From the IMG/VR virus record IMGVR_UViG_3300027708_002199, positions 1 through 64,000 of that record: 64,000 nucleotides of DNA, one strand, 5' to 3'. Each line of letters starts with the position of its first letter. Positions within the stretch are counted from its first letter, which is position 1. The position numbers were made by a program, and so were the translations under genes. Below, piece by piece: positions 1 through 64,000 of this stretch. The notes beneath the pieces were generated by a model. The model was not told where the DNA came from. It worked only from the letters and a program-made list of their open reading frames with translations, and did no database searches. Origin of the DNA: a virus.

Positions 1-745
1 TGTATCGTAACGCAGCAGTTCCCAAATTGTATGTTGAATCTGCTACTGGTATAATAGCTTGTGTTGTCGTTGTTCCTGATATTTGTAATGTTGTAGCAGG
101 CGAAACCGTACCAATACCCAATCTTGCATTCGTATTGTCCCAAAATAATTGTGAGTTATTTTCAGATAATGTTCCACCACTACCCTGAAATATTACCGAA
201 CCTGTTGTAAATGGTGATGATACTGTTGATGCTGATATTGTTGTTGCGGATATTGTCGTAGCAGTTAATCCACCTTGAATTAAAGTATTACCACTAACTT
301 GTAATTTTTGACCTGCGTCTGTTGTTGTGCCGATTAAGAAATTACCATTAGGCCTAACTTTTACGTTAGTTGTATAAGTAGTGGTAGTTGTATTATAACT
401 TCTAATTAAAAAAGCACCATCGGTATTATCTCTGTGAAGATTTGGCATAATTACACCACTTTGCAAAGTTATTCCATTAATACTTCCAACAGATAATTCT
501 GATATTGGCGAAGCCGTACCAACGCCAAATCTATTATTCACATTGTCCCAAAATAATTGTGAGTTACTTTGAGTTAATGTTCCACCACTACCCTGAAATA
601 TAACCGAACCTGTTGTAAATGGTGATGATATAGTTGATGCCGATATTGTTGACGCACTTAATGTACCTGTTACATTTAGATTTGCGTAAACATTGGAGTT
701 TCCGCTGGTTATAAAACCATTTTTTATATTAAATTCGTTTGCCAT
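1..745 (-). CDS. Tail fibre protein, N-terminal part (runs off window)
   Basis: The frame opens at ATG 745 (MANEFNIKNG) and is open to the window edge, so at least 248 N-terminal residues are visible and the C-terminus is missing. It is rich in Ser, Thr, Gly and Asn, with runs such as SATTISAST. Two copies of a module contain TGSVIFQGSGGTL, FWDN and R(F/L)G(V/I)GT.SP. The GT.SP...L.VSG and TYNLGTAA strings are typical of fibres that end in a peptidase S74 (endosialidase-type) self-cleaving chaperone. Such a domain may follow beyond base 1 (inference). The same module occurs in the 1495-residue fibre upstream, so the two fibres share exchangeable cassettes. It probably forms a receptor-binding appendage. 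The fibre assignment is good; the S74 domain is not visible. Confidence 0.75.
   Translation of the reverse strand, partial: MANEFNIKNGFITSGNSNVYANLNVTGTLSASTISASTISSPFTTGSVIFQGSGGTLTQSNSQLFWDNVNNRFGVGTASPISELSVGSINGITLQSGVIMPNLHRDNTDGAFLIRSYNTTTTTYTTNVKVRPNGNFLIGTTTDAGQKLQVSGNTLIQGGLTATTISATTISASTVSSPFTTGSVIFQGSGGTLSENNSQLFWDNTNARLGIGTVSPATTLQISGTTTTQAIIPVADSTYNLGTAALRY
131..255 (-). repeat. Fibre module repeat, copy 1
   Basis: About 120 bp encoding FWDN...GT.SP together with TGSVIFQGSGGTL. It closely resembles DNA at 541-655 in the same gene and 6301-6410 in the 1495-residue fibre. Confidence 0.75.
541..655 (-). repeat. Fibre module repeat, copy 2
   Basis: Second copy of the module. It shares long identical stretches with copy 1, including the DNA for FQGSGGTL and SSPFTTGS, and differs mainly at third codon positions. 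Confidence 0.75.
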
Positions 746-777
746 AAGTAAATCTTTTCCCTATCCAAGATTATTAT

Positions 778-784
778 ATAAATA
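778..784 (-). promoter_or_regulatory. TATTTAT motif for the partial fibre gene
   Basis: GTATTTAT on the coding strand, 32 nt before ATG 745, in the short gap after the stop of the 83-residue gene. It belongs to the long-spacing group of this motif. Confidence 0.6.
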
Positions 785-789
785 CATTA

Positions 790-1041
790 TTAAACTACTC
801 TTTGTAATCCTACCTCATTCAAAGCCCAATCAATTGCATAGTTATCATCGTTTGACCATCCTGAGTATGTTTGTTCGTCCATATATAGGTTACCTTCCAA
901 AACTGTAACACCTTCATCTGTTAACACTTGCCAAAGGAATGGAACTGATGTTGGAAACATCGGGAATTTAAGAGAATCTAAATTAAATTGTGTACCTGTT
1001 CCTTTTGTTGGTACGATAACTGGTTGAATTTCTATATTCAT
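790..1041 (-). CDS. Small hypothetical protein (83 aa)
   Basis: Not recognised. The 83 residues start MNIEIQPVIVP and include a Trp/Tyr/Asp-rich stretch (TYSGWSNDDNYAIDWALNEVG) with no signal peptide or membrane segment. It has its own upstream TATTTAT motif and lies between two fibre or adhesin genes, so a small virion component or a fibre-assembly accessory is possible (inference from position only). Its codon use and composition match its neighbours, and the reading frame fills the space between the two flanking motifs exactly, which supports it as a real gene. Confidence 0.6.
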   Translation of the reverse strand: MNIEIQPVIVPTKGTGTQFNLDSLKFPMFPTSVPFLWQVLTDEGVTVLEGNLYMDEQTYSGWSNDDNYAIDWALNEVGLQRVV

Positions 1042-1057
1042 AGTAATAATGTTTACT

Positions 1058-1064
1058 ATAAATA
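1058..1064 (-). promoter_or_regulatory. TATTTAT motif for the 83-aa gene
   Basis: GTATTTAT, 16 nt before ATG 1041. The preceding base is the last base of the TAG stop codon of the LamG/delta-60 gene, so stop codon and motif touch. Confidence 0.65.
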
Positions 1065-2873
1065 CTACGTAATTTGATATCTATCTTTAAAAGAACGATA
1101 GTTATTTAAAACTTCCACACTTGATAATTCTCTGTTATAGTATTGTATAACACCGACATTACCATTTGCCGGACCAATTCTATTTGTTATGTTGTTTGTT
1201 GAAAATACTGGAGATGGGGTAGCACTTTCTTTATATTCACCATTCCAAAATAGGTTAAAAGTGTTACCAGTGTTTTTAGTCATCGTTAAATTAAACCATT
1301 TGTTAGATAATATTGACTCGTAGTTTTCATATTTTCGCCAATTAGAGGGTTGTGTAAAAGAAAAAAAAGATTGTGTTGATATTGATGAAACTGCCGTTGA
1401 ATAGAGTACTTGAGTGTTAAGTCTATAAGCTCCTAAAATACCTGTTCCAGATGAAAAAGTATTGTCTATTGAACCATCGGTATTTAATCGACAAACTTGG
1501 TTTACATTTGTACCATTAACTTGTGTTATATAACCACTACCAATTAAAATTTTTCCATCATTTTGTACTGTAATTGATGTGACAGTTGAAACTGTGGATG
1601 CGGTAAATGTTAAATCTTTAGTACCATTAGTATTTAATCTAACAATATACGCATTTGATAATCCGCTATATGCGCCAAAACTTCCACCAACCAGAATCTT
1701 TCTGTCCGATTGTAACGCAACACAAGTTACAGCGGCATTAAAACCAGACCCAATTGTGAATGTATTGTCAATTGTACCATCAGAATTTAATCTAATAATT
1801 CTATTGCTTGTTACACCACTATATGTCGTAAATGCTCCTCCAACAATTACTTTTCCATCGGATTGTAAAACTGTGCAGTTTCTTGAGATATTACCATTAA
1901 ACCCAAATGTCGCACCTGATGTTTGAAAAGTTGGGTCAATACTCGCGTCTGAATTAAGTCTGACAATTCTATTAATGGAAACTCCTTTATAACTTGTAAA
2001 TTGACCTAAAACAATTAGTTTACCATCAGGTTGTAATACCATATCTTGAACATCTTCGGTATTAACAAAACCTGTTGTAGTATTAAAACTTGTATCAATT
2101 GTCATTGCCGATAAATTAAGACGAGCTAATCTTTGTGCGGATATTCCTTGTATAGACGTGAACCAACCACCAATATAAATTTTATCGTTTGTGTTATCTA
2201 TTATAAATTTAGATTGTGTTATGGTTGCATTTACTGTTGCAATTGTTTGTTGACGAGCACCTGTTGTTGAATTTACTCTTACAAGACTATCTAAATTATA
2301 ACCGGCATATAATAAGTCACCTGAAGAATTAAACCCCATACAAGTTACATCTTGTGTTTGGTTAATTGATAAACCTAAATTAAATTCTGTTAATAACGTA
2401 CCTGATGAATTTGTTTTTACAATGAATTGTCTTTCAGTCCCATTATATTCAACAATTCTTCCTCCTATAAAAATATTTGAATTTGAATCAACTAATATTT
2501 GATAAATGGTTACTGAATATGTGAATTCTAAAAGTAAACTCCCATCTGAAGTACCAACTGAATTCCGATTTAGTATCATTTGTTGTGTGACTTTACTTTT
2601 AGAAATATTAAATTTTCCAAAATAATTTACACTCCAAGTTGTTGCACTAAAATAGTTCGTTAGATTAATATAGTCATCAGTCGCATCAAAAAAGAAATTT
2701 CCAGCGTTAGATGAATTATATAATGTTCCATTTGCTAAAGTACCAATATTTGAGGAAATACTTGCGTCATAAATTGTACTACCTGTTGGTGTGTAAAATT
2801 TTGGGTTAGCTGGGTCTAATAAAAGAGACAAACCATTTGTAGTAATATTTCTTATATTCTGTACTGTACTCAT
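1065..2873 (-). CDS. LamG-type adhesin with an inserted delta-60 beta-propeller
   Basis: The 602-residue protein has a split architecture. Residues 1-115 look like the first half of a LamG/concanavalin A-like domain (GLSLLLDPANPKFY, FFDATDDYINL). Residues about 505-602 give the second half (WNGEYKESATPSP, GVIQYYNRELSSVEVLNNY). Between them lie about seven units of the type PDGKLIVLGQF...NRIVRLNSDGSIDPTF. These match the delta-60 repeat family, which is predicted to form propeller blades. The same LamG framework is uninterrupted in the proteins at 3155-3838 and 4578-5282. The start overlaps the preceding gene by 4 nt (ATGA), so translation is probably coupled. It probably acts as a tail-tip or fibre adhesin binding host glycans; binding is inference. 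Confidence 0.75.
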   Translation of the reverse strand: MSTVQNIRNITTNGLSLLLDPANPKFYTPTGSTIYDASISSNIGTLANGTLYNSSNAGNFFFDATDDYINLTNYFSATTWSVNYFGKFNISKSKVTQQMILNRNSVGTSDGSLLLEFTYSVTIYQILVDSNSNIFIGGRIVEYNGTERQFIVKTNSSGTLLTEFNLGLSINQTQDVTCMGFNSSGDLLYAGYNLDSLVRVNSTTGARQQTIATVNATITQSKFIIDNTNDKIYIGGWFTSIQGISAQRLARLNLSAMTIDTSFNTTTGFVNTEDVQDMVLQPDGKLIVLGQFTSYKGVSINRIVRLNSDASIDPTFQTSGATFGFNGNISRNCTVLQSDGKVIVGGAFTTYSGVTSNRIIRLNSDGTIDNTFTIGSGFNAAVTCVALQSDRKILVGGSFGAYSGLSNAYIVRLNTNGTKDLTFTASTVSTVTSITVQNDGKILIGSGYITQVNGTNVNQVCRLNTDGSIDNTFSSGTGILGAYRLNTQVLYSTAVSSISTQSFFSFTQPSNWRKYENYESILSNKWFNLTMTKNTGNTFNLFWNGEYKESATPSPVFSTNNITNRIGPANGNVGVIQYYNRELSSVEVLNNYRSFKDRYQIT

Positions 2874-3142
2874 ATAATCGGGTCAGGAGATGTCCATTCA
2901 GGAGTTTGTAAAATATCTAATATTTCTTCATAGGTATACGGGCCTTCCTTTGTTGTCAAGGAGTCCACACTTGATGGAACGACATCACCTTCCCATTTAA
3001 CAAATGTCTTTGTTTCATCAACCGACTTTCTAACGGTATCTATTGATGTTTCTAAAACTTGTGTAAAATCAATAAGTGGTAACTCACTTGTACCAAATAT
3101 CATAAATTGTCTTTGTCCGTAATCTTGTAATTGTGTTTCCAT
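2870..3142 (-). CDS. Small hypothetical protein (90 aa)
   Basis: Not recognised. The protein starts METQLQDYGQRQFMIFGTSE and ends in an acidic, Pro-rich tail (GPYTYEEILDILQTPEWTSP). No signal peptide or membrane segment is visible. It is the first gene of a two-gene unit: a TATTTAT motif lies 5 nt before its ATG and its last codons overlap the start of the LamG/delta-60 gene by 4 nt. The tight coupling to an adhesin suggests a dedicated folding or attachment partner, but nothing in the sequence proves this. Confidence 0.65.
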   Translation of the reverse strand: METQLQDYGQRQFMIFGTSELPLIDFTQVLETSIDTVRKSVDETKTFVKWEGDVVPSSVDSLTTKEGPYTYEEILDILQTPEWTSPDPII

Positions 3143-3147
3143 ATGTT

Positions 3148-3154
3148 ATAAATA
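3148..3154 (-). promoter_or_regulatory. TATTTAT motif, 5 nt from ATG
   Basis: ATATTTAT followed by AACAT and then ATG 3142. The base before the motif is the last base of the TAA stop of the 227-residue LamG gene. This is one of the nine very short spacings. Confidence 0.7.
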
Positions 3155-3838
3155 TTATAAACCGTATCTACCTTTTAACGCATTGTAGTTTTGTAGAACT
3201 TCTTGGTCAGTTAATACTTTATTATACGCCCTACATACACTCACATTACCATAAAACCCTCTATTAGCCGGGTCATTAATGTCAGTTCCAAAACCTCCAA
3301 TACTTGTGGAAAAAGTATTACTCCCACTATATGAAATTGAATATTGTTCTAAAAATGATGAATTAATATATAATTTCGCTTGCGTTGAGTTAATTGTTAA
3401 AACAACGTGATTCCATCTATTGTTAAAATATGTTGTGGTAGTTGTGTTTTGATATGATACCTCTCCGCTATTAACTCTTGAATGCATTTGTCCAGTTATT
3501 GATAACCGTAAACCAAGACCATAATTGGCGTAAAAAATACCTTGTATTCTACCATTACTTCCAAAAGAATTAAACCACGACTCTATTGAGAGCTCTGCTG
3601 AAGGTTGTATATTATTCTGATTTATTATTACATAATCATCCGTACCATCAAATGTAATTGAACCTCCATTATTTAGACTAAAGGTTGGTCCATTTATTAA
3701 AGTACCGATAACATTAGTACCTGTTATCTCTCTAATAACTGTACCACTTCCAGGATAAGAATCTCGTTTAGCAGCATCTAAATCAAAGATTAAACCATCT
3801 TTTACAATTCCTCCGTAATATGATATTCTTCCTGCCAT
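3155..3838 (-). CDS. LamG/concanavalin A-like adhesin (227 aa)
   Basis: A single LamG-type jelly-roll domain fills the protein. The N-terminal signature is KDGLIFDLDAAKRDSYPGSG, followed by GTLINGPTF and ITFDGTDDYVII. The C-terminal signature is VSVCRAYNKVLTDQEVLQNY. These are hallmarks of LamG domains found in tail proteins of large aquatic phages. It is paralogous to the 234-residue protein at 4578-5282 and to the outer halves of the 602-residue protein. It has no motif of its own; its ATG follows 2 nt behind the stop of the GIY-YIG gene, so it is probably expressed by read-through or from that gene's motif. Probable role: virion surface carbohydrate binding. Confidence 0.75.
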   Translation of the reverse strand: MAGRISYYGGIVKDGLIFDLDAAKRDSYPGSGTVIREITGTNVIGTLINGPTFSLNNGGSITFDGTDDYVIINQNNIQPSAELSIESWFNSFGSNGRIQGIFYANYGLGLRLSITGQMHSRVNSGEVSYQNTTTTTYFNNRWNHVVLTINSTQAKLYINSSFLEQYSISYSGSNTFSTSIGGFGTDINDPANRGFYGNVSVCRAYNKVLTDQEVLQNYNALKGRYGL

Positions 3839-3840
3839 TG

Positions 3841-4566
3841 TTAATCAATTACTTTTTCCCAAATAAAACCACCACTTGATTTTAATTTTTTATTTAGACA
3901 CATTGATATGTTTGGTATTTTAACACCACTATCTAATGATGCCATTTTTAAAGATTCATAAACGCATAAAATCATTTTTGTTTTTTTATCTATTTTCGCA
4001 ACCTTTATTTTATTTGGTTTATTTTTACACATATTAATCCTAATATGTTCTGGTAGTTTTTTACCAATTCTATTTTCACTCATTTTTTTCTTGGTTTCAT
4101 CTGACATTTTAAACCCTTTCTTTTTATTGCTAATTTTTTCTTTAGTTTCTTGACTTAGTTTTTTATTCAAATTTACTTTTCGTAATATTTCTTTATGTTC
4201 CTCAGTAAGTTTAGAACCATACCTATTATTAAGATTCCCTATTCTTTGTTTTCCTAAATCACTTAATTTTTTTCTAATTTCTTCAGAAGGATTACGAATA
4301 CCATCACCTCCATCTGTTAAATTGTACCCAATTTTACTATGAGTATTTAATTCTTTAATCCAATAAATTTCTCGTTCACATATATTTTCTTTTGTTAAAT
4401 TTTCTTCAAGTATTTCTTTTGTAAAATTTTTTTTTCCGTATTTTTTTATTGCCAATTTTATTTGATTCCCAGAACCAAAATAATATTTTGATTTGTCTGG
4501 TCGTTCTTCACATTTACCGACATATTTTTTATTATTTATTTTATTTGTTATTAAATAGATATACAT
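3841..4566 (-). CDS. GIY-YIG homing endonuclease with NUMOD3/NUMOD1 modules
   Basis: Free-standing homing endonuclease of 241 residues. The GIY-YIG half is visible as MYIYLITN...KKYVGK, then CEREIYWIKEL with the likely catalytic Glu, then YNLTDGGDG. The middle carries Lys-rich NUMOD3-type repeats (SEEIRKKLSDLGKQRIGN and two relatives). The end (KVAKIDKKTKMI...SGGFIWEKV) resembles a NUMOD1/IENR1 DNA-binding module. I start it at ATG 4566 rather than an in-frame ATG at 4581, because the promoter-like motif lies at 4571-4577 and the earlier ATG lies inside the upstream gene. The gene is visibly more AT-rich than its neighbours and splits two paralogous LamG genes, as expected for a mobile insertion. 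Confidence 0.88.
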   Translation of the reverse strand: MYIYLITNKINNKKYVGKCEERPDKSKYYFGSGNQIKLAIKKYGKKNFTKEILEENLTKENICEREIYWIKELNTHSKIGYNLTDGGDGIRNPSEEIRKKLSDLGKQRIGNLNNRYGSKLTEEHKEILRKVNLNKKLSQETKEKISNKKKGFKMSDETKKKMSENRIGKKLPEHIRINMCKNKPNKIKVAKIDKKTKMILCVYESLKMASLDSGVKIPNISMCLNKKLKSSGGFIWEKVID

Positions 4567-4570
4567 ATTA

Positions 4571-4577
4571 ATAAATA
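4571..4577 (-). promoter_or_regulatory. TATTTAT motif of the first GIY-YIG gene
   Basis: GATATTTATTAATATG: the motif is 4 nt from ATG 4566 and abuts the TGA stop of the 234-residue LamG gene. The same 16-nt string precedes the second GIY-YIG gene at 33.9 kb. Confidence 0.7.
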
Positions 4578-5282
4578 TCACACGATACCAAATCTTGATT
4601 TAGTGGCATTATAGTTTTGCAGGATTTCTGATGCCGTTAAATTTCTATTATATATTTTAGCAGAATATACAATTCCGTTCCATTGTGTTCCTGTACCTGT
4701 TGTACCTGGTCCTCTAGTACCTATTTTAAAATATTGTGATGTTCCAGTGTATGTTTGTGTAACACTTATTCTAAAAACTCCATTAACATACCAAGATTGA
4801 CTTGTACCTGATTTAGATAATGTATAAACTTTAATGTCTGTGGTACCTATGGGTGTCAAGGTTGCAAGTAATGGTGTTGCGAAATTTGTATTATCACCAT
4901 TAAATGATGTTAATCCATCTCCCCATATTTCAAAATCTAACAGTTGATACCCCTGGGAAGTACCGGAAGCAAAACACCATAATGTCTGCCTATTATTAAT
5001 ATCAGTAGTCATTGTGGATGATTTACCAATAACCTCAATAGTATAATTTGTTGAAGTATCTAAAATAAAAGGAACATATATAAAGTCATTAGTACCGTCA
5101 AGTACAATACTACCAGCACTTGTTCCACTATAAACAGGCCCATTAACTAATGTTCCTGTATTCCCACCACGTGAGATATCATTCCAAGTAGTACTTCCAC
5201 TTACATAACTTTTAGTATTTGCAGCATCCAAATACAACACTAATCCGTCCGTAACTATTTTGGGTGAATATTGAAACGCCAT
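4578..5282 (-). CDS. LamG/concanavalin A-like adhesin (234 aa)
   Basis: One LamG-type domain. It starts with TDGLVLYLDAANTKSYVSGS, continues with NTGTLVNGPVYSG and IVLDGTNDFIYVP, and ends with AKIYNRNLTASEILQNYNA. No signal peptide is present, as expected for a phage structural protein. Its closest visible relative is the 227-residue protein on the other side of the homing endonuclease, which suggests gene duplication in the adhesin block. The start lies one base after the stop of the 1495-residue fibre with no TATTTAT motif, so it is probably co-transcribed with that fibre. The coding strand has AGAGG about 8 nt before ATG, one of the few possible Shine-Dalgarno-like strings here. Confidence 0.75.
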   Translation of the reverse strand: MAFQYSPKIVTDGLVLYLDAANTKSYVSGSTTWNDISRGGNTGTLVNGPVYSGTSAGSIVLDGTNDFIYVPFILDTSTNYTIEVIGKSSTMTTDINNRQTLWCFASGTSQGYQLLDFEIWGDGLTSFNGDNTNFATPLLATLTPIGTTDIKVYTLSKSGTSQSWYVNGVFRISVTQTYTGTSQYFKIGTRGPGTTGTGTQWNGIVYSAKIYNRNLTASEILQNYNATKSRFGIV

Positions 5283-5283
5283 T

Positions 5284-8200
5284 TTATAATCCTCTTAATA
5301 TTGATTCCACAATCCAAGTACCTGTTGATGCGGATGCTCGTAAAACGGCACTTGACCCTGACATCACATAACCAAATGTCACTGGAGTTGTAACCCCTAT
5401 ATCATTAGTTGATGTTTCAGTAAAGTTAACTGTACTACCACTCCATATTGCCATCATATTTCCAGCTCTCAATCCTGTAGACCCACTAACATAATAATCA
5501 ACAAATGAAGACGTGTATGCACTTGTTGGAAATGAATAAATTGTTGTACCTGTTGACGCAGTAATTGATGTTACACGTTTTGTAGTATAAAGTGATGGAG
5601 CCTGATAGTCACCAATAATTGTTGTACTATCAGAAAACACTTCTAATATTGGTAGACCTGAAATGTCACTTACAGAGAATAACGAACCTGTTAAACTATC
5701 TGTAACACTAAACAACTCACCTTGTGAACCTTGTACTGAAAACACAGGTGCTGATGTACTATTACCTGAACTAATTACAGTTAAACTTGTTCCTGTTGTT
5801 GCAGATAATCTTGTGGCTCCACGAACATCTAATTTATAAGTTCCTGTATTTGCAGTTGTGCCAATAAGTGTATTACCACTTACAGTGTTTAACATTACAT
5901 TCCCAATAGTTGTTTCTATCGCTCTAAAATCTGTCGCTGCCGATATCGTTGGATTAACATAAATTCCTCTTGTAACTCCACTCGAGCCACCTGTTTGGTT
6001 TATTGTAGGAGTTACTTTTAGAGCGTTAAAAGAAGGTGTTCCACTTGCTGATGTTGGAGCGTACGTACCTAAAAAGTTTGCAAATCCTTGCTCATTATTA
6101 GGGCTATTTAAAGTATTATAACTTTGAGCATCTATAATATATCCGCTACCACCTGCTATGTTTGAACGTAGATTTAGAGTATTACCTAAACTGATTAAAG
6201 CAAATCCAGAACTTTGGTAAAAATGATTCTGCACCCTCGCCGTTCCACTAACATCTAATCCATATGAGGGACTACTTGTTAAAATACCTAAACGATTATT
6301 TGTATTGTCCCAAAAGAAATTAGAATTATTCTGTGATAAAGTTCCTCCACTTCCCTGAAATATAACCGAACCTGTTGTGAATGGTGATGATAAAGTTGTT
6401 GCAGATATTGTTGTTGCAGTTAATGCTTGTAATGAAGTATTACCCGTTACAGTTAAATTACCGTTGATGGTTAAACCCGTAATAGTCCCTCCACTAAATG
6501 ATGGAAGATTGTTATATGTTGTTGCAGATATTGTTGTTGACCTAACATTTGTTAAACCTGTTAGTGTACTTGACCAGTTGGCTTTACCATCAGATGTCGT
6601 GGATAATAAAACTTTGTTAACACCTTCAGTCCCGTCAAGTAATTGAACTGAATATGCACTTAATGGGGTGCTATAACCACCAATTGCTCTAGCATCAAAA
6701 TAACCTCCAATACCTGTAGTTATACCTCCAAATTCTGAAGTGTCTAAAGCACCTTTAACACCTATTGCTAATAACCCATCTTGAGCAACACCTAATATAC
6801 CTGTATTGTTAAAACCATTACCACCGAAAGCAGAAGAGCTTATTCCAGTTGCTCCACCACCACCATTAACTAATGAAGAAATACCGATACCCCCTGATGC
6901 TTGATTTTGAACATTCAAAGTGGTCGAATTTACTGATGAATAGACATACATTTTATAAGAAGCAGATGGAGCAACACTAACACCAATATTTGTTCCGTCA
7001 TCTTGTATCTGACTATTACCTAATGCGGTTGTTCCTGTCCATTTTGGAATGTAATTTGATGTACCACCACCTCTAACAGTACCTGAAAATGGTAAATTAG
7101 AATATGTTGTTGCAGATATTGTCGTTGCCGTTAAAGCTTGTAATGACGTGTTACCTGTAACTGTTAAATTACCGTTAATTGTAAGTCCTGTAATAGTTCC
7201 CCCACTAAATGAAGGAAGGTTATTATATGTCGTCGCAGATATTGTATTTGCACTTAATCCACCTGTAAAGTTAGTAGCCCCCGATACTGTACCACCTGTA
7301 AAATTAGAACCTGTTGTCCCTGTAAAGTTGACACCAAAATTAGGATAGGAGCTTACTATTTGTATGTTTGTCCCACCTGTGATTGTAACAGTTTGGTCAG
7401 GTAAAGTATTTGTAATTGTAACAACTCCATTACTTGTTGACGCCGATATTCCTGTTCCACTTGTAACCGCACTAACAGGCAAATTAAAATATGTCGTCGC
7501 AGATATTGTCGTTGCCGTTAAAGCTTGTAATGACGTATTACCCGTAACCGTTAGATTACCGTTGATAGTTAAACCTGTAATACTTCCCCCACTAAATGAA
7601 GGTAAGTTGTTATATGTTGTCGCAGATATTGTACCTGTTATTATATTATTAGTATATAACGTACAGTTAGCCGTAGCATTTAATCCACAACCAATAGCCG
7701 AAGAAAAACTACCACTAACAGTATTACCACTACCTCCAAGTACCATACTGTAGTTACCACTAACAGTATTACCTCTACCTGTTCCAATAAAACTAGAAGA
7801 ACCACCTGATGTAATAATATTTAAAGTGCCACCTCCAATAAATGAACAGTTACCACCCGCAGTATTTTTACAACCACCAACAACTGACGATGTTACTCCG
7901 CTAGTAATATTTTGAAGTCCCCCTCCAATAAATGAATAAGAGCAACAAGAAGTATTTAAACCACCTCCAACAACACTAGCGGAACTTCCACACGATTTAT
8001 TACCAATACCACCACCAACAAAAGAATAGGTACTATAGGTATTATTGAATGCACCACCAACAACTACCGACGCTAATCCTGATGCGGTATTACCTGTACC
8101 AGCCAACGATGCCGAAAAATCAGCAGTCGCGTTATTAGCAACCCCACATCTAATTGAAGATGTTGTACACGTTCCCTGAATAATAACGGAACTTACAGGT

Positions 8201-9771
8201 GTATAATTTGTTAATAATCCGTTAGTACTCGAACAAACAGCTTGTCCTGATGACAACGTACTTGAATAGATTGACCCACAAGAACAAAAATTATTTGTAT
8301 AAAATGTATTGGGACAAGATGCAACAATATTACACCCAAACACACCAATAAATGAGTCAGATATAATATTATTTAACCCGCCAATAACAACTGAATTGGA
8401 CATTTTACTAGCGCCTGAAATAGTATTTAAACACCCATTAAGGATTGAAGAAAATGATGGATAAGTAGAAATTGTGTTTTGATTTCCCCCTCCAATAAAT
8501 GAATAATTACCACTTGCCCTGTTACAATATCCACCACTTATTGTTGACTTGTATCCACTCACAGTATTAAATCTTCCCCCACTTACGTTTGAATAATCTC
8601 CACTTGCAGTATTACTTGACCCACCACCAACAAATGAAATATAACCACTTACAGTGTTACCTGCACCTCCTCCAATAACTGAATAATTGCTACTAACAGT
8701 GTTAGTTGAACCTCCTCCAATAATTCCGCCAGTAATTCCAACCATAGTATTACATCTACCTGCGCCAATAAATGCTGAGTCACCTCCATTAATATTACAA
8801 TATCCCCCACTTATCGTTGACGTGGTACCACTTGAGGTATTACAATACCCTCCGCTTACGGTTGAACCATTACCACTTGAGGTGTTATTTCGTCCTCCAC
8901 TTACGGTTGAGTAATAATTACTTGAGGTGTTAAGATATCCACCACTTACGGTTGACCTACATCCACTTGAGGTGTTACTTTGTCCTCCACTTACGGTTGA
9001 ATCATCGCCTATCGCGGTGTTTGAATATCCTCCGCCTACGGTTGAGTAAGCGTTACTTGCGGTGTTATTTTTTCCTCCACCAACAAAACTATATTTACCT
9101 GAAGCGGTATTACCAGAACCCGCAAGAGCTCCTCCAAAATCACCCGCAGCTGTATTATTTACCCCACATCTAACAGTTGAATTAATACCTGTTCCCGTAA
9201 TGTATAAACTCGTTCCTGATGTCCCACCTGAACTTGCACCTGACGAAAACTTTCTCCATACCGCAGTAGCATGAGTTGCTCCACTTACATCTTCAATTGT
9301 ATTACCCGTCCAAGCGTTAATAAACGATTGTCCCGCAGCGGTCTTATTATTTATTGTAGTCCCGAAATCTGATATACGAACACACCCCGTACTAGCAGTT
9401 GCAGCATTAAATAATGTTTCGTAATTATTAATATAATATTGATAAACTTGGTCTTGCTCATAAACATATACCAACATACCAAGTCGTCTTCTACCTGATG
9501 AAATATTATCCGAGGCAAGTGTTATAACATTAGGTGACCAAGCGGCTCCAGTCCCCTTTGTAAACTCAATAGGGATAGTGTTACCCGAATACTCAATACT
9601 CCCTGTTGTTCCTGATGGTATAGTATAATAAAGGTCAGATAAACTATAAACCTCCATGTAACCACCAGTATTGTTAACACTAAAAGTAGTACCATAGGTA
9701 TTGTTTCTTGGCACAGTCTGTGTTCCATTTACTTGAATTGACGATATTGGATTTTTATATGGGAAACTCAT
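5284..9771 (-). CDS. Large tail fibre with YadA-like head repeats (1495 aa)
   Basis: Very long, low-complexity fibre. The N-terminal about 200 residues probably attach to the baseplate (inference). Residues about 220-465 form about 14 tandem 15-residue units of the type STVSGGYLNTSSNYY, and residues about 553-703 hold a second block of about nine looser units. This pattern matches YadA/hemagglutinin head repeats, which build trimeric left-handed beta-rolls. Downstream are repeated cassettes with NGNLTVTGNTSLQALTATT and a late NRLGILTSSPSYGLDVSG, as in S74-type fibres. The final about 110 residues (from TSITASTGTTIYSF to the end) form a distinct C-terminal domain without repeats. Unusually for a phage fibre, many repeat units contain Cys. 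It is the second gene of the unit headed by the 344-residue protein. Confidence 0.8.
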   Translation of the reverse strand: MSFPYKNPISSIQVNGTQTVPRNNTYGTTFSVNNTGGYMEVYSLSDLYYTIPSGTTGSIEYSGNTIPIEFTKGTGAAWSPNVITLASDNISSGRRRLGMLVYVYEQDQVYQYYINNYETLFNAATASTGCVRISDFGTTINNKTAAGQSFINAWTGNTIEDVSGATHATAVWRKFSSGASSGGTSGTSLYITGTGINSTVRCGVNNTAAGDFGGALAGSGNTASGKYSFVGGGKNNTASNAYSTVGGGYSNTAIGDDSTVSGGQSNTSSGCRSTVSGGYLNTSSNYYSTVSGGRNNTSSGNGSTVSGGYCNTSSGTTSTISGGYCNINGGDSAFIGAGRCNTMVGITGGIIGGGSTNTVSSNYSVIGGGAGNTVSGYISFVGGGSSNTASGDYSNVSGGRFNTVSGYKSTISGGYCNRASGNYSFIGGGNQNTISTYPSFSSILNGCLNTISGASKMSNSVVIGGLNNIISDSFIGVFGCNIVASCPNTFYTNNFCSCGSIYSSTLSSGQAVCSSTNGLLTNYTPVSSVIIQGTCTTSSIRCGVANNATADFSASLAGTGNTASGLASVVVGGAFNNTYSTYSFVGGGIGNKSCGSSASVVGGGLNTSCCSYSFIGGGLQNITSGVTSSVVGGCKNTAGGNCSFIGGGTLNIITSGGSSSFIGTGRGNTVSGNYSMVLGGSGNTVSGSFSSAIGCGLNATANCTLYTNNIITGTISATTYNNLPSFSGGSITGLTINGNLTVTGNTSLQALTATTISATTYFNLPVSAVTSGTGISASTSNGVVTITNTLPDQTVTITGGTNIQIVSSYPNFGVNFTGTTGSNFTGGTVSGATNFTGGLSANTISATTYNNLPSFSGGTITGLTINGNLTVTGNTSLQALTATTISATTYSNLPFSGTVRGGGTSNYIPKWTGTTALGNSQIQDDGTNIGVSVAPSASYKMYVYSSVNSTTLNVQNQASGGIGISSLVNGGGGATGISSSAFGGNGFNNTGILGVAQDGLLAIGVKGALDTSEFGGITTGIGGYFDARAIGGYSTPLSAYSVQLLDGTEGVNKVLLSTTSDGKANWSSTLTGLTNVRSTTISATTYNNLPSFSGGTITGLTINGNLTVTGNTSLQALTATTISATTLSSPFTTGSVIFQGSGGTLSQNNSNFFWDNTNNRLGILTSSPSYGLDVSGTARVQNHFYQSSGFALISLGNTLNLRSNIAGGSGYIIDAQSYNTLNSPNNEQGFANFLGTYAPTSASGTPSFNALKVTPTINQTGGSSGVTRGIYVNPTISAATDFRAIETTIGNVMLNTVSGNTLIGTTANTGTYKLDVRGATRLSATTGTSLTVISSGNSTSAPVFSVQGSQGELFSVTDSLTGSLFSVSDISGLPILEVFSDSTTIIGDYQAPSLYTTKRVTSITASTGTTIYSFPTSAYTSSFVDYYVSGSTGLRAGNMMAIWSGSTVNFTETSTNDIGVTTPVTFGYVMSGSSAVLRASASTGTWIVESILRGL
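6301..6410 (-). repeat. Fibre module repeat, copy 3
   Basis: Third copy of the TGSVIFQGSGGTL/FWDN module, here inside the 1495-residue fibre. The other two copies are in the partial fibre gene at 131-255 and 541-655. Confidence 0.7.
6395..6535 (-). repeat. NGNLTVTGNTSLQ cassette, copy A
   Basis: About 140 bp encoding SFSGGTITGLTINGNLTVTG, NTSLQALTATTISATT and flanks. It is nearly repeated at 7100-7243 and 7488-7632. Confidence 0.75.
7100..7243 (-). repeat. NGNLTVTGNTSLQ cassette, copy B
   Basis: Second copy of the cassette. It encodes the same residues with scattered synonymous changes. Confidence 0.75.
7488..7632 (-). repeat. NGNLTVTGNTSLQ cassette, copy C
   Basis: Third copy of the cassette. 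Direct repeats of this length within one gene could recombine and change fibre length. Confidence 0.75.
8460..9110 (-). repeat. 45-bp tandem repeats encoding YadA-like units
   Basis: Period of 45 bp, most regular between about 8800 and 9080, where a shared 11-base core encodes STVSG and recurs every 45 bp. About 14 units in all, more diverged toward lower coordinates. Confidence 0.8.
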
Positions 9772-9780
9772 TTACTATAA

Positions 9781-10815
9781 TTATATATCAATCTTACTTC
9801 CTCTAAAATAAAGGTCATAAGTATTATCCAATTCAAACGTATTTGATGGGTATGTGGTGTAAACTCTATATGTTGTCTTAACAATTGTACCACCAGTATA
9901 AGTGAATGTGTTAGCGTAAATTGTTGGTTCCATTTTCACACTTGTAAAGACATTTGGATTAACAATCCCCAAATCAATTTCAACTTGATACTTGTAATTT
10001 GTATATACCACAGGTATTATCCATGTGTACCATGCTTTAGAACCTACAGTATTTTCAGCAACTTTTGTAGTTAAAAAATTATAAGCAATTTTTGGATTAC
10101 CATATGAGTCAAAACCACTTGTCGTGATTGGTATCGTCTGTTTGATAATCGACGGAAATAATCCTGTTGTCCACCCTGAAAAATTAACATATCGATTCAT
10201 ATCAGAGTCAAACGTACTTGCCGAACTACTTGGTTGTGTTGTGTTTGTGAATCCATAGAAACTCGACCCAAGTGAACTCATATAAGAACCAATACTCGAT
10301 GAACCTGAATAAGGCTCAATAAATAAATAACCATATAATAAAGGTTCAGGTGTTGGTGTAGGTGTAGGAGTTGTTGTAACAGTTGGAGTTACGGTCTTAG
10401 TAGGTGTAATACTTGGAGTTACGGTCTTAGTAGGTGTAATACTTGGAGTTACGGTCTTAGTCGGTGTAATAGTTGGAGTAATACTCGGTGTCGGTGTATG
10501 TGATGGTGTAATACTCGGTGTTGGTGTATGTGATGGTGTTAAAGAAATCGTTGGGGTAATACTCGGAGTAATACTCGGAGTTGGTGTCGGTGTCACACAC
10601 ATATATTCTTGTGTAAACACACATCCCGTAGAATCAACTATTTTAATTAATAATTTGGGAGCACTTGTATATCCACTCGGTATTGGAAAACTAACTGCCG
10701 GTGGAATGTAATTTACAAAAGTGTCGACAAACTGACAATTAAATTGGAAAATGTCACAAACATATATTTGATATGGTGGAACACCTGATATGTTATCAAT
10801 TGTAATTAAACTCAT
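9781..10815 (-). CDS. Tail protein with SprB-like N-terminus and Pro/Thr stalk (344 aa)
   Basis: Three parts are visible. Residues 1-75 ([32 protein letters not shown]) resemble an SprB-type repeat, the module of Bacteroidota gliding adhesins. Residues about 76-158 are a low-complexity stalk of [16 protein letters not shown] and [11 protein letters not shown] units. The C-terminal about 185 residues form a separate domain that I do not recognise. A TATTTAT motif lies 5 nt before its ATG, so it heads a unit containing the 1495-residue fibre and a LamG protein. A role as a tail-surface spacer or adhesin is inferred from architecture. Confidence 0.65.
10381..10470 (-). repeat. Three tandem 30-bp repeats (Pro/Thr stalk)
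   Basis: Three head-to-tail 30-bp units (10381, 10411, 10441) differ at only a few bases. They encode [10 protein letters not shown]-type units. Shorter related repeats continue to about 10590. Confidence 0.85.
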
Positions 10816-10820
10816 CTAAA

Positions 10821-10827
10821 ATAAATA
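10821..10827 (-). promoter_or_regulatory. TATTTAT motif, 5 nt from ATG
   Basis: GTATTTAT, then TTTAG, then ATG 10815. It heads the unit 344-residue protein, 1495-residue fibre, 234-residue LamG protein. Confidence 0.7.
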
Positions 10828-10841
10828 CTTCAAACAAAACT

Positions 10842-12986
10842 TTAAGTCCTACATGAAATATTATAAACTACTCTAACACTAATTGTTAATAGTTCGTCTT
10901 TATATACTTCAACACCTCCAACAACTTTGGATTCAATAACAATAGTATTTGTGTCAGGATTAATTTCAGTGTTTTGTAAATTAGGTATTAAAGTGAGTAG
11001 TGACTCAATAGCCGTTATAAAATTATCGATTGATGGTATTGAATTTAAATTAGGTGACACATAAAATACTGAGGAATATGTCGTACCAGTTATTTCAATA
11101 TCACAATTAAATTGAGCGTAATTTAATTTGCAATCTTCATGGCCTTTAACTAAATTAGCATATCCTGTAAATAACATATTTTTGAAATCATATGTTTTTG
11201 TAGGTATGTAAGTTGGTGTTGAAACTTTAACAGGTTGAGTTCTTGAAAAATTAATTAATGGATTACATGTTATTGTCTTACTTTTAGTCGTCACACATCC
11301 TGTTTCAGCGCTTACAGATAACGTATATGTTCCCGCAGTTAATCCTGTAAGATATACCCCTGTCTGTCCATTAACATTACTACTCCATGTTAAATCAACA
11401 GGAAAATCTGTATAATTAACCATAGCACTTATTGTCCCCCCACTACCATTCCCACAATTTGTGCTATATAAAAGAACATTAATAGGACTAGTATCAATAA
11501 CATTAACCGAATAACTTTGGCTACAGTAGTTTGAGTCAGTAACAATTAAATCGTAAACCCCGGCAGTTAGATTAGAAAACGTATATGCCGTTGATATAGT
11601 TTGTATTGATGTTACACCATTAGATAAACTATAGGTATAAGTTAATCCCGTCACAACGGGTGTAACTTCTAAATAGATACTACCACCATTGAAACTACAA
11701 TTTGTTGTTGTTGCACTTATTGAAACTCCAAATGATAAACTTGTATTGATTGAGAAGTTTTTAGTGTATGTACAAGCCGATGTTGCGTCATTTATTGTTA
11801 CGGTATAATTACCTGAAGCTAAATTACCAAATGATTGGTTTGGTATATTAACATAATTAATTAATGTATAACCACTATTGTTTGTAAAGTTGTAAGTGTA
11901 AGGTGTTGTACCCCCTTGTAACTGAATACTATAAATACCTGAATTATTATTACAACTCGAATCAGTTATTGACTCAGAGACAACAAAGAAAGTATTTGGT
12001 GTTTGTAATACAACATTAAATGTTGCAGTGCATAAAGCAACATCAGTAACTTCTAACGTATAATTACCAGCAGATAAACCACTGAAAGTTAAAAATTGGT
12101 CATAACTAACTAACGAGTCCCCATTACTTAACAAATAAAAATAAGGCCCTGTTCCACCTGATATGTAATAAGTAATTGAACCTGTTGAACCTGTACATGT
12201 TGGTGAAACTAATGTATACGTTATTAACCCTATCGGGTCAGCATTTAATACTGTCGTTGTTTTTGTTATCGAACATCCTTGTGAATCAGTAACGGTACAA
12301 AAATAGTTACCTGTAGTTAAACCCGTAACAGATGATGTGGTTGGAGAACCACTAATATTTGATGACCAAACGTATGTGTATGGTGGTATTCCTGTAACAC
12401 CTGTAACAAATAACTTACCATTTGTAAGTGAACATGCCGGATTATTAACAACATAAAACCCAAAATCCATAGAGCTTGTATTGTAAAGCACAACATTCTC
12501 AGATTTACCATAACATCCTCCATAGTTTGTACAAGTCGCGTAATAAACACCTTCAGGTAAATTAATAAATGTATATTGATTGGCACTTGTAACTGATGCC
12601 GTACTATATTGAATATTATCTTTAAATAATGTTATTTCATTAGTACCGTAATTGGTATATGTATTAACCGTCAATGAACCGTTTGACAACCCACAAGATG
12701 TATTTTGAACATCTTGTATGAATAGAGTACTAGCTGAAGTGATATAAACTTGTATAACTCCTGAAGATTGATTAACCGGAACTGACGAATCATTTACATA
12801 AAATTGATATGTACCCGCACTTAACCCTGTAAGTGAGTAATTTCCCGTTGTAGACGCCGAAGTGTATAATGGGGTTAACCAATTTACAATATAAGGAGTA
12901 TTACCACTTGTAAAATTAATACTAAAACTACCTAAATTACTGTTAGTACAATCTCCAGTTACTGATATGTTATAAAAAAATGACAT
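10842..12986 (-). CDS. Tail protein made of SprB-like repeats (714 aa)
   Basis: Most of the protein, residues 1 to about 570, consists of about seven Ig-like repeats of 75-90 residues. The pattern is C..NNG.I...GGT.PYTY.......VTGL.AG.Y..TVTDS.GC; examples are GIPPYTYVWSSNISG, SVTGLTTGNYFCTVTDSQGC and GLSAGNYTLEVTDVALC. This is the SprB repeat pattern known from flavobacterial gliding-motility adhesins. The last about 140 residues form a different domain (KTYDFKNMLFTGYANL onward). There is no signal peptide, unlike cell-surface SprB. It is the last gene of the unit starting at 16847, next to baseplate proteins, so it is probably an outer baseplate or fibre component. Confidence 0.75.
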   Translation of the reverse strand: MSFFYNISVTGDCTNSNLGSFSINFTSGNTPYIVNWLTPLYTSASTTGNYSLTGLSAGTYQFYVNDSSVPVNQSSGVIQVYITSASTLFIQDVQNTSCGLSNGSLTVNTYTNYGTNEITLFKDNIQYSTASVTSANQYTFINLPEGVYYATCTNYGGCYGKSENVVLYNTSSMDFGFYVVNNPACSLTNGKLFVTGVTGIPPYTYVWSSNISGSPTTSSVTGLTTGNYFCTVTDSQGCSITKTTTVLNADPIGLITYTLVSPTCTGSTGSITYYISGGTGPYFYLLSNGDSLVSYDQFLTFSGLSAGNYTLEVTDVALCTATFNVVLQTPNTFFVVSESITDSSCNNNSGIYSIQLQGGTTPYTYNFTNNSGYTLINYVNIPNQSFGNLASGNYTVTINDATSACTYTKNFSINTSLSFGVSISATTTNCSFNGGSIYLEVTPVVTGLTYTYSLSNGVTSIQTISTAYTFSNLTAGVYDLIVTDSNYCSQSYSVNVIDTSPINVLLYSTNCGNGSGGTISAMVNYTDFPVDLTWSSNVNGQTGVYLTGLTAGTYTLSVSAETGCVTTKSKTITCNPLINFSRTQPVKVSTPTYIPTKTYDFKNMLFTGYANLVKGHEDCKLNYAQFNCDIEITGTTYSSVFYVSPNLNSIPSIDNFITAIESLLTLIPNLQNTEINPDTNTIVIESKVVGGVEVYKDELLTISVRVVYNISCRT

Positions 12987-12987
12987 A

Positions 12988-15942
12988 TTATTGACAGCTT
13001 GTTGTTAAATTAACTATAATGTTTATGTCAGTAGACGTTGGAGCGGTTTCAAAAAACGTAACGTTATTTGATTCTAAAATATAATATAAAACAGGATATG
13101 AATAATCATAAGTAGCATTAATCCCATATAACCATAACTGACTTTGTATTTCACTAAATCCTGCAATAACAATATCATACCATTGTTGGTTTGTTAATGT
13201 TGCTCCATGAAAATTAGTTTGAGGATTTCCATTATAAACAAAGTCAACTCCATTAATAGTAAATGAAAACCCAAAATAAACTGATACGTTATTTGGATTT
13301 GGATTACAAGCATTTTGAGTTATCCAATCTTGTAATGTCATATTATACGCATCAATAACATAACTTTGGTCAACAAATAAAATTGGATAAGTTACAGATG
13401 GGGCCCCTAAAGTTCCTTCAACAGTACCATTACTAATTGGACCTACGGTGTTTTCGGAGACAGTTTGACACATTCTTTGTCTTCTATAAACAAACTTTTG
13501 TCTATGGAAAATAGAGTTCTCAAACTTAGTACCTGTATTCCAAATAGTTGTTGCCGGCATAAATTGTTCAACCAATCGTATCCATGAATCACCCAAACCA
13601 TTAATATATTCAATCATGTTTTGATAATTAAAATTATCATTTTGGATTCCAACATCTTGATACATAGTAAGATATTTCCAAAATAAAGATTGTAATGTAG
13701 GATATCCACTTGTCTTACCATCAGAGGAGAATTGTCTATTTCTCACATTAATCATGTTACTCCAAAAAGTTTTATAAAACTCAAAGAAGGTTTCATATTG
13801 TGGTTGTGGATTAATAAACGTCCAATCTATCCCACCAACTTGTGGATATGGATTAGACAACCCTGATGATGGTATAGGATAGTTTTGTGTGTTTGATAGA
13901 TACCAAACATCATAAACCAACGCTTGAGCAGGATTTAAAAACAAATCAACGTTCTTAACATTTAATACTAACCTATCATCACTAACTGTATAATAAGCGT
14001 CAAATAAATCGTCAGTATTTTTTCGTAATGGTGGTTGTAAATTACTCCAGCTCTTTTTGTTATCATTAACTTTTTTAAGTGAAAATCCGTAATTTAAGAA
14101 AGGAAAATCTCTAAATGTTTCTAAATATTTTTGACCATATGTAAATGGTTCTAATTGTGTTTGAACATTTAAGTTTTGTCCAGTAAATGAATTAGTAGTT
14201 ATAATTAATTCTTCAGGAGACCTATGTTCAGGTGTTTGTTCAAACCATCCTTCCCCTTTTTGAAAAAACATGTTAGCAGTATTTGCTCTTGGTTTTGGAT
14301 ATCCTTCACTATCAACTGGATAGTCATCTATTGTTGTCGTAACGGTTTCTATTGTTGTTGTTGAGGTATACGCAGTAAATGGGTTACCCTGGAAACTATA
14401 TATGTTTAAAGGGTCTAATGACGGTGTTTCAGGTATGAATACCCCACCTGAAATTTGTTGGAATAACTCATTAAATCTTTCAATATCAATAGGACTATCA
14501 GCAACATAAACATTTTCATTAAACTCTATTAACGCCTCGGGAGCTCCAATATAATTCATTAAAAAATCAATTGCCTTTCTTGTACCTTTTGACTTATACA
14601 AATACGCTGAATTTAAAATTAAATTCCTATAAAATTGACTGTTTAAATCATCAATAGTTTGACTTGTTGAATACCCAGGAAAAGCGTTTTCAGTTGTTCC
14701 ATAAACGGAAGTAAGATAATCGACATTTGTAATTGGTGATATGTTTGTTGACCATCCTAAGGTTTCCGCCAAATTTGGCAACAACTTAGATGGTATATCA
14801 TTACCAACATTATAATTTACAGAAGTCATGAATGAAAGTGCGTCTATGTATTTTTTACTTTCATCAAAACTTCTTCCATATATTCTTAAAGTTTTTTCGA
14901 CTTTTTTATCAGGAGTATCAAATTCTTGAAAAGCATCTGTTACATAAAATCTTGATAATAAATCAGTTTGTTGACTATCAAATTCATTTCCTATTTGATT
15001 TAAAGTTTGAATATAAGAAGAGAAATTTTCAGTTCTTATATCTAAGTTCCATGACCCATCTAAAGGCCAAGTAACATTTTGATATCTTGTAAAAATATTA
15101 CCATTATCCGCCTCAGTTGGTATTTGAAACTGAGCAGTATATATTGGAGTAACATATCTATATAAAAGGAACTCGTCAACCTCATCTAAATTAAGATTAA
15201 AAACTTCATTAACAATAACATCATTTGGTCTAATAACTATAGTATCAACCGATGTTGAGTTACCTGAAAAAGGATTTCCATCAACTTGTATTGTTAATGT
15301 ACCGGCAGTTAAACTTTGTGATGGAAATAAATATGATAAAGGATATTGTCCCCCATTTACTATTAAAACATATGCCGGATATGTTTCTTTAAGATTTCTA
15401 TATTTTGATATTGAGAACTCTAAACTATTAATGTCACTAGTCGCATTTACAGTAAAATTTATCCCAAAAGGATTTCTTATTGCAGTTATATCTAAATCTA
15501 ATTCTGTAACATTTTCATTTGAATAAAATGTAATATTTTGAGCGGTATTACCTGTGGTATAACCTTCTCTCAAATTAATTATTTCTAAAGCCGCTGGAAA
15601 ATAATTAATAATATTAATTATTGACGATTCAAATCTTTTTGTTAAAGAACCATAAGCTGTAAAATTGGTAATTTTTGAACTATCAAAATTTGGAGTTACT
15701 TTAAAATTGTTTTGAAAAATTTGAAATGATTTTCCTAAATCAATACCTAAGTCATTTAACGATATAGGAGTTGAGAATGTACCAATATCAAAACTTCGAT
15801 TAACTTTCTCAACAACCGTTGTAGTAAAATCAAAATTAGCATTGGTTAATCCACCACCTTGCACAAGTTGTAACCCGACAATATTATCGGAGAATGTACT
15901 AGCACCTGTAGGCCCTTGTGGTGGACATTTATATTTTACCAT
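12988..15942 (-). CDS. Baseplate protein with gpI-like region (984 aa)
   Basis: Large virion protein with no signal peptide. Around residues 385-480 it reads LLPNLAETLGWSTN...FYRNLILNSAYLYKSKGTRKA. This resembles the conserved core of P2 gpI/T4 wedge-type baseplate proteins, in which the KGTR motif precedes a short helix. The C-terminal part (DSWIRLVEQFMPATTIW, FENSIFHRQKFVYRRQRMC) is also typical of large wedge proteins in marine T4-like phages. The gene overlaps the preceding gene by one base and is followed 1 nt later by the SprB-repeat gene, so these three are one operon. Probable role: links the baseplate wedge to fibres. The exact T4 counterpart is unclear. Confidence 0.6.
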   Translation of the reverse strand: MVKYKCPPQGPTGASTFSDNIVGLQLVQGGGLTNANFDFTTTVVEKVNRSFDIGTFSTPISLNDLGIDLGKSFQIFQNNFKVTPNFDSSKITNFTAYGSLTKRFESSIINIINYFPAALEIINLREGYTTGNTAQNITFYSNENVTELDLDITAIRNPFGINFTVNATSDINSLEFSISKYRNLKETYPAYVLIVNGGQYPLSYLFPSQSLTAGTLTIQVDGNPFSGNSTSVDTIVIRPNDVIVNEVFNLNLDEVDEFLLYRYVTPIYTAQFQIPTEADNGNIFTRYQNVTWPLDGSWNLDIRTENFSSYIQTLNQIGNEFDSQQTDLLSRFYVTDAFQEFDTPDKKVEKTLRIYGRSFDESKKYIDALSFMTSVNYNVGNDIPSKLLPNLAETLGWSTNISPITNVDYLTSVYGTTENAFPGYSTSQTIDDLNSQFYRNLILNSAYLYKSKGTRKAIDFLMNYIGAPEALIEFNENVYVADSPIDIERFNELFQQISGGVFIPETPSLDPLNIYSFQGNPFTAYTSTTTIETVTTTIDDYPVDSEGYPKPRANTANMFFQKGEGWFEQTPEHRSPEELIITTNSFTGQNLNVQTQLEPFTYGQKYLETFRDFPFLNYGFSLKKVNDNKKSWSNLQPPLRKNTDDLFDAYYTVSDDRLVLNVKNVDLFLNPAQALVYDVWYLSNTQNYPIPSSGLSNPYPQVGGIDWTFINPQPQYETFFEFYKTFWSNMINVRNRQFSSDGKTSGYPTLQSLFWKYLTMYQDVGIQNDNFNYQNMIEYINGLGDSWIRLVEQFMPATTIWNTGTKFENSIFHRQKFVYRRQRMCQTVSENTVGPISNGTVEGTLGAPSVTYPILFVDQSYVIDAYNMTLQDWITQNACNPNPNNVSVYFGFSFTINGVDFVYNGNPQTNFHGATLTNQQWYDIVIAGFSEIQSQLWLYGINATYDYSYPVLYYILESNNVTFFETAPTSTDINIIVNLTTSCQ

Positions 15943-16847
15943 TAAACAATAATAGTTTGAAAGTTTTTAGTGAAATCGATATTGTCCCCTCTGTCTTGTC
16001 TAACTTCATATAACAAGTCGTTTAATTGGTCTCTAATTTCATATAAGTTATATTGTTTGTATATGTTATTAGAAGTATCGTAGATAGTATAAATTCCATC
16101 ATCAATTGATTTAGTTTGATTACCGTAAAGAGCAATCGCCAATGTTGAGATATCATGTTCAACAATTTCAACTTCCAATGATATTGGATTAAAGAATGTA
16201 TTTGTAATTACAATATTTTGATTTGGTTGCCCAATGTTAGGTATTGCGTTTGGTCTATTTGTTGGTGCGGATGATGGTGATAAAGTACAAAATACTAAAT
16301 TAGATGACCCTTGAGAATAGATATATCTAATAGATTTGTCTTGTGTGTTTGTTAAGTTTTGAGTAACAGGTTCACAATAAAAATTAGAAGTAATTATTCT
16401 GTAAAAATTAGGGATTTTTGTATTATCTGTTGGGTCGTAATATTCAACTCTAAATCCAGTTAATCCTTGATTCGCAAAGTTTGTTAAAAAATTTGATGGG
16501 ACATTTGTTAAATCAATTACTATCCCTTTTACATTAGGTAAAGAACTTAAAATACCACAATCAGTAATTACAGTTTTAATTTGAGCAGGTCTTAAAATTA
16601 ATGTGTAAATCCCTAAGTTATTAAATTGATTAGCAGGTAAATTTAAATTATATAAACCACCTAATATTTGATTTGTATTACCACCTGTATTCGCGTTATT
16701 GAAATATGGTATAAGATTAGAGTTTGGTATCGTGAAAAGAGTGAAATTTTCAGTTTGGTCGCGCGATGCCGTATAATGAACTATTATTTCAACATCAGCG
16801 GGGCTTACATCCGCTAGTCTTATTGTTCCGTAATTACCTGTTGCCAC
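15942..16847 (-). CDS. Baseplate-associated structural protein (301 aa)
   Basis: The frame begins with GTG at 16847 (MATGNYGTIRLADVSPAD); no ATG is available at this end. The protein is a soluble beta-rich chain ending in NLYEIRDQLNDLLYEVRQDRG, a helix that could mediate assembly. No known domain is recognised. It heads the unit 301-984-714 residues and has a TATTTAT motif 28 nt upstream. Position between wedge proteins and host-recognition proteins suggests a baseplate component (inference). Confidence 0.6.
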   Translation of the reverse strand: MATGNYGTIRLADVSPADVEIIVHYTASRDQTENFTLFTIPNSNLIPYFNNANTGGNTNQILGGLYNLNLPANQFNNLGIYTLILRPAQIKTVITDCGILSSLPNVKGIVIDLTNVPSNFLTNFANQGLTGFRVEYYDPTDNTKIPNFYRIITSNFYCEPVTQNLTNTQDKSIRYIYSQGSSNLVFCTLSPSSAPTNRPNAIPNIGQPNQNIVITNTFFNPISLEVEIVEHDISTLAIALYGNQTKSIDDGIYTIYDTSNNIYKQYNLYEIRDQLNDLLYEVRQDRGDNIDFTKNFQTIIV

Positions 16848-16875
16848 AAATTTTTATTTATGTATGTTTATTTTT

Positions 16876-16882
16876 ATAAATA
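16876..16882 (-). promoter_or_regulatory. TATTTAT motif before the GTG-start baseplate gene
   Basis: CTATTTAT, 28 nt before GTG 16847, in the only sizeable gap between the two baseplate operons. Confidence 0.6.
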
Positions 16883-16898
16883 GTAATAATGATTTTTT

Positions 16899-17993
16899 TT
16901 AACTCTTAACAACGTTGAAAAAACCATATCCATATTTTGCTAACCCTGGTGTTGTTCCTACTTCACCTATTCTTCTAAAATTCTCTAACCCACTATTAAC
17001 CCCTCTCTCAATCAAAACAGTAGTTTGAATTTGGAAATCATCAATAACATTCATTAAAACTTCATTTTTAGTTATCGCACTATAATGTAACATTGATTCA
17101 GTTAGTCCTGAAGAATATGCAACAAATACTGAAGTCCCTCCCGAAAAATCTAAATAATCTATATTATTAATAGTATATGCGGTATATCCATTTTGTATAT
17201 TTGTAACCGTTCCTGTACACCCTGAACAATCAGGTATTGGTATGTTAACACCAATTTGATATGGGTTTGAACCATACAACGCCAATTCTCTCAATCTTGA
17301 TTGAGTTGACCCCGAAATAACATAAGGTACTGAGACATACGCAGGTGTTGATTGTTCATATAAGTTAAGGTTAGAGTCACCAGACCAAGTAAAGTTATAC
17401 AATGATGGAGCGGTACTCCAACTACCACCTTGTGAAACAAAAGTAACCGTACCTAATGGATTTAAAATTTGAACGTCTGTAAATGGAACTTCTACCGTTT
17501 TTTGAACCGTTAGTATACCAAAACTATTAAATTGAGTTAAGGTAATAACAAAGTTTTGAGGGGTATTTGTATTACACTGTGAGTACACATGACTAATATA
17601 ATCAGGTGAAAAATTAGTTATAGATTGGACAGGTGTACCATCCCCCCAATCAACTTGATAAGTGGAATCTTGTAAATAATTAATTGTACTTTCTGTGGTA
17701 TTATAAACATAGTACGTACATGGTGAACCTGTTGTTGCACTAAAAAGAAAATTAACATTAACATTTTGTTGACTAATATCACCATCAAAGACTGAGTAGT
17801 AACCTATATCATGATAATCTTGATTTAATACAATCGGTATTGTTAATCCTGTAAATAATGAAGACCCGTTTGTTCCACCACTTAACATTTGACTAAGACC
17901 TGAGTATACACCAAAAGTATTACCATCATAAGTTTCACTAATAATGTCTGTCTTTAAAAACTCAGGTGATATTTTTATTCTAATAGTATCCAT
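16899..17993 (-). CDS. Baseplate structural protein with PKD-like segment (364 aa)
   Basis: Residues about 105-150 contain YQVDWGDGTPVQSI, the WGDGT signature of PKD-like Ig folds. The C-terminus (VLMNVIDDFQIQTTVLIERGVNSG, GLAKYGYGFFNVV) is the recognisable end of a conserved virion protein of T4-like phages of aquatic bacteria. The start overlaps the upstream stop (TAATG), so it is translationally coupled as last gene of the wedge operon. A role as a wedge-periphery or tail-pin protein is inferred; no T4 protein is matched with certainty. Confidence 0.6.
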   Translation of the reverse strand: MDTIRIKISPEFLKTDIISETYDGNTFGVYSGLSQMLSGGTNGSSLFTGLTIPIVLNQDYHDIGYYSVFDGDISQQNVNVNFLFSATTGSPCTYYVYNTTESTINYLQDSTYQVDWGDGTPVQSITNFSPDYISHVYSQCNTNTPQNFVITLTQFNSFGILTVQKTVEVPFTDVQILNPLGTVTFVSQGGSWSTAPSLYNFTWSGDSNLNLYEQSTPAYVSVPYVISGSTQSRLRELALYGSNPYQIGVNIPIPDCSGCTGTVTNIQNGYTAYTINNIDYLDFSGGTSVFVAYSSGLTESMLHYSAITKNEVLMNVIDDFQIQTTVLIERGVNSGLENFRRIGEVGTTPGLAKYGYGFFNVVKS

Positions 17994-19117
17994 TAACCAT
18001 TATTCTTTGGTGGGTTTATGTATTCATACCAATCTAATGTCAGTAAACTTTTACCTGAACCTGTTACATTATATAAGTAATTAATAAAATCAAAAGTAAC
18101 CTCACGATAAAAATAATCGTTGTCAATTCTAAACGGTTTATTTGTATTAATACTAGTTTGTTTTCGGGTTGTAAAAGTTGTATATTCACCAGTTTTACCG
18201 TTAAAAAACTTAACTCTCATATAAAGTTTATCAAGTTTTAAAATATCAAAATCTTTAAACCAATAAATAAAATATGACTCTTTTAACCCAATATGGTCTA
18301 ATTCAAAAGTTGGTGCTAAAGATTGAACAACATTACTAATAGTAGTTGTTGTTGTAACATTCGTTTCATTTCCAGATTCATCAATACATGTACATCCACT
18401 TATAAACGTAATAACCCCATTAGATGAAGAATATGTACCAGCAACTGACGGAATTGTAAATGTACCTACATTTGTATTAATAACAATATTTGAATTATTT
18501 AAAACACACAATTGTCCAGTAAAAAAAGTACCCCCGCCATTTATATTTGTTTCTTTATTACAACAATCTGTATATCTAATGCTATAAACTTTTAAAGATA
18601 CTTGTATCAGTAATGTACTACAATTATAAGTCGTCGTTGTTGTTGATGTAACAACCTCTGTCGGTAAACTTAAAGAACCATTTAATATTAAAGTTAAATA
18701 ATTTTTTTGTGTTCTAGCGTCTTTACTATCATATAAGTCAACCTTGAAGAACGACTTTTGGACTGTCATTGCATTAGTTCTAAGTTCTTCAGGAGTAAAC
18801 GTATTACCCAACTCATAACTATTATACCATGTAGGTACTAATGCGTTTGGTGTTAATGTATTTTGTGTGTAATCAGCAAAATAAAATTTATAAGTTATTG
18901 AAGTATTAAGTTCATTATTACTATCTAAAATAGGTTTTCGTGAGAACCTAGCCATCTCAAAGTTTTGTGGTACACCAACCATTTCTTTAGCAACAATAGA
19001 TTCGTAATCATCAATCAAATCACCACGATTAGCAAAATCCCAAGTAGTCGGTATGTTAACCTGTAACTGAAAATTTTTATTTGTATTTAAAATTTTATAC
19101 TTATTCACATCCGTCAA
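17993..19117 (-). CDS. Baseplate structural protein (374 aa, non-ATG start)
   Basis: No ATG exists near the start. TTG at 19117 gives MTDVNKYKIL, and GTG at 19108 gives MNKYKILNTN, which is equally plausible. The protein has three visible parts: an N-terminal domain to about residue 160, a Thr/Cys-rich insertion about 165-265 (TSTTTTTYNCS, RYTDCCNKETN, SGCTCIDESG), and a C-terminal domain (HIGLKESYFIYWFKDFDILK). The Thr runs flanking the insertion look like linkers around an added Cys-rich module. It overlaps the 615-residue gene by 17 nt. Function unknown; it belongs to the wedge operon. Confidence 0.6.
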   Translation of the reverse strand: MTDVNKYKILNTNKNFQLQVNIPTTWDFANRGDLIDDYESIVAKEMVGVPQNFEMARFSRKPILDSNNELNTSITYKFYFADYTQNTLTPNALVPTWYNSYELGNTFTPEELRTNAMTVQKSFFKVDLYDSKDARTQKNYLTLILNGSLSLPTEVVTSTTTTTYNCSTLLIQVSLKVYSIRYTDCCNKETNINGGGTFFTGQLCVLNNSNIVINTNVGTFTIPSVAGTYSSSNGVITFISGCTCIDESGNETNVTTTTTISNVVQSLAPTFELDHIGLKESYFIYWFKDFDILKLDKLYMRVKFFNGKTGEYTTFTTRKQTSINTNKPFRIDNDYFYREVTFDFINYLYNVTGSGKSLLTLDWYEYINPPKNNG

Positions 19118-20948
19118 TTATTGGGTCGTTAACTGAAATACTAGTGTTAAACACATTAGTACCTTCAGGTATTATTTTAAAAAAGAAATTATCATATAAA
19201 TAATGTCTACCATTCATAAATGGATAATCAACACCAACATTAGTTTCATCTATAAAACCATATGGATATAAATCTCTCCATCTAAAATCATTATTTCTTA
19301 CAGAGTAATAAGCGTGATTTGGGAAATTCTCAATTCTAAAATTCTGTGGGTTACCCTCATCACTCTGTTCAACATATGGAGAATATTCCTTAACAGTTAA
19401 ACTATTATGAGGTTTATAGTAATATCCAAGTTGATTTTGTATGTTAGGTCCAATAGAAAAATTATCAGGATTAAAAGTAAACTTATGGTAATAATCAGAT
19501 ATTACTCTTTCTTTTTGGTCAAAATCATTCCATTCACAATAATCTCCGTAAATTGTATCTCCAGTATTTAAATTCCTATTATAATAAAATGCTCTTTGTG
19601 AAACTAATGGTGTTGCGTTTTGTTCGTAATTATCAAAGGTATTAGGATTGTTCCAAAAGTTAGTTTGTATATTCGTTAATGAAAATTGATTAGACCACCA
19701 GTTATTTAACTGAGGTCCTAAATTAAAATCCCAACCTTGTCTCAACGAAACATTACTTGTACCGTTAGGTTTATTAAACCAACCAAAATAACCTCTGTTA
19801 ATAACTGTAACAAATATTTCCGATACGGGTCTTCTTTGATTATCAATCATTCCTTTTAAATCAAGGTATTCTTGGAAGGAAACATTATAAGATAAACTAT
19901 CTTCTTTAACCGAAACTCTTCCTTGATTATTTAAGTATGGTGGTTGTAAAGATTTTGATTCAAACTTTTTCTTTGTCCTTAAAGCATTATTTTCAAAACC
20001 TGAGTTATTAATTATCGCTTGTCGATATGGTGTTAATATCTTGTGTAATCTAACATAATATTTTGAAGTTGTTTCCTCAATATTATTTATGTCTAATACT
20101 CGTTTAAAAGTCCCTTGAAGTCCGTTTGTAAAAACGTTGCATTGATACCCAACATCATAGACATCAAAAACTGTAAGTTCAGAATCGACAAAACCATTAC
20201 CTAAATTATAAACTTCAAACGCCTGTATGTTATTACAATTACCACCTGTTTGGAAACTTAATGACACATATTCACCCGGAGTTAATCCGTGTGGACATGG
20301 ACAAGTAAACCTCAACATTGGTTTTCCGTCACCATCATTTGTTTTATTCATTATAAATGGTATACCATCACCCGCAGTCCAACTATATGTCGTTGACGTA
20401 CCTGTTTGATACTGCATAGTCGTCGCAGTTGTTGAACTAAAAGCGTAAGTTAAATGAAAATACCAATTATAAAATGTGGTTTCACTTGCTTGAAATTTAA
20501 TATGTTTGTTTGCGCCAACTGTCCATCCCGGTATTCCGTAATCAGTTCTAATAAATTTAAATTCATCGTACTGTGGGAATCCTTTCCAAGCAATAGGTGT
20601 TAAACAATTAAAATTAATTTGGTCTTGTTTATCTACTAAAACGTTAGAATAATACAAATTATTATTAAATGGTGGATACGGGTAATTTTGATTGTTAACC
20701 AACTTACCAGCAACACCTTCATAAGCATTTTCAAATACCATATTAAACTTACAAGTAGGTACAAAAATTGTTGAAGCTTGTCTTTCAGTATCAAATAATT
20801 GAGCTAAATTTAAATTTGTATTTCTTGAATATTCTTCAAGTTCTTTAATAGTATTTTCAATTGGGATTTGTAAACTAATGTCATTATCAGTTGCTCCCTT
20901 ATATCTTAAAGAACCTTTAATATATCTATTACTTCCTAAATCAGACAT
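19101..20948 (-). CDS. Large baseplate structural protein (615 aa)
   Basis: Soluble, Asn/Tyr/Trp/Phe-rich protein without signal peptide or membrane segment. The N-terminus (MSDLGSNRYIKGSLRYKGAT) and first 60 residues look like an assembly domain. Residues about 185-230 have TFTCPCPHGLTPGEYVSLSF-type beta structure. The rest is aromatic-rich with motifs such as YYNRNLNTGDTIYGDYCEWN and NHAYYSVRNNDFRWRDLYPYG, common in virion proteins of T4-like phages but not tied to a named domain. It overlaps the 1847-residue gene by 8 nt. Its place after gp6 and the gp7-position protein suggests a gp8-like wedge role (inference by order only). Confidence 0.6.
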   Translation of the reverse strand: MSDLGSNRYIKGSLRYKGATDNDISLQIPIENTIKELEEYSRNTNLNLAQLFDTERQASTIFVPTCKFNMVFENAYEGVAGKLVNNQNYPYPPFNNNLYYSNVLVDKQDQINFNCLTPIAWKGFPQYDEFKFIRTDYGIPGWTVGANKHIKFQASETTFYNWYFHLTYAFSSTTATTMQYQTGTSTTYSWTAGDGIPFIMNKTNDGDGKPMLRFTCPCPHGLTPGEYVSLSFQTGGNCNNIQAFEVYNLGNGFVDSELTVFDVYDVGYQCNVFTNGLQGTFKRVLDINNIEETTSKYYVRLHKILTPYRQAIINNSGFENNALRTKKKFESKSLQPPYLNNQGRVSVKEDSLSYNVSFQEYLDLKGMIDNQRRPVSEIFVTVINRGYFGWFNKPNGTSNVSLRQGWDFNLGPQLNNWWSNQFSLTNIQTNFWNNPNTFDNYEQNATPLVSQRAFYYNRNLNTGDTIYGDYCEWNDFDQKERVISDYYHKFTFNPDNFSIGPNIQNQLGYYYKPHNSLTVKEYSPYVEQSDEGNPQNFRIENFPNHAYYSVRNNDFRWRDLYPYGFIDETNVGVDYPFMNGRHYLYDNFFFKIIPEGTNVFNTSISVNDPIIDGCE

Positions 20949-23900
20949 TTGTTTCAGTATTAATATATTTTGTTATGAACACATCCATAGCGCTTCCACC
21001 TTTCTTCAATCCAAAATAGAAGTAAAACGGTGCTCCCACTAAAAACTTTTGTTCGAAATTTTGTGGTGTTAATTCGGTTGGTACTCCGTTATTGTCAAAA
21101 TTAATTTGAGTACCTCTAACGTAATAACCATCACTTTGGTCATTTTGGAAATATTGCGACGCAGGATTTAATCTGTCTAAACTTTGGTATTTGTAAGAGA
21201 AAAACGCCTCATCAGCGGTACTATAATTGTTTGATTGACTACCAAATATATTTGTAGTTGGCCCACCACAATAATTTAAACCCCATTGGTAAAATGGAAC
21301 TTCCTGAGAATTAGTTTTAATATTAGTAAACCAACAATCAATTATTTGTTGATTATTTATCAATGTACCTGAACTATTCCAATTAGTTCTTCTTGGAGAG
21401 ATATAATCTCTATCTTGAGTATCACCTGTAAGTAATAACCCAAATACTGGAAAGTTATTAATCTGCCCAAAAAATACTGAATCGGAAGTATAAGCTTCAG
21501 GTGAAAATTCCGTCATACCAAATTGTGAATTAATAGCAATCATTTGCGAATAATCACCATCAATATATCCAGGAACTAAAGTTGCTCCATTATTATTCCA
21601 TCTTGTATTTGAAAATAAAGCCTTTACTGAAGGGTCGTTACTACCTTCATCTGGACTATCTGAAGTTGGTATAAGTTGTTGATTAAATGAAGTGTTAATT
21701 AATCTACTTAAAATAAATAAATTTAATACATCATTAATTCCTTGGAATGATGTCGATTTAACTTTAGAAACGATATATCCGTCATAATCATCGTTATATA
21801 CCAACTCTTGTATAAAATCTGACTTAGGACCTAAATCTAATAGTGTTGTTGGTGAACCTAAAAATTTATTATTACCAGTATTAGTTGCATTTCCTCTGTT
21901 GTTCTTTTTACCAATAAAACCTCCTATTTCAAGATTATTTTGGTCTAAAACTTGAAAGGGACTACTTCTATAATAGAAATTACTTGTTTGGTCATGTAAA
22001 TAAATTAAATCAGTACAATATAAACTTGACGGATTATTATTTAAATCAAATATTCTTTGGTTTTGGAACGGATACGCATATAATGTCCCATTAATATATT
22101 GGTTAGTAAAATTATGAGATGTAACATCAAAACACAACGCTAAATTTAAATTAAGTCGTGTCATCCACTCAACTAAATTTCTTACATCTTGACCAATAGT
22201 TAACAACGGTCTTGACACAATATTATAACATCCTTTACCCTGAAGAAAAAATAATTCTTTACCTGATGGGTCAATATAATCTTGAACACAATTAGGTTTA
22301 ATATATGGTTCCCCATTAGAATTAACACCATAACAAGATAATGGAACCGATTCCGAACAATTGCTTAAACTATTCAATACTTGAGTATAACTTGGTGGTG
22401 TAAATATTAGCGAACTTTCATTATTTGTTTGTGGGGTAGTATCAATTGCAATAACTTGAGTTGATTCACCTTCATCATTTATTTTAAAAATTGCAAATTG
22501 ACTATTTTGGTGTAATAAGAAACTATTTGATTTTGCAGTTTGAATTGTTGTTGACGTTGGTAACCTATCAGACCTAAACACAATGTTCAATCCATCATTT
22601 AAAGAGGTAGTCATACCTGTCCCATATTGTGTTGAGAAAAATCTTGGGGTACCAATTAATTTTTCTTGAGTTGTGGTAACAACTCCTGTACCATCAGTAA
22701 ACTCTTCCACATCAATTCCAAATGGTATTGTTACAATTCCATTTGTTCCGTTATATGAAAAATTACTTCTCATGAAAGAAGCTCCATCAATAACTTCATT
22801 ACCCTGATAACCTAATACATTTTTAACACCTGCACATCGATTATCTTTCTGAGCGGTATAAAAAGAAAAGTTATCAGTACCAACCCCATAAGGGACGTAA
22901 TATGTTTGAGGTGAAGTAAATATTTTTGTGAAGGTATTTACCTTATAACTGGAATTATTTTCGCTACAACTATTATTAGAATTTATAGTTAAAACATTTT
23001 GACTAAATGATGTTGTTAGATTATCAAGTATGTTATTACCAAACATATTTATACCCATCCCTATTGAATCGAAGTAATTTAATATGTTATCTCCAGCAAA
23101 TACAATTTGTCCATTACTGGAATTAAAACTTGTCGCGTCTACCGATGAATAATATGACGGTAATGTCGTATTCCCATTAGTAACATAATCATTTTGATTA
23201 TAAGTAAATGCATAACTTTGTTTAAACAAATTTGAAGTGTTGTCTAAAATTTCATTATGTCTGTCAGAATAAATTGTACCTGTAATAGGATAATTCATTT
23301 TAAATTCACCTTCAACAATTAAAGAATTATTAAAGTTATTTGAATATGAGTTAAAACCAAATATTCTACTTAAATCAATTTTTTGAGGAATTCTAGGCGA
23401 ATGTACATCAATACCACGTTGTAAAATAACTATTTTATAATCATCATAATCAGTAATAAAGTTTGTTAAACGTGTTGACCCAGCTTCAATAATACCCGTT
23501 GCCTTATTTGGCATAATTCTAATATAAGGTATATTCAAATAAGATTGAGTATTATTAACTCGTTGTAAGTATCTAACACCAAAACTTAATTCATCCGAAC
23601 TTGGGTTTGCCAATGTAACATATTGGCCTATCGTCATCCCTGTAATAACTTGGAAATATTCGACATCTGATGCAAATGGTGTAATCCTATCAACAGATGT
23701 TGTAGAAGATAAAATAGGTACAATATATGTTGTTTCTAAATCACCCGTTCCCTGGCCTAACGGAGAGTTAGGATTAGCATATGTAACTGTTAATGATGGT
23801 GGGAATATTGTAGTACCAGTCGTAACATTTCGATTTAAGTCACCGCTTAAAGTATCATCTTGGAATGAAATTAACTGTCCTAAAGAGTAATCAGGAGCAG

Positions 23901-26484
23901 TTTTATCTAATACCAAAATTATAACATTATCATAATGGAAATCGTTAACACCTATATTTTCATTAGGAAACCATTTCACCTTTATTTGATTCCATCCAAG
24001 TTCAGAACCATTTCCAAAATCAGTTACGTTATTAAAATATTTTGATTTAGTATTAAATAAATTATATAACTCAGAAGGTGGTAATGCCGTTGTTGAATAA
24101 TATTCACCAGTTGAAACATATTGTGAGTTTGCGGAATCTAAATAATATGTTGGTTGAATTGGGAATCTTTTAATATTAATATCAACCGAACCTGTAAATA
24201 TTTGACTAACAACATTGATTGATTCTACAGGTATCCCATTATATAAAGCATTTGATGTACTATTAATTAAATAAGATGTTTGTAAATCAAAATCCACTTG
24301 AGGAAATGAAATTGAGGGTCCATTGTAAGTTGAGTCAATTTCAGTACTTGAATTACATTTACATCTTTCACATCCGTCATCAGTATAAAGGACTAAAGGT
24401 AATGTAACATTTCTAAGTTTCTTAGCAATTCTTTTAATATCATCATAAATTAATGCTAAAGTAACCGAACCCGATAACCATAATAATGCCTTTATTCCGT
24501 GATTAACCGCAAGTGCAACTGCTGGAGGGACATTAGCTAAAGCCGCAGCAACACCAATAATTTCATAAGCACATTGGTATAAAAAAAATCCTATAAGAAA
24601 TGTCATTGTTGCCGGCAATATTGTCACAAACAAAAATGCCAACACATGAATAACAAATAAAAGAGCTATAAAAATAAATTTAAATAGATTTAAGAAAAAA
24701 GAGATGATTAAATAAATAAAATCAAACCTATAAAAAGCATCGTTAGTTGGAAATGTATTATAGTCACCCTGACAACTTGTATCAGTAATTCTTTTAATAC
24801 CAACAGTATTCCAAGCGTATCTACTACCCTGATATCTATCAATAAACTGAGTTGTAGTATATACCTTATTATACGATATATCATAGAATGTATCTCTACA
24901 ATTAATTGCCTCATCAGGTACCGCATAATCATTCCAATCTAAACTAAAAGCGTAAGAACCTTCCAACATAAATCTGTTAAAAGGAATATTATAAAATGTA
25001 AAAAGATATTGGGCCGCAGGGTCTTCTCTATAAAATTGTAATGTATAAGTCCCGACTTCTCTAAATAATTGACTGAGATAAGGGTTACCATTAGGGTCAG
25101 TAATTGTTAAATCTCTAACATTCTGTACCGTTTTAATCCTAAAAATATCACTTTCGTTAACTGTGAGTGTCGCCGTAACCAAATCACTATCAGGTAACTG
25201 ACCACTATCGGTAAAATCAAATTCACTAAAAGCTAATGATATTGGGTCAGTAAATGGGTCATTCCATCCTCTTTCTTTAATGTTTGGTAATAAAAAATAC
25301 GCTCTCTTGGTTGGGTCACTTAAAGCGGGTGATTGTGACCACTTAACTTTAAATCGATATTTACCCCTTGTTGGTACCCCTAACTTAGGGTCACTACTTA
25401 TTTTTTTAACACCATTCTCATCGGTATACACATAGTCCAAGTTCATAGGTACTTCTAACACCCACACCCCATTTTCGTCAATAACTTTACCGTCATTGTC
25501 TAACTGAGCTTGTTCTAAAATTGGTCTACCATCCTTATCATTAAAGATTGTTTGTCTCAGAGCAATTATCTGTCCAGGACCTGTAGTCATGGTACATAAT
25601 TCACCAGCAGTCCTTTTAACTTTACACGCTGATTGTGTTTGATTTAAAAATTTAAAGTTCTTACCAACTTTTTGAGTATCATCAGTAGATATTATTGAAC
25701 CCATAAAAACTGCCGTAGGTTCAAGTTTAACATTATTCTCAGATGTTAAATCAAAGTCAACTCTAGCAATGTTATAATTACAAATCTCAAGTTCACCAAA
25801 GAATGGTTCAATCTGAACCGTTTTTTGAACTGTCACAATTTGTGGTAACTCAGCGTAATTTGTTGATGATTTAAATTTTGAACCATTAACGGTACTCTCA
25901 GTCGCCAACCCCATTCTTATCAAATCTTGGGGAGTTAACGAGAACTCACCAATGTCTGAAAGGTCAACTTGCATAAATAAAGTTTGTTGTCCCAATGGGA
26001 GACCAAAAATCATGTAGTCACCCGACTCATTAGTTTTAACTGTAAACTTGTAATATTTTTCGTAAACCTGAATAAGTGGTTTATCAGTTAAAACATCTAA
26101 ACGTTCAGGAAAAGTACCAGTAGGGACGTGACCTGAGTGTGATTGAGTATAAGGTAAAAGATTATATCTATACCCATCATCATTAATATCTGTAAAACTT
26201 TTATAAGGATATAATGAAGCAATATAGTCATTTTGAGTATCTATGTCCTCGATTGGAATAAATACAGAAACTCTTGCGTTAGGGATACCAAAACCATTAT
26301 TACAAAATATTCTACCACAAACAACACCATAATCCGCACAACTTCTAATGTAGATATCGTCAGGACGAATAGCCAAAGACAAAATTTCTAATGTATCAAA
26401 ATTTTGTTCTAAAACTATAGGTATCTTAACAGGAATATTTTGGTTAATACCTAATTGGGTACGTATTCTATATGACTTTGGCAT
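20941..26484 (-). CDS. Giant baseplate protein with hydrophobic segment (1847 aa)
   Basis: It lies directly after gp25 and gp6, where T4 carries gp7, and is nearly twice the length of T4 gp7 (1032 residues). Residues about 50-165 resemble a carboxypeptidase-regulatory-like Ig fold (CGRIFCNNGFGIPNARVSVF, GDYMIFGLPLGQQTL). Residues about 588-680 are strikingly hydrophobic, with stretches such as FIYLIISFFLNLFKFIFIAL and FVTILPATMTFLIGFFLY, enough for several membrane helices. A Cys cluster (CERCKC) follows at about residue 705. The remainder is soluble and rich in Asn, Tyr and Thr. It heads a four-gene operon with a motif 12 nt upstream. Membrane-like segments are unusual in wedge proteins; one possibility is contact with the host envelope. 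Confidence 0.65.
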   Translation of the reverse strand: MPKSYRIRTQLGINQNIPVKIPIVLEQNFDTLEILSLAIRPDDIYIRSCADYGVVCGRIFCNNGFGIPNARVSVFIPIEDIDTQNDYIASLYPYKSFTDINDDGYRYNLLPYTQSHSGHVPTGTFPERLDVLTDKPLIQVYEKYYKFTVKTNESGDYMIFGLPLGQQTLFMQVDLSDIGEFSLTPQDLIRMGLATESTVNGSKFKSSTNYAELPQIVTVQKTVQIEPFFGELEICNYNIARVDFDLTSENNVKLEPTAVFMGSIISTDDTQKVGKNFKFLNQTQSACKVKRTAGELCTMTTGPGQIIALRQTIFNDKDGRPILEQAQLDNDGKVIDENGVWVLEVPMNLDYVYTDENGVKKISSDPKLGVPTRGKYRFKVKWSQSPALSDPTKRAYFLLPNIKERGWNDPFTDPISLAFSEFDFTDSGQLPDSDLVTATLTVNESDIFRIKTVQNVRDLTITDPNGNPYLSQLFREVGTYTLQFYREDPAAQYLFTFYNIPFNRFMLEGSYAFSLDWNDYAVPDEAINCRDTFYDISYNKVYTTTQFIDRYQGSRYAWNTVGIKRITDTSCQGDYNTFPTNDAFYRFDFIYLIISFFLNLFKFIFIALLFVIHVLAFLFVTILPATMTFLIGFFLYQCAYEIIGVAAALANVPPAVALAVNHGIKALLWLSGSVTLALIYDDIKRIAKKLRNVTLPLVLYTDDGCERCKCNSSTEIDSTYNGPSISFPQVDFDLQTSYLINSTSNALYNGIPVESINVVSQIFTGSVDINIKRFPIQPTYYLDSANSQYVSTGEYYSTTALPPSELYNLFNTKSKYFNNVTDFGNGSELGWNQIKVKWFPNENIGVNDFHYDNVIILVLDKTAPDYSLGQLISFQDDTLSGDLNRNVTTGTTIFPPSLTVTYANPNSPLGQGTGDLETTYIVPILSSTTSVDRITPFASDVEYFQVITGMTIGQYVTLANPSSDELSFGVRYLQRVNNTQSYLNIPYIRIMPNKATGIIEAGSTRLTNFITDYDDYKIVILQRGIDVHSPRIPQKIDLSRIFGFNSYSNNFNNSLIVEGEFKMNYPITGTIYSDRHNEILDNTSNLFKQSYAFTYNQNDYVTNGNTTLPSYYSSVDATSFNSSNGQIVFAGDNILNYFDSIGMGINMFGNNILDNLTTSFSQNVLTINSNNSCSENNSSYKVNTFTKIFTSPQTYYVPYGVGTDNFSFYTAQKDNRCAGVKNVLGYQGNEVIDGASFMRSNFSYNGTNGIVTIPFGIDVEEFTDGTGVVTTTQEKLIGTPRFFSTQYGTGMTTSLNDGLNIVFRSDRLPTSTTIQTAKSNSFLLHQNSQFAIFKINDEGESTQVIAIDTTPQTNNESSLIFTPPSYTQVLNSLSNCSESVPLSCYGVNSNGEPYIKPNCVQDYIDPSGKELFFLQGKGCYNIVSRPLLTIGQDVRNLVEWMTRLNLNLALCFDVTSHNFTNQYINGTLYAYPFQNQRIFDLNNNPSSLYCTDLIYLHDQTSNFYYRSSPFQVLDQNNLEIGGFIGKKNNRGNATNTGNNKFLGSPTTLLDLGPKSDFIQELVYNDDYDGYIVSKVKSTSFQGINDVLNLFILSRLINTSFNQQLIPTSDSPDEGSNDPSVKALFSNTRWNNNGATLVPGYIDGDYSQMIAINSQFGMTEFSPEAYTSDSVFFGQINNFPVFGLLLTGDTQDRDYISPRRTNWNSSGTLINNQQIIDCWFTNIKTNSQEVPFYQWGLNYCGGPTTNIFGSQSNNYSTADEAFFSYKYQSLDRLNPASQYFQNDQSDGYYVRGTQINFDNNGVPTELTPQNFEQKFLVGAPFYFYFGLKKGGSAMDVFITKYINTETNV

Positions 26485-26496
26485 TTTACTTTTTTA

Positions 26497-26503
26497 ATAA
26501 ATA
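26497..26503 (-). promoter_or_regulatory. TATTTAT motif of the wedge operon
   Basis: CTATTTAT, 12 nt before ATG 26484. It heads the units of 1847, 615, 374 and 364 residues. Confidence 0.65.
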
Positions 26504-26544
26504 GTTTAGCTACTATTTTCAAAATAGTAAATTATGTTTCAAAG

Positions 26545-28383
26545 TTAAGAGAAGTTGACAGTACTTAAATTTAAAGTACTTACAGTAATATCCTTATTTG
26601 GAAATCTAATTTGATAAATTTGTGATGGTGTGGCAAATAATGTTTCGTTAATCAAACCAATTTGTTTTGTTGTACTATCACTATACGCTTGTGATGTTTG
26701 ATTTGAAGAGTACTGACCTCCGACTAAATTGAATACATTTATTTCACTGATAGATAAAATACCGTTTAATGATTGTATTAATCTTTTTAACTCGGATATA
26801 TAAACATTTTCACCCATACTCCTATTTAAAGGACTAAAGAAAGTATCTACAGTATTAACTATATTAGTAACAACAGTTCCTTGATTTTGTGTTGAATCTA
26901 ATACCACACTAATCTCAAGTTTTAAATCAATAACCTCAGCGCTTTCAACCGAAATATAATCATTAATCATTCGATAATTTGAAAGATAATTTGAAACATT
27001 TGTTTTCAAACTACTTGATACATTTGAACTTAGTTTGCCTTGGTCATCAAAAGTTAACATTTTAACTTTAATTTTATTATCCTCTTCAGTTATTGCAACT
27101 TTCGCAGGTGCCCCAAATTGTGATGGCATTTTTCTTAAAACCGCATTATAATCATTAATTGTCACCGCTCTGTTTTGAGAAGAAAAGTTAAATCCAATTA
27201 AGTTTCTAACTTCTTCAACAGTCGGAACGTTAGCTCCACCAATAGCCGCAGTGACATTAGTACAAGAAATACTATTAATAACTGAACTATTAATTGATGG
27301 ATTTGGTCCATTAACCGCGAAATTGATAGTACCTATTTGGTTAATAACACTTGTACCTAAATTAGTACCCAATCCACCACCAATTCTATATTGTACAAAT
27401 AGTGTTGTATTTGGAGTAATTGTTGACCCTAATGATAAGTTATTTGAATATTTAGATAAATCTAAAGGTGTCCCATTTCTAGCAAACTCTCTTAAGAGTT
27501 CATCTGTTGACTGACTTCCTCCACCAAATGTCATTTTTAAAAATCCTTGTGGAGTATATTCAGTTATAAATTTATTACTTGTCTGAAGATACTTTCCAAC
27601 TTTTTTTCCAGCAGCACTCTGTGAACCTGTTGGGTCTTCAACAAATATTCTATCTTGTGCCAACGCATCAACCTCATACCATCTATTGTTTAGACCTAAA
27701 AATTCTTCAACAGACGGAACATTATTGTAGTTTAGTCCATCTTTTAATAAAACACTTGTAACCCCTAAAACATTTTTTTCAGGTAAAAACAATTCTAAAA
27801 ATGGTCTTGACTCAGAGGTAGTAATTGTCTTTCTAAACACTTTAGTGATACCATTAACAACAGGTTCTCTTTTAGTAATTCTATAATTTATTGTTATCCC
27901 ATTTGCGTTTTGAATAGGTGTTTTAGTTCTATTTCTAAAACCTTCACTATTTGTTTCTTTTGAAAAATCTATGTCACTCGCAGTTTCAAAAACTTGTCCT
28001 GCACCATATACTTGTGAACCTCGTCTTAATATTCCACAATATTTAATATTTTCTTTATCCCCATCAGCAGGAACGACAATTGAAAAATCTACTAAAGCAA
28101 CTGACGGTCTTTGTCCAGGAATTTTAAGTCCGTATGTTCTTGCGATGTTATATATTGATGAACTCTGTTGGGCATATTGTAATACAGTTTCTTGTATACC
28201 TCTATCAATGTGATAATGTAAATTATCTGTAACTGCAGCATTAAGGTCTAAAAAAACTGAAAAAACTGCCGCATCATTAACATTTTGAACTAACTCAGGG
28301 TAATACGCTTTAACAAAATTTACTAACTCTTGTCTTATATTTTGAAAGTCCCTTGTTGTATATGATATTTGTTTGTTTGCCAT
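26545..28383 (-). CDS. gp6: Baseplate wedge protein gp6-like (gpJ family)
   Basis: At 612 residues it is close to T4 gp6 (660). The N-terminus (QISYTTRDFQNIRQELVNFV...NDAAVFSVFLDLNAAVTDNL) and the middle segment (QNRAVTINDYNAVLRKMPSQFG, then a run of beta strands) are the standard gp6/P2 gpJ pattern. The C-terminal part contains MGENVYISELKRLIQSLNGI, where the family forms its dimer core. gp6 forms the inner iris of the baseplate and binds gp25 and gp53. Its ATG is 1 nt behind the gp25 stop, so both are co-transcribed from the motif before gp25. Confidence 0.85.
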   Translation of the reverse strand: MANKQISYTTRDFQNIRQELVNFVKAYYPELVQNVNDAAVFSVFLDLNAAVTDNLHYHIDRGIQETVLQYAQQSSSIYNIARTYGLKIPGQRPSVALVDFSIVVPADGDKENIKYCGILRRGSQVYGAGQVFETASDIDFSKETNSEGFRNRTKTPIQNANGITINYRITKREPVVNGITKVFRKTITTSESRPFLELFLPEKNVLGVTSVLLKDGLNYNNVPSVEEFLGLNNRWYEVDALAQDRIFVEDPTGSQSAAGKKVGKYLQTSNKFITEYTPQGFLKMTFGGGSQSTDELLREFARNGTPLDLSKYSNNLSLGSTITPNTTLFVQYRIGGGLGTNLGTSVINQIGTINFAVNGPNPSINSSVINSISCTNVTAAIGGANVPTVEEVRNLIGFNFSSQNRAVTINDYNAVLRKMPSQFGAPAKVAITEEDNKIKVKMLTFDDQGKLSSNVSSSLKTNVSNYLSNYRMINDYISVESAEVIDLKLEISVVLDSTQNQGTVVTNIVNTVDTFFSPLNRSMGENVYISELKRLIQSLNGILSISEINVFNLVGGQYSSNQTSQAYSDSTTKQIGLINETLFATPSQIYQIRFPNKDITVSTLNLSTVNFS

Positions 28384-28384
28384 C

Positions 28385-28846
28385 TTATATATTAATTATT
28401 ACAAAACTACTTGAGTTAAACACATCATTTGTTATTTGATAGTCAATTCTTACTTTAGCAGTATATTCTTTAGTTGCCAATCCTGGTATAGTTAATTGTG
28501 TATTTACAACGTTTCCTTCTGTTGTTACATATGGACCCGCTTCTTCAGATGATAGAGCGGTGACCCTTATCGATGTTATCAATAAGTTCGGTATATATGT
28601 TTCCACAGAATCTTTAATTTCCGATTCAATATCATTAAATGTTGGCCCATCTAATGGTTCAAAAATATACTCATACAATCTTGTACCAAAATCAGGTAAA
28701 AAATATCTACTACCTTTTCGAGTTAATAATAAGTGTATTAAATTATTTTTAATCTCATCACTAGGAGTTTCAGATAAGTTAAGATATTTTCCAGTTAAGG
28801 AATCACCAAAAGGAAAATTAATACCGTATGTTACACCATTAGCCAT
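28385..28846 (-). CDS. gp25: Baseplate wedge protein gp25-like (GPW/gp25 family)
   Basis: The protein has 153 residues against 132 in T4. The family core is clear: LLLTRKGSRYFLPDFGTRLY followed by EYIFEPLD and SVETYIPNLLITSIRV. The ext at the N-terminus is INFPFGDSLTGKYLNLSETP. In T4-like phages gp25 nucleates sheath attachment to the baseplate and works with gp6. First gene of a two-gene unit with gp6; a TATTTAT motif lies 5 nt before ATG and a terminator hairpin isolates it from the upstream flavoprotein gene. Confidence 0.9.
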   Translation of the reverse strand: MANGVTYGINFPFGDSLTGKYLNLSETPSDEIKNNLIHLLLTRKGSRYFLPDFGTRLYEYIFEPLDGPTFNDIESEIKDSVETYIPNLLITSIRVTALSSEEAGPYVTTEGNVVNTQLTIPGLATKEYTAKVRIDYQITNDVFNSSSFVIINI

Positions 28847-28851
28847 ATTTT

Positions 28852-28858
28852 ATAAATA
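28852..28858 (-). promoter_or_regulatory. TATTTAT motif, 5 nt from gp25 ATG
   Basis: GTATTTAT, then AAAAT, then ATG 28846. It lies immediately downstream of the flavoprotein terminator. Confidence 0.7.
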
Positions 28859-28867
28859 CTATGAAAT

Positions 28868-28894
28868 AAAAAATCCGAACTTAGTCCGGATTTT
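28868..28894 (-). terminator. Intrinsic terminator after the flavoprotein gene
   Basis: Stem AAAATCCG/CGGATTTT (28870-28877 and 28887-28894) with a 9-nt loop, followed on the minus strand by a T run. Confidence 0.8.
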
Positions 28895-28918
28895 ATTATT
28901 AAGTTCTTAATATCAAAT

Positions 28919-29686
28919 TTATAATCCCATGTCATCAATAAACTTTTTATGAGATTTTTTGTAAGAAGATTGTTTTTCATCGTAAACATCAGTTGTGTAT
29001 TGCCAATTCCAATATAGTTTCTTATTAGGTTCAAATCCATAGAACTCATGTACTTTCATTTGAGTCTTAGTTACATCTTCACCGTTCCAGTTTTGTCCAA
29101 CACAAATAAACCCTGTCTCAATACCCTCAACTATATTTTTTTCACCTAAAGTATTATGTCTATTTTCAATCCAAGTTAATCGTTCAATCAAATTTTGATA
29201 GAACATATTTGCTTGTCCCCATCTCACTGAACTAAAAAATACTACAGCATCTGCCTCAAAAAGTTCTTTAGATATTTTCCAAAGTTCATCTGTTTTATTG
29301 TTTAAACTTGCCCAACATCTGTGATATCCTGAAGGATTTTTTTTATCATCTTTAAGTAACGCTTTTAAAAGCCCACAACTATTACCATCTTCTCGTGATA
29401 CGTTTCCTTCACAAGGAAATATCTTTAATTCTGAAACATCAATGAATACTGATTTGTCGCCAAGTTCTTCATTCAAATACATTGCTAAGATTTTTGATTT
29501 AGGAACATCAATATTTTTTGGGTCCCAATTATGTCTATTTGAACAACTTAATAATAAAACTTTCTTTTTCTTTTTTAAGATATCCAAAGTTTCTTTTAAC
29601 TTTTTTTCACCACCCTCTTGAACCATGTTCTCTGAGAGCATCATTTTTCTTATCTTCTCAATTTCTTCTTGTATGATATTAGACAT
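28919..29686 (-). CDS. Flavodoxin-fold NAD(P)H oxidoreductase-like protein
   Basis: 255 residues. After a 35-residue N-terminal helix comes a flavodoxin-like fold: VLLLSCSNRHNWD as the FMN phosphate loop, then SKILAMYLNEELGD, then AVVFFSSVRWGQANMFYQNLIERL, as in flavodoxin_2/FMN reductase proteins. Two Cys in CEGNVSREDGNSC could hold a redox centre, as in iron-sulfur flavoproteins, but the usual compact Cys motif is absent. The N-terminus (EEIEKIRKMMLSE, L17-S18-E19) matches the L/I-x-E pattern cleaved by T4-type head proteases and could be a head-targeting peptide (inference). It is a single-gene unit, with a motif 4 nt before ATG and terminators on both sides. Possible redox payload or metabolic helper. 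Confidence 0.65.
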   Translation of the reverse strand: MSNIIQEEIEKIRKMMLSENMVQEGGEKKLKETLDILKKKKKVLLLSCSNRHNWDPKNIDVPKSKILAMYLNEELGDKSVFIDVSELKIFPCEGNVSREDGNSCGLLKALLKDDKKNPSGYHRCWASLNNKTDELWKISKELFEADAVVFFSSVRWGQANMFYQNLIERLTWIENRHNTLGEKNIVEGIETGFICVGQNWNGEDVTKTQMKVHEFYGFEPNKKLYWNWQYTTDVYDEKQSSYKKSHKKFIDDMGL

Positions 29687-29690
29687 AATA

Positions 29691-29697
29691 ATAAATA
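29691..29697 (-). promoter_or_regulatory. TATTTAT motif, 4 nt from flavoprotein ATG
   Basis: GTATTTAT, then TATT, then ATG 29686. It lies just past the nrdA terminator. Confidence 0.7.
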
Positions 29698-29708
29698 CTT
29701 GTTAAATT

Positions 29709-29732
29709 AAAAATCCCGACCTAGCTCGGGAT
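29709..29732 (-). terminator. Intrinsic terminator after nrdA
   Basis: Stem ATCCCGA/TCGGGAT (29713-29719 and 29726-29732) with a 6-nt loop. T residues follow on the minus strand. Confidence 0.8.
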
Positions 29733-29748
29733 AACACATCGGATTTTT

Positions 29749-32181
29749 TTAAGAAGAACATCCAAAACAATCAAATTCACTATTTTCAGGTTTGTCGGGT
29801 AGATTCATATAACTGTAATCAACCTTTGGTGGTTCAGGAGTTGCTTTTGGTTTGTTAATTTTTGATACGTCCATAGCCAAGTGTTTTGCTCCTGTTGAGA
29901 TTGCTCTTGTTCTAACGTAATAACAAAGTGTCTTCAACCCTTTTTCCCATCCGTAAAAATGTGAAGATGAAATCTTTGACAATGTTGGATTTGACATGTA
30001 GATATTCATTGATTGTGATTGGTCAATAAATGGTGCTCTGTCAGCAGCCATCTCAATCAATTCTCTTTGTGAAATCTCCCAAATTGTTTTGTATTTCTTA
30101 ATTAAATGTTCAGTTCTTTTAACTTTGAAATTATATCTCTTATCTTCTTGGTCAAGGTAGTTATTAAAATTAATGTTTTGAATTGAACCTTCGTTCATGA
30201 TAATTTCATTCTTTAAGTCCTCAGACCAAATTCCAATCTTCTCAAAATCACTAATCAAATACTTGTTAACAATCATAATCTCTCCACCAACCACACGTCT
30301 GTTAAAGATGGCTGAGTGAGCTGGTTCTGTCATTTCATATGAACCTGTAATCTTTGCTGAAGATGCTACAGGCATTTGAGCCGTGAATAAAGAATTACAA
30401 ACTCCATACTTACTAACATTCTGTTTAAGAATTCCCCAAGGCCATCTTTTTGATAACTCATCTTCTTTCAATCCCCACATATCAAATTGGAATACTCCTT
30501 GTGACATCGGTGACCCTTCAAAGTGAGCATATGGTTCATACTCACCATCCATACATAATCTGTTACTTTCAGTGATTGCCGCGAAATAGATTGTTTCAAA
30601 AATATCTTTATTCAACTTACGAGCTTCTTCAGATGTAAAGATGTAATCCATCAAATAGAATACGTCAGCAAGTCCTTGTGTACCAATAGCGATAGCTCTT
30701 TGGTCTAATCCACCCTTATGACCTTTTTCAGTTGAATAACTATTAATGTTAACTACTTTATTCAATGCTCTAACAACCTTGCGAGTTTCATCATACAACC
30801 CTTTAAAATCAAACTCCCCGTCTTTTACATAGTTCTTTAACACCATAGATGAAAGAGTACAGATTGCTGTAGTTTTCTCGTCAGTATACTGATAAATCTC
30901 ATTACAAAGATTTGATTGTTTGATTACACCAATGTTTTGATGGTTTGTTTTTCTGTTAGCACTATCTTTAGAACATAGATATGGAACACCTGTTTCAACT
31001 TGTGATTCAATAATCTTATTCCAAATTTCCTGAGCCTTAACTTTCTTACCAAGGCCCATACTTACGGCTAATTTATAATTCTCTTCGTATTCATCACCGT
31101 AACTTTCTTGTAATGGTTTGATACCCGCCTTAATAATATCGTTAGGACAGAACAAATACCAATCTTCATTGTTCTTAACTGCGTTCATGAAATTATCGGG
31201 AATCCAAAGTGCGGTAAATAAATCACGAGCTCTTAATTCCTCAGCACCTGTATTTTTTTTAATCTCCAATAGGTCAAAGATATCTTTGTGCCAAGGTTCC
31301 AAGTAAATTGCCGCAGAACCAGGTCTACGTCCTTGTTGGTTAAAGAAACGAAGCGACTCATTAACAATCTTTAAATACTTTAAAAGACCACCAGCATATC
31401 CACCTGAAGATGAAATACGACTCTCCTTACTACGAATGTTAGACATTGATAGTCCGATACCAGCAGCGTCAGATGAGTAAGTTGAGATATCTCTCATGGT
31501 GTTTAACAATCCTTCACGAGAATCCGAATCGTTGTAATGAAGAACACAAGAAGCAAGTTGTGGAACTTTAGTACCAGCGTTAATCATGATTGGTGTTGCC
31601 GGTGATATTCTTTGTGTCGATAACGCTTGGTAGTACTCAACCGCCTCCTCAAATGTATTAGTCACCCAAAGAGCAACTCTCATATACATGTGTTGTGGAC
31701 GTTCAACTACTTTACCTTCTGACAACTTCAAAAGATACATTTCTGCAAGTGACCTCCAAGCAAAATAATCAAAATTATAATCATTATCATGATTAATAAT
31801 CGCATCAATATTACTTGGCCCATAATCCTCAATAATTTTCATTAATTTTTCATTAATGATACCTTCACTGTTTAACAAATTCATGGTATTTGAAAAACTT
31901 GGGTCAGTTTCCTTATGGTAAGATGAAATAGCAACTGACGAAGCTAATCTTGAGTAGTCGTGATGACTACCTGTAAACGCCGCGGCGATTTCATAGATTA
32001 ACTTATCTAATTCTTTTGTTGTAATAATACCTTCAGTTGGTACTGAAGTGATAACCTTAATAAAGATTTCATCGGAGTTGACACTCAACCCCTTTGAAGC
32101 TCTTTTGATACGGTTATAAATTTTTTGTGGATTAAATGACGAATCATCTCCACTTCTTTTTTTAATTTTAAGTGACATCAT
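29749..32181 (-). CDS. nrdA: Ribonucleotide reductase class Ia, large subunit
   Basis: 810 residues. Reduces ribonucleoside diphosphates to deoxy forms for phage DNA synthesis. An ATP-cone domain occupies about residues 1-95. Catalytic signatures are visible: ASCVL for the first active-site Cys, NLCNE for the thiyl-radical Cys with Asn and Glu, AICTLSS for the second redox Cys, and CYYVRTRA for the Tyr-Tyr radical relay. The C-terminus ends CFGCSS, the CxxC used by thioredoxin or glutaredoxin. MPVASSAKITGSYEMTEPAHS is the usual phosphate-binding region. ATG 32181 is followed by a second ATG; either could be used. It lies 19 nt behind nrdB and ends at a terminator. Confidence 0.97.
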   Translation of the reverse strand: MMSLKIKKRSGDDSSFNPQKIYNRIKRASKGLSVNSDEIFIKVITSVPTEGIITTKELDKLIYEIAAAFTGSHHDYSRLASSVAISSYHKETDPSFSNTMNLLNSEGIINEKLMKIIEDYGPSNIDAIINHDNDYNFDYFAWRSLAEMYLLKLSEGKVVERPQHMYMRVALWVTNTFEEAVEYYQALSTQRISPATPIMINAGTKVPQLASCVLHYNDSDSREGLLNTMRDISTYSSDAAGIGLSMSNIRSKESRISSSGGYAGGLLKYLKIVNESLRFFNQQGRRPGSAAIYLEPWHKDIFDLLEIKKNTGAEELRARDLFTALWIPDNFMNAVKNNEDWYLFCPNDIIKAGIKPLQESYGDEYEENYKLAVSMGLGKKVKAQEIWNKIIESQVETGVPYLCSKDSANRKTNHQNIGVIKQSNLCNEIYQYTDEKTTAICTLSSMVLKNYVKDGEFDFKGLYDETRKVVRALNKVVNINSYSTEKGHKGGLDQRAIAIGTQGLADVFYLMDYIFTSEEARKLNKDIFETIYFAAITESNRLCMDGEYEPYAHFEGSPMSQGVFQFDMWGLKEDELSKRWPWGILKQNVSKYGVCNSLFTAQMPVASSAKITGSYEMTEPAHSAIFNRRVVGGEIMIVNKYLISDFEKIGIWSEDLKNEIIMNEGSIQNINFNNYLDQEDKRYNFKVKRTEHLIKKYKTIWEISQRELIEMAADRAPFIDQSQSMNIYMSNPTLSKISSSHFYGWEKGLKTLCYYVRTRAISTGAKHLAMDVSKINKPKATPEPPKVDYSYMNLPDKPENSEFDCFGCSS

Positions 32182-32200
32182 AGTTTAAAAAGATAGTAAA

Positions 32201-33151
32201 TTAAAAATCGTCAGTAAAGGAGATAGTCTCATTTAACTTGGCTTTTTGATATTCAACGGTACGTGACTCAAAGAAATTACCCTTTGTTTCAACTGCGATT
32301 TGTTCCATGAATTTGAACGGTTGCTCAACATTAAATTGTTTTTTACATCCAAACTTTACTAATAATCCATCAACAACAAACTCAAGATATTGTTTCATTA
32401 AATTTGAATTCATACCGATAAGTGAAACTGGTAGTGATTCAGTGATGAACTCTTTTTCAATCTCTAATGCTGACAATAGAATTTCTTTAATTCTTTTCTC
32501 ACTCGGTTTGTTTTCAATGTGATTGTTCAATAAATGAATTGCGAAGTCACAGTGTAAGTTTTCGTCTTTGAAAATCAAAGCGTTAGCATTACACAATCCT
32601 TGCATGATACCTCTTGATTTCAACCAAAAGATAGAACAGAATGAACCTGAAAAAAAGATACCCTCAACCGCAGCAAACGCAACCAATCTTTCTTGGAACG
32701 ATGCGTTCTCAATCCAATCTAAAGCCCATTTAGCTTTCTTTTGAACTGCAGGTAGGTTATCTAACGCTGTAAAACATTTGTTCTTTTCTTCTTCATTTGA
32801 TACGTAAGTATCAATAAGAAGAGAATACATTAAACTGTGAATGTTTTCCATAGCAAGTTGCATACCATAGAAAAACTTAGCTTCAGGATATTGTACTTCT
32901 CTGTAGAAATTCTCAGCCAGGTTTTCATTTACAATACCATCTGACGCCGCGAAAAACGATAAAATATTTTTTACAAAATACTGTTCATTCTCTGATAAGT
33001 TTTCCCAATCTCTTAGGTCACCGCTTAAATCAATTTCTTCTGCCGTCCAAAACGCCGCTTGATGCATCTTATAATATTCCCAAATATCATTGTGATGGAT
33101 AGGAAATATTACAAATCGGTTCGGATTAATTTCTAAAATTTTTTCTTTCAT
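32201..33151 (-). CDS. nrdB: Ribonucleotide reductase class Ia, small subunit
   Basis: 316 residues. Houses the di-iron centre and the tyrosyl radical. Ligands are visible: Asp in LRDWENLSENE, the ExxH pair in AMENIHSLMYSLL with the radical Tyr four residues after His, Glu in AVEGIFFSGS, and the ExxH pair in DENLHCDFA. An intact radical Tyr indicates the aerobic class Ia enzyme rather than the Tyr-less variants. The C-terminal tail (ETISFTDDF) is the NrdA-docking peptide type. It has no TATTTAT motif; it sits 14 nt behind the second homing endonuclease, so nrdB-nrdA may depend on that gene's transcription or on an unseen promoter. Confidence 0.96.
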   Translation of the reverse strand: MKEKILEINPNRFVIFPIHHNDIWEYYKMHQAAFWTAEEIDLSGDLRDWENLSENEQYFVKNILSFFAASDGIVNENLAENFYREVQYPEAKFFYGMQLAMENIHSLMYSLLIDTYVSNEEEKNKCFTALDNLPAVQKKAKWALDWIENASFQERLVAFAAVEGIFFSGSFCSIFWLKSRGIMQGLCNANALIFKDENLHCDFAIHLLNNHIENKPSEKRIKEILLSALEIEKEFITESLPVSLIGMNSNLMKQYLEFVVDGLLVKFGCKKQFNVEQPFKFMEQIAVETKGNFFESRTVEYQKAKLNETISFTDDF

Positions 33152-33165
33152 TTTTTTATTTTTAT

Positions 33166-33894
33166 TTAATTATTTACGTATTCCCAAAAAAAACCACCAC
33201 ACGAATTTCTAACCCCCTTACAAACTAAAACAATATTACCTTTATTTTTAATATTATTTTTTTTACAAGCAATTTCTAATGATGGATATATTTCTAAAAT
33301 TTTTTTTGTTTTTAAACATATTTTTTTTACTTTTCTAACATTTTTTGCAGGTTTCCCTTTTAAGTAACTATTTTGACTAAGTTTTAATTTATGTTCTTTT
33401 GATAATTTTTTTCCAATTAAAGAATTACTAATATTTTTTTTAGTCTCTTGGGTTCTTTTTTTCCCTTTACCTGATTTTCCAATTTTTTCTTTATGTTCGT
33501 CTGACAATTTTTTACCTTTCCAATAATTATGTTTTCCTTTATTACTTTTTGATATTTTTTTTCTAGTTTCCTCGCTCGGAACATAATTAAGATTTGACTC
33601 ACCACCGTCGGTCAGATTAAGTAATTTATTAGTTTCTTTATAATTTTTTATCCAATATATTTCTTTTTCAACCCATTCTTTATCATTAGTTTCTTCAATT
33701 ACTTTTATTTCAGGAATTTTATTTTCTTTCAACATTTTTTTTATCCACAAATATAAAGGTCTTTTAATATTTTTTTTACTTAAATAAATGTGTTGTCGTA
33801 ACCGTTCTTTTATATCTTTTTTTGTTTTTCCAACATACCTTATTATCTCAGGTTTGTCCGGATGAAAAATTCCATAAATTACAATTGTTTCCAT
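33166..33894 (-). CDS. GIY-YIG homing endonuclease with NUMOD3/NUMOD1 modules
   Basis: 242 residues. GIY-YIG half: VIYGIFHP..IIRYVGKT..DIKERLRQH (catalytic Arg) and EKEIYWIKNY (catalytic Glu), then LLNLTDGGES. The centre has four NUMOD3-type Lys-rich units (SEETRKKISKSNKGK and relatives). The end (KVKKICLKTKKILEIYPSLE...CGGFFWEYVN) matches the C-terminal module of the first endonuclease at 3841-4566. It is very AT-rich with long A/T runs compared with nrdB. It sits between the replicative helicase gene and nrdB, a typical place for T4-like homing genes. The gene occurs as a free-standing insertion, not within an intron. Confidence 0.9.
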   Translation of the reverse strand: METIVIYGIFHPDKPEIIRYVGKTKKDIKERLRQHIYLSKKNIKRPLYLWIKKMLKENKIPEIKVIEETNDKEWVEKEIYWIKNYKETNKLLNLTDGGESNLNYVPSEETRKKISKSNKGKHNYWKGKKLSDEHKEKIGKSGKGKKRTQETKKNISNSLIGKKLSKEHKLKLSQNSYLKGKPAKNVRKVKKICLKTKKILEIYPSLEIACKKNNIKNKGNIVLVCKGVRNSCGGFFWEYVNN

Positions 33895-33898
33895 ATTA

Positions 33899-33905
33899 AT
33901 AAATA
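33899..33905 (-). promoter_or_regulatory. TATTTAT motif of the second GIY-YIG gene
   Basis: GATATTTATTAATATG: 4 nt from ATG 33894 and identical over 16 nt to the motif region of the first GIY-YIG gene. Confidence 0.7.
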
Positions 33906-33945
33906 TCTCAATATTTTTAATATTACTAATTTATTTAAGTTTTCT

Positions 33946-35316
33946 TTATACCTGTTGTTGTTTTCTTTTCTCCATAATTTCTTTAATTCTACTTCTATTT
34001 CTTTCTTCCTTCTGTTCCTCAAGTCCTAAGAATGTTGTAGTACTTTCTGTATCAATTTCTAACATTTCGTTATTGAACTTACAGTTTTCAAATACCACTC
34101 CGTCTTTACCAATTCTCGACTTTGTGATAGCAATAGTTGCAAGATTTAATTCTTTTTGTTGTAGCGACTTAGCCACCGTGATGATAACGTGTCCTACCTG
34201 AGCCTTCTTAATAGAACCACCCATTTGGTCAGTTGTTACCACATCAGATGAAATAGAACTTCTATTACCCTGTGTTGCCGTCCAACCAGCAATATCTAAT
34301 TCATGACACATTGATTCAAACGCTCTCATCACTGAACCCTCAGATTTCCATTCATCGTCCATCATCTTTTCAGGTGTTACACAATCAATATAATCCAAAA
34401 TAACAACATCAATCTTTGTCCCATCAGCAATCAACTTTCTAATCTGATTTTTAATCTGATTCATAGTTAATGTGTCTGAAGGTAACTTTTTCATAATCAA
34501 CTTGTTTGGCATTGTTTCCTTAATCTCTGCGATTTTAGCCATAACTTTTTCTTTATGATTACCAAGTTCGTCAGGTGCTATACCCGTCCAACATGTAAAA
34601 TGTTTTCTCTGAATGATTTTATAGTTATCCTCAAAGAAAATTTGTAATACATTAAAACCTAAATTAAAAGCGTGATTAGCAATCTTTGTTGTCAGTGTTG
34701 ACTTACCAACACCAGTGGGTGCTAATATAACACCAATTTCTCCTTTCGCCAAACCACCTTTCAAAAGATTATCAATACCCGGTATTCCCATAGGGATTGG
34801 ATGTCTATAATCATCCGCTAATACTTCATCTAAGTCTTGAAACACATCTCCCGTTCCTCTATCCACGTTTCCAACCTGTAAAGCTCCTCTAACCATTTCT
34901 TCCAAAGTGTCGTAGTTTTCAAACTCACCGTGGTCAATGATTTTCTTAGCCTTATCCATAACTTTTTGAAGTTCTTGTTGTTTACAAAACTTCAATGCTT
35001 TTTCCTGTACAAACTGAGTGCCCTCTTCGGTAACATTTTGTATATCAGAAATAGTGTCAAGAGTTATCTTTAATAATAACTCCTGACTAATTTCACTCTT
35101 AGCTTTTTGTTGAATTGTCTCAAAACTAGGACTGTGTTCAAACTTTGAATAGTATTCTTTTACCATCTGAACAAATAATCTGAAGTATTTGTTTTCAAAA
35201 TAAGTAGATTCCATCACCTCAATAATTGAGTGTGAAAAATCCTTATCAAGTATTATTTGGTTAAGAAGTTGTAATTGGAAGGTCTCTCCCAAATAGTCAA
35301 AATTTTTGTCAGCCAT
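33946..35316 (-). CDS. Replicative DNA helicase (DnaB/T4 gp41 family)
   Basis: 456 residues. The helical N-terminal domain (residues 1-150) resembles the DnaB primase-interacting domain. The RecA-like motor follows: Walker A APTGVGKST at about 199-207, Walker B VVILDYIDCV, then WTATQGNRSSIS and DQMGGSIKKAQVGHVIITV, ending in AITKSRIGKDG. These fit the DnaB/gp41 hexameric 5'-3' fork helicases. It unwinds DNA at the replication fork and would pair with a primase that is not in this window. A TATTTAT motif lies 18 nt upstream, abutting the stop of the 150-residue gene. Confidence 0.9.
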   Translation of the reverse strand: MADKNFDYLGETFQLQLLNQIILDKDFSHSIIEVMESTYFENKYFRLFVQMVKEYYSKFEHSPSFETIQQKAKSEISQELLLKITLDTISDIQNVTEEGTQFVQEKALKFCKQQELQKVMDKAKKIIDHGEFENYDTLEEMVRGALQVGNVDRGTGDVFQDLDEVLADDYRHPIPMGIPGIDNLLKGGLAKGEIGVILAPTGVGKSTLTTKIANHAFNLGFNVLQIFFEDNYKIIQRKHFTCWTGIAPDELGNHKEKVMAKIAEIKETMPNKLIMKKLPSDTLTMNQIKNQIRKLIADGTKIDVVILDYIDCVTPEKMMDDEWKSEGSVMRAFESMCHELDIAGWTATQGNRSSISSDVVTTDQMGGSIKKAQVGHVIITVAKSLQQKELNLATIAITKSRIGKDGVVFENCKFNNEMLEIDTESTTTFLGLEEQKEERNRSRIKEIMEKRKQQQV

Positions 35317-35334
35317 ATTATGTTTGTTTTTAGA

Positions 35335-35341
35335 ATAAATA
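35335..35341 (-). promoter_or_regulatory. TATTTAT motif of the helicase gene
   Basis: ATATTTAT, 18 nt before ATG 35316, directly against the TGA stop of the preceding gene. Confidence 0.65.
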
Positions 35342-35794
35342 TCAACGAGCCAGCTGATAACCCATGTATTCGTGTGTTAAATTTCTTGCTGACAACACGT
35401 CAGTAAGACCAAAAAGGATACCTTTTAGGAACGGGCGTATGTCTACGGTGTATCTTATCTTCGGTGGATAAAGTTTTGCATCAAATGTATAATGACACAT
35501 TGTCGTATCACCATTTTTGATATAGATGTTAAACGACTCAGGCCCATCAGTGAATGATGTGTTCAATACCTCAGGGTCTTCACTAATCTGATATTGATTG
35601 TCCAACATGTAGTTTACAGTTTTCATTTTGAAATTTTCTTTCAACTCTGAAATGAAACCATCCATAATGTCAATCAACTCAGCCGAGTTATGAGCCTTTG
35701 GGTTATAACCCTTAACGTTAAAAAAACGTTGTACGATAAAATTGTTGTTTACCGTCATCAAGAATTCCAGTTTGGTAATGTCTTGTTCTTTCAT
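35342..35794 (-). CDS. Hypothetical protein in the replication operon (150 aa)
   Basis: Not recognised. The 150 residues start MKEQDITKLEFLMTVNNNFI and contain GFISELKENFKMKTVNYMLD and TMCHYTFDAKLYPPKIRYTV. There is no signal peptide, membrane segment or known catalytic motif. It is the third gene of the uvsX-nuclease unit (3 nt behind the nuclease gene) and directly precedes the helicase, so a DNA-replication accessory role is likely by position. One alternative is a small regulator of the helicase or nuclease. Confidence 0.7.
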   Translation of the reverse strand: MKEQDITKLEFLMTVNNNFIVQRFFNVKGYNPKAHNSAELIDIMDGFISELKENFKMKTVNYMLDNQYQISEDPEVLNTSFTDGPESFNIYIKNGDTTMCHYTFDAKLYPPKIRYTVDIRPFLKGILFGLTDVLSARNLTHEYMGYQLAR

Positions 35795-35797
35795 AAT

Positions 35798-36802
35798 TTA
35801 TTTTTTGTTTGTTTTTGTTTTTTCTTTTCTTGTTAATTTCATAAATGGTTGGATGAAATATGTCCAAGCATCGTCCCCTTTTGGTAGGTATTTGAACAAC
35901 CCGTCCTCAACCATATACTTAATTAAGTTCTTGTAACTTCTACCCTCAATATCTAATTTTTCTGTAACTATTGATAGTATCTCTTCTTTGTCATCATCCC
36001 TCAATAAAGGATTAGATAAGTCAACAATCTGTTCATTAACTTGGAAAAATTCTTTTTCAAAGATACCTGATTTTGTTTTACCAGTTAAAAGGTTTTTTAG
36101 AGTTTGATTGTCTTTTTGTTCTTTTAACAAATCTTCCGCTCTTGTTAAAATATCGTTATAAGAAACTTCTTTTTCAAGTATCTCAGGAAAAAATTTAACT
36201 AAAGTTTTTTCACCCAAAAGATAGATACCTTCAATATTATCTGATTTATCACCAGTTAATATCTTTAATGTCTTCACGTTATAGTGTGGGAACTCAAAGT
36301 CATCAAATTTAATCTTATCCCCGTGTTTAAACGTAGCTTTAACTGATGGTGAGTATATGGACACCTTTTCGGAAATAAGTTGTGTTAAGTCTCTATCTGA
36401 TGAAAAAATTAATTTGTCTTCATTTTCAGATATTTGACAATAATAAGCAATTAAATCATCTGCCTCTCTTCCACTAATTTCTAATTGTCTTATATAGACC
36501 TCTTCCAAATATTGTTTGATACGATTTTTTTGTTTTAGGTAGGACATAAAGATAGCATCCTCCATAACCAATCGTCGGTTTTGTTTGTATTTGGGGTAAA
36601 GAATTCCACGTAAACTCGTGGAATCTTCACCATCCCAAAGTACTACCACCTTGTCAAAGTTTTGTTCGTTTATGAATTTACGAAGTGTATTCATAAAATG
36701 ATACAATGCTCCAATGTGTTCTCCATTGTGGAAGTAGTCCTTCACACCATGAAACCCAATTTTCATCAGATTGTTTCCGTCAACAAGTAGTGTTTTTTTC
36801 AC
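35798..36802 (-). CDS. rnh: 5'-3' nuclease, T4 RNase H/FEN-like
   Basis: 334 residues, close to T4 RNase H (305). Acidic metal-binding residues of the FEN family are visible: LLVDGNN at residues 5-11, VVLWDG, EADDLIAYY and FSSDRDLTQL. The helix-hairpin-helix-like part is ILTGDKSDNIEGI followed by GEKTLVKFFP. It removes RNA primers and flaps from lagging-strand fragments. It overlaps no gene but follows uvsX by 9 nt, inside one replication-recombination unit. Confidence 0.9.
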   Translation of the reverse strand: MKKTLLVDGNNLMKIGFHGVKDYFHNGEHIGALYHFMNTLRKFINEQNFDKVVVLWDGEDSTSLRGILYPKYKQNRRLVMEDAIFMSYLKQKNRIKQYLEEVYIRQLEISGREADDLIAYYCQISENEDKLIFSSDRDLTQLISEKVSIYSPSVKATFKHGDKIKFDDFEFPHYNVKTLKILTGDKSDNIEGIYLLGEKTLVKFFPEILEKEVSYNDILTRAEDLLKEQKDNQTLKNLLTGKTKSGIFEKEFFQVNEQIVDLSNPLLRDDDKEEILSIVTEKLDIEGRSYKNLIKYMVEDGLFKYLPKGDDAWTYFIQPFMKLTRKEKTKTNKK

Positions 36803-36811
36803 GAACTAAAA

Positions 36812-37810
36812 TTAAAATGGTTCGTTTTCGTTTGCAAAAGTTTCTTCAGATTCATCAAGAGTAATTTCTCCAGTACCTGAAAGAATTGCGTTCCAATACT
36901 GTGAATATTCTTTTTTGTATTTTTCAAGAGCATCTTTATCGTCAACAATATATCCTTGTGGTGTTGCAATAATCTTACCATCTTTATATCCTAATCCATT
37001 AATATGGTTTTTTAGGACAGATATTTTTGTTCTGATGGCGTAAGATACCGTTCTACCATTTTTAGTTGCGGTAATGTGATTGATGCCAGCGTTTTTCTGA
37101 TTACCAAACAAGAATACAAGAGCAGACGCTAACCAAAGAGCCTCACCACCTTTTGCCTTGATTGTTGGTTGTCCAAATGGATTGTCAGGTAATTCAACCC
37201 AAGGTTGATTAACTACCACCATTGTATTTGTGTATGGATAATCTTCCTTACGAGATTTAGTAATACGAGCTTGAATACCCATACCAATCTTATCTGCTAA
37301 TACAGATGCATTATGTTGTTTTCCACCCTTACCGTCAAATGTCATCTTACAAGGAACCGAACCGACTGAATCCCAAAGGAAACAAAGAGAATAAGGAATA
37401 TTACCTTTTTCTTGTTCGTCTAATAGTTCGTTAATGTAATCGGTAACTTGTTCAATATAGTCAAAATTATCGTTAAAGATAAACTGACCATCCCATTCAC
37501 CGTCAACCATTTCAGCATTAAGACCAAGTTCTACTGCGTGGTTCCAGCTCCATTTTTTCTCGGTGATAACAAAAACAGGCAAATGCCCCTTCTGCTGAGC
37601 AGACACAGCGGCCTTGACAAGCGCAGTCGTTTTTGAAGAGTTCGAGTGACCCAAGAACATGTTGATGTTACCCAAAGCAGGACCAGGTAAACCGCAACTA
37701 TTATGGAAAGCTTCACCGACTTCATAAAACTCGGTTTCTTTATATTTTGTTTTTGTGGAATATTTGTCTTTGATTGCATCTAATGAAAATTCTTTTTTCT
37801 TTATTGCCAT
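36812..37810 (-). CDS. uvsX: UvsX-like RecA-family recombinase
   Basis: 332 residues. Strand exchange in recombination-dependent replication. The ATP-binding loop is GHSNSSKTT at residues 54-62. It lacks the usual Gly before Lys, a deviation also seen in T4 UvsX. Then VITEKKWSWNHAVELG, SLCFLWDSVGSVP for Walker B, and NTMVVVNQPWVELP with GGEALWLASALVF as DNA-loop and core regions. The acidic C-terminus (EITLDESEETFANENEPF) is typical. First gene of the uvsX-rnh-150-aa unit. No TATTTAT motif lies upstream; the 85-nt gap holds only the gp32 terminator and an A/T-rich leader with no promoter I can identify. Confidence 0.9.
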   Translation of the reverse strand: MAIKKKEFSLDAIKDKYSTKTKYKETEFYEVGEAFHNSCGLPGPALGNINMFLGHSNSSKTTALVKAAVSAQQKGHLPVFVITEKKWSWNHAVELGLNAEMVDGEWDGQFIFNDNFDYIEQVTDYINELLDEQEKGNIPYSLCFLWDSVGSVPCKMTFDGKGGKQHNASVLADKIGMGIQARITKSRKEDYPYTNTMVVVNQPWVELPDNPFGQPTIKAKGGEALWLASALVFLFGNQKNAGINHITATKNGRTVSYAIRTKISVLKNHINGLGYKDGKIIATPQGYIVDDKDALEKYKKEYSQYWNAILSGTGEITLDESEETFANENEPF

Positions 37811-37848
37811 AAATGTCTATGATTTAGTTTGTTTGTAGTTTAAAAATA

Positions 37849-37889
37849 GCAAAGGTTGGACACTTTGTGTATATTAGTGTCCAACCTTT
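37849..37889 (-). terminator. Strong hairpin terminator after gp32
   Basis: A perfect 14-bp stem pairs 37851-37864 with 37876-37889 around an 11-nt loop. On the minus strand it is followed by a broken T run (CTATTTTT), so it can end gp32 transcripts. It is the strongest hairpin in the window. Confidence 0.75.
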
Positions 37890-37895
37890 TATAAA

Positions 37896-38735
37896 TTAGA
37901 ATGGTAAATCACCATCCGGCTCAGACTCAGCCTGTGGGTCAACATATGAACCACCGATAGTACCTTCGTCAGATGAACTATCACCATAAACGTATTTACC
38001 TAAATCAGATGACCATCTTGGAGTTTCTCCACGAGCAATTGCTTCCAAATACTCAACAGGTTTTTTAGAGTAAACATCCGCCCAAGTAAGTGGGTCTTCA
38101 GTCCAAGCTTTAGCCGTCTCAGCATCTGTATGAACAGGTGATGGGTCGTCATGCATAACAGTCTGAATAACTGTATAAGTTGCACCTTTAGGAGTTTTTG
38201 CTTTAGCCAACTCAATGATTAAATCACGTCCATTAACAGGGTCAGTGATATCACCTTTAGCCTTCCAAATTGGAATGATTTTGTCAAGGATACCTTCGTT
38301 CTTGTAGTTATGTTTAAAACGCCAGAACTTAACTCCGTCCGCCTCGTTATCACGGTCAACCACTTTAACGATATAGAATTTACGTGGCTTATATGCCTTT
38401 GCAAGTTCTTTATCCGATTCTTTACCTGTCGACATTAATTCATCATGAATTTCAGTCAAAGGTGAACGCTCGTTGTCGTTTTTTCCTGGGTCATAGATTT
38501 TATTCCATTTACCCTCAACTTGTACTTCGTGGTACCATACTTCTTTGAAGGGTGATGACCCGTCAGGTGTAGGTAGAATACGAAGACGTTTTTGTCCTGA
38601 GTTCTCATTTTGCGTCAAGATTGCCGCAAAATATTTTTTCATTCTGTCTTCTTGAGACATTTTGTTTGCAGAGTTACCTCCGCTTTTCGCTTTTTCGTAC
38701 TGAGCGAGTACAGCATCTAAAGAATTTGTCGCCAT
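37896..38735 (-). CDS. gp32: gp32-like single-stranded-DNA-binding protein
   Basis: 279 residues, near T4 gp32 (301). N-terminal Lys/Arg region (SQEDRMKKYFAAIL), OB-like core (KRLRILPTPDGSSPFKEVWYHE, KFYIVKVVDR, FWRFKHNY) and an acidic, flexible C-terminal tail ending SEPDGDLPF, the protein-interaction tip shared with SSB-type proteins. There is no Cys in the whole protein, so the zinc site of T4 gp32 is absent. It coats ssDNA and binds UvsX and replication proteins. It is a single-gene unit with its own host-like promoter upstream and a strong terminator downstream, consistent with abundant expression. The gp32 assignment rests on size, tail and context. Confidence 0.8.
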   Translation of the reverse strand: MATNSLDAVLAQYEKAKSGGNSANKMSQEDRMKKYFAAILTQNENSGQKRLRILPTPDGSSPFKEVWYHEVQVEGKWNKIYDPGKNDNERSPLTEIHDELMSTGKESDKELAKAYKPRKFYIVKVVDRDNEADGVKFWRFKHNYKNEGILDKIIPIWKAKGDITDPVNGRDLIIELAKAKTPKGATYTVIQTVMHDDPSPVHTDAETAKAWTEDPLTWADVYSKKPVEYLEAIARGETPRWSSDLGKYVYGDSSSDEGTIGGSYVDPQAESEPDGDLPF

Positions 38736-38764
38736 TTTGTTTGTATAATTTATTAGTTAATATT

Positions 38765-38796
38765 CAAGTATAAGTGTGTCAGCCGTGATAGTCAAA
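38765..38796 (-). promoter_or_regulatory. Bacteroidota-type promoter for gp32
   Basis: On the minus strand TTTG (38796-38793) and TATACTTG (38772-38765) are 20 nt apart. The Bacteroidota housekeeping consensus is TTTG, 19-21 nt, TAnnTTTG; there is one mismatch. Transcription would start about 30 nt before ATG 38735. No TATTTAT motif is present here. Confidence 0.55.
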
Positions 38797-38804
38797 CTTG
38801 AAAT

Positions 38805-39491
38805 TTAGAATTTCAAAGGTTTGTATTGTGATTCTTCTCCGTAATCGTTGAAGGTTGTTTTAATTTCTGAGGGGGTATAACTTTCAACGTCATCAGTAGT
38901 TAAAACATACTCATTTTTTCCCGATTTTTCCATGTCTTCTTCTTTATCAACGAAGAAATCTGACAATTTTTGATTAAACGGTCCTGAGTCTAAACTTCTT
39001 AATTCAAGTTTTTCTTGAGGAGTTTTTTCTCTATATTGTTCAATCTTTGATTCGATATCATTTAATTTTGTAAAAATACTTCCCATATCATTTAATTTTG
39101 ATTCTAAATTAGAAAGTTGATTAAATAGATTATTAAAATATTCTTCTTGTTTTGTTTCAATATTTTTTTGTGATTTTACTAAATCAGTAATTTCTAATTC
39201 TTCAGTACCTGTTTCCTCAGAACTTTCGTCCCCAACTTTTTCAACATCAGGGTCATTTGTAATATCAACAGGTTCCGCAGTCGGAGGTGTTGTTGATGCG
39301 GTATCCGTACCTGCATCAGGTGCTGGTGGTAAAGCTCCCGCATCAGGTGATGGAGGAGTTGCTAATGGGTCACCTTCTGCTGGTGCTGCAAATGGGTCAG
39401 TTGTGGCATCTTGCTCTGTGATATAATTATTAATTTTATTATATCTTCTTAACTCTTCAATAATTGTTTGTGAAATTGCCATTTTATCCAT
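38805..39491 (-). CDS. Unknown protein with Pro/Ala linker and coiled coil (228 aa)
   Basis: Not recognised. Residues 1-26 form an amphipathic stretch (ISQTIIEELRRYNKINNYITE) ending in I-T-E, the L/I-x-E pattern cut by T4-type head proteases. Residues about 27-85 are Pro, Ala, Asp and Thr rich and disordered. Residues about 100-160 are a likely coiled coil (KQEEYFNNLFNQLSNLESKL). The C-terminus is acidic with YGEESQYKPLKF. It overlaps the upstream 74-residue gene by 8 nt; ATG 39482 is an alternative start. Candidate internal-head or scaffold-like protein (inference). Confidence 0.6.
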   Translation of the reverse strand: MDKMAISQTIIEELRRYNKINNYITEQDATTDPFAAPAEGDPLATPPSPDAGALPPAPDAGTDTASTTPPTAEPVDITNDPDVEKVGDESSEETGTEELEITDLVKSQKNIETKQEEYFNNLFNQLSNLESKLNDMGSIFTKLNDIESKIEQYREKTPQEKLELRSLDSGPFNQKLSDFFVDKEEDMEKSGKNEYVLTTDDVESYTPSEIKTTFNDYGEESQYKPLKF

Positions 39492-39708
39492 TTAATAATT
39501 GTTTGAAACCTTGTGTTGTTTCTACGTTTATTTTTTTATTAGTATAAAGAGTATTGTTAACTCTTTCAATTAATCCGTCTTTCATTCTGATTGTGTAACA
39601 ATCTCCTGTATCTAAATCACATACTTCTTTGAAACCATTACCTTTATCTGTTTCAGTAATTCTTGTACTTTTTCCAAGATATCTGTCTAAAATTTCTTTA
39701 GTGCCCAT
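39484..39708 (-). CDS. Small hypothetical protein (74 aa)
   Basis: Not recognised. It starts MGTKEILDRYLGKSTRITET and has VCDLDTGDCYTIRMKDGLIE, a short beta-hairpin-like motif with two Cys. No signal peptide. First gene of a two-gene unit: a motif lies 14 nt upstream and its end overlaps the 228-residue gene, so the two proteins probably act together. Confidence 0.6.
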   Translation of the reverse strand: MGTKEILDRYLGKSTRITETDKGNGFKEVCDLDTGDCYTIRMKDGLIERVNNTLYTNKKINVETTQGFKQLLNG

Positions 39709-39722
39709 AATTGTTTTTTATT

Positions 39723-39729
39723 ATAAATA
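39723..39729 (-). promoter_or_regulatory. TATTTAT motif before the 74-aa gene
   Basis: ATATTTAT, 14 nt before ATG 39708, in the gap after the hub gene. Confidence 0.6.
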
Positions 39730-39737
39730 TATCTCTA

Positions 39738-42700
39738 TTATAAAGAGTTTAATTTTGTCTCAAAATACTTTTTAATAATATTTTGTAACTTTTTTAAGTC
39801 ATTAGCGTTACTAGTTTTAAAAGTATCATAATCGATATTTGTTGTGTACGGATAGTATTTTAAATAACATTTCGCAAATTCTTCAGCATATTTTTCAGAA
39901 TTTACAAAATTAACAACATCTCTTTTAAAGATTGAACCAAACCTAGCATCTAATAATTTTATACTGTTTTCGAAATTTTCAAAAACAAAATATCCCTGAC
40001 TAACATTTTTAATTTTTAAACAAATATATTGTTTATCAACAATAAATTGTTTATTTGTACCTCCAATAATATCTGTAGTCGCGGGTATATTTCCTAAATT
40101 ATAATTATAACTTGTTAATCCACTATCATTATTATTACCATTTTCTAAAAGTATTAAAGTATAAATTAATTTTTTTCTTTCTAAGTCACCAATTAAGTTA
40201 GATATTATAATTTTAATTTCAGAATAAGTCGGGGTTTGTGTTGTTGTGGTAGTAATCGCAAAATCAGAAAGTGTTGCGGAAGTAAGTACACAATTTGAAG
40301 TTGACGGATTAGGTTGATTGTTGATATTATCAATAACAATTGCTGAAATTTCACTTTGTGTTCTATTAGGTAATGGAGTTATTGTATTTTGAGATGTTTT
40401 ACTTTGAGCTATTATATTTTGTAAAAGTTCTCGTTTAATAGTTTGTAACAGTTGGTCGACTGTTGGTAACGTAAAGACACTCATTCTTGTTCCAGTAAAA
40501 CTTGTATCAAAATTACCAACACCTATAGTATGTGAAACACTTGTAATTAAATACGTCCCACCAAATAAAGGCATATTTCTTAGAATAAAATACATCATAG
40601 GTTGTATCATAACATTACCAAATGTATTAACTGACGCTTCATAACTTCTTAATTTAAACAAATTATATAATGAAACGTTTTGAGTCGATGTTTTTACCCC
40701 ATTTTGTAAATTAGCAATATCATATTCAGCTCTTAAAGATTCACTTGTTGGTTTACCCAAATCTTGCGAAACAGTAATATTTTTAAAAACACTCTGATTT
40801 TGAAGTCCAAAATCAACCGCAAACCCGACTACTTTATTTGATAATCCGTAATCATTTTTATCGGTTAATTTGTCAACCAATGGTTGTTGAGCTGCTCGTT
40901 TTAAATCAAATCCATCATCATTATATCCGTTTGCAATATCAGGATTTGGTAATTGTTTAGATGATTGGTCAACATACATACATACAAATTTTGTTTTTGT
41001 TGACTGATAATCAACAGTATTAAAAGTCCCAAATAAAGAATCCGCAAAACTAGTTGCTCCAGGTGTTTGTGGTTGAGCATCTAAACTTGGACTGTTAACA
41101 CCGTAAAAATTAATATATCCGGGAATTACGAATGGTTGAAAGTGGTGGTCTAAAACTATTGATTCGATTATAGAATATAAGTTACTATTAACTGACTTTA
41201 AATAATCTTTAACTTTAAAAACATCAACATAAATTTTATCACCTATATTTCTGTTAGCCCTATCAACAAATAAAAAATCTTCAAATAAAGTGTCAGAGTT
41301 GTAGTTAGTACCTGCCACCCATGTATCATTAACTGATTTAAACTTTTCATATTTTTCAACTCTTGGTTGTAAACCATCTGTAGGTGCCATTTCAGAACCG
41401 TACGCATTTATTTTTGGGGAAACTGATAACCCTTTTGATAACTCAATAAAAGTTGAATTGAATAATTTTGATAGTTCACTATTAAAGGTTGTTAGAATTG
41501 AATCTATATTTGATTTAAATGTATCACTATTAAAAATTCCATTTTTATATTGTTGTAATTTTTTAGTTGCAAAAACTTTAATTACATTTTGATAATAAAT
41601 AATGTTAGTCGTTGTAAACTCAACATTCATTGTTGGAAAAAAATCAGTTATAAATGAACCATTATCACTATAAACTAATTCAGGTATAGTTGAAAACCCA
41701 ACATACAATTCTAAAGCTTTCCAAGCTTCGGGATATAACAATTGTGAATTAGATAATGTTGTAGTCCCTCCTGAAGTTGGTAATGAGTTATTAATGTAAC
41801 CACCAGGTGGTGTAGTATTTAATAATGGATTTGAGGATACACTACTAAAAATTCTTTTGTCATATTTTTTAGGGTTACCAATTGAAATTAATTTATTATA
41901 ACTAATGTGTGTGTTTAAAACATCAGTAAGGGTATACATTTGAGCAAATTGTATAGATAACATATCAGTGATTGTTATGTTTTCAGGTAAATAATTTGTA
42001 CTTAAAATACCTTTTAATACATTGTGAAATTTTTCTTTTTGAGTGTTTTTTTGAATTGATTTTGTATAATTTAAAAATATGTTTTCCAAACTATCTAACT
42101 CATCTTTTGAAAAAATTGAAAATATCTCCTCAATTGAATCGTACTCATCCTCCGCGAATAATTCAAATGACGATTGTGTATCAGTTCCACCCGTGTATAT
42201 TTTTTTCAAATATTTGTCAGGAGGATTAATTGTAAATTGTGTGGTATCAAAATAACCATAATTAGGCCCTCCCCATAATAATCTAACGCTACCATTATAC
42301 ATACTTGGGTTATCAACTAATGAAGTTCTTGTAAAACCGCTTCCTGAAGAATAATTTATAATTTCAGCAATTAATTGATTATTTGTTGATGAGGGCATTG
42401 TGTCGTATAAACCAAACGACGGTGTAATCACATACTTGTCATTTTGAATATCTTTAACTAAGACACTAATAGTATTTATTCTAACACTTTTTGTATTACC
42501 CGGTGTTGTAATAATATCAGACCCTATCGTTGTTCCTGAACCATCTAAAATCCAAATATTACCTGATGTAATACCATCATTAATCTTATTTTGAATATTA
42601 ATTGTAGTATCTGTTGATGAAAATAAATTAACACCATTAACCAAATAATAAAAATCATTTATTAATTTTGGATAAAACCCTAAAGTAAATCCTTGTGAAG

Positions 42701-45700
42701 AGAGAACATCTTGTTGTAAAACAATCGTGTTATTTTGGATGATATATGGTGTATTTACCTGTCCATTAACAGGGTCATAGTTATTAGCATAATCAAAGTT
42801 ATTCCAAATATTTGACAAAATATCAACACCATTTTCTTTCCAATTTTTATATCTATACCATATAGAACCAAGTTTTGCAATCCACGGAAGTGGTAGTGCG
42901 TGTACACCTGAATATTTTTTTAATGTTGTTGATATGAAATTATTTTTAACACTATTTGCCGTGTCATTTAAAGTATATCTTTCTTTTGTTGTTGTTAGAG
43001 GTAAACTATTTAAAAATAAATAAGAGGCACTTATATATGGATGGTCAGAATCATTTCTTTCATTTTCAATACCTTCTTGTATTGCGTTAATAAAATATGG
43101 TGTGTTAAGGATTGAAGTTGTTTGAGATTGTGTAAATTGTGAGTTAGTACAAGTTACTTTACCCTCAGTAAAAACATAATCTTTAACTTTTCTATTTGTG
43201 TAAAATGTATTTAAATTTAATGTTTCAGTATCAATTATATTACTTTTAATTTTTAAATTAACAATAGGTTGATTAGGTAATTTACTATTATATCCTGATA
43301 TACCGATAGCATCATTTATATCATAATTTGATATTTTTTTACTAAAATCATTATAAAATAATGAAGATTTTGTACTATATATAATATCTTTTGTTAAAAT
43401 TGAGCCATTTTCTAAATTATTTTTACACCAATTTAAATTAATAAATGGATATATATCTAAAGAATTATTAGTATATGCATTATTTTTTATAGTATCCTCA
43501 ACTAATTTTATAGTTTTTTTTAAAACTAAAACACTTTGTTCTGGTAAATCTTTATCTAAAATTTTAAAAGAATTATTAACTTCGTTAATTAAATATGGTA
43601 CAGTAAGAAATCCATTTGAATATTTTGCATAACTAACAGAAAAAGAAGATAATAATTCGTTAAATGATGTTACAGTTCTGTATTTTCCATTTTTAAGAAT
43701 ATTAGTAATTCCACCATTATCATTTTTTAAAGCTTCTTTCATATTTTCAAACTCAGTTTGGCTTAAAAAAGGGAGAATAGTGTTAAATCCTAAATCACCT
43801 GAAAATCCATTAAGATTTACAATTAATTGTAATCTCTCCATAATTTCAAAGAAAAAATCAGGTACTGATAAATTACTATACGAGATATTTGATGGTATGG
43901 TATCAAATCCTGAAATTAAATTTCTTAAAATGACATTTGTATTTTGTTGTGATTGAGTGGTATTAGGAGGGATTTGTCTCAAAATAAAACTTTTAGTATA
44001 TTCCTCAACAAATTCTACTTCAGGCCATGCCTCATAATCATCTCCACCAGTTTGATTTATATAATTTGGGTCACCAGGATATTGTATTTCAAATTTTTCA
44101 ACACCATCAATTATTTTACCAACAACATATTGAGGCCAAGGGTAAACGATAGGATTAATTTGATTTTCTTTTTTGTCAAAACCACCAATACTTTGTTGTC
44201 TTTTTGGATTTTCTCTTTGGTTAAATGCCTTAGTATGAACATCTTCTAGTAGTAATAAATACGCTTCTGCGGATGCCATGAGAACTCCAATAATATTTCT
44301 AATAGTAGGTTGAAATCCAATACCTGAAGGCGATTTTAATATTTCCGACAGTTGGTCTGAAAGACTAATTTCTAATTCTTCTTTATAAGAATTTAATTTT
44401 GTTTTAATTTTTTGAATGTAATTGGTAAATCCGTTTTTACCCTGATTAGTAAATATAAAAGGATTACTTTTATTCTTAAATACGAGTTCTTGAATTTCAA
44501 CACCTAAATCATCTATTTGTTGTTGTGTTACAGTAGCATTTCCGTATCTTTTTAATCTTGTTTTTTCATAGTCAAAATAAGACTCAGATATAGTTGGTCT
44601 TAAAGAGTTCAAAATATCATCACTTTTAAGTGGAATACTATATAAACCACCCGAATCCCCAAATGTTACATTCTTGTTAAGAATTGTAATTTTACTTTCA
44701 ATTTTTGATTTTAAATCCGTATATGCTTCATTTAAACTATCGTCTAAAAGGTATGTATATACGTTAATATTTCCAGTACCTTCTTTTATAACAAATAACT
44801 TTTCTAAATTGAGCCATTTGTTAAACCAAGACTCGTTGTATAAAACTATCTCAGAATTTAATTCATCTAATGTTTTTAAATATTTTTCATAATCAGTTAA
44901 TGGGTTTAGTGAAACTTGACCTAAATTTTCTAAACTAGTGTTAATAAAAGTATCTAATTTTTCAATTAATGATTGTACTGTTAATTCAGGAAAATCTTGA
45001 GGTAATAAACCTTTTGATTTATATTTTTTATAAACTTCAATAATTTTATCATTACCTAAAAATGTTGTCGACGTTGAAAAGTTTTGTGTAACATTATTAT
45101 CAACAACAACACCATTATTAGAGTTGTCAATTTTAGTTGTTTGATACATTTGAGGGACCGCATATAAATCAGTCATAAACAAATCTTTTAAAACTGAAAA
45201 TGTAAACGATTTAAAAGTTAATGTTATTTCAAAATTTCCTGTCGATGAATTGAATGCCCCATGAAATTTAGTTAGTAATAATTGATATCTAATTGCTTTA
45301 CCATACCATCCTTTTAATGTTAAATAAAAAACAGGATACGGTAAGTTAAAAAACGCAGAATATATTGAGTCGTTCCCACTTTCAAACAAGGCTCTCCCTC
45401 TTACGTCCTCTAAATTTACTGTGAATTCAGCAGTATATGGTTGAGTTACTTTATAACTAATTTGAGTAATACCTAATAACTCACCATTTATTTCATCAGC
45501 TTTTCTGGATTGTGATTGTAATTCAGTCCATTTAGTACTTAAATAATCTTCACCAGTAGGTTTTAAAAAATTGATTTTACCAAGACCTAATGTTCTAAGT
45601 TGCTTATCTCCACTACCAACAATTAATTTACTTCTAGCCTGTAAGTTACATTCTAAATTAGCATACATTACTAATTCTTCTTGAGCAATGTTTCTATCAC

Positions 45701-45788
45701 TTACCTGTCCATTAGGTAAATCAACTTTATTAGGGTCAACTACAAAAATATTTTGATAGTCGTTTTCAATATGTATATTATCTGCCAT
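39738..45788 (-). CDS. Giant baseplate hub protein with C-terminal lytic-like domain
   Basis: 2016 residues. The N-terminal 230 residues read like the first tube-like domain of gp27/gpD hubs (VTQPYTAEFTVNLEDVRG, YPVFYLTLKGWYGKAIRYQ, TLTFKSFTF). A second hub signature lies near residues 1740-1770 (FGGTYLITSVSHTIGVGNF). The long middle is Asn/Ile/Lys-rich and unrecognised. The last about 160 residues resemble a GH73-type glucosaminidase: LILLENGNNN (Glu1882 as candidate catalytic residue), YNYNLGNI, YFVFENFENSIKLL and KYAEEFAKCYLKYYP. In T4 the hub gp27 and lysozyme gp5 are separate, so this would be a fusion. The lytic domain is inference. It follows the LysM gene with an 11-nt overlap. Confidence 0.65.
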   Translation of the reverse strand: MADNIHIENDYQNIFVVDPNKVDLPNGQVSDRNIAQEELVMYANLECNLQARSKLIVGSGDKQLRTLGLGKINFLKPTGEDYLSTKWTELQSQSRKADEINGELLGITQISYKVTQPYTAEFTVNLEDVRGRALFESGNDSIYSAFFNLPYPVFYLTLKGWYGKAIRYQLLLTKFHGAFNSSTGNFEITLTFKSFTFSVLKDLFMTDLYAVPQMYQTTKIDNSNNGVVVDNNVTQNFSTSTTFLGNDKIIEVYKKYKSKGLLPQDFPELTVQSLIEKLDTFINTSLENLGQVSLNPLTDYEKYLKTLDELNSEIVLYNESWFNKWLNLEKLFVIKEGTGNINVYTYLLDDSLNEAYTDLKSKIESKITILNKNVTFGDSGGLYSIPLKSDDILNSLRPTISESYFDYEKTRLKRYGNATVTQQQIDDLGVEIQELVFKNKSNPFIFTNQGKNGFTNYIQKIKTKLNSYKEELEISLSDQLSEILKSPSGIGFQPTIRNIIGVLMASAEAYLLLLEDVHTKAFNQRENPKRQQSIGGFDKKENQINPIVYPWPQYVVGKIIDGVEKFEIQYPGDPNYINQTGGDDYEAWPEVEFVEEYTKSFILRQIPPNTTQSQQNTNVILRNLISGFDTIPSNISYSNLSVPDFFFEIMERLQLIVNLNGFSGDLGFNTILPFLSQTEFENMKEALKNDNGGITNILKNGKYRTVTSFNELLSSFSVSYAKYSNGFLTVPYLINEVNNSFKILDKDLPEQSVLVLKKTIKLVEDTIKNNAYTNNSLDIYPFINLNWCKNNLENGSILTKDIIYSTKSSLFYNDFSKKISNYDINDAIGISGYNSKLPNQPIVNLKIKSNIIDTETLNLNTFYTNRKVKDYVFTEGKVTCTNSQFTQSQTTSILNTPYFINAIQEGIENERNDSDHPYISASYLFLNSLPLTTTKERYTLNDTANSVKNNFISTTLKKYSGVHALPLPWIAKLGSIWYRYKNWKENGVDILSNIWNNFDYANNYDPVNGQVNTPYIIQNNTIVLQQDVLSSQGFTLGFYPKLINDFYYLVNGVNLFSSTDTTINIQNKINDGITSGNIWILDGSGTTIGSDIITTPGNTKSVRINTISVLVKDIQNDKYVITPSFGLYDTMPSSTNNQLIAEIINYSSGSGFTRTSLVDNPSMYNGSVRLLWGGPNYGYFDTTQFTINPPDKYLKKIYTGGTDTQSSFELFAEDEYDSIEEIFSIFSKDELDSLENIFLNYTKSIQKNTQKEKFHNVLKGILSTNYLPENITITDMLSIQFAQMYTLTDVLNTHISYNKLISIGNPKKYDKRIFSSVSSNPLLNTTPPGGYINNSLPTSGGTTTLSNSQLLYPEAWKALELYVGFSTIPELVYSDNGSFITDFFPTMNVEFTTTNIIYYQNVIKVFATKKLQQYKNGIFNSDTFKSNIDSILTTFNSELSKLFNSTFIELSKGLSVSPKINAYGSEMAPTDGLQPRVEKYEKFKSVNDTWVAGTNYNSDTLFEDFLFVDRANRNIGDKIYVDVFKVKDYLKSVNSNLYSIIESIVLDHHFQPFVIPGYINFYGVNSPSLDAQPQTPGATSFADSLFGTFNTVDYQSTKTKFVCMYVDQSSKQLPNPDIANGYNDDGFDLKRAAQQPLVDKLTDKNDYGLSNKVVGFAVDFGLQNQSVFKNITVSQDLGKPTSESLRAEYDIANLQNGVKTSTQNVSLYNLFKLRSYEASVNTFGNVMIQPMMYFILRNMPLFGGTYLITSVSHTIGVGNFDTSFTGTRMSVFTLPTVDQLLQTIKRELLQNIIAQSKTSQNTITPLPNRTQSEISAIVIDNINNQPNPSTSNCVLTSATLSDFAITTTTTQTPTYSEIKIIISNLIGDLERKKLIYTLILLENGNNNDSGLTSYNYNLGNIPATTDIIGGTNKQFIVDKQYICLKIKNVSQGYFVFENFENSIKLLDARFGSIFKRDVVNFVNSEKYAEEFAKCYLKYYPYTTNIDYDTFKTSNANDLKKLQNIIKKYFETKLNSL

Positions 45789-55361: not shown

Positions 55362-55391
55362 AATAAAAAACCCCCACATTTCTGTGAGGGT
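55362..55391 (-). terminator. Intrinsic terminator after the sheath gene
   Basis: Stem ACCCCCACA/TGTGAGGGT (55370-55378 and 55383-55391) with one mismatch and a tight loop. A T run follows on the minus strand. Confidence 0.8.
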
Positions 55392-55410
55392 CTTTTTAAA
55401 TTTTATTTAA

Positions 55411-58400
55411 TTAGATGTCTTCAAAAGACGCTCCTGTTGGTGTAATCAAGAACTCAATATCGATGAACTCTAATGCTTTAGTTGGTTTGATATAAATCTT
55501 ACCTACTAATTGGTTAGCATCTAAGTCTTCAGGAGTATTTTGTACTGTTACACGGAAGTCGTATAAACCTCTGTCTCTTCTGATAGCGTCTAAGATTGGA
55601 TTAACAGAGTCAAGAAATTGTTGTCTTACTGTGTTATCATTTTGTTCAAACAACAATCTGATAGCCACCGCAGAAATCAATTTACGAGCTTGTAACAACA
55701 ATCTTCTAACGTTAATTCTATTTAACGCTGAATCCGCAATTTGAAGAGTTTTGTTACCCCAAATTACAGTTCCAACATCGTTGAAAGTTGCGATTGGGTT
55801 AATTCTTCCTTTGTAAAGAGTGTCTCTATCTTCTTGAGTTAATCTCTTTCTTGCTCTAACCGCATTTACAATACCTCTTGTGTAACCCGCAGTCGCGAAC
55901 CATGGGAAGGCTATATTATCAGTTAATGCTAAGTTACGAGTAACTTCAGCCGTTGCTGGTAAATAGATTTGAGTATTGTTTACAGTATCACGAGTAAGAA
56001 CCCATGGGTAGTAAGTGGCTGTGTAGTTAGAGTCAATTCCTGTTTGTTCTAAATTATCAACTGCCTCTTGTGGGTAAATTAAATTATCCATAGAAGTTGA
56101 GTTTTGTAATAGGTTAAAGTCAGGAGTTGTACAAACGTAGATTGAATCCGCTCTTTCATTTGTTATCATGTCAATAGCCGACTCGATTAATCCACTATTA
56201 TTAACATAATCAACACCAGGTGTTACAAGAGCATTTATATTTGTAACCTCAGGGTTAGCAAATGTTCTAATACCTAACAAGTATGCATAATAGTCAGTAT
56301 TACCATAACTTCTTGTACCATCCTCAATAGTGATGATTTTAAATGAACCCCATCCTGTTGATGTTGGATATGGTGCTTGTGGACAAAAACCAGCTTTGAA
56401 AGCTGTTTGACCTAACATGTATGAATCACCGTTACCACGTTTTTCTTCATAAATGTCCCATCCGTCAAAACCACCTTGTACTAAGAAACTATATTTTCTT
56501 GAGTATAAGAAGTAATATGGATTTTCTGCATCTGTTGGTTCAGAACTAAATGAACCGTCACCAACTTCAAATTGTGTCATACCGCTTACCATTACAACAG
56601 TTGCTCCACTATCCATGTGGAAACCTTTTGTTGTGTTTGGCCAGTTATTGTAAGTTCCTTCTTCACACAAATCACCAATCGGTCTTTGTTTTCCTTTATA
56701 GTCGAAGAAATCAGCATCAACACCTACTGAAGATGAAATACCTAAATAAGTTCTTCTTTTATTATCACCAGGACTAGTGATTGCGTTATCACTACCAGCA
56801 GAATTACCAAATGGAGGATTAGCAATTATTTCACCAGGGATTGCGTAGTGTGTTTTATAAATTGGGAAAGGAGATGTACCGTTAGTATAACTTCTTGTTA
56901 TAAAACCTTCAAATCCACAAGGAAGAGCATCTAACGGAGCTTCTTCATTCATTTCTAACATAATATATTTAGAAAGAATTGCGTATTCACCGTCAATAGA
57001 ACCAACTTTTTTAGCCACATAACTGTTACTTGTTGCATCTAATGTACAATTAGTGAATTTCTCCATAACTGTTGGGTTAGCATCAGTATCATAGAAATCT
57101 CTAACTATCAAATCAAATGTTCCATTGTTAAATGAAATATTTGCAATAGAAATTTTAACTTCTCTGTTTGCGGCATTTCCATCAGGAATAGTATAAACAC
57201 GGAATAATTTATAAACTAAATTACCTCTAAGTTCAGAGACAACCCAAGGAGATGACGGAGTTTGGTATCTTTCTAAATAGAAACCAGTTGTATCAAGATT
57301 TGTTGAAGTTCTTGCATCACCTAAAGAAATAAAGTTATTAGCATTTAATCCACGAATATAACCTTGACTATAAGCATAATCCAACATTGTTGAATATCTT
57401 TCTTCAACAAATAAAGGTACTTCAGTTCTGTCTTTAGCGAAGTTTTCAACACCAAATACACTACTGATGTAGTTAGATTTTGATGTTGTAAATGATGTTT
57501 CAAAACTAAATGTGTTATTATTATAAGTTTTACCTGAAATTAAAAAAGTTGAGTAAGGATTTTGACTTATTCCTGAGTAACTACCAGTACCAATCATTGT
57601 TACATTTGAAGTGCCTGTTACTTGATATTGAGGTCCATGTAAAGTTGTTGAGTATTGAGTAATACCTCTTGAACGTAAAGTTGCAACAACAAGATTATTA
57701 TATCCTGAATAACTTGTACCTGAAAATCCGTAATAGAAACCTGATACACTACCGCTATAGGCACCTGATGTTCCCGATAATGAAGAAACTCTTGTATAAT
57801 ATGAGTTACCATAATATGCATTACCATTAGTTGGTGGAACGAAATTCGCGTAGAACCAAGCGTCATTTGTTCCTGAACAATAGTTAATTGTTGATGCGGT
57901 TATACTGTTAACATCAAATACATTAGTTGATGCAGTTAAACCCGCAGCAATATTTGCAGTTACCTGAGTACCTGAAACTGGTCCAAAATAATAAGCCGAA
58001 GTTCCTGATGTACTATTAGTAACTAAAATATTATATAATTGTGTTTGTAAATCACCTAAAATCGTAGATGTTCCACCATCAAATTGTGTGTAAGCGTTAG
58101 TATAATATGTGTTTCCACTTATTACACTTGGAACCGATGAGGTAAATCTCACAGATGATGTAGACGCAGTTGAACCTGTGAAATTAATAGAGAAAGATGT
58201 CCCTCCTGTAATTCCAACCGTACTGCAATTAACATTTGCAATTGTGGTTATTGACCAAGATGGTCCTGCATCATAACCTGATAGACCTAAAATTCTTGTT
58301 ACATACAATTGATTAGATTGTTGTAAATATGATTTAGCAATATATGCTGCCTCATATTTTGGGATTTGTGTATTCACAAATTTCTCAGGTAACGTACCTC

Positions 58401-58578
58401 CAAAATAAGTTTGGAATTCATCATAATTAGTGATGAATAAAGGTTCAAATGCAGGACCCTTAAGAGTTTCTCCCACAATACCTAAAGTAGTTACACCAAC
58501 ACTTTGTGAAACAAAAGATAAATCTCTCTCTGAGGTATAAACACCTGGAGAAACGAATACTTTGTTTGCTGTTGCCAT
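55411..58578 (-). CDS. gp18: Tail sheath protein (T4 gp18 family) with large insertion
   Basis: 1055 residues against 659 in T4 gp18. The N-terminus (KVFVSPGVYTSERDLSFV, GIVGETLKGPAFEP, FGGTLPEKFVN) and the C-terminal core (AFPWFATAGYTRGIVN, RRLLLQARKLISAVAIRLLF, IKPTKALEFIDIEFL) are the sheath framework that contracts around the tube. Residues about 110-400 are an inserted, Gly/Ser/Tyr-rich region (TISGTSGAYSGSVSGFYYGF type) probably exposed on the sheath surface. It has its own motif 33 nt upstream and a terminator downstream. Confidence 0.93.
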   Translation of the reverse strand: MATANKVFVSPGVYTSERDLSFVSQSVGVTTLGIVGETLKGPAFEPLFITNYDEFQTYFGGTLPEKFVNTQIPKYEAAYIAKSYLQQSNQLYVTRILGLSGYDAGPSWSITTIANVNCSTVGITGGTSFSINFTGSTASTSSVRFTSSVPSVISGNTYYTNAYTQFDGGTSTILGDLQTQLYNILVTNSTSGTSAYYFGPVSGTQVTANIAAGLTASTNVFDVNSITASTINYCSGTNDAWFYANFVPPTNGNAYYGNSYYTRVSSLSGTSGAYSGSVSGFYYGFSGTSYSGYNNLVVATLRSRGITQYSTTLHGPQYQVTGTSNVTMIGTGSYSGISQNPYSTFLISGKTYNNNTFSFETSFTTSKSNYISSVFGVENFAKDRTEVPLFVEERYSTMLDYAYSQGYIRGLNANNFISLGDARTSTNLDTTGFYLERYQTPSSPWVVSELRGNLVYKLFRVYTIPDGNAANREVKISIANISFNNGTFDLIVRDFYDTDANPTVMEKFTNCTLDATSNSYVAKKVGSIDGEYAILSKYIMLEMNEEAPLDALPCGFEGFITRSYTNGTSPFPIYKTHYAIPGEIIANPPFGNSAGSDNAITSPGDNKRRTYLGISSSVGVDADFFDYKGKQRPIGDLCEEGTYNNWPNTTKGFHMDSGATVVMVSGMTQFEVGDGSFSSEPTDAENPYYFLYSRKYSFLVQGGFDGWDIYEEKRGNGDSYMLGQTAFKAGFCPQAPYPTSTGWGSFKIITIEDGTRSYGNTDYYAYLLGIRTFANPEVTNINALVTPGVDYVNNSGLIESAIDMITNERADSIYVCTTPDFNLLQNSTSMDNLIYPQEAVDNLEQTGIDSNYTATYYPWVLTRDTVNNTQIYLPATAEVTRNLALTDNIAFPWFATAGYTRGIVNAVRARKRLTQEDRDTLYKGRINPIATFNDVGTVIWGNKTLQIADSALNRINVRRLLLQARKLISAVAIRLLFEQNDNTVRQQFLDSVNPILDAIRRDRGLYDFRVTVQNTPEDLDANQLVGKIYIKPTKALEFIDIEFLITPTGASFEDI

Positions 58579-58611
58579 TTTTTAATTTAATTGTTTAAAA
58601 TTTATTTATTA

Positions 58612-58618
58612 ATAAATA
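58612..58618 (-). promoter_or_regulatory. TATTTAT motif of the sheath gene
   Basis: ATATTTAT, 33 nt before ATG 58578, in the divergent gap shared with the plus-strand small gene. Confidence 0.6.
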
Positions 58619-58654
58619 TTCTGTAAAACTTGAAAAACTATTGGTCTAAATAAC

Positions 58655-58661
58655 TATTTAT
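58655..58661 (+). promoter_or_regulatory. TATTTAT motif on the plus strand
   Basis: CTATTTAT (58654-58661), 35 nt before the TTG start at 58697. It forms a divergent pair with the sheath motif and is followed at once by a hairpin. Confidence 0.5.
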
Positions 58662-58667
58662 TGATTA

Positions 58668-58691
58668 GTAAGAATAAAATCTTACTTTTTT
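58668..58691 (+). terminator. Attenuator-like hairpin in the leader of the small gene
   Basis: GTAAGA (58668-58673), six-base loop ATAAAA, TCTTAC (58680-58685), then six T. It begins 6 nt after the motif, so it could lie at the very 5' end of the transcript as an attenuator or a stabilising hairpin. Confidence 0.5.
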
Positions 58692-58696
58692 CTACC

Positions 58697-58846
58697 TTGA
58701 AAATAAAGAACCTTAAGATATCTGAAGAATCACATTTGTTATTAAAAAAACATTGTTTAAAGCATGGGTTGAAAATTCATAAGTTTATTGAAAAACTTAT
58801 TGAATTAAACTGTACTGAAAAAAGGGATATCTACGGAGAAAATTAA
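58697..58846 (+). CDS. Small ribbon-helix-helix-like protein (49 aa)
   Basis: TTG at 58697 gives MKIKNLKISEESHLLLKKHC, a natural beginning for a short DNA-binding protein: a beta strand (LKISEE), a helix, a turn (KHGLK) and a second helix (IHKFIEKLIEL). This is the ribbon-helix-helix pattern, seen in phage regulators and antitoxins. An earlier in-frame TTG at 58661 lies inside the motif and would add 12 unlikely residues. Plus-strand gene between two minus-strand structural genes; its end overlaps by 4 nt the convergent end of the 349-residue gene. Possible regulator of late tail expression (inference). Confidence 0.45.
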   Translation: MKIKNLKISEESHLLLKKHCLKHGLKIHKFIEKLIELNCTEKRDIYGEN

Positions 58847-59892
58847 ATCAATATTGACTCAAGTTGGAAATTCGATGGTTGAGCATTATTTGATTTAATA
58901 ATATCAATTGTTAATACATCATTAGTATTAATTTGTATTTCTCCAGCAATAAGTTGTTGTATATCTGTCCCATAAAAAAGTCCATTAATATACATTGAAT
59001 ACGACGCAATATTTTCAGCGTCAATTAATTTAATATTTGAGGTATACTCAAATGTTTGGGTATATGTCGTAGTCCCAATAGGGTAAGAAATATTTAAAGG
59101 AATTCTATCAGGATTTGGAGGGTATTTCTTAACTTTTCGTCTTGTATTCCTTGGATTAACCTCCATCATCACTAATGAACGACTAATTGCCGGTTTAACT
59201 TCAAACTGTTCTTCATCAAGTAAAAATCCCTGTAAAGTAAAACTATATGATTGGATATAATACCTTCTTTTTTCAATGTCCATAACTGACTCATCGGAAA
59301 TTTCATCAAGTTGTATTGGAATATAATGACCTTTAATTTGAGTATAAGCTTGTCTTGAAGCAAATTTTTCAATTACAATTTGGTTGAATTTATTTAATTC
59401 TCTCATTCTGTTACAAATTATTTTAACAGAGTATTTTATATCAACAGGAACAGGTTGTGGGATGGTGTAAATGTCCATACCTTTTCTTTGTCCATCCCAT
59501 GTTGGAACCGCAGCGTAATAATATTGTTTTCTATTAGGAATATTATATCTTAATGATGGTAAAGTACCAAACTTAACTTCAGGTGTTCTAACAGTTGTAA
59601 TAAATGGAGGTTGGACATTTTTATCAATGTTATTAAAATCCCAAGTTTGTGTAAACTGAGACCAATTCTGAGTTGTCATCAAAATATCTACTACTTTAAC
59701 AACTTTACCTGAAACCACAGTTTTTAAATCATTTTTTATAAAATCTAAAAACCCTCTATCTAAATCTTCATGTAATAATGATTTAGGTAAGTAAGTTCCG
59801 TCTTTGTTAATGTCTTCAAGAAGTTGTTCTCTTCTTTCATAACCAACAGGAGGATAAGTTAATGGTAAAGTTTTTTTTATTTTTGGTAACAT
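58843..59892 (-). CDS. Neck or tail-terminator protein (349 aa, gp15-like by position)
   Basis: Soluble structural protein. Recognisable stretches include EDLDRGFLDFIKNDLKTVVSG, PEVKFGTLPSLRYNIPNRKQ and the helix VKIICNRMRELNKFNQIVIE, and the C-terminal part is beta-rich. Its place between a neck-like protein and the sheath matches T4 gp15, the tail terminator that caps the sheath. The overlapping ATG/stop with the 171-residue gene indicates coupled translation. No catalytic motif. Sequence match to gp15 itself cannot be confirmed. Confidence 0.55.
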   Translation of the reverse strand: MLPKIKKTLPLTYPPVGYERREQLLEDINKDGTYLPKSLLHEDLDRGFLDFIKNDLKTVVSGKVVKVVDILMTTQNWSQFTQTWDFNNIDKNVQPPFITTVRTPEVKFGTLPSLRYNIPNRKQYYYAAVPTWDGQRKGMDIYTIPQPVPVDIKYSVKIICNRMRELNKFNQIVIEKFASRQAYTQIKGHYIPIQLDEISDESVMDIEKRRYYIQSYSFTLQGFLLDEEQFEVKPAISRSLVMMEVNPRNTRRKVKKYPPNPDRIPLNISYPIGTTTYTQTFEYTSNIKLIDAENIASYSMYINGLFYGTDIQQLIAGEIQINTNDVLTIDIIKSNNAQPSNFQLESILI

Positions 59893-60407
59893 TATAATCC
59901 TCTAAATTCGTTTTCCATCACAGGTGATGCGTTAATTGTTCTGTAAAATGGTTTATAACCACCATATGTATGTTTATTATCTGACACTACACGACCATCG
60001 TTGTTAACCACATAGTATCTAACCTGATTTTCAGTTTCGTAATAAGCAATATAATCCCCAAGTTCAATGTCAATATCTAATTCCTCTAAATGTTTTTGGT
60101 AAACAGAAATTCTGGCATTACCAGGTTCCATTTGATTAATTTTACTTGACCCAAGAAATTTATTTTCAGGAGCAACAATTTGTAGATATGCTTTAAACTC
60201 AACAGGAGGTAAAAATTTAATTCCATCTTCTTGAGTTTCACCATACACATCATCAACATTTGTTTTCTTTTTATCAACTTTATACAATATAAGTGTAAAG
60301 TTCATATCTCCCTCTAGCCATTCGCGCCCCATACTAATATCTAAATTATAATCTTCCCCTCCGAAAAATTTGCCTAATCTTGTTATTGGAACTATTCTGT
60401 TTGACAT
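59892..60407 (-). CDS. Neck protein candidate (171 aa, gp14-like by position)
   Basis: Start chosen at ATG 60407 (MSNRIVPITRLGKFFGGEDY) because the motif at 60412-60418 ends 4 nt before it; an in-frame ATG at 60485 would lie upstream of the motif and overlap the divergent helicase. The protein is beta-rich, with DIDIELGDYIAYYETENQVR and YGGYKPFYRTI, similar to head-closure or stopper folds that sit between portal and tail. First of two genes before the sheath. T4 gp14 equivalence is by order and fold style, not by clear sequence identity. Confidence 0.55.
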   Translation of the reverse strand: MSNRIVPITRLGKFFGGEDYNLDISMGREWLEGDMNFTLILYKVDKKKTNVDDVYGETQEDGIKFLPPVEFKAYLQIVAPENKFLGSSKINQMEPGNARISVYQKHLEELDIDIELGDYIAYYETENQVRYYVVNNDGRVVSDNKHTYGGYKPFYRTINASPVMENEFRGL

Positions 60408-60411
60408 ATTG

Positions 60412-60418
60412 ATAAATA
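60412..60418 (-). promoter_or_regulatory. TATTTAT motif, 4 nt from neck-gene ATG
   Basis: ATATTTAT, then CAAT, then ATG 60407. It decides the start of this gene. Confidence 0.7.
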
Positions 60419-60464
60419 TTTCTTTTTTGATTATTATTATAGTTGTATAGTTAATTAAAATAAT

Positions 60465-62225
60465 TTGACAACTTCTACAGGACATTTAAGTGTTGAACAA
60501 CAAGCAATATCTATTCTTGAAAATTATCAGGGGTCAAATAACTATATCCTTAAATTAAAAAAACAGATTGATTCAAATAAGAAGTATCTTCCAACGAGAG
60601 CTCAATGTGATTATGTTATTGATTACAATTTAGTAGTTCCAAAAGTTGCCAAGAAATGGGTCGAGATTGATTCTTACTTTTCTCAAAAACTCGTTGAGGA
60701 CAATCCGTTCATTAAGGAACCTGATAAAATCTACGTTGAGAAAATTTTAATTGAGAAAGATAAATCATATCACATTTGGGGTAAGATTTTTAGTGCTGAG
60801 ACCATTCATGATTTTTGGATACCGAAAGCTGCGGTTATTAAACAATACACCGAAAACTTGGTTGATGTTGATTACACAAAATATGAAAACCGTCCACCAC
60901 TTGTTCACCAAAAAGAAGCTATAGAAAAATTATTAAAGAACGATAAGTTCATTTTGGCCGATGATATGGGACTTGGTAAGACCACTTCTGCGGTGATTGC
61001 TTCATTAGAAAGTGGTGCGAATAGAGTTTTAATCATATGTCCTGCGTCTCTTAAAATAAATTGGGAAAGAGAAATTAAAAACTATACCGACAAATCGGTT
61101 TATATCTGTGAGGGTAAGAAGTTTGAATTAGCCGATTATGTAATTGTAAACTACGATATCCTTAAAAACTTCCACGACCCAAAAGATAAAGAAAACTCAA
61201 TAATCCTTAATTCAAAATTTGATTTGGTCATTATTGATGAAGCACATTATGTTTCAAACGCTCAGGCTCAAAGAACAAAGATTATAATGGATGTTACCAA
61301 AAACATTAAAAAACTTTGGTTATTAACGGGAACACCAATGACTTCTCGTCCCATGAATTATTATAATATTTTAAAACTTATTGATAGTCCTGTAAGTCAA
61401 AACTGGCAAGCCTACGCAATTAGATATTGTGGTGGGTATCAGTTTAGAGTGGGTGGTAAAAAGATTTGGAATGTGACGGGAGCATCCAATTTAGAAGAAT
61501 TAAGAGAAAGAACTTCACGTCAAATCTTAAGAAGATTAAAGACAGAAGTTTTGGATTTACCTGAAAAAATTATCACTCCTGTTTACCTTCGTTTAAAATC
61601 AAGATTGTATGAAGGATTGATGGGTGAGTATTATGATTGGTATAATAATAGACAAGATGAGTCAAGGTCTTTATCAGTTCAATTTTCAAAACTTATGAAA
61701 GTAAGACAGGTAATTGCTGAAGAAAAAATATCTATCACAATTGAACTTGCTGAGAACATTATTGAACAAGGTAAAAAAGTTATTATCTTCAGTAACTTCA
61801 CCGAACCTTTAAAAAAAATACACGAACATTTTGGTAAAAAATCTGTTTATTTAGACGGGTCAACATCAAAACCTGCAAGACAAGATGCGGTTGACAAGTT
61901 CCAAGAGAGCGATAAAATACAAGTTTTTTGTGGTAACATGAAAGCTGCGGGGGTTGGATTAACACTTACTGCTGGTGAGGCCGTTATTATGAATGACTTA
62001 TCGTTTGTACCTGCTGAACATGCGCAGGCAGAAGACCGCTCATATAGATATGGACAAAAAAATTCAGTTTCAATATACTACCCATTATTTGATAATAGCA
62101 TTGAAGGAGTTATTTACGACATTCTTACAAGGAAGAAACAGATAATTGGTACGGTTATGGGAGATATAGACGAAAGTTCTGTAGATATTGTTGAACAAAT
62201 ACTTAACGAAATCAATAGTAAGTAA
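60465..62225 (+). CDS. SNF2-family DNA translocase / annealing helicase-like protein
   Basis: 586 residues. Full set of SNF2 motifs: Walker A DDMGLGKTT (166-174), YVIVNYDILK, DEAH at 258-261 (LVIIDEAHYV), LLTGTPMTSRP, IIFSNFTEPLKKIH, and AGVGLTLTAGEAVIMNDLS with QAEDRSYRYGQ as motifs V and VI. The compact architecture without a large insertion resembles SMARCAL1-type annealing helicases. It may fill the role of T4 UvsW in fork remodelling and recombination-dependent replication (inference). The only available start is TTG 60465; no ATG occurs before the core. Plus-strand, divergent from the neck gene; no TATTTAT motif upstream. Confidence 0.87.
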   Translation: MTTSTGHLSVEQQAISILENYQGSNNYILKLKKQIDSNKKYLPTRAQCDYVIDYNLVVPKVAKKWVEIDSYFSQKLVEDNPFIKEPDKIYVEKILIEKDKSYHIWGKIFSAETIHDFWIPKAAVIKQYTENLVDVDYTKYENRPPLVHQKEAIEKLLKNDKFILADDMGLGKTTSAVIASLESGANRVLIICPASLKINWEREIKNYTDKSVYICEGKKFELADYVIVNYDILKNFHDPKDKENSIILNSKFDLVIIDEAHYVSNAQAQRTKIIMDVTKNIKKLWLLTGTPMTSRPMNYYNILKLIDSPVSQNWQAYAIRYCGGYQFRVGGKKIWNVTGASNLEELRERTSRQILRRLKTEVLDLPEKIITPVYLRLKSRLYEGLMGEYYDWYNNRQDESRSLSVQFSKLMKVRQVIAEEKISITIELAENIIEQGKKVIIFSNFTEPLKKIHEHFGKKSVYLDGSTSKPARQDAVDKFQESDKIQVFCGNMKAAGVGLTLTAGEAVIMNDLSFVPAEHAQAEDRSYRYGQKNSVSIYYPLFDNSIEGVIYDILTRKKQIIGTVMGDIDESSVDIVEQILNEINSK

Positions 62226-62226
62226 G

Positions 62227-62233
62227 TATTTAT
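62227..62233 (+). promoter_or_regulatory. TATTTAT motif, 5 nt from SOD-fusion ATG
   Basis: GTATTTAT, then AATTA, then ATG 62239. It lies 1 nt after the helicase TAA stop. Confidence 0.7.
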
Positions 62234-62238
62234 AATTA

Positions 62239-63744
62239 ATGAAATCGTTAAATATAGTATCAGAGTCATTAGTTAGTCGTTTGTTAGGTGAGGAAACTCA
62301 ACCTGAAACCAAATTTTTTATTAACGAAATAAAAACCATTGGTATTGATAAACTACCGTATGGATATGCATCATTAAGAAGATTTATTGACCCTGAGACA
62401 ATGAAGTTTCATTATCAAAAACATTACAAGGGGTATGTTAAAAAATTAAATTCAGCTCTTCGTAAAAAAGATTATGGTGATGTTGAATTGGAAAATATTG
62501 TTAAACAGATATCAAAGTATAATACAACAATAAGAAATAACGCAGGTGGAGCCTTTAACCACGCATTGTTTTGGAAGATGTTATCACCCTCACCACAAAA
62601 ACCAAGTGGAGAAGTGTTTGAAAAGATTGTTAAACAATTTGGAACATATCGTAACTTCAAAACTAAATTTGAAGAAATCTCAAGAAAACGATTTGGTTCA
62701 GGGTGGTGTTGGTTAGTTTTAACCGATACAGGTAGATTAAAAGTAATGTCCACTTCAAATCAGGACAACCCACTTATGAATATAATTAATCAAGGTGGAT
62801 TTCCGTTGTTAGGTTTGGATTTATGGGAACACGCTTATTATTTAAAATACCAAAACAAAAGAGATGAATATATTGAAAACTTTTGGGAGGTAATCAACTG
62901 GAAATTTGTTAACGAGTTATACAAATCAAAAACTGAAAAAAAATTGAACGAATCAATTTCATCAAAAAAACTTTTATACGAAAATGTGTCGGATTACTCA
63001 GATATTTTTAGTAACAATAAAAATGTTCTTTGGACTTATAGAAGATGTATTGATAATACTTTGAAGACGGTTTTGTCTGATAAGTGGTATGAAAACAATC
63101 AATACTCAGAAGGTTCATCTTCAGGTATTTACGACTTGGAAGAACCATGTCGTTCAGTAATTAATAAATTAAATACAAATTATATTGGGTTTAAGATTTT
63201 AGTTGATGATTTGAATGTCGTACTTACAAAACTAAATAAACCCACATTAAATTTTATTGGGGTAACACCTTCACAACAAGTACAAGAAATAAATAAATTT
63301 TGTGAATATTTGAGTTTTTTTGGTGAAAGAATTTTTAAAGGGTCTAAAACTCTTGACAAAATTATGAAACTTTTAAAAAGAACACATGACAAAGGTGGTC
63401 AGCTTGAGGAGTATGTTGCTAAAAAAATCAATCAAGAATTTGGTGAAGGAACTGCAGTTGTAGTGGGTAGTTTAGGTTCAAAAGAAGATTTTGCAGGAAC
63501 TGATTTAACAGTGAATTTTGATAATAAAATACAAAACGCTCAAGTTAAACCAATTTTAAATATGGAAGTGATTGACGGTTTTTATAATATTAAAATTAAA
63601 GGGTTTGTTAAAAAGTTTAATACCGACTTATTAATTTTCTCAAATATTAATAAAGAAGTTTATATTTTTAAAAACAAAACTGTCGCTTTTAGTTCAAGTA
63701 TGTTTAAAATCCCAACACAAGATTTAATTTATACTGTGAATTGA
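62239..63744 (+). CDS. Mn/Fe superoxide dismutase fused to a PD-(D/E)xK-like domain
   Basis: 501 residues. Residues 1-30 are an N-terminal extension with SLVSRLLGE (L16-G17-E18, head-protease-type site). Residues about 31-230 are a complete Mn/Fe superoxide dismutase: metal ligands H58 (FHYQKHYKGYV), H108 (NHALFW), D194 and H198 (LDLWEHAYY). G104 and Q175 (NQDNPLM) are the manganese-type choices. Residues about 235-385 are an unknown helical linker. Residues about 386-501 look like a PD-(D/E)xK nuclease fold: E390 (GGQLEEYV), D422 (GTDLTV) and QVK at 435-437. The SOD domain is certain; the nuclease call is tentative. I know of no such fusion in a phage. Confidence 0.8.
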   Translation: MKSLNIVSESLVSRLLGEETQPETKFFINEIKTIGIDKLPYGYASLRRFIDPETMKFHYQKHYKGYVKKLNSALRKKDYGDVELENIVKQISKYNTTIRNNAGGAFNHALFWKMLSPSPQKPSGEVFEKIVKQFGTYRNFKTKFEEISRKRFGSGWCWLVLTDTGRLKVMSTSNQDNPLMNIINQGGFPLLGLDLWEHAYYLKYQNKRDEYIENFWEVINWKFVNELYKSKTEKKLNESISSKKLLYENVSDYSDIFSNNKNVLWTYRRCIDNTLKTVLSDKWYENNQYSEGSSSGIYDLEEPCRSVINKLNTNYIGFKILVDDLNVVLTKLNKPTLNFIGVTPSQQVQEINKFCEYLSFFGERIFKGSKTLDKIMKLLKRTHDKGGQLEEYVAKKINQEFGEGTAVVVGSLGSKEDFAGTDLTVNFDNKIQNAQVKPILNMEVIDGFYNIKIKGFVKKFNTDLLIFSNINKEVYIFKNKTVAFSSSMFKIPTQDLIYTVN

Positions 63745-63751
63745 TATTTAT
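63745..63751 (+). promoter_or_regulatory. TATTTAT motif of the neck/connector gene
   Basis: ATATTTAT, 16 nt before ATG 63768, directly against the TGA stop of the SOD fusion. A weak inverted repeat GATATTT/AAATATC spans the motif. Confidence 0.65.
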
Positions 63752-63767
63752 ATAAAAATATCACTTC

Positions 63768-64000
63768 ATGAATACAATAATCGCAGAACCATACAGAAGT
63801 CAACTATACACAAAAGTTAGACACGTACTCGGAGCACCAATTCGTTCAATTGAATTAGAAGACGAACAAATGGATTCCATCTTGGAATTTTCTATTGGGG
63901 ATTACGCCCAGTATGTTCAAGATTGGTTAATTGAATCGCAATGGACTTCATTATATAATTTAAATTTAGATACACAATCTTTATCAAGAGCATTTGTAAC
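63768..64000 (+). CDS. Neck/connector protein, N-terminal part (runs off window)
   Basis: ATG 63768 opens a frame that runs to the window edge (77 residues visible). The sequence TKVRHVLGAPIRSIELEDEQ followed by MDSILEFSIGDYAQYVQDWL is the start of a head-completion or neck (gp13-like) protein widespread in T4-like phages. It probably binds the portal and closes the head. It starts behind the SOD fusion with its own motif. The T4 gene number cannot be settled from the part seen. Confidence 0.6.
   Translation, partial: MNTIIAEPYRSQLYTKVRHVLGAPIRSIELEDEQMDSILEFSIGDYAQYVQDWLIESQWTSLYNLNLDTQSLSRAFV

Follow-up and report, generated by a model that had tools for sequence, protein, structure and literature searches.

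The heptamer TATTTAT probably marks a late promoter of the gp55 type that uses a code of its own, TAT-TT-AT in place of the TAT-AA-AT of T4, and is read by a phage-encoded sigma of the gp55 family; we give this reading a probability of roughly 0.7. The window, the whole 64,000-nt stretch of DNA analysed, belongs to a fragment of 70,945 bases from a T4-like phage. An earlier sequence-only reading had claimed 21 copies of the motif on the coding strand, 4-35 nt ahead of gene starts, and all of them were found. They are listed below with the occurrence of the motif at orthologous starts in related contigs, followed by a possible promoter of another type. In five cases (4566, 16847 (GTG), 55343, 58697 (TTG) and 60407) the stated start differs from that of the longest ORF or is a codon other than ATG.

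778..784, minus strand: TATTTAT, 32 nt before the gene start at 745
1058..1064, minus strand: TATTTAT, 16 nt before the gene start at 1041
3148..3154, minus strand: TATTTAT, 5 nt before the gene start at 3142; predicted leaderless
4571..4577, minus strand: TATTTAT, 4 nt before the gene start at 4566; the longest ORF runs from GTG 4581
10821..10827, minus strand: TATTTAT, 5 nt before the start at 10815; retained in G012, absent from G003, G001 and G014
16876..16882, minus strand: TATTTAT, 28 nt before the GTG start at 16847; motif in 4/7 relatives
26497..26503, minus strand: TATTTAT, 12 nt before a 1847-aa gene (start 26484); 7/7 relatives, at 12-17 nt
28852..28858, minus strand: TATTTAT, 5 nt before a gp25-like gene (start 28846); 7/7 relatives; a hairpin and a T run stand ahead of this copy
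29691..29697, minus strand: TATTTAT, 4 nt before the start at 29686; the sole matched relative, G014, lacks the motif
33899..33905, minus strand: TATTTAT, 4 nt before a homing-endonuclease-like gene (start 33894); no orthologous start among 8 relatives
35335..35341, minus strand: TATTTAT, 18 nt before a DnaB-like helicase gene (start 35316); 6/7 relatives
39723..39729, minus strand: TATTTAT, 14 nt before the start at 39708; 8/8 relatives
50832..50838, minus strand: TATTTAT, 15 nt before a 1571-aa gene (start 50816); 6/6 relatives
52929..52935, minus strand: TATTTAT, 17 nt before the start at 52911; no orthologous start matched in 8 relatives
54446..54452, minus strand: TATTTAT, 34 nt before the tail tube gene (start 54411); 7/8 relatives
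55348..55354, minus strand: TATTTAT, 4 nt before the start at 55343; 4/7 relatives, at 4 nt in 3
58612..58618, minus strand: TATTTAT, 33 nt before the tail sheath gene (start 58578); 7/7 relatives
60412..60418, minus strand: TATTTAT, 4 nt before the start at 60407; within 60 nt in 8/8 relatives (at 4-19 nt), exactly 4 nt ahead in 3/8
58655..58661, plus strand: TATTTAT, 35 nt before a small TTG frame at 58697 (50 codons, start uncertain); frame matched in 8 relatives, motif within 60 nt in 6
62227..62233, plus strand: TATTTAT, 5 nt before the start at 62239; 3/4 relatives
63745..63751, plus strand: TATTTAT, 16 nt before a head-completion-like gene (start 63768); 8/8 relatives, at 13-16 nt
38765..38796, minus strand: possible host-type promoter of the gp32-like gene (TTTGAC, 18 nt, TATACTTG), weak and found by eye; one base off TAnnTTTG

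TATTTAT is not enriched across the window (46 copies on both strands, 55 expected), so the signal lies in its placement. The upstream 50-mers of 43 starts carry it on the coding strand in 21 cases and in reverse in three, while the mean after dinucleotide shuffling of these 50-mers is 1.95 (sd 1.31, maximum 8, 2000 shuffles). It ranks first there among heptamers of two A and five T, the runner-up being ATTTATT with 9. Minus-strand genes hold 14 copies in the same orientation in 58,976 bases (0.24/kb) and six in the opposite one. The 1,288 bases that these genes leave uncovered (up to position 58,700) hold 18 minus-strand copies, 17 of them listed above and one at 54521-54527. The claim thus withstands the comparison with gene interiors, where an equal density in the same orientation would have spoken against it.

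Related phages place the motif at the same genes. In eight related contigs TATTTAT is present at 82 of 97 starts orthologous to motif-bearing genes but at only 5 of 130 other starts, the orthologous sites across the nine contigs not being independent of each other. The relatives' 1012 upstream regions contain 312 forward and 56 reverse copies, with 6.3 expected. Genes were called by script as longest-ATG ORFs. The wider set of 160 relatives was retrieved with two proteins whose own genes carry TATTTAT, and it favours the motif for that reason. Other words outrank TATTTAT in 7 of 11 contigs, mostly A-rich words near starts or words overlapping TATTTA. Terminators are not in excess as companions of the motif (among genes with a gap of at least 30 nt, they accompany 27 of 248 with the motif and 36 of 394 without).

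The genes behind the motif suggest its role. Like T4-type late promoters, TATTTAT stands before virion genes (sheath 9/11, tube 9/11, gp25 8/9, portal 4/6, gp21 5/7, terminase 3/6), except for the major capsid gene, which lacks it in 7/7 contigs. The relatives' gp32, UvsX, reductase and primase genes are without it, and the DnaB-type helicase gene is preceded by it in 6 of 10 contigs. The PhoH gene of phage immuto, which infects Flavobacterium sp. LMO8, also carries it, and its copies in G012 and G014 are scattered across much of the genome rather than confined to one late block. Words of the TATTTA type are one-sided in orientation in immuto and RM378. The plain heptamer is not one-sided in Mel-JY01 (16 vs 14), where ATATTTAT occurs 14 versus 2 times. 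No motif is visible in the 100 kb read of LR756508, though a gp55-like protein is encoded there, and the 50 kb read of the 636-kb LR756504 has three forward and five reverse copies.

The spacing between motif and ATG is bimodal, with peaks of 101 sites at 4-6 nt and 161 at 12-19 nt and 28 in between, at 7-11 nt, and leaderless mRNAs are predicted from this for the 4-6 nt class. A step rich in A lies 4-6 nt past the motif (81-82% A at 251 sites; 66-71% A at the 98 sites at least 18 nt from the start), and a patch of A/T only lies 14-16 nt upstream of it, near -27 (6% GC at one position in 378 sites, against 13-19% in reverse-oriented copies), both features being weaker under stricter controls.

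On the favoured reading TATTTAT is the -10-like element of a phage-specific promoter class, mostly late if gene functions are a guide. Its likely reader would be the gp55-family sigma of about 240 aa, directing the host RNA polymerase. This sigma would open the DNA and, in the manner of T4 gp55, read the non-template strand, at TAT-TT-AT instead of TAT-AA-AT. The predicted transcription start is an A lying 4-6 nt past the motif. Where the ATG falls exactly at the start site the mRNA would be leaderless, and at other sites a leader would be made.

The sequence-only reading had called for a sigma-like protein. Such a protein, of the gp55 family, is present in relatives, immuto and RM378 among them, but no sigma was found in this 70,945-base record. 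Profiles and a modelled structure indicate that the relatives' protein, about 240 aa long, is a member of the gp55 family through sigma-2 homology. Its sole sequence match in a PDB profile search is T4 gp55 (E 0.011), which is also the best structural match of its model (Z 11.0). At E<=1, 29 of the 34 members match PHROG 234, and a profile comparison gives E 1.2e-5. Foldseek returned nothing at E<=0.001, its top matches being other sigma factors. Of the gp55 residues that line the pocket or touch the polymerase, R57, F86, Y97 and D74 are retained, and T99, H95, E77 and R114 are altered. T99, which bonds A-8 in gp55, is G in 32 of 34 members, and in 33 of 34 the polymerase contact E77 is replaced by S. 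H95, like T99 a base-pocket residue, corresponds to Y in the gp55-like protein, and three of seven gp55 proteins already have F there.

The modelled protein bears an extra C-terminal helical domain. Structure searches with this domain reach Z 5.0 (sigma-54, RpiR-type) and decide nothing, and no gp33 or sigma-4 match stood out. T4 gp33 was rejected as its source, since there is no similarity (one T4 sequence, probability 2.5%). A fused late sigma, of a kind that T4 lacks, is a tentative idea of low probability. In it a gp55-type domain 2 would be linked to a C-terminal domain of its own that binds polymerase or DNA, touches the A/T patch near -27 and makes gp33 and clamp activation unnecessary.

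Two other kinds of sigma occur in these phages. The more widespread is an RpoD-like protein of about 270 aa with sigma regions 1.2, 2 and 4, and it is an unlikely reader of the TATTTAT promoter, whether alone or with the gp55-like protein. Seven of the 10 long contigs have a match above the Pfam cut-off, and the protein occurs in G001, G003 and G005, motif-bearing contigs (possibly fragments) where the gp55-like protein was not found. However, immuto, RM378 and Mel-JY01 have TATTTA-type words without an RpoD-like protein (E<=0.01 to 0.05), and the 110-kb fragment G006 has the motif with no RpoD-like gene detected. Less probable still is that the promoter is read by some other factor, such as an ECF-type sigma, a host sigma or an activator protein. 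G001 does encode an ECF-type sigma, its gene itself 4 nt behind a TATTTAT, but such a gene is above cut-off in only 1 of 10 contigs. The annotated sigma of RM378 looks ECF-like by eye. TATTTAT differs from the host-type -7 element TAnnTTTG, and the two occur together upstream of only six genes (none in G012 or G005, four in G014, two in G028), where about 22 are expected from the margins.

Slightly lower odds attach to TATTTAT being a translation or mRNA-processing signal and no promoter at all. Its nearness to start codons fits such a role, and processing can generate many T4-like 5' ends (PMC2988020, in excerpt). Against this are the two distinct spacing classes, extending up to about 40 nt, the A/T-only patch upstream, and the A step that is anchored on the motif. 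Genes immediately behind another gene also mostly lack the motif, as the sequence-only reading had broadly recognised (in nine contigs, the gap ahead is shorter than 12 nt for 631 of the 1135 genes that lack it and for 25 of the 374 that have it). Chance occurrence in A/T-rich gaps, for which the lack of window-wide enrichment might speak, has a negligible probability, being refuted by the shuffles and the orthologous starts and contradicted by orientation. A phage-specific promoter, as first proposed, is the best reading, given orthologue conservation, fixed orientation, and a preference for virion genes over most replication genes.

The phage group is common in IMG/VR, with at least 600 matches for each of the two query proteins, and nearly uncultured, and the motif would give a readable map of its late genes. 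It also points to a likely function for immuto gp118, a 'hypothetical' protein of a cultured relative. The change of promoter code is a natural one that can be used for testing gp55 specificity, and the added C-terminal domain is relevant to the question of why T4 divides its late sigma into gp55 and gp33. No report of TATTTAT as a phage promoter was found in the literature searched, which was available in part. Group 2 jumbo phages have already been credited with gp33 orthologues and with sigma factors of the RpoD-like and minimal types (PMC7824862, in excerpt).

The Bacteroidota housekeeping promoter has the consensus -33 TTTG / -7 TAnnTTTG (PMC6847099, in excerpt). Promoters of this type precede other genes of these phages, though the two-part pattern has no match in this phage's own record. 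The RNA polymerase is probably common to both promoter classes, but TATTTAT lacks the TTTG of the -7 element.

In T4 late promoters, virion genes are preceded by a -10-like word that is short, strict and made of A/T, and the DNA downstream is A/T-rich (PMC1524935, PMC2988020, in excerpt). TATTTAT resembles them in all this except the word itself, and its relatives also encode a gp55-family sigma. The coding-strand word is TATTTAT and not the T4 consensus TATAAATA, which was rejected as the enriched word in relatives (forward in 22 of 1186 upstream 40-mers, versus 176 for TATTTATA); in a T4 control of 53 upstream regions TATAAATA occurs 11 times forward and five in reverse. The description of TATTTAT as a reversed T4 motif needs amending. 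ATAAATA is its own mirror image, so that 'reversed' and 'complemented' are not distinguishable, and TATTTAT is also, by eye, T4's TATAAAT with only two central bases altered. Further differences from T4 are the additional C-terminal helical domain of the sigma, the many sites that imply leaderless mRNAs, and possibly the upstream A/T patch, where T4 has no conserved sequence (PMC7892883, in excerpt). The T4 proteins gp33 and gp45 were not detected in the six or seven contigs searched, which are possibly fragments: gp33 (PF16805) is above cut-off in 0/7, with one weak match in G014 (E 0.0091), the gp45 clamp in 0/7 (PF02916) and 0/6 (phrog_223), and the bacterial clamp (PF00712) in 0/6. The clamp-loader search (phrog_168) was discarded as uninformative because it matched all 14 control genomes.

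A close parallel is the drift of the gp55 promoter word in other T4-like phages. The late-promoter word of Aeh1 has drifted to CTAAATA together with a diverged gp55 (PMC1524935, in excerpt), and KVP40 and S-PM2 have variants of their own. These variants retain the central AAA of TAAATA, whereas the centre of TATTTAT is TTT.

All 21 TATTTAT copies that the sequence-only reading placed before start codons are present. The 50 nt upstream of 43 starts in the window contain the word in forward orientation in 21 cases and reversed in 3, while shuffles of these 50-mers contain a mean of 1.95 and a maximum of 8 over 2000 shuffles. Same-orientation copies are not equally dense inside genes, occurring at 0.24 per kb within minus-strand genes versus 18 copies in the 1,288 bases that those genes leave uncovered. 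The whole window holds 46 copies against 55 expected, so there is no excess and the signal lies in placement only.

The window covers bases 1-64,000 of a virus record of 70,945 bases. It encodes a T4-like contractile phage gene set, with baseplate wedge gp6 and gp25, hub, tail tube and a Hoc-like protein, along with a DnaB-like helicase, UvsX-like and gp32-like proteins, ribonucleotide reductase and a DNA helicase. The Flavobacterium phage immuto (recombinase 40.7% identical) is among the nearest named phages, all of which are distant; tail tube identities are 42% for Mel-JY01 (Microcystis), 42% for LR756508, 39% for immuto and 36% for RM378 (Rhodothermus). The window tail tube and gp25 each have at least 600 matches in IMG/VR. 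The closest of the long relatives read is the contig G012 (240,759 bases), whose 35 matched genes have a median protein identity of 75%. Proteins of window 29749-38735 (ribonucleotide reductase, helicase, exonuclease, UvsX, gp32) are 96-99% identical to G012 and the flanking virion genes 38-75%, so that, judged by protein identity, the segment and its flanks read as a recombination mosaic. A homing-endonuclease-like gene (33166-33894) is inserted there between the reductase and helicase genes; it has its own TATTTAT 4 nt upstream of the ATG, and an orthologous start in 0/8 relatives. The neighboring 32387-33117 is 70% identical to the 636-kb uncultured phage LR756504, the sole DNA-level match to a named phage in the 20-40 kb stretch. 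Another related contig, G020, has adjacent tail sheath genes (70213-73431 and 73541-76771), 66% and 62% identical to the window sheath.

The placement of the motif is conserved. TATTTAT occurs at 82/97 orthologues of the window's motif-gene starts and at 5/130 orthologues of its other starts; in G012 alone these counts are 14/14 and 0/21. Across 160 related loci (1012 unique upstream 40-mers) it occurs 312 times forward and 56 times reversed against a gene-body expectation of 6.3, and ranks first of all heptamers by one-sidedness, in a sample biased toward TATTTAT by retrieval through two motif-bearing genes. By contig it ranks first in 4/11 (the window's record, G003, G005 and G012) and 3 to 91 in the remaining seven.

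TATTTAT over whole related contigs (forward/reverse/expected)
G012: 74/28/2.2
G005: 42/7/1.4
G003: 29/4/0.8
G001: 36/15/1.2
G002: 31/14/1.0
G006: 24/9/0.7
G011: 29/12/0.7
G014: 71/38/4.8
G028 (distant): 52/19/1.5
immuto: 29/14/1.0

Nine contigs supplied 378 sites from which the anatomy of the element was drawn. T seldom precedes TATTTAT (7%), the bases following it are rich in A/T, and G/C is almost missing from a patch 14-16 nt upstream of its first base (6% at -15). Contig by contig, the G+C content of this patch stays within 3-12%, versus 27-36% at in-gene copies. The patch is partly common to 118 reverse-oriented copies (13-19%), a set that may include divergent promoters. A one-sided excess of similar size is seen for none of the 21 words that differ from TATTTAT by one base. 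Positions +11 to +13 from the motif start are 81-82% A (251 sites with the ATG at least 10 nt away), dropping to 66-71% where the ATG is at least 18 nt away (98 sites); part of this A-rich step is therefore start-codon context.

Distance from TATTTAT to ATG (378 sites)
0-3 nt: 7
4-6 nt: 101
7-11 nt: 28
12-19 nt: 161
20-50 nt: 81

If transcription starts 4-6 nt past the motif, in rough agreement with T4 late promoters, the 4-6 nt class would be leaderless and the 12-19 nt class would have leaders of about 7-14 nt, and awkward leader lengths would be avoided.

Gene classes were assigned across contigs with named immuto proteins as guides.

TATTTAT upstream of gene classes
Sheath: 9/11 (TATTTA variant in the other two)
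Tube: 9/11 (variant in RM378, none in G006)
gp25: 8/9 (variant in G028)
Head-completion-like gene: 10/11
Protease gp21: 5/7
Portal: 4/6
Terminase: 3/6
DnaB-like helicase: 6/10

Among the contigs so surveyed, TATTTAT is absent before gp32 (0/9), UvsX (0/10; one TATTTAC), 5'-3' exonuclease (0/9), NrdA (0/5), NrdB (0/5), ThyA (0/3), primase (0/8), PhoH (0/5), gp6 (0/9) and hub gp26 (0/9; TATTTA variants in six). The immuto genes for terminase, portal, sheath and tube have the motif upstream, as does PhoH. In G012 and G014 it is distributed over much of the genome, with poor stretches at 80-100 kb (1/27 genes) and 240-260 kb (0/26 genes). The phage-specific late promoter first proposed from sequence is supported, but its late part is weakened by the major capsid gene, which is preceded by TATTTAT in 0/7 contigs; in T4, gene 23 is under a late promoter, P23 (PMC7892883), so this counts against a simple late reading.

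Other signals also occur in these genomes. The host-type pattern TTG-N18-23-TAnnTTTG is one-sided (forward versus reverse) in G014 (22 versus 4), G028 (19 versus 1), G012 (12 versus 3) and Mel-JY01 (13 versus 0), with 0 matches in the window's record and 0 versus 3 in immuto. Genes with both TAnnTTTG and TATTTAT upstream number 0 in G012, 0 in G005, 4 in G014 and 2 in G028, where the margins predict about 22 in all. For most of the group, this one-sided pattern, rarely sharing an upstream region with TATTTAT, speaks for hosts whose polymerase is of the Bacteroidota type and for two classes of promoter. Genes of the distant 345-kb G028 (L291-L308) are preceded by ACTATTTAT, by a TTGTATATT word and by words of Shine-Dalgarno type (AAGGAGG), making three signals distinguishable; AGGAG is found 37 versus 1 times. 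In immuto (L163-L166), a second word, TATATTTAGGTA, lies 21-29 nt upstream of 12 small genes at 60-77 kb and may mark an early promoter class.

When ten long contigs were searched with the sigma-2 model of Pfam, seven had an RpoD-like sigma (~270 aa) above the cut-off, one had an ECF-type sigma, and three gave weak matches to a second family (~240 aa). The ECF-type gene, in G001 (L181:16740-17291), begins 4 nt after a TATTTAT. IMG/VR contains 57 loci of this weakly matching family, and members occur in G002, G006, G011, G012, G014, G028, immuto, RM378, Mel-JY01 and LR756508. One is Rm378p020 (L324-L326, 17032-17826; E 3.6e-12), annotated as hypothetical. PDB, PHROG, profile and structure matches place these weakly matching proteins in the gp55 family: T4 gp55 is their sole PDB match at E<=1 (E 0.011), PHROG 234 ('late sigma transcription factor') is hit by 29/34 members at E<=1 (lowest 4e-4), and a profile built from seven gp55 proteins matches them with E 1.2e-5 and 81% probability. 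The AlphaFold2 model (mean pLDDT 76.7, pTM 0.44) best matches gp55 of 7d7c (Z 11.0, rmsd 2.6, 108 residues), a score that helical models may attain through common arrangement; other sigma-2 domains follow within 1 Z unit, and Foldseek alone gives no match at E<=0.001.

Two sigma factors are candidates to read the motif, and G012 encodes both (gp55-like 79,364-80,107; RpoD-like 201,348-202,196). The gp55-like protein is preferred because immuto and RM378 have it, with no RpoD-like protein found, and show one-sided TATTTA words (ATATTTAT, 17 versus 0; TATTTAAA, the promoter-like word of RM378, 26 versus 5). Mel-JY01 has the same sigma content and agrees weakly (ATATTTAT 14 versus 2, but TATTTAT 16 versus 14). 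Against this choice, LR756508 has the gp55-like gene with no motif visible in the 100 kb read, and G001, G003 and G005 have TATTTAT with no gp55-like gene detected. The gp55-like gene itself is preceded by TATTTAT in 0/5 contigs, as expected if it is made ahead of the late genes. The sigma-like protein that the sequence-only reading supposed but did not see is probably this gp55-like protein, found in relatives.

The T4 late promoter is TATAAATA at -13 to -6 (PMC1524935). TATTTAT had been described as its reversed form, which is true but not the unique reading: ATAAATA is a mirror palindrome with identical reverse complement and complement, and the complement gives the same word. By eye, the smallest change joining the two words is TAT-AA-AT to TAT-TT-AT. 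A T4 control (50 kb, 53 upstream regions) behaved as expected, with TATAAATA 11 forward and 5 reverse and TATTTAT 6 forward and 14 reverse. In T4 gp55, Y97 holds A-12, N13 and H95 hold A-9, and T99 bonds A-8 (PMC7892883, section 8). Two alignments show that gp55-like members keep R57 and F86 (32/34), Y97 (34/34) and the polymerase contact D74 (33/34), and change T99 to G (32/34), H95 to Y/F (34/34; already F in 3/7 gp55 proteins) and the contact E77 to S (33/34). The clearest change, T99 to G, falls on the -8 reader, and its tie to the TATTTAT code is suggestive only, since the data do not fix which motif base lies at -8.

The gp55-like protein also has a C-terminal helical domain (~90 residues, model pLDDT 85) with no clear match in searches and no similarity to T4 gp33. 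Searches of 6 or 7 relatives detected neither gp33 nor gp45, a result of little weight, as these contigs could be incomplete and the models could overlook diverged versions. A T4 review remarks on the absence of a fused late sigma (PMC2988020, section 9). If the C-terminal domain binds the polymerase flap or upstream DNA, the gp55-like protein would be the fused late sigma that T4 lacks. The TATTTAT system is most probably a variant of T4 late transcription, in which the changed code and the sigma's C-terminal domain may be new.
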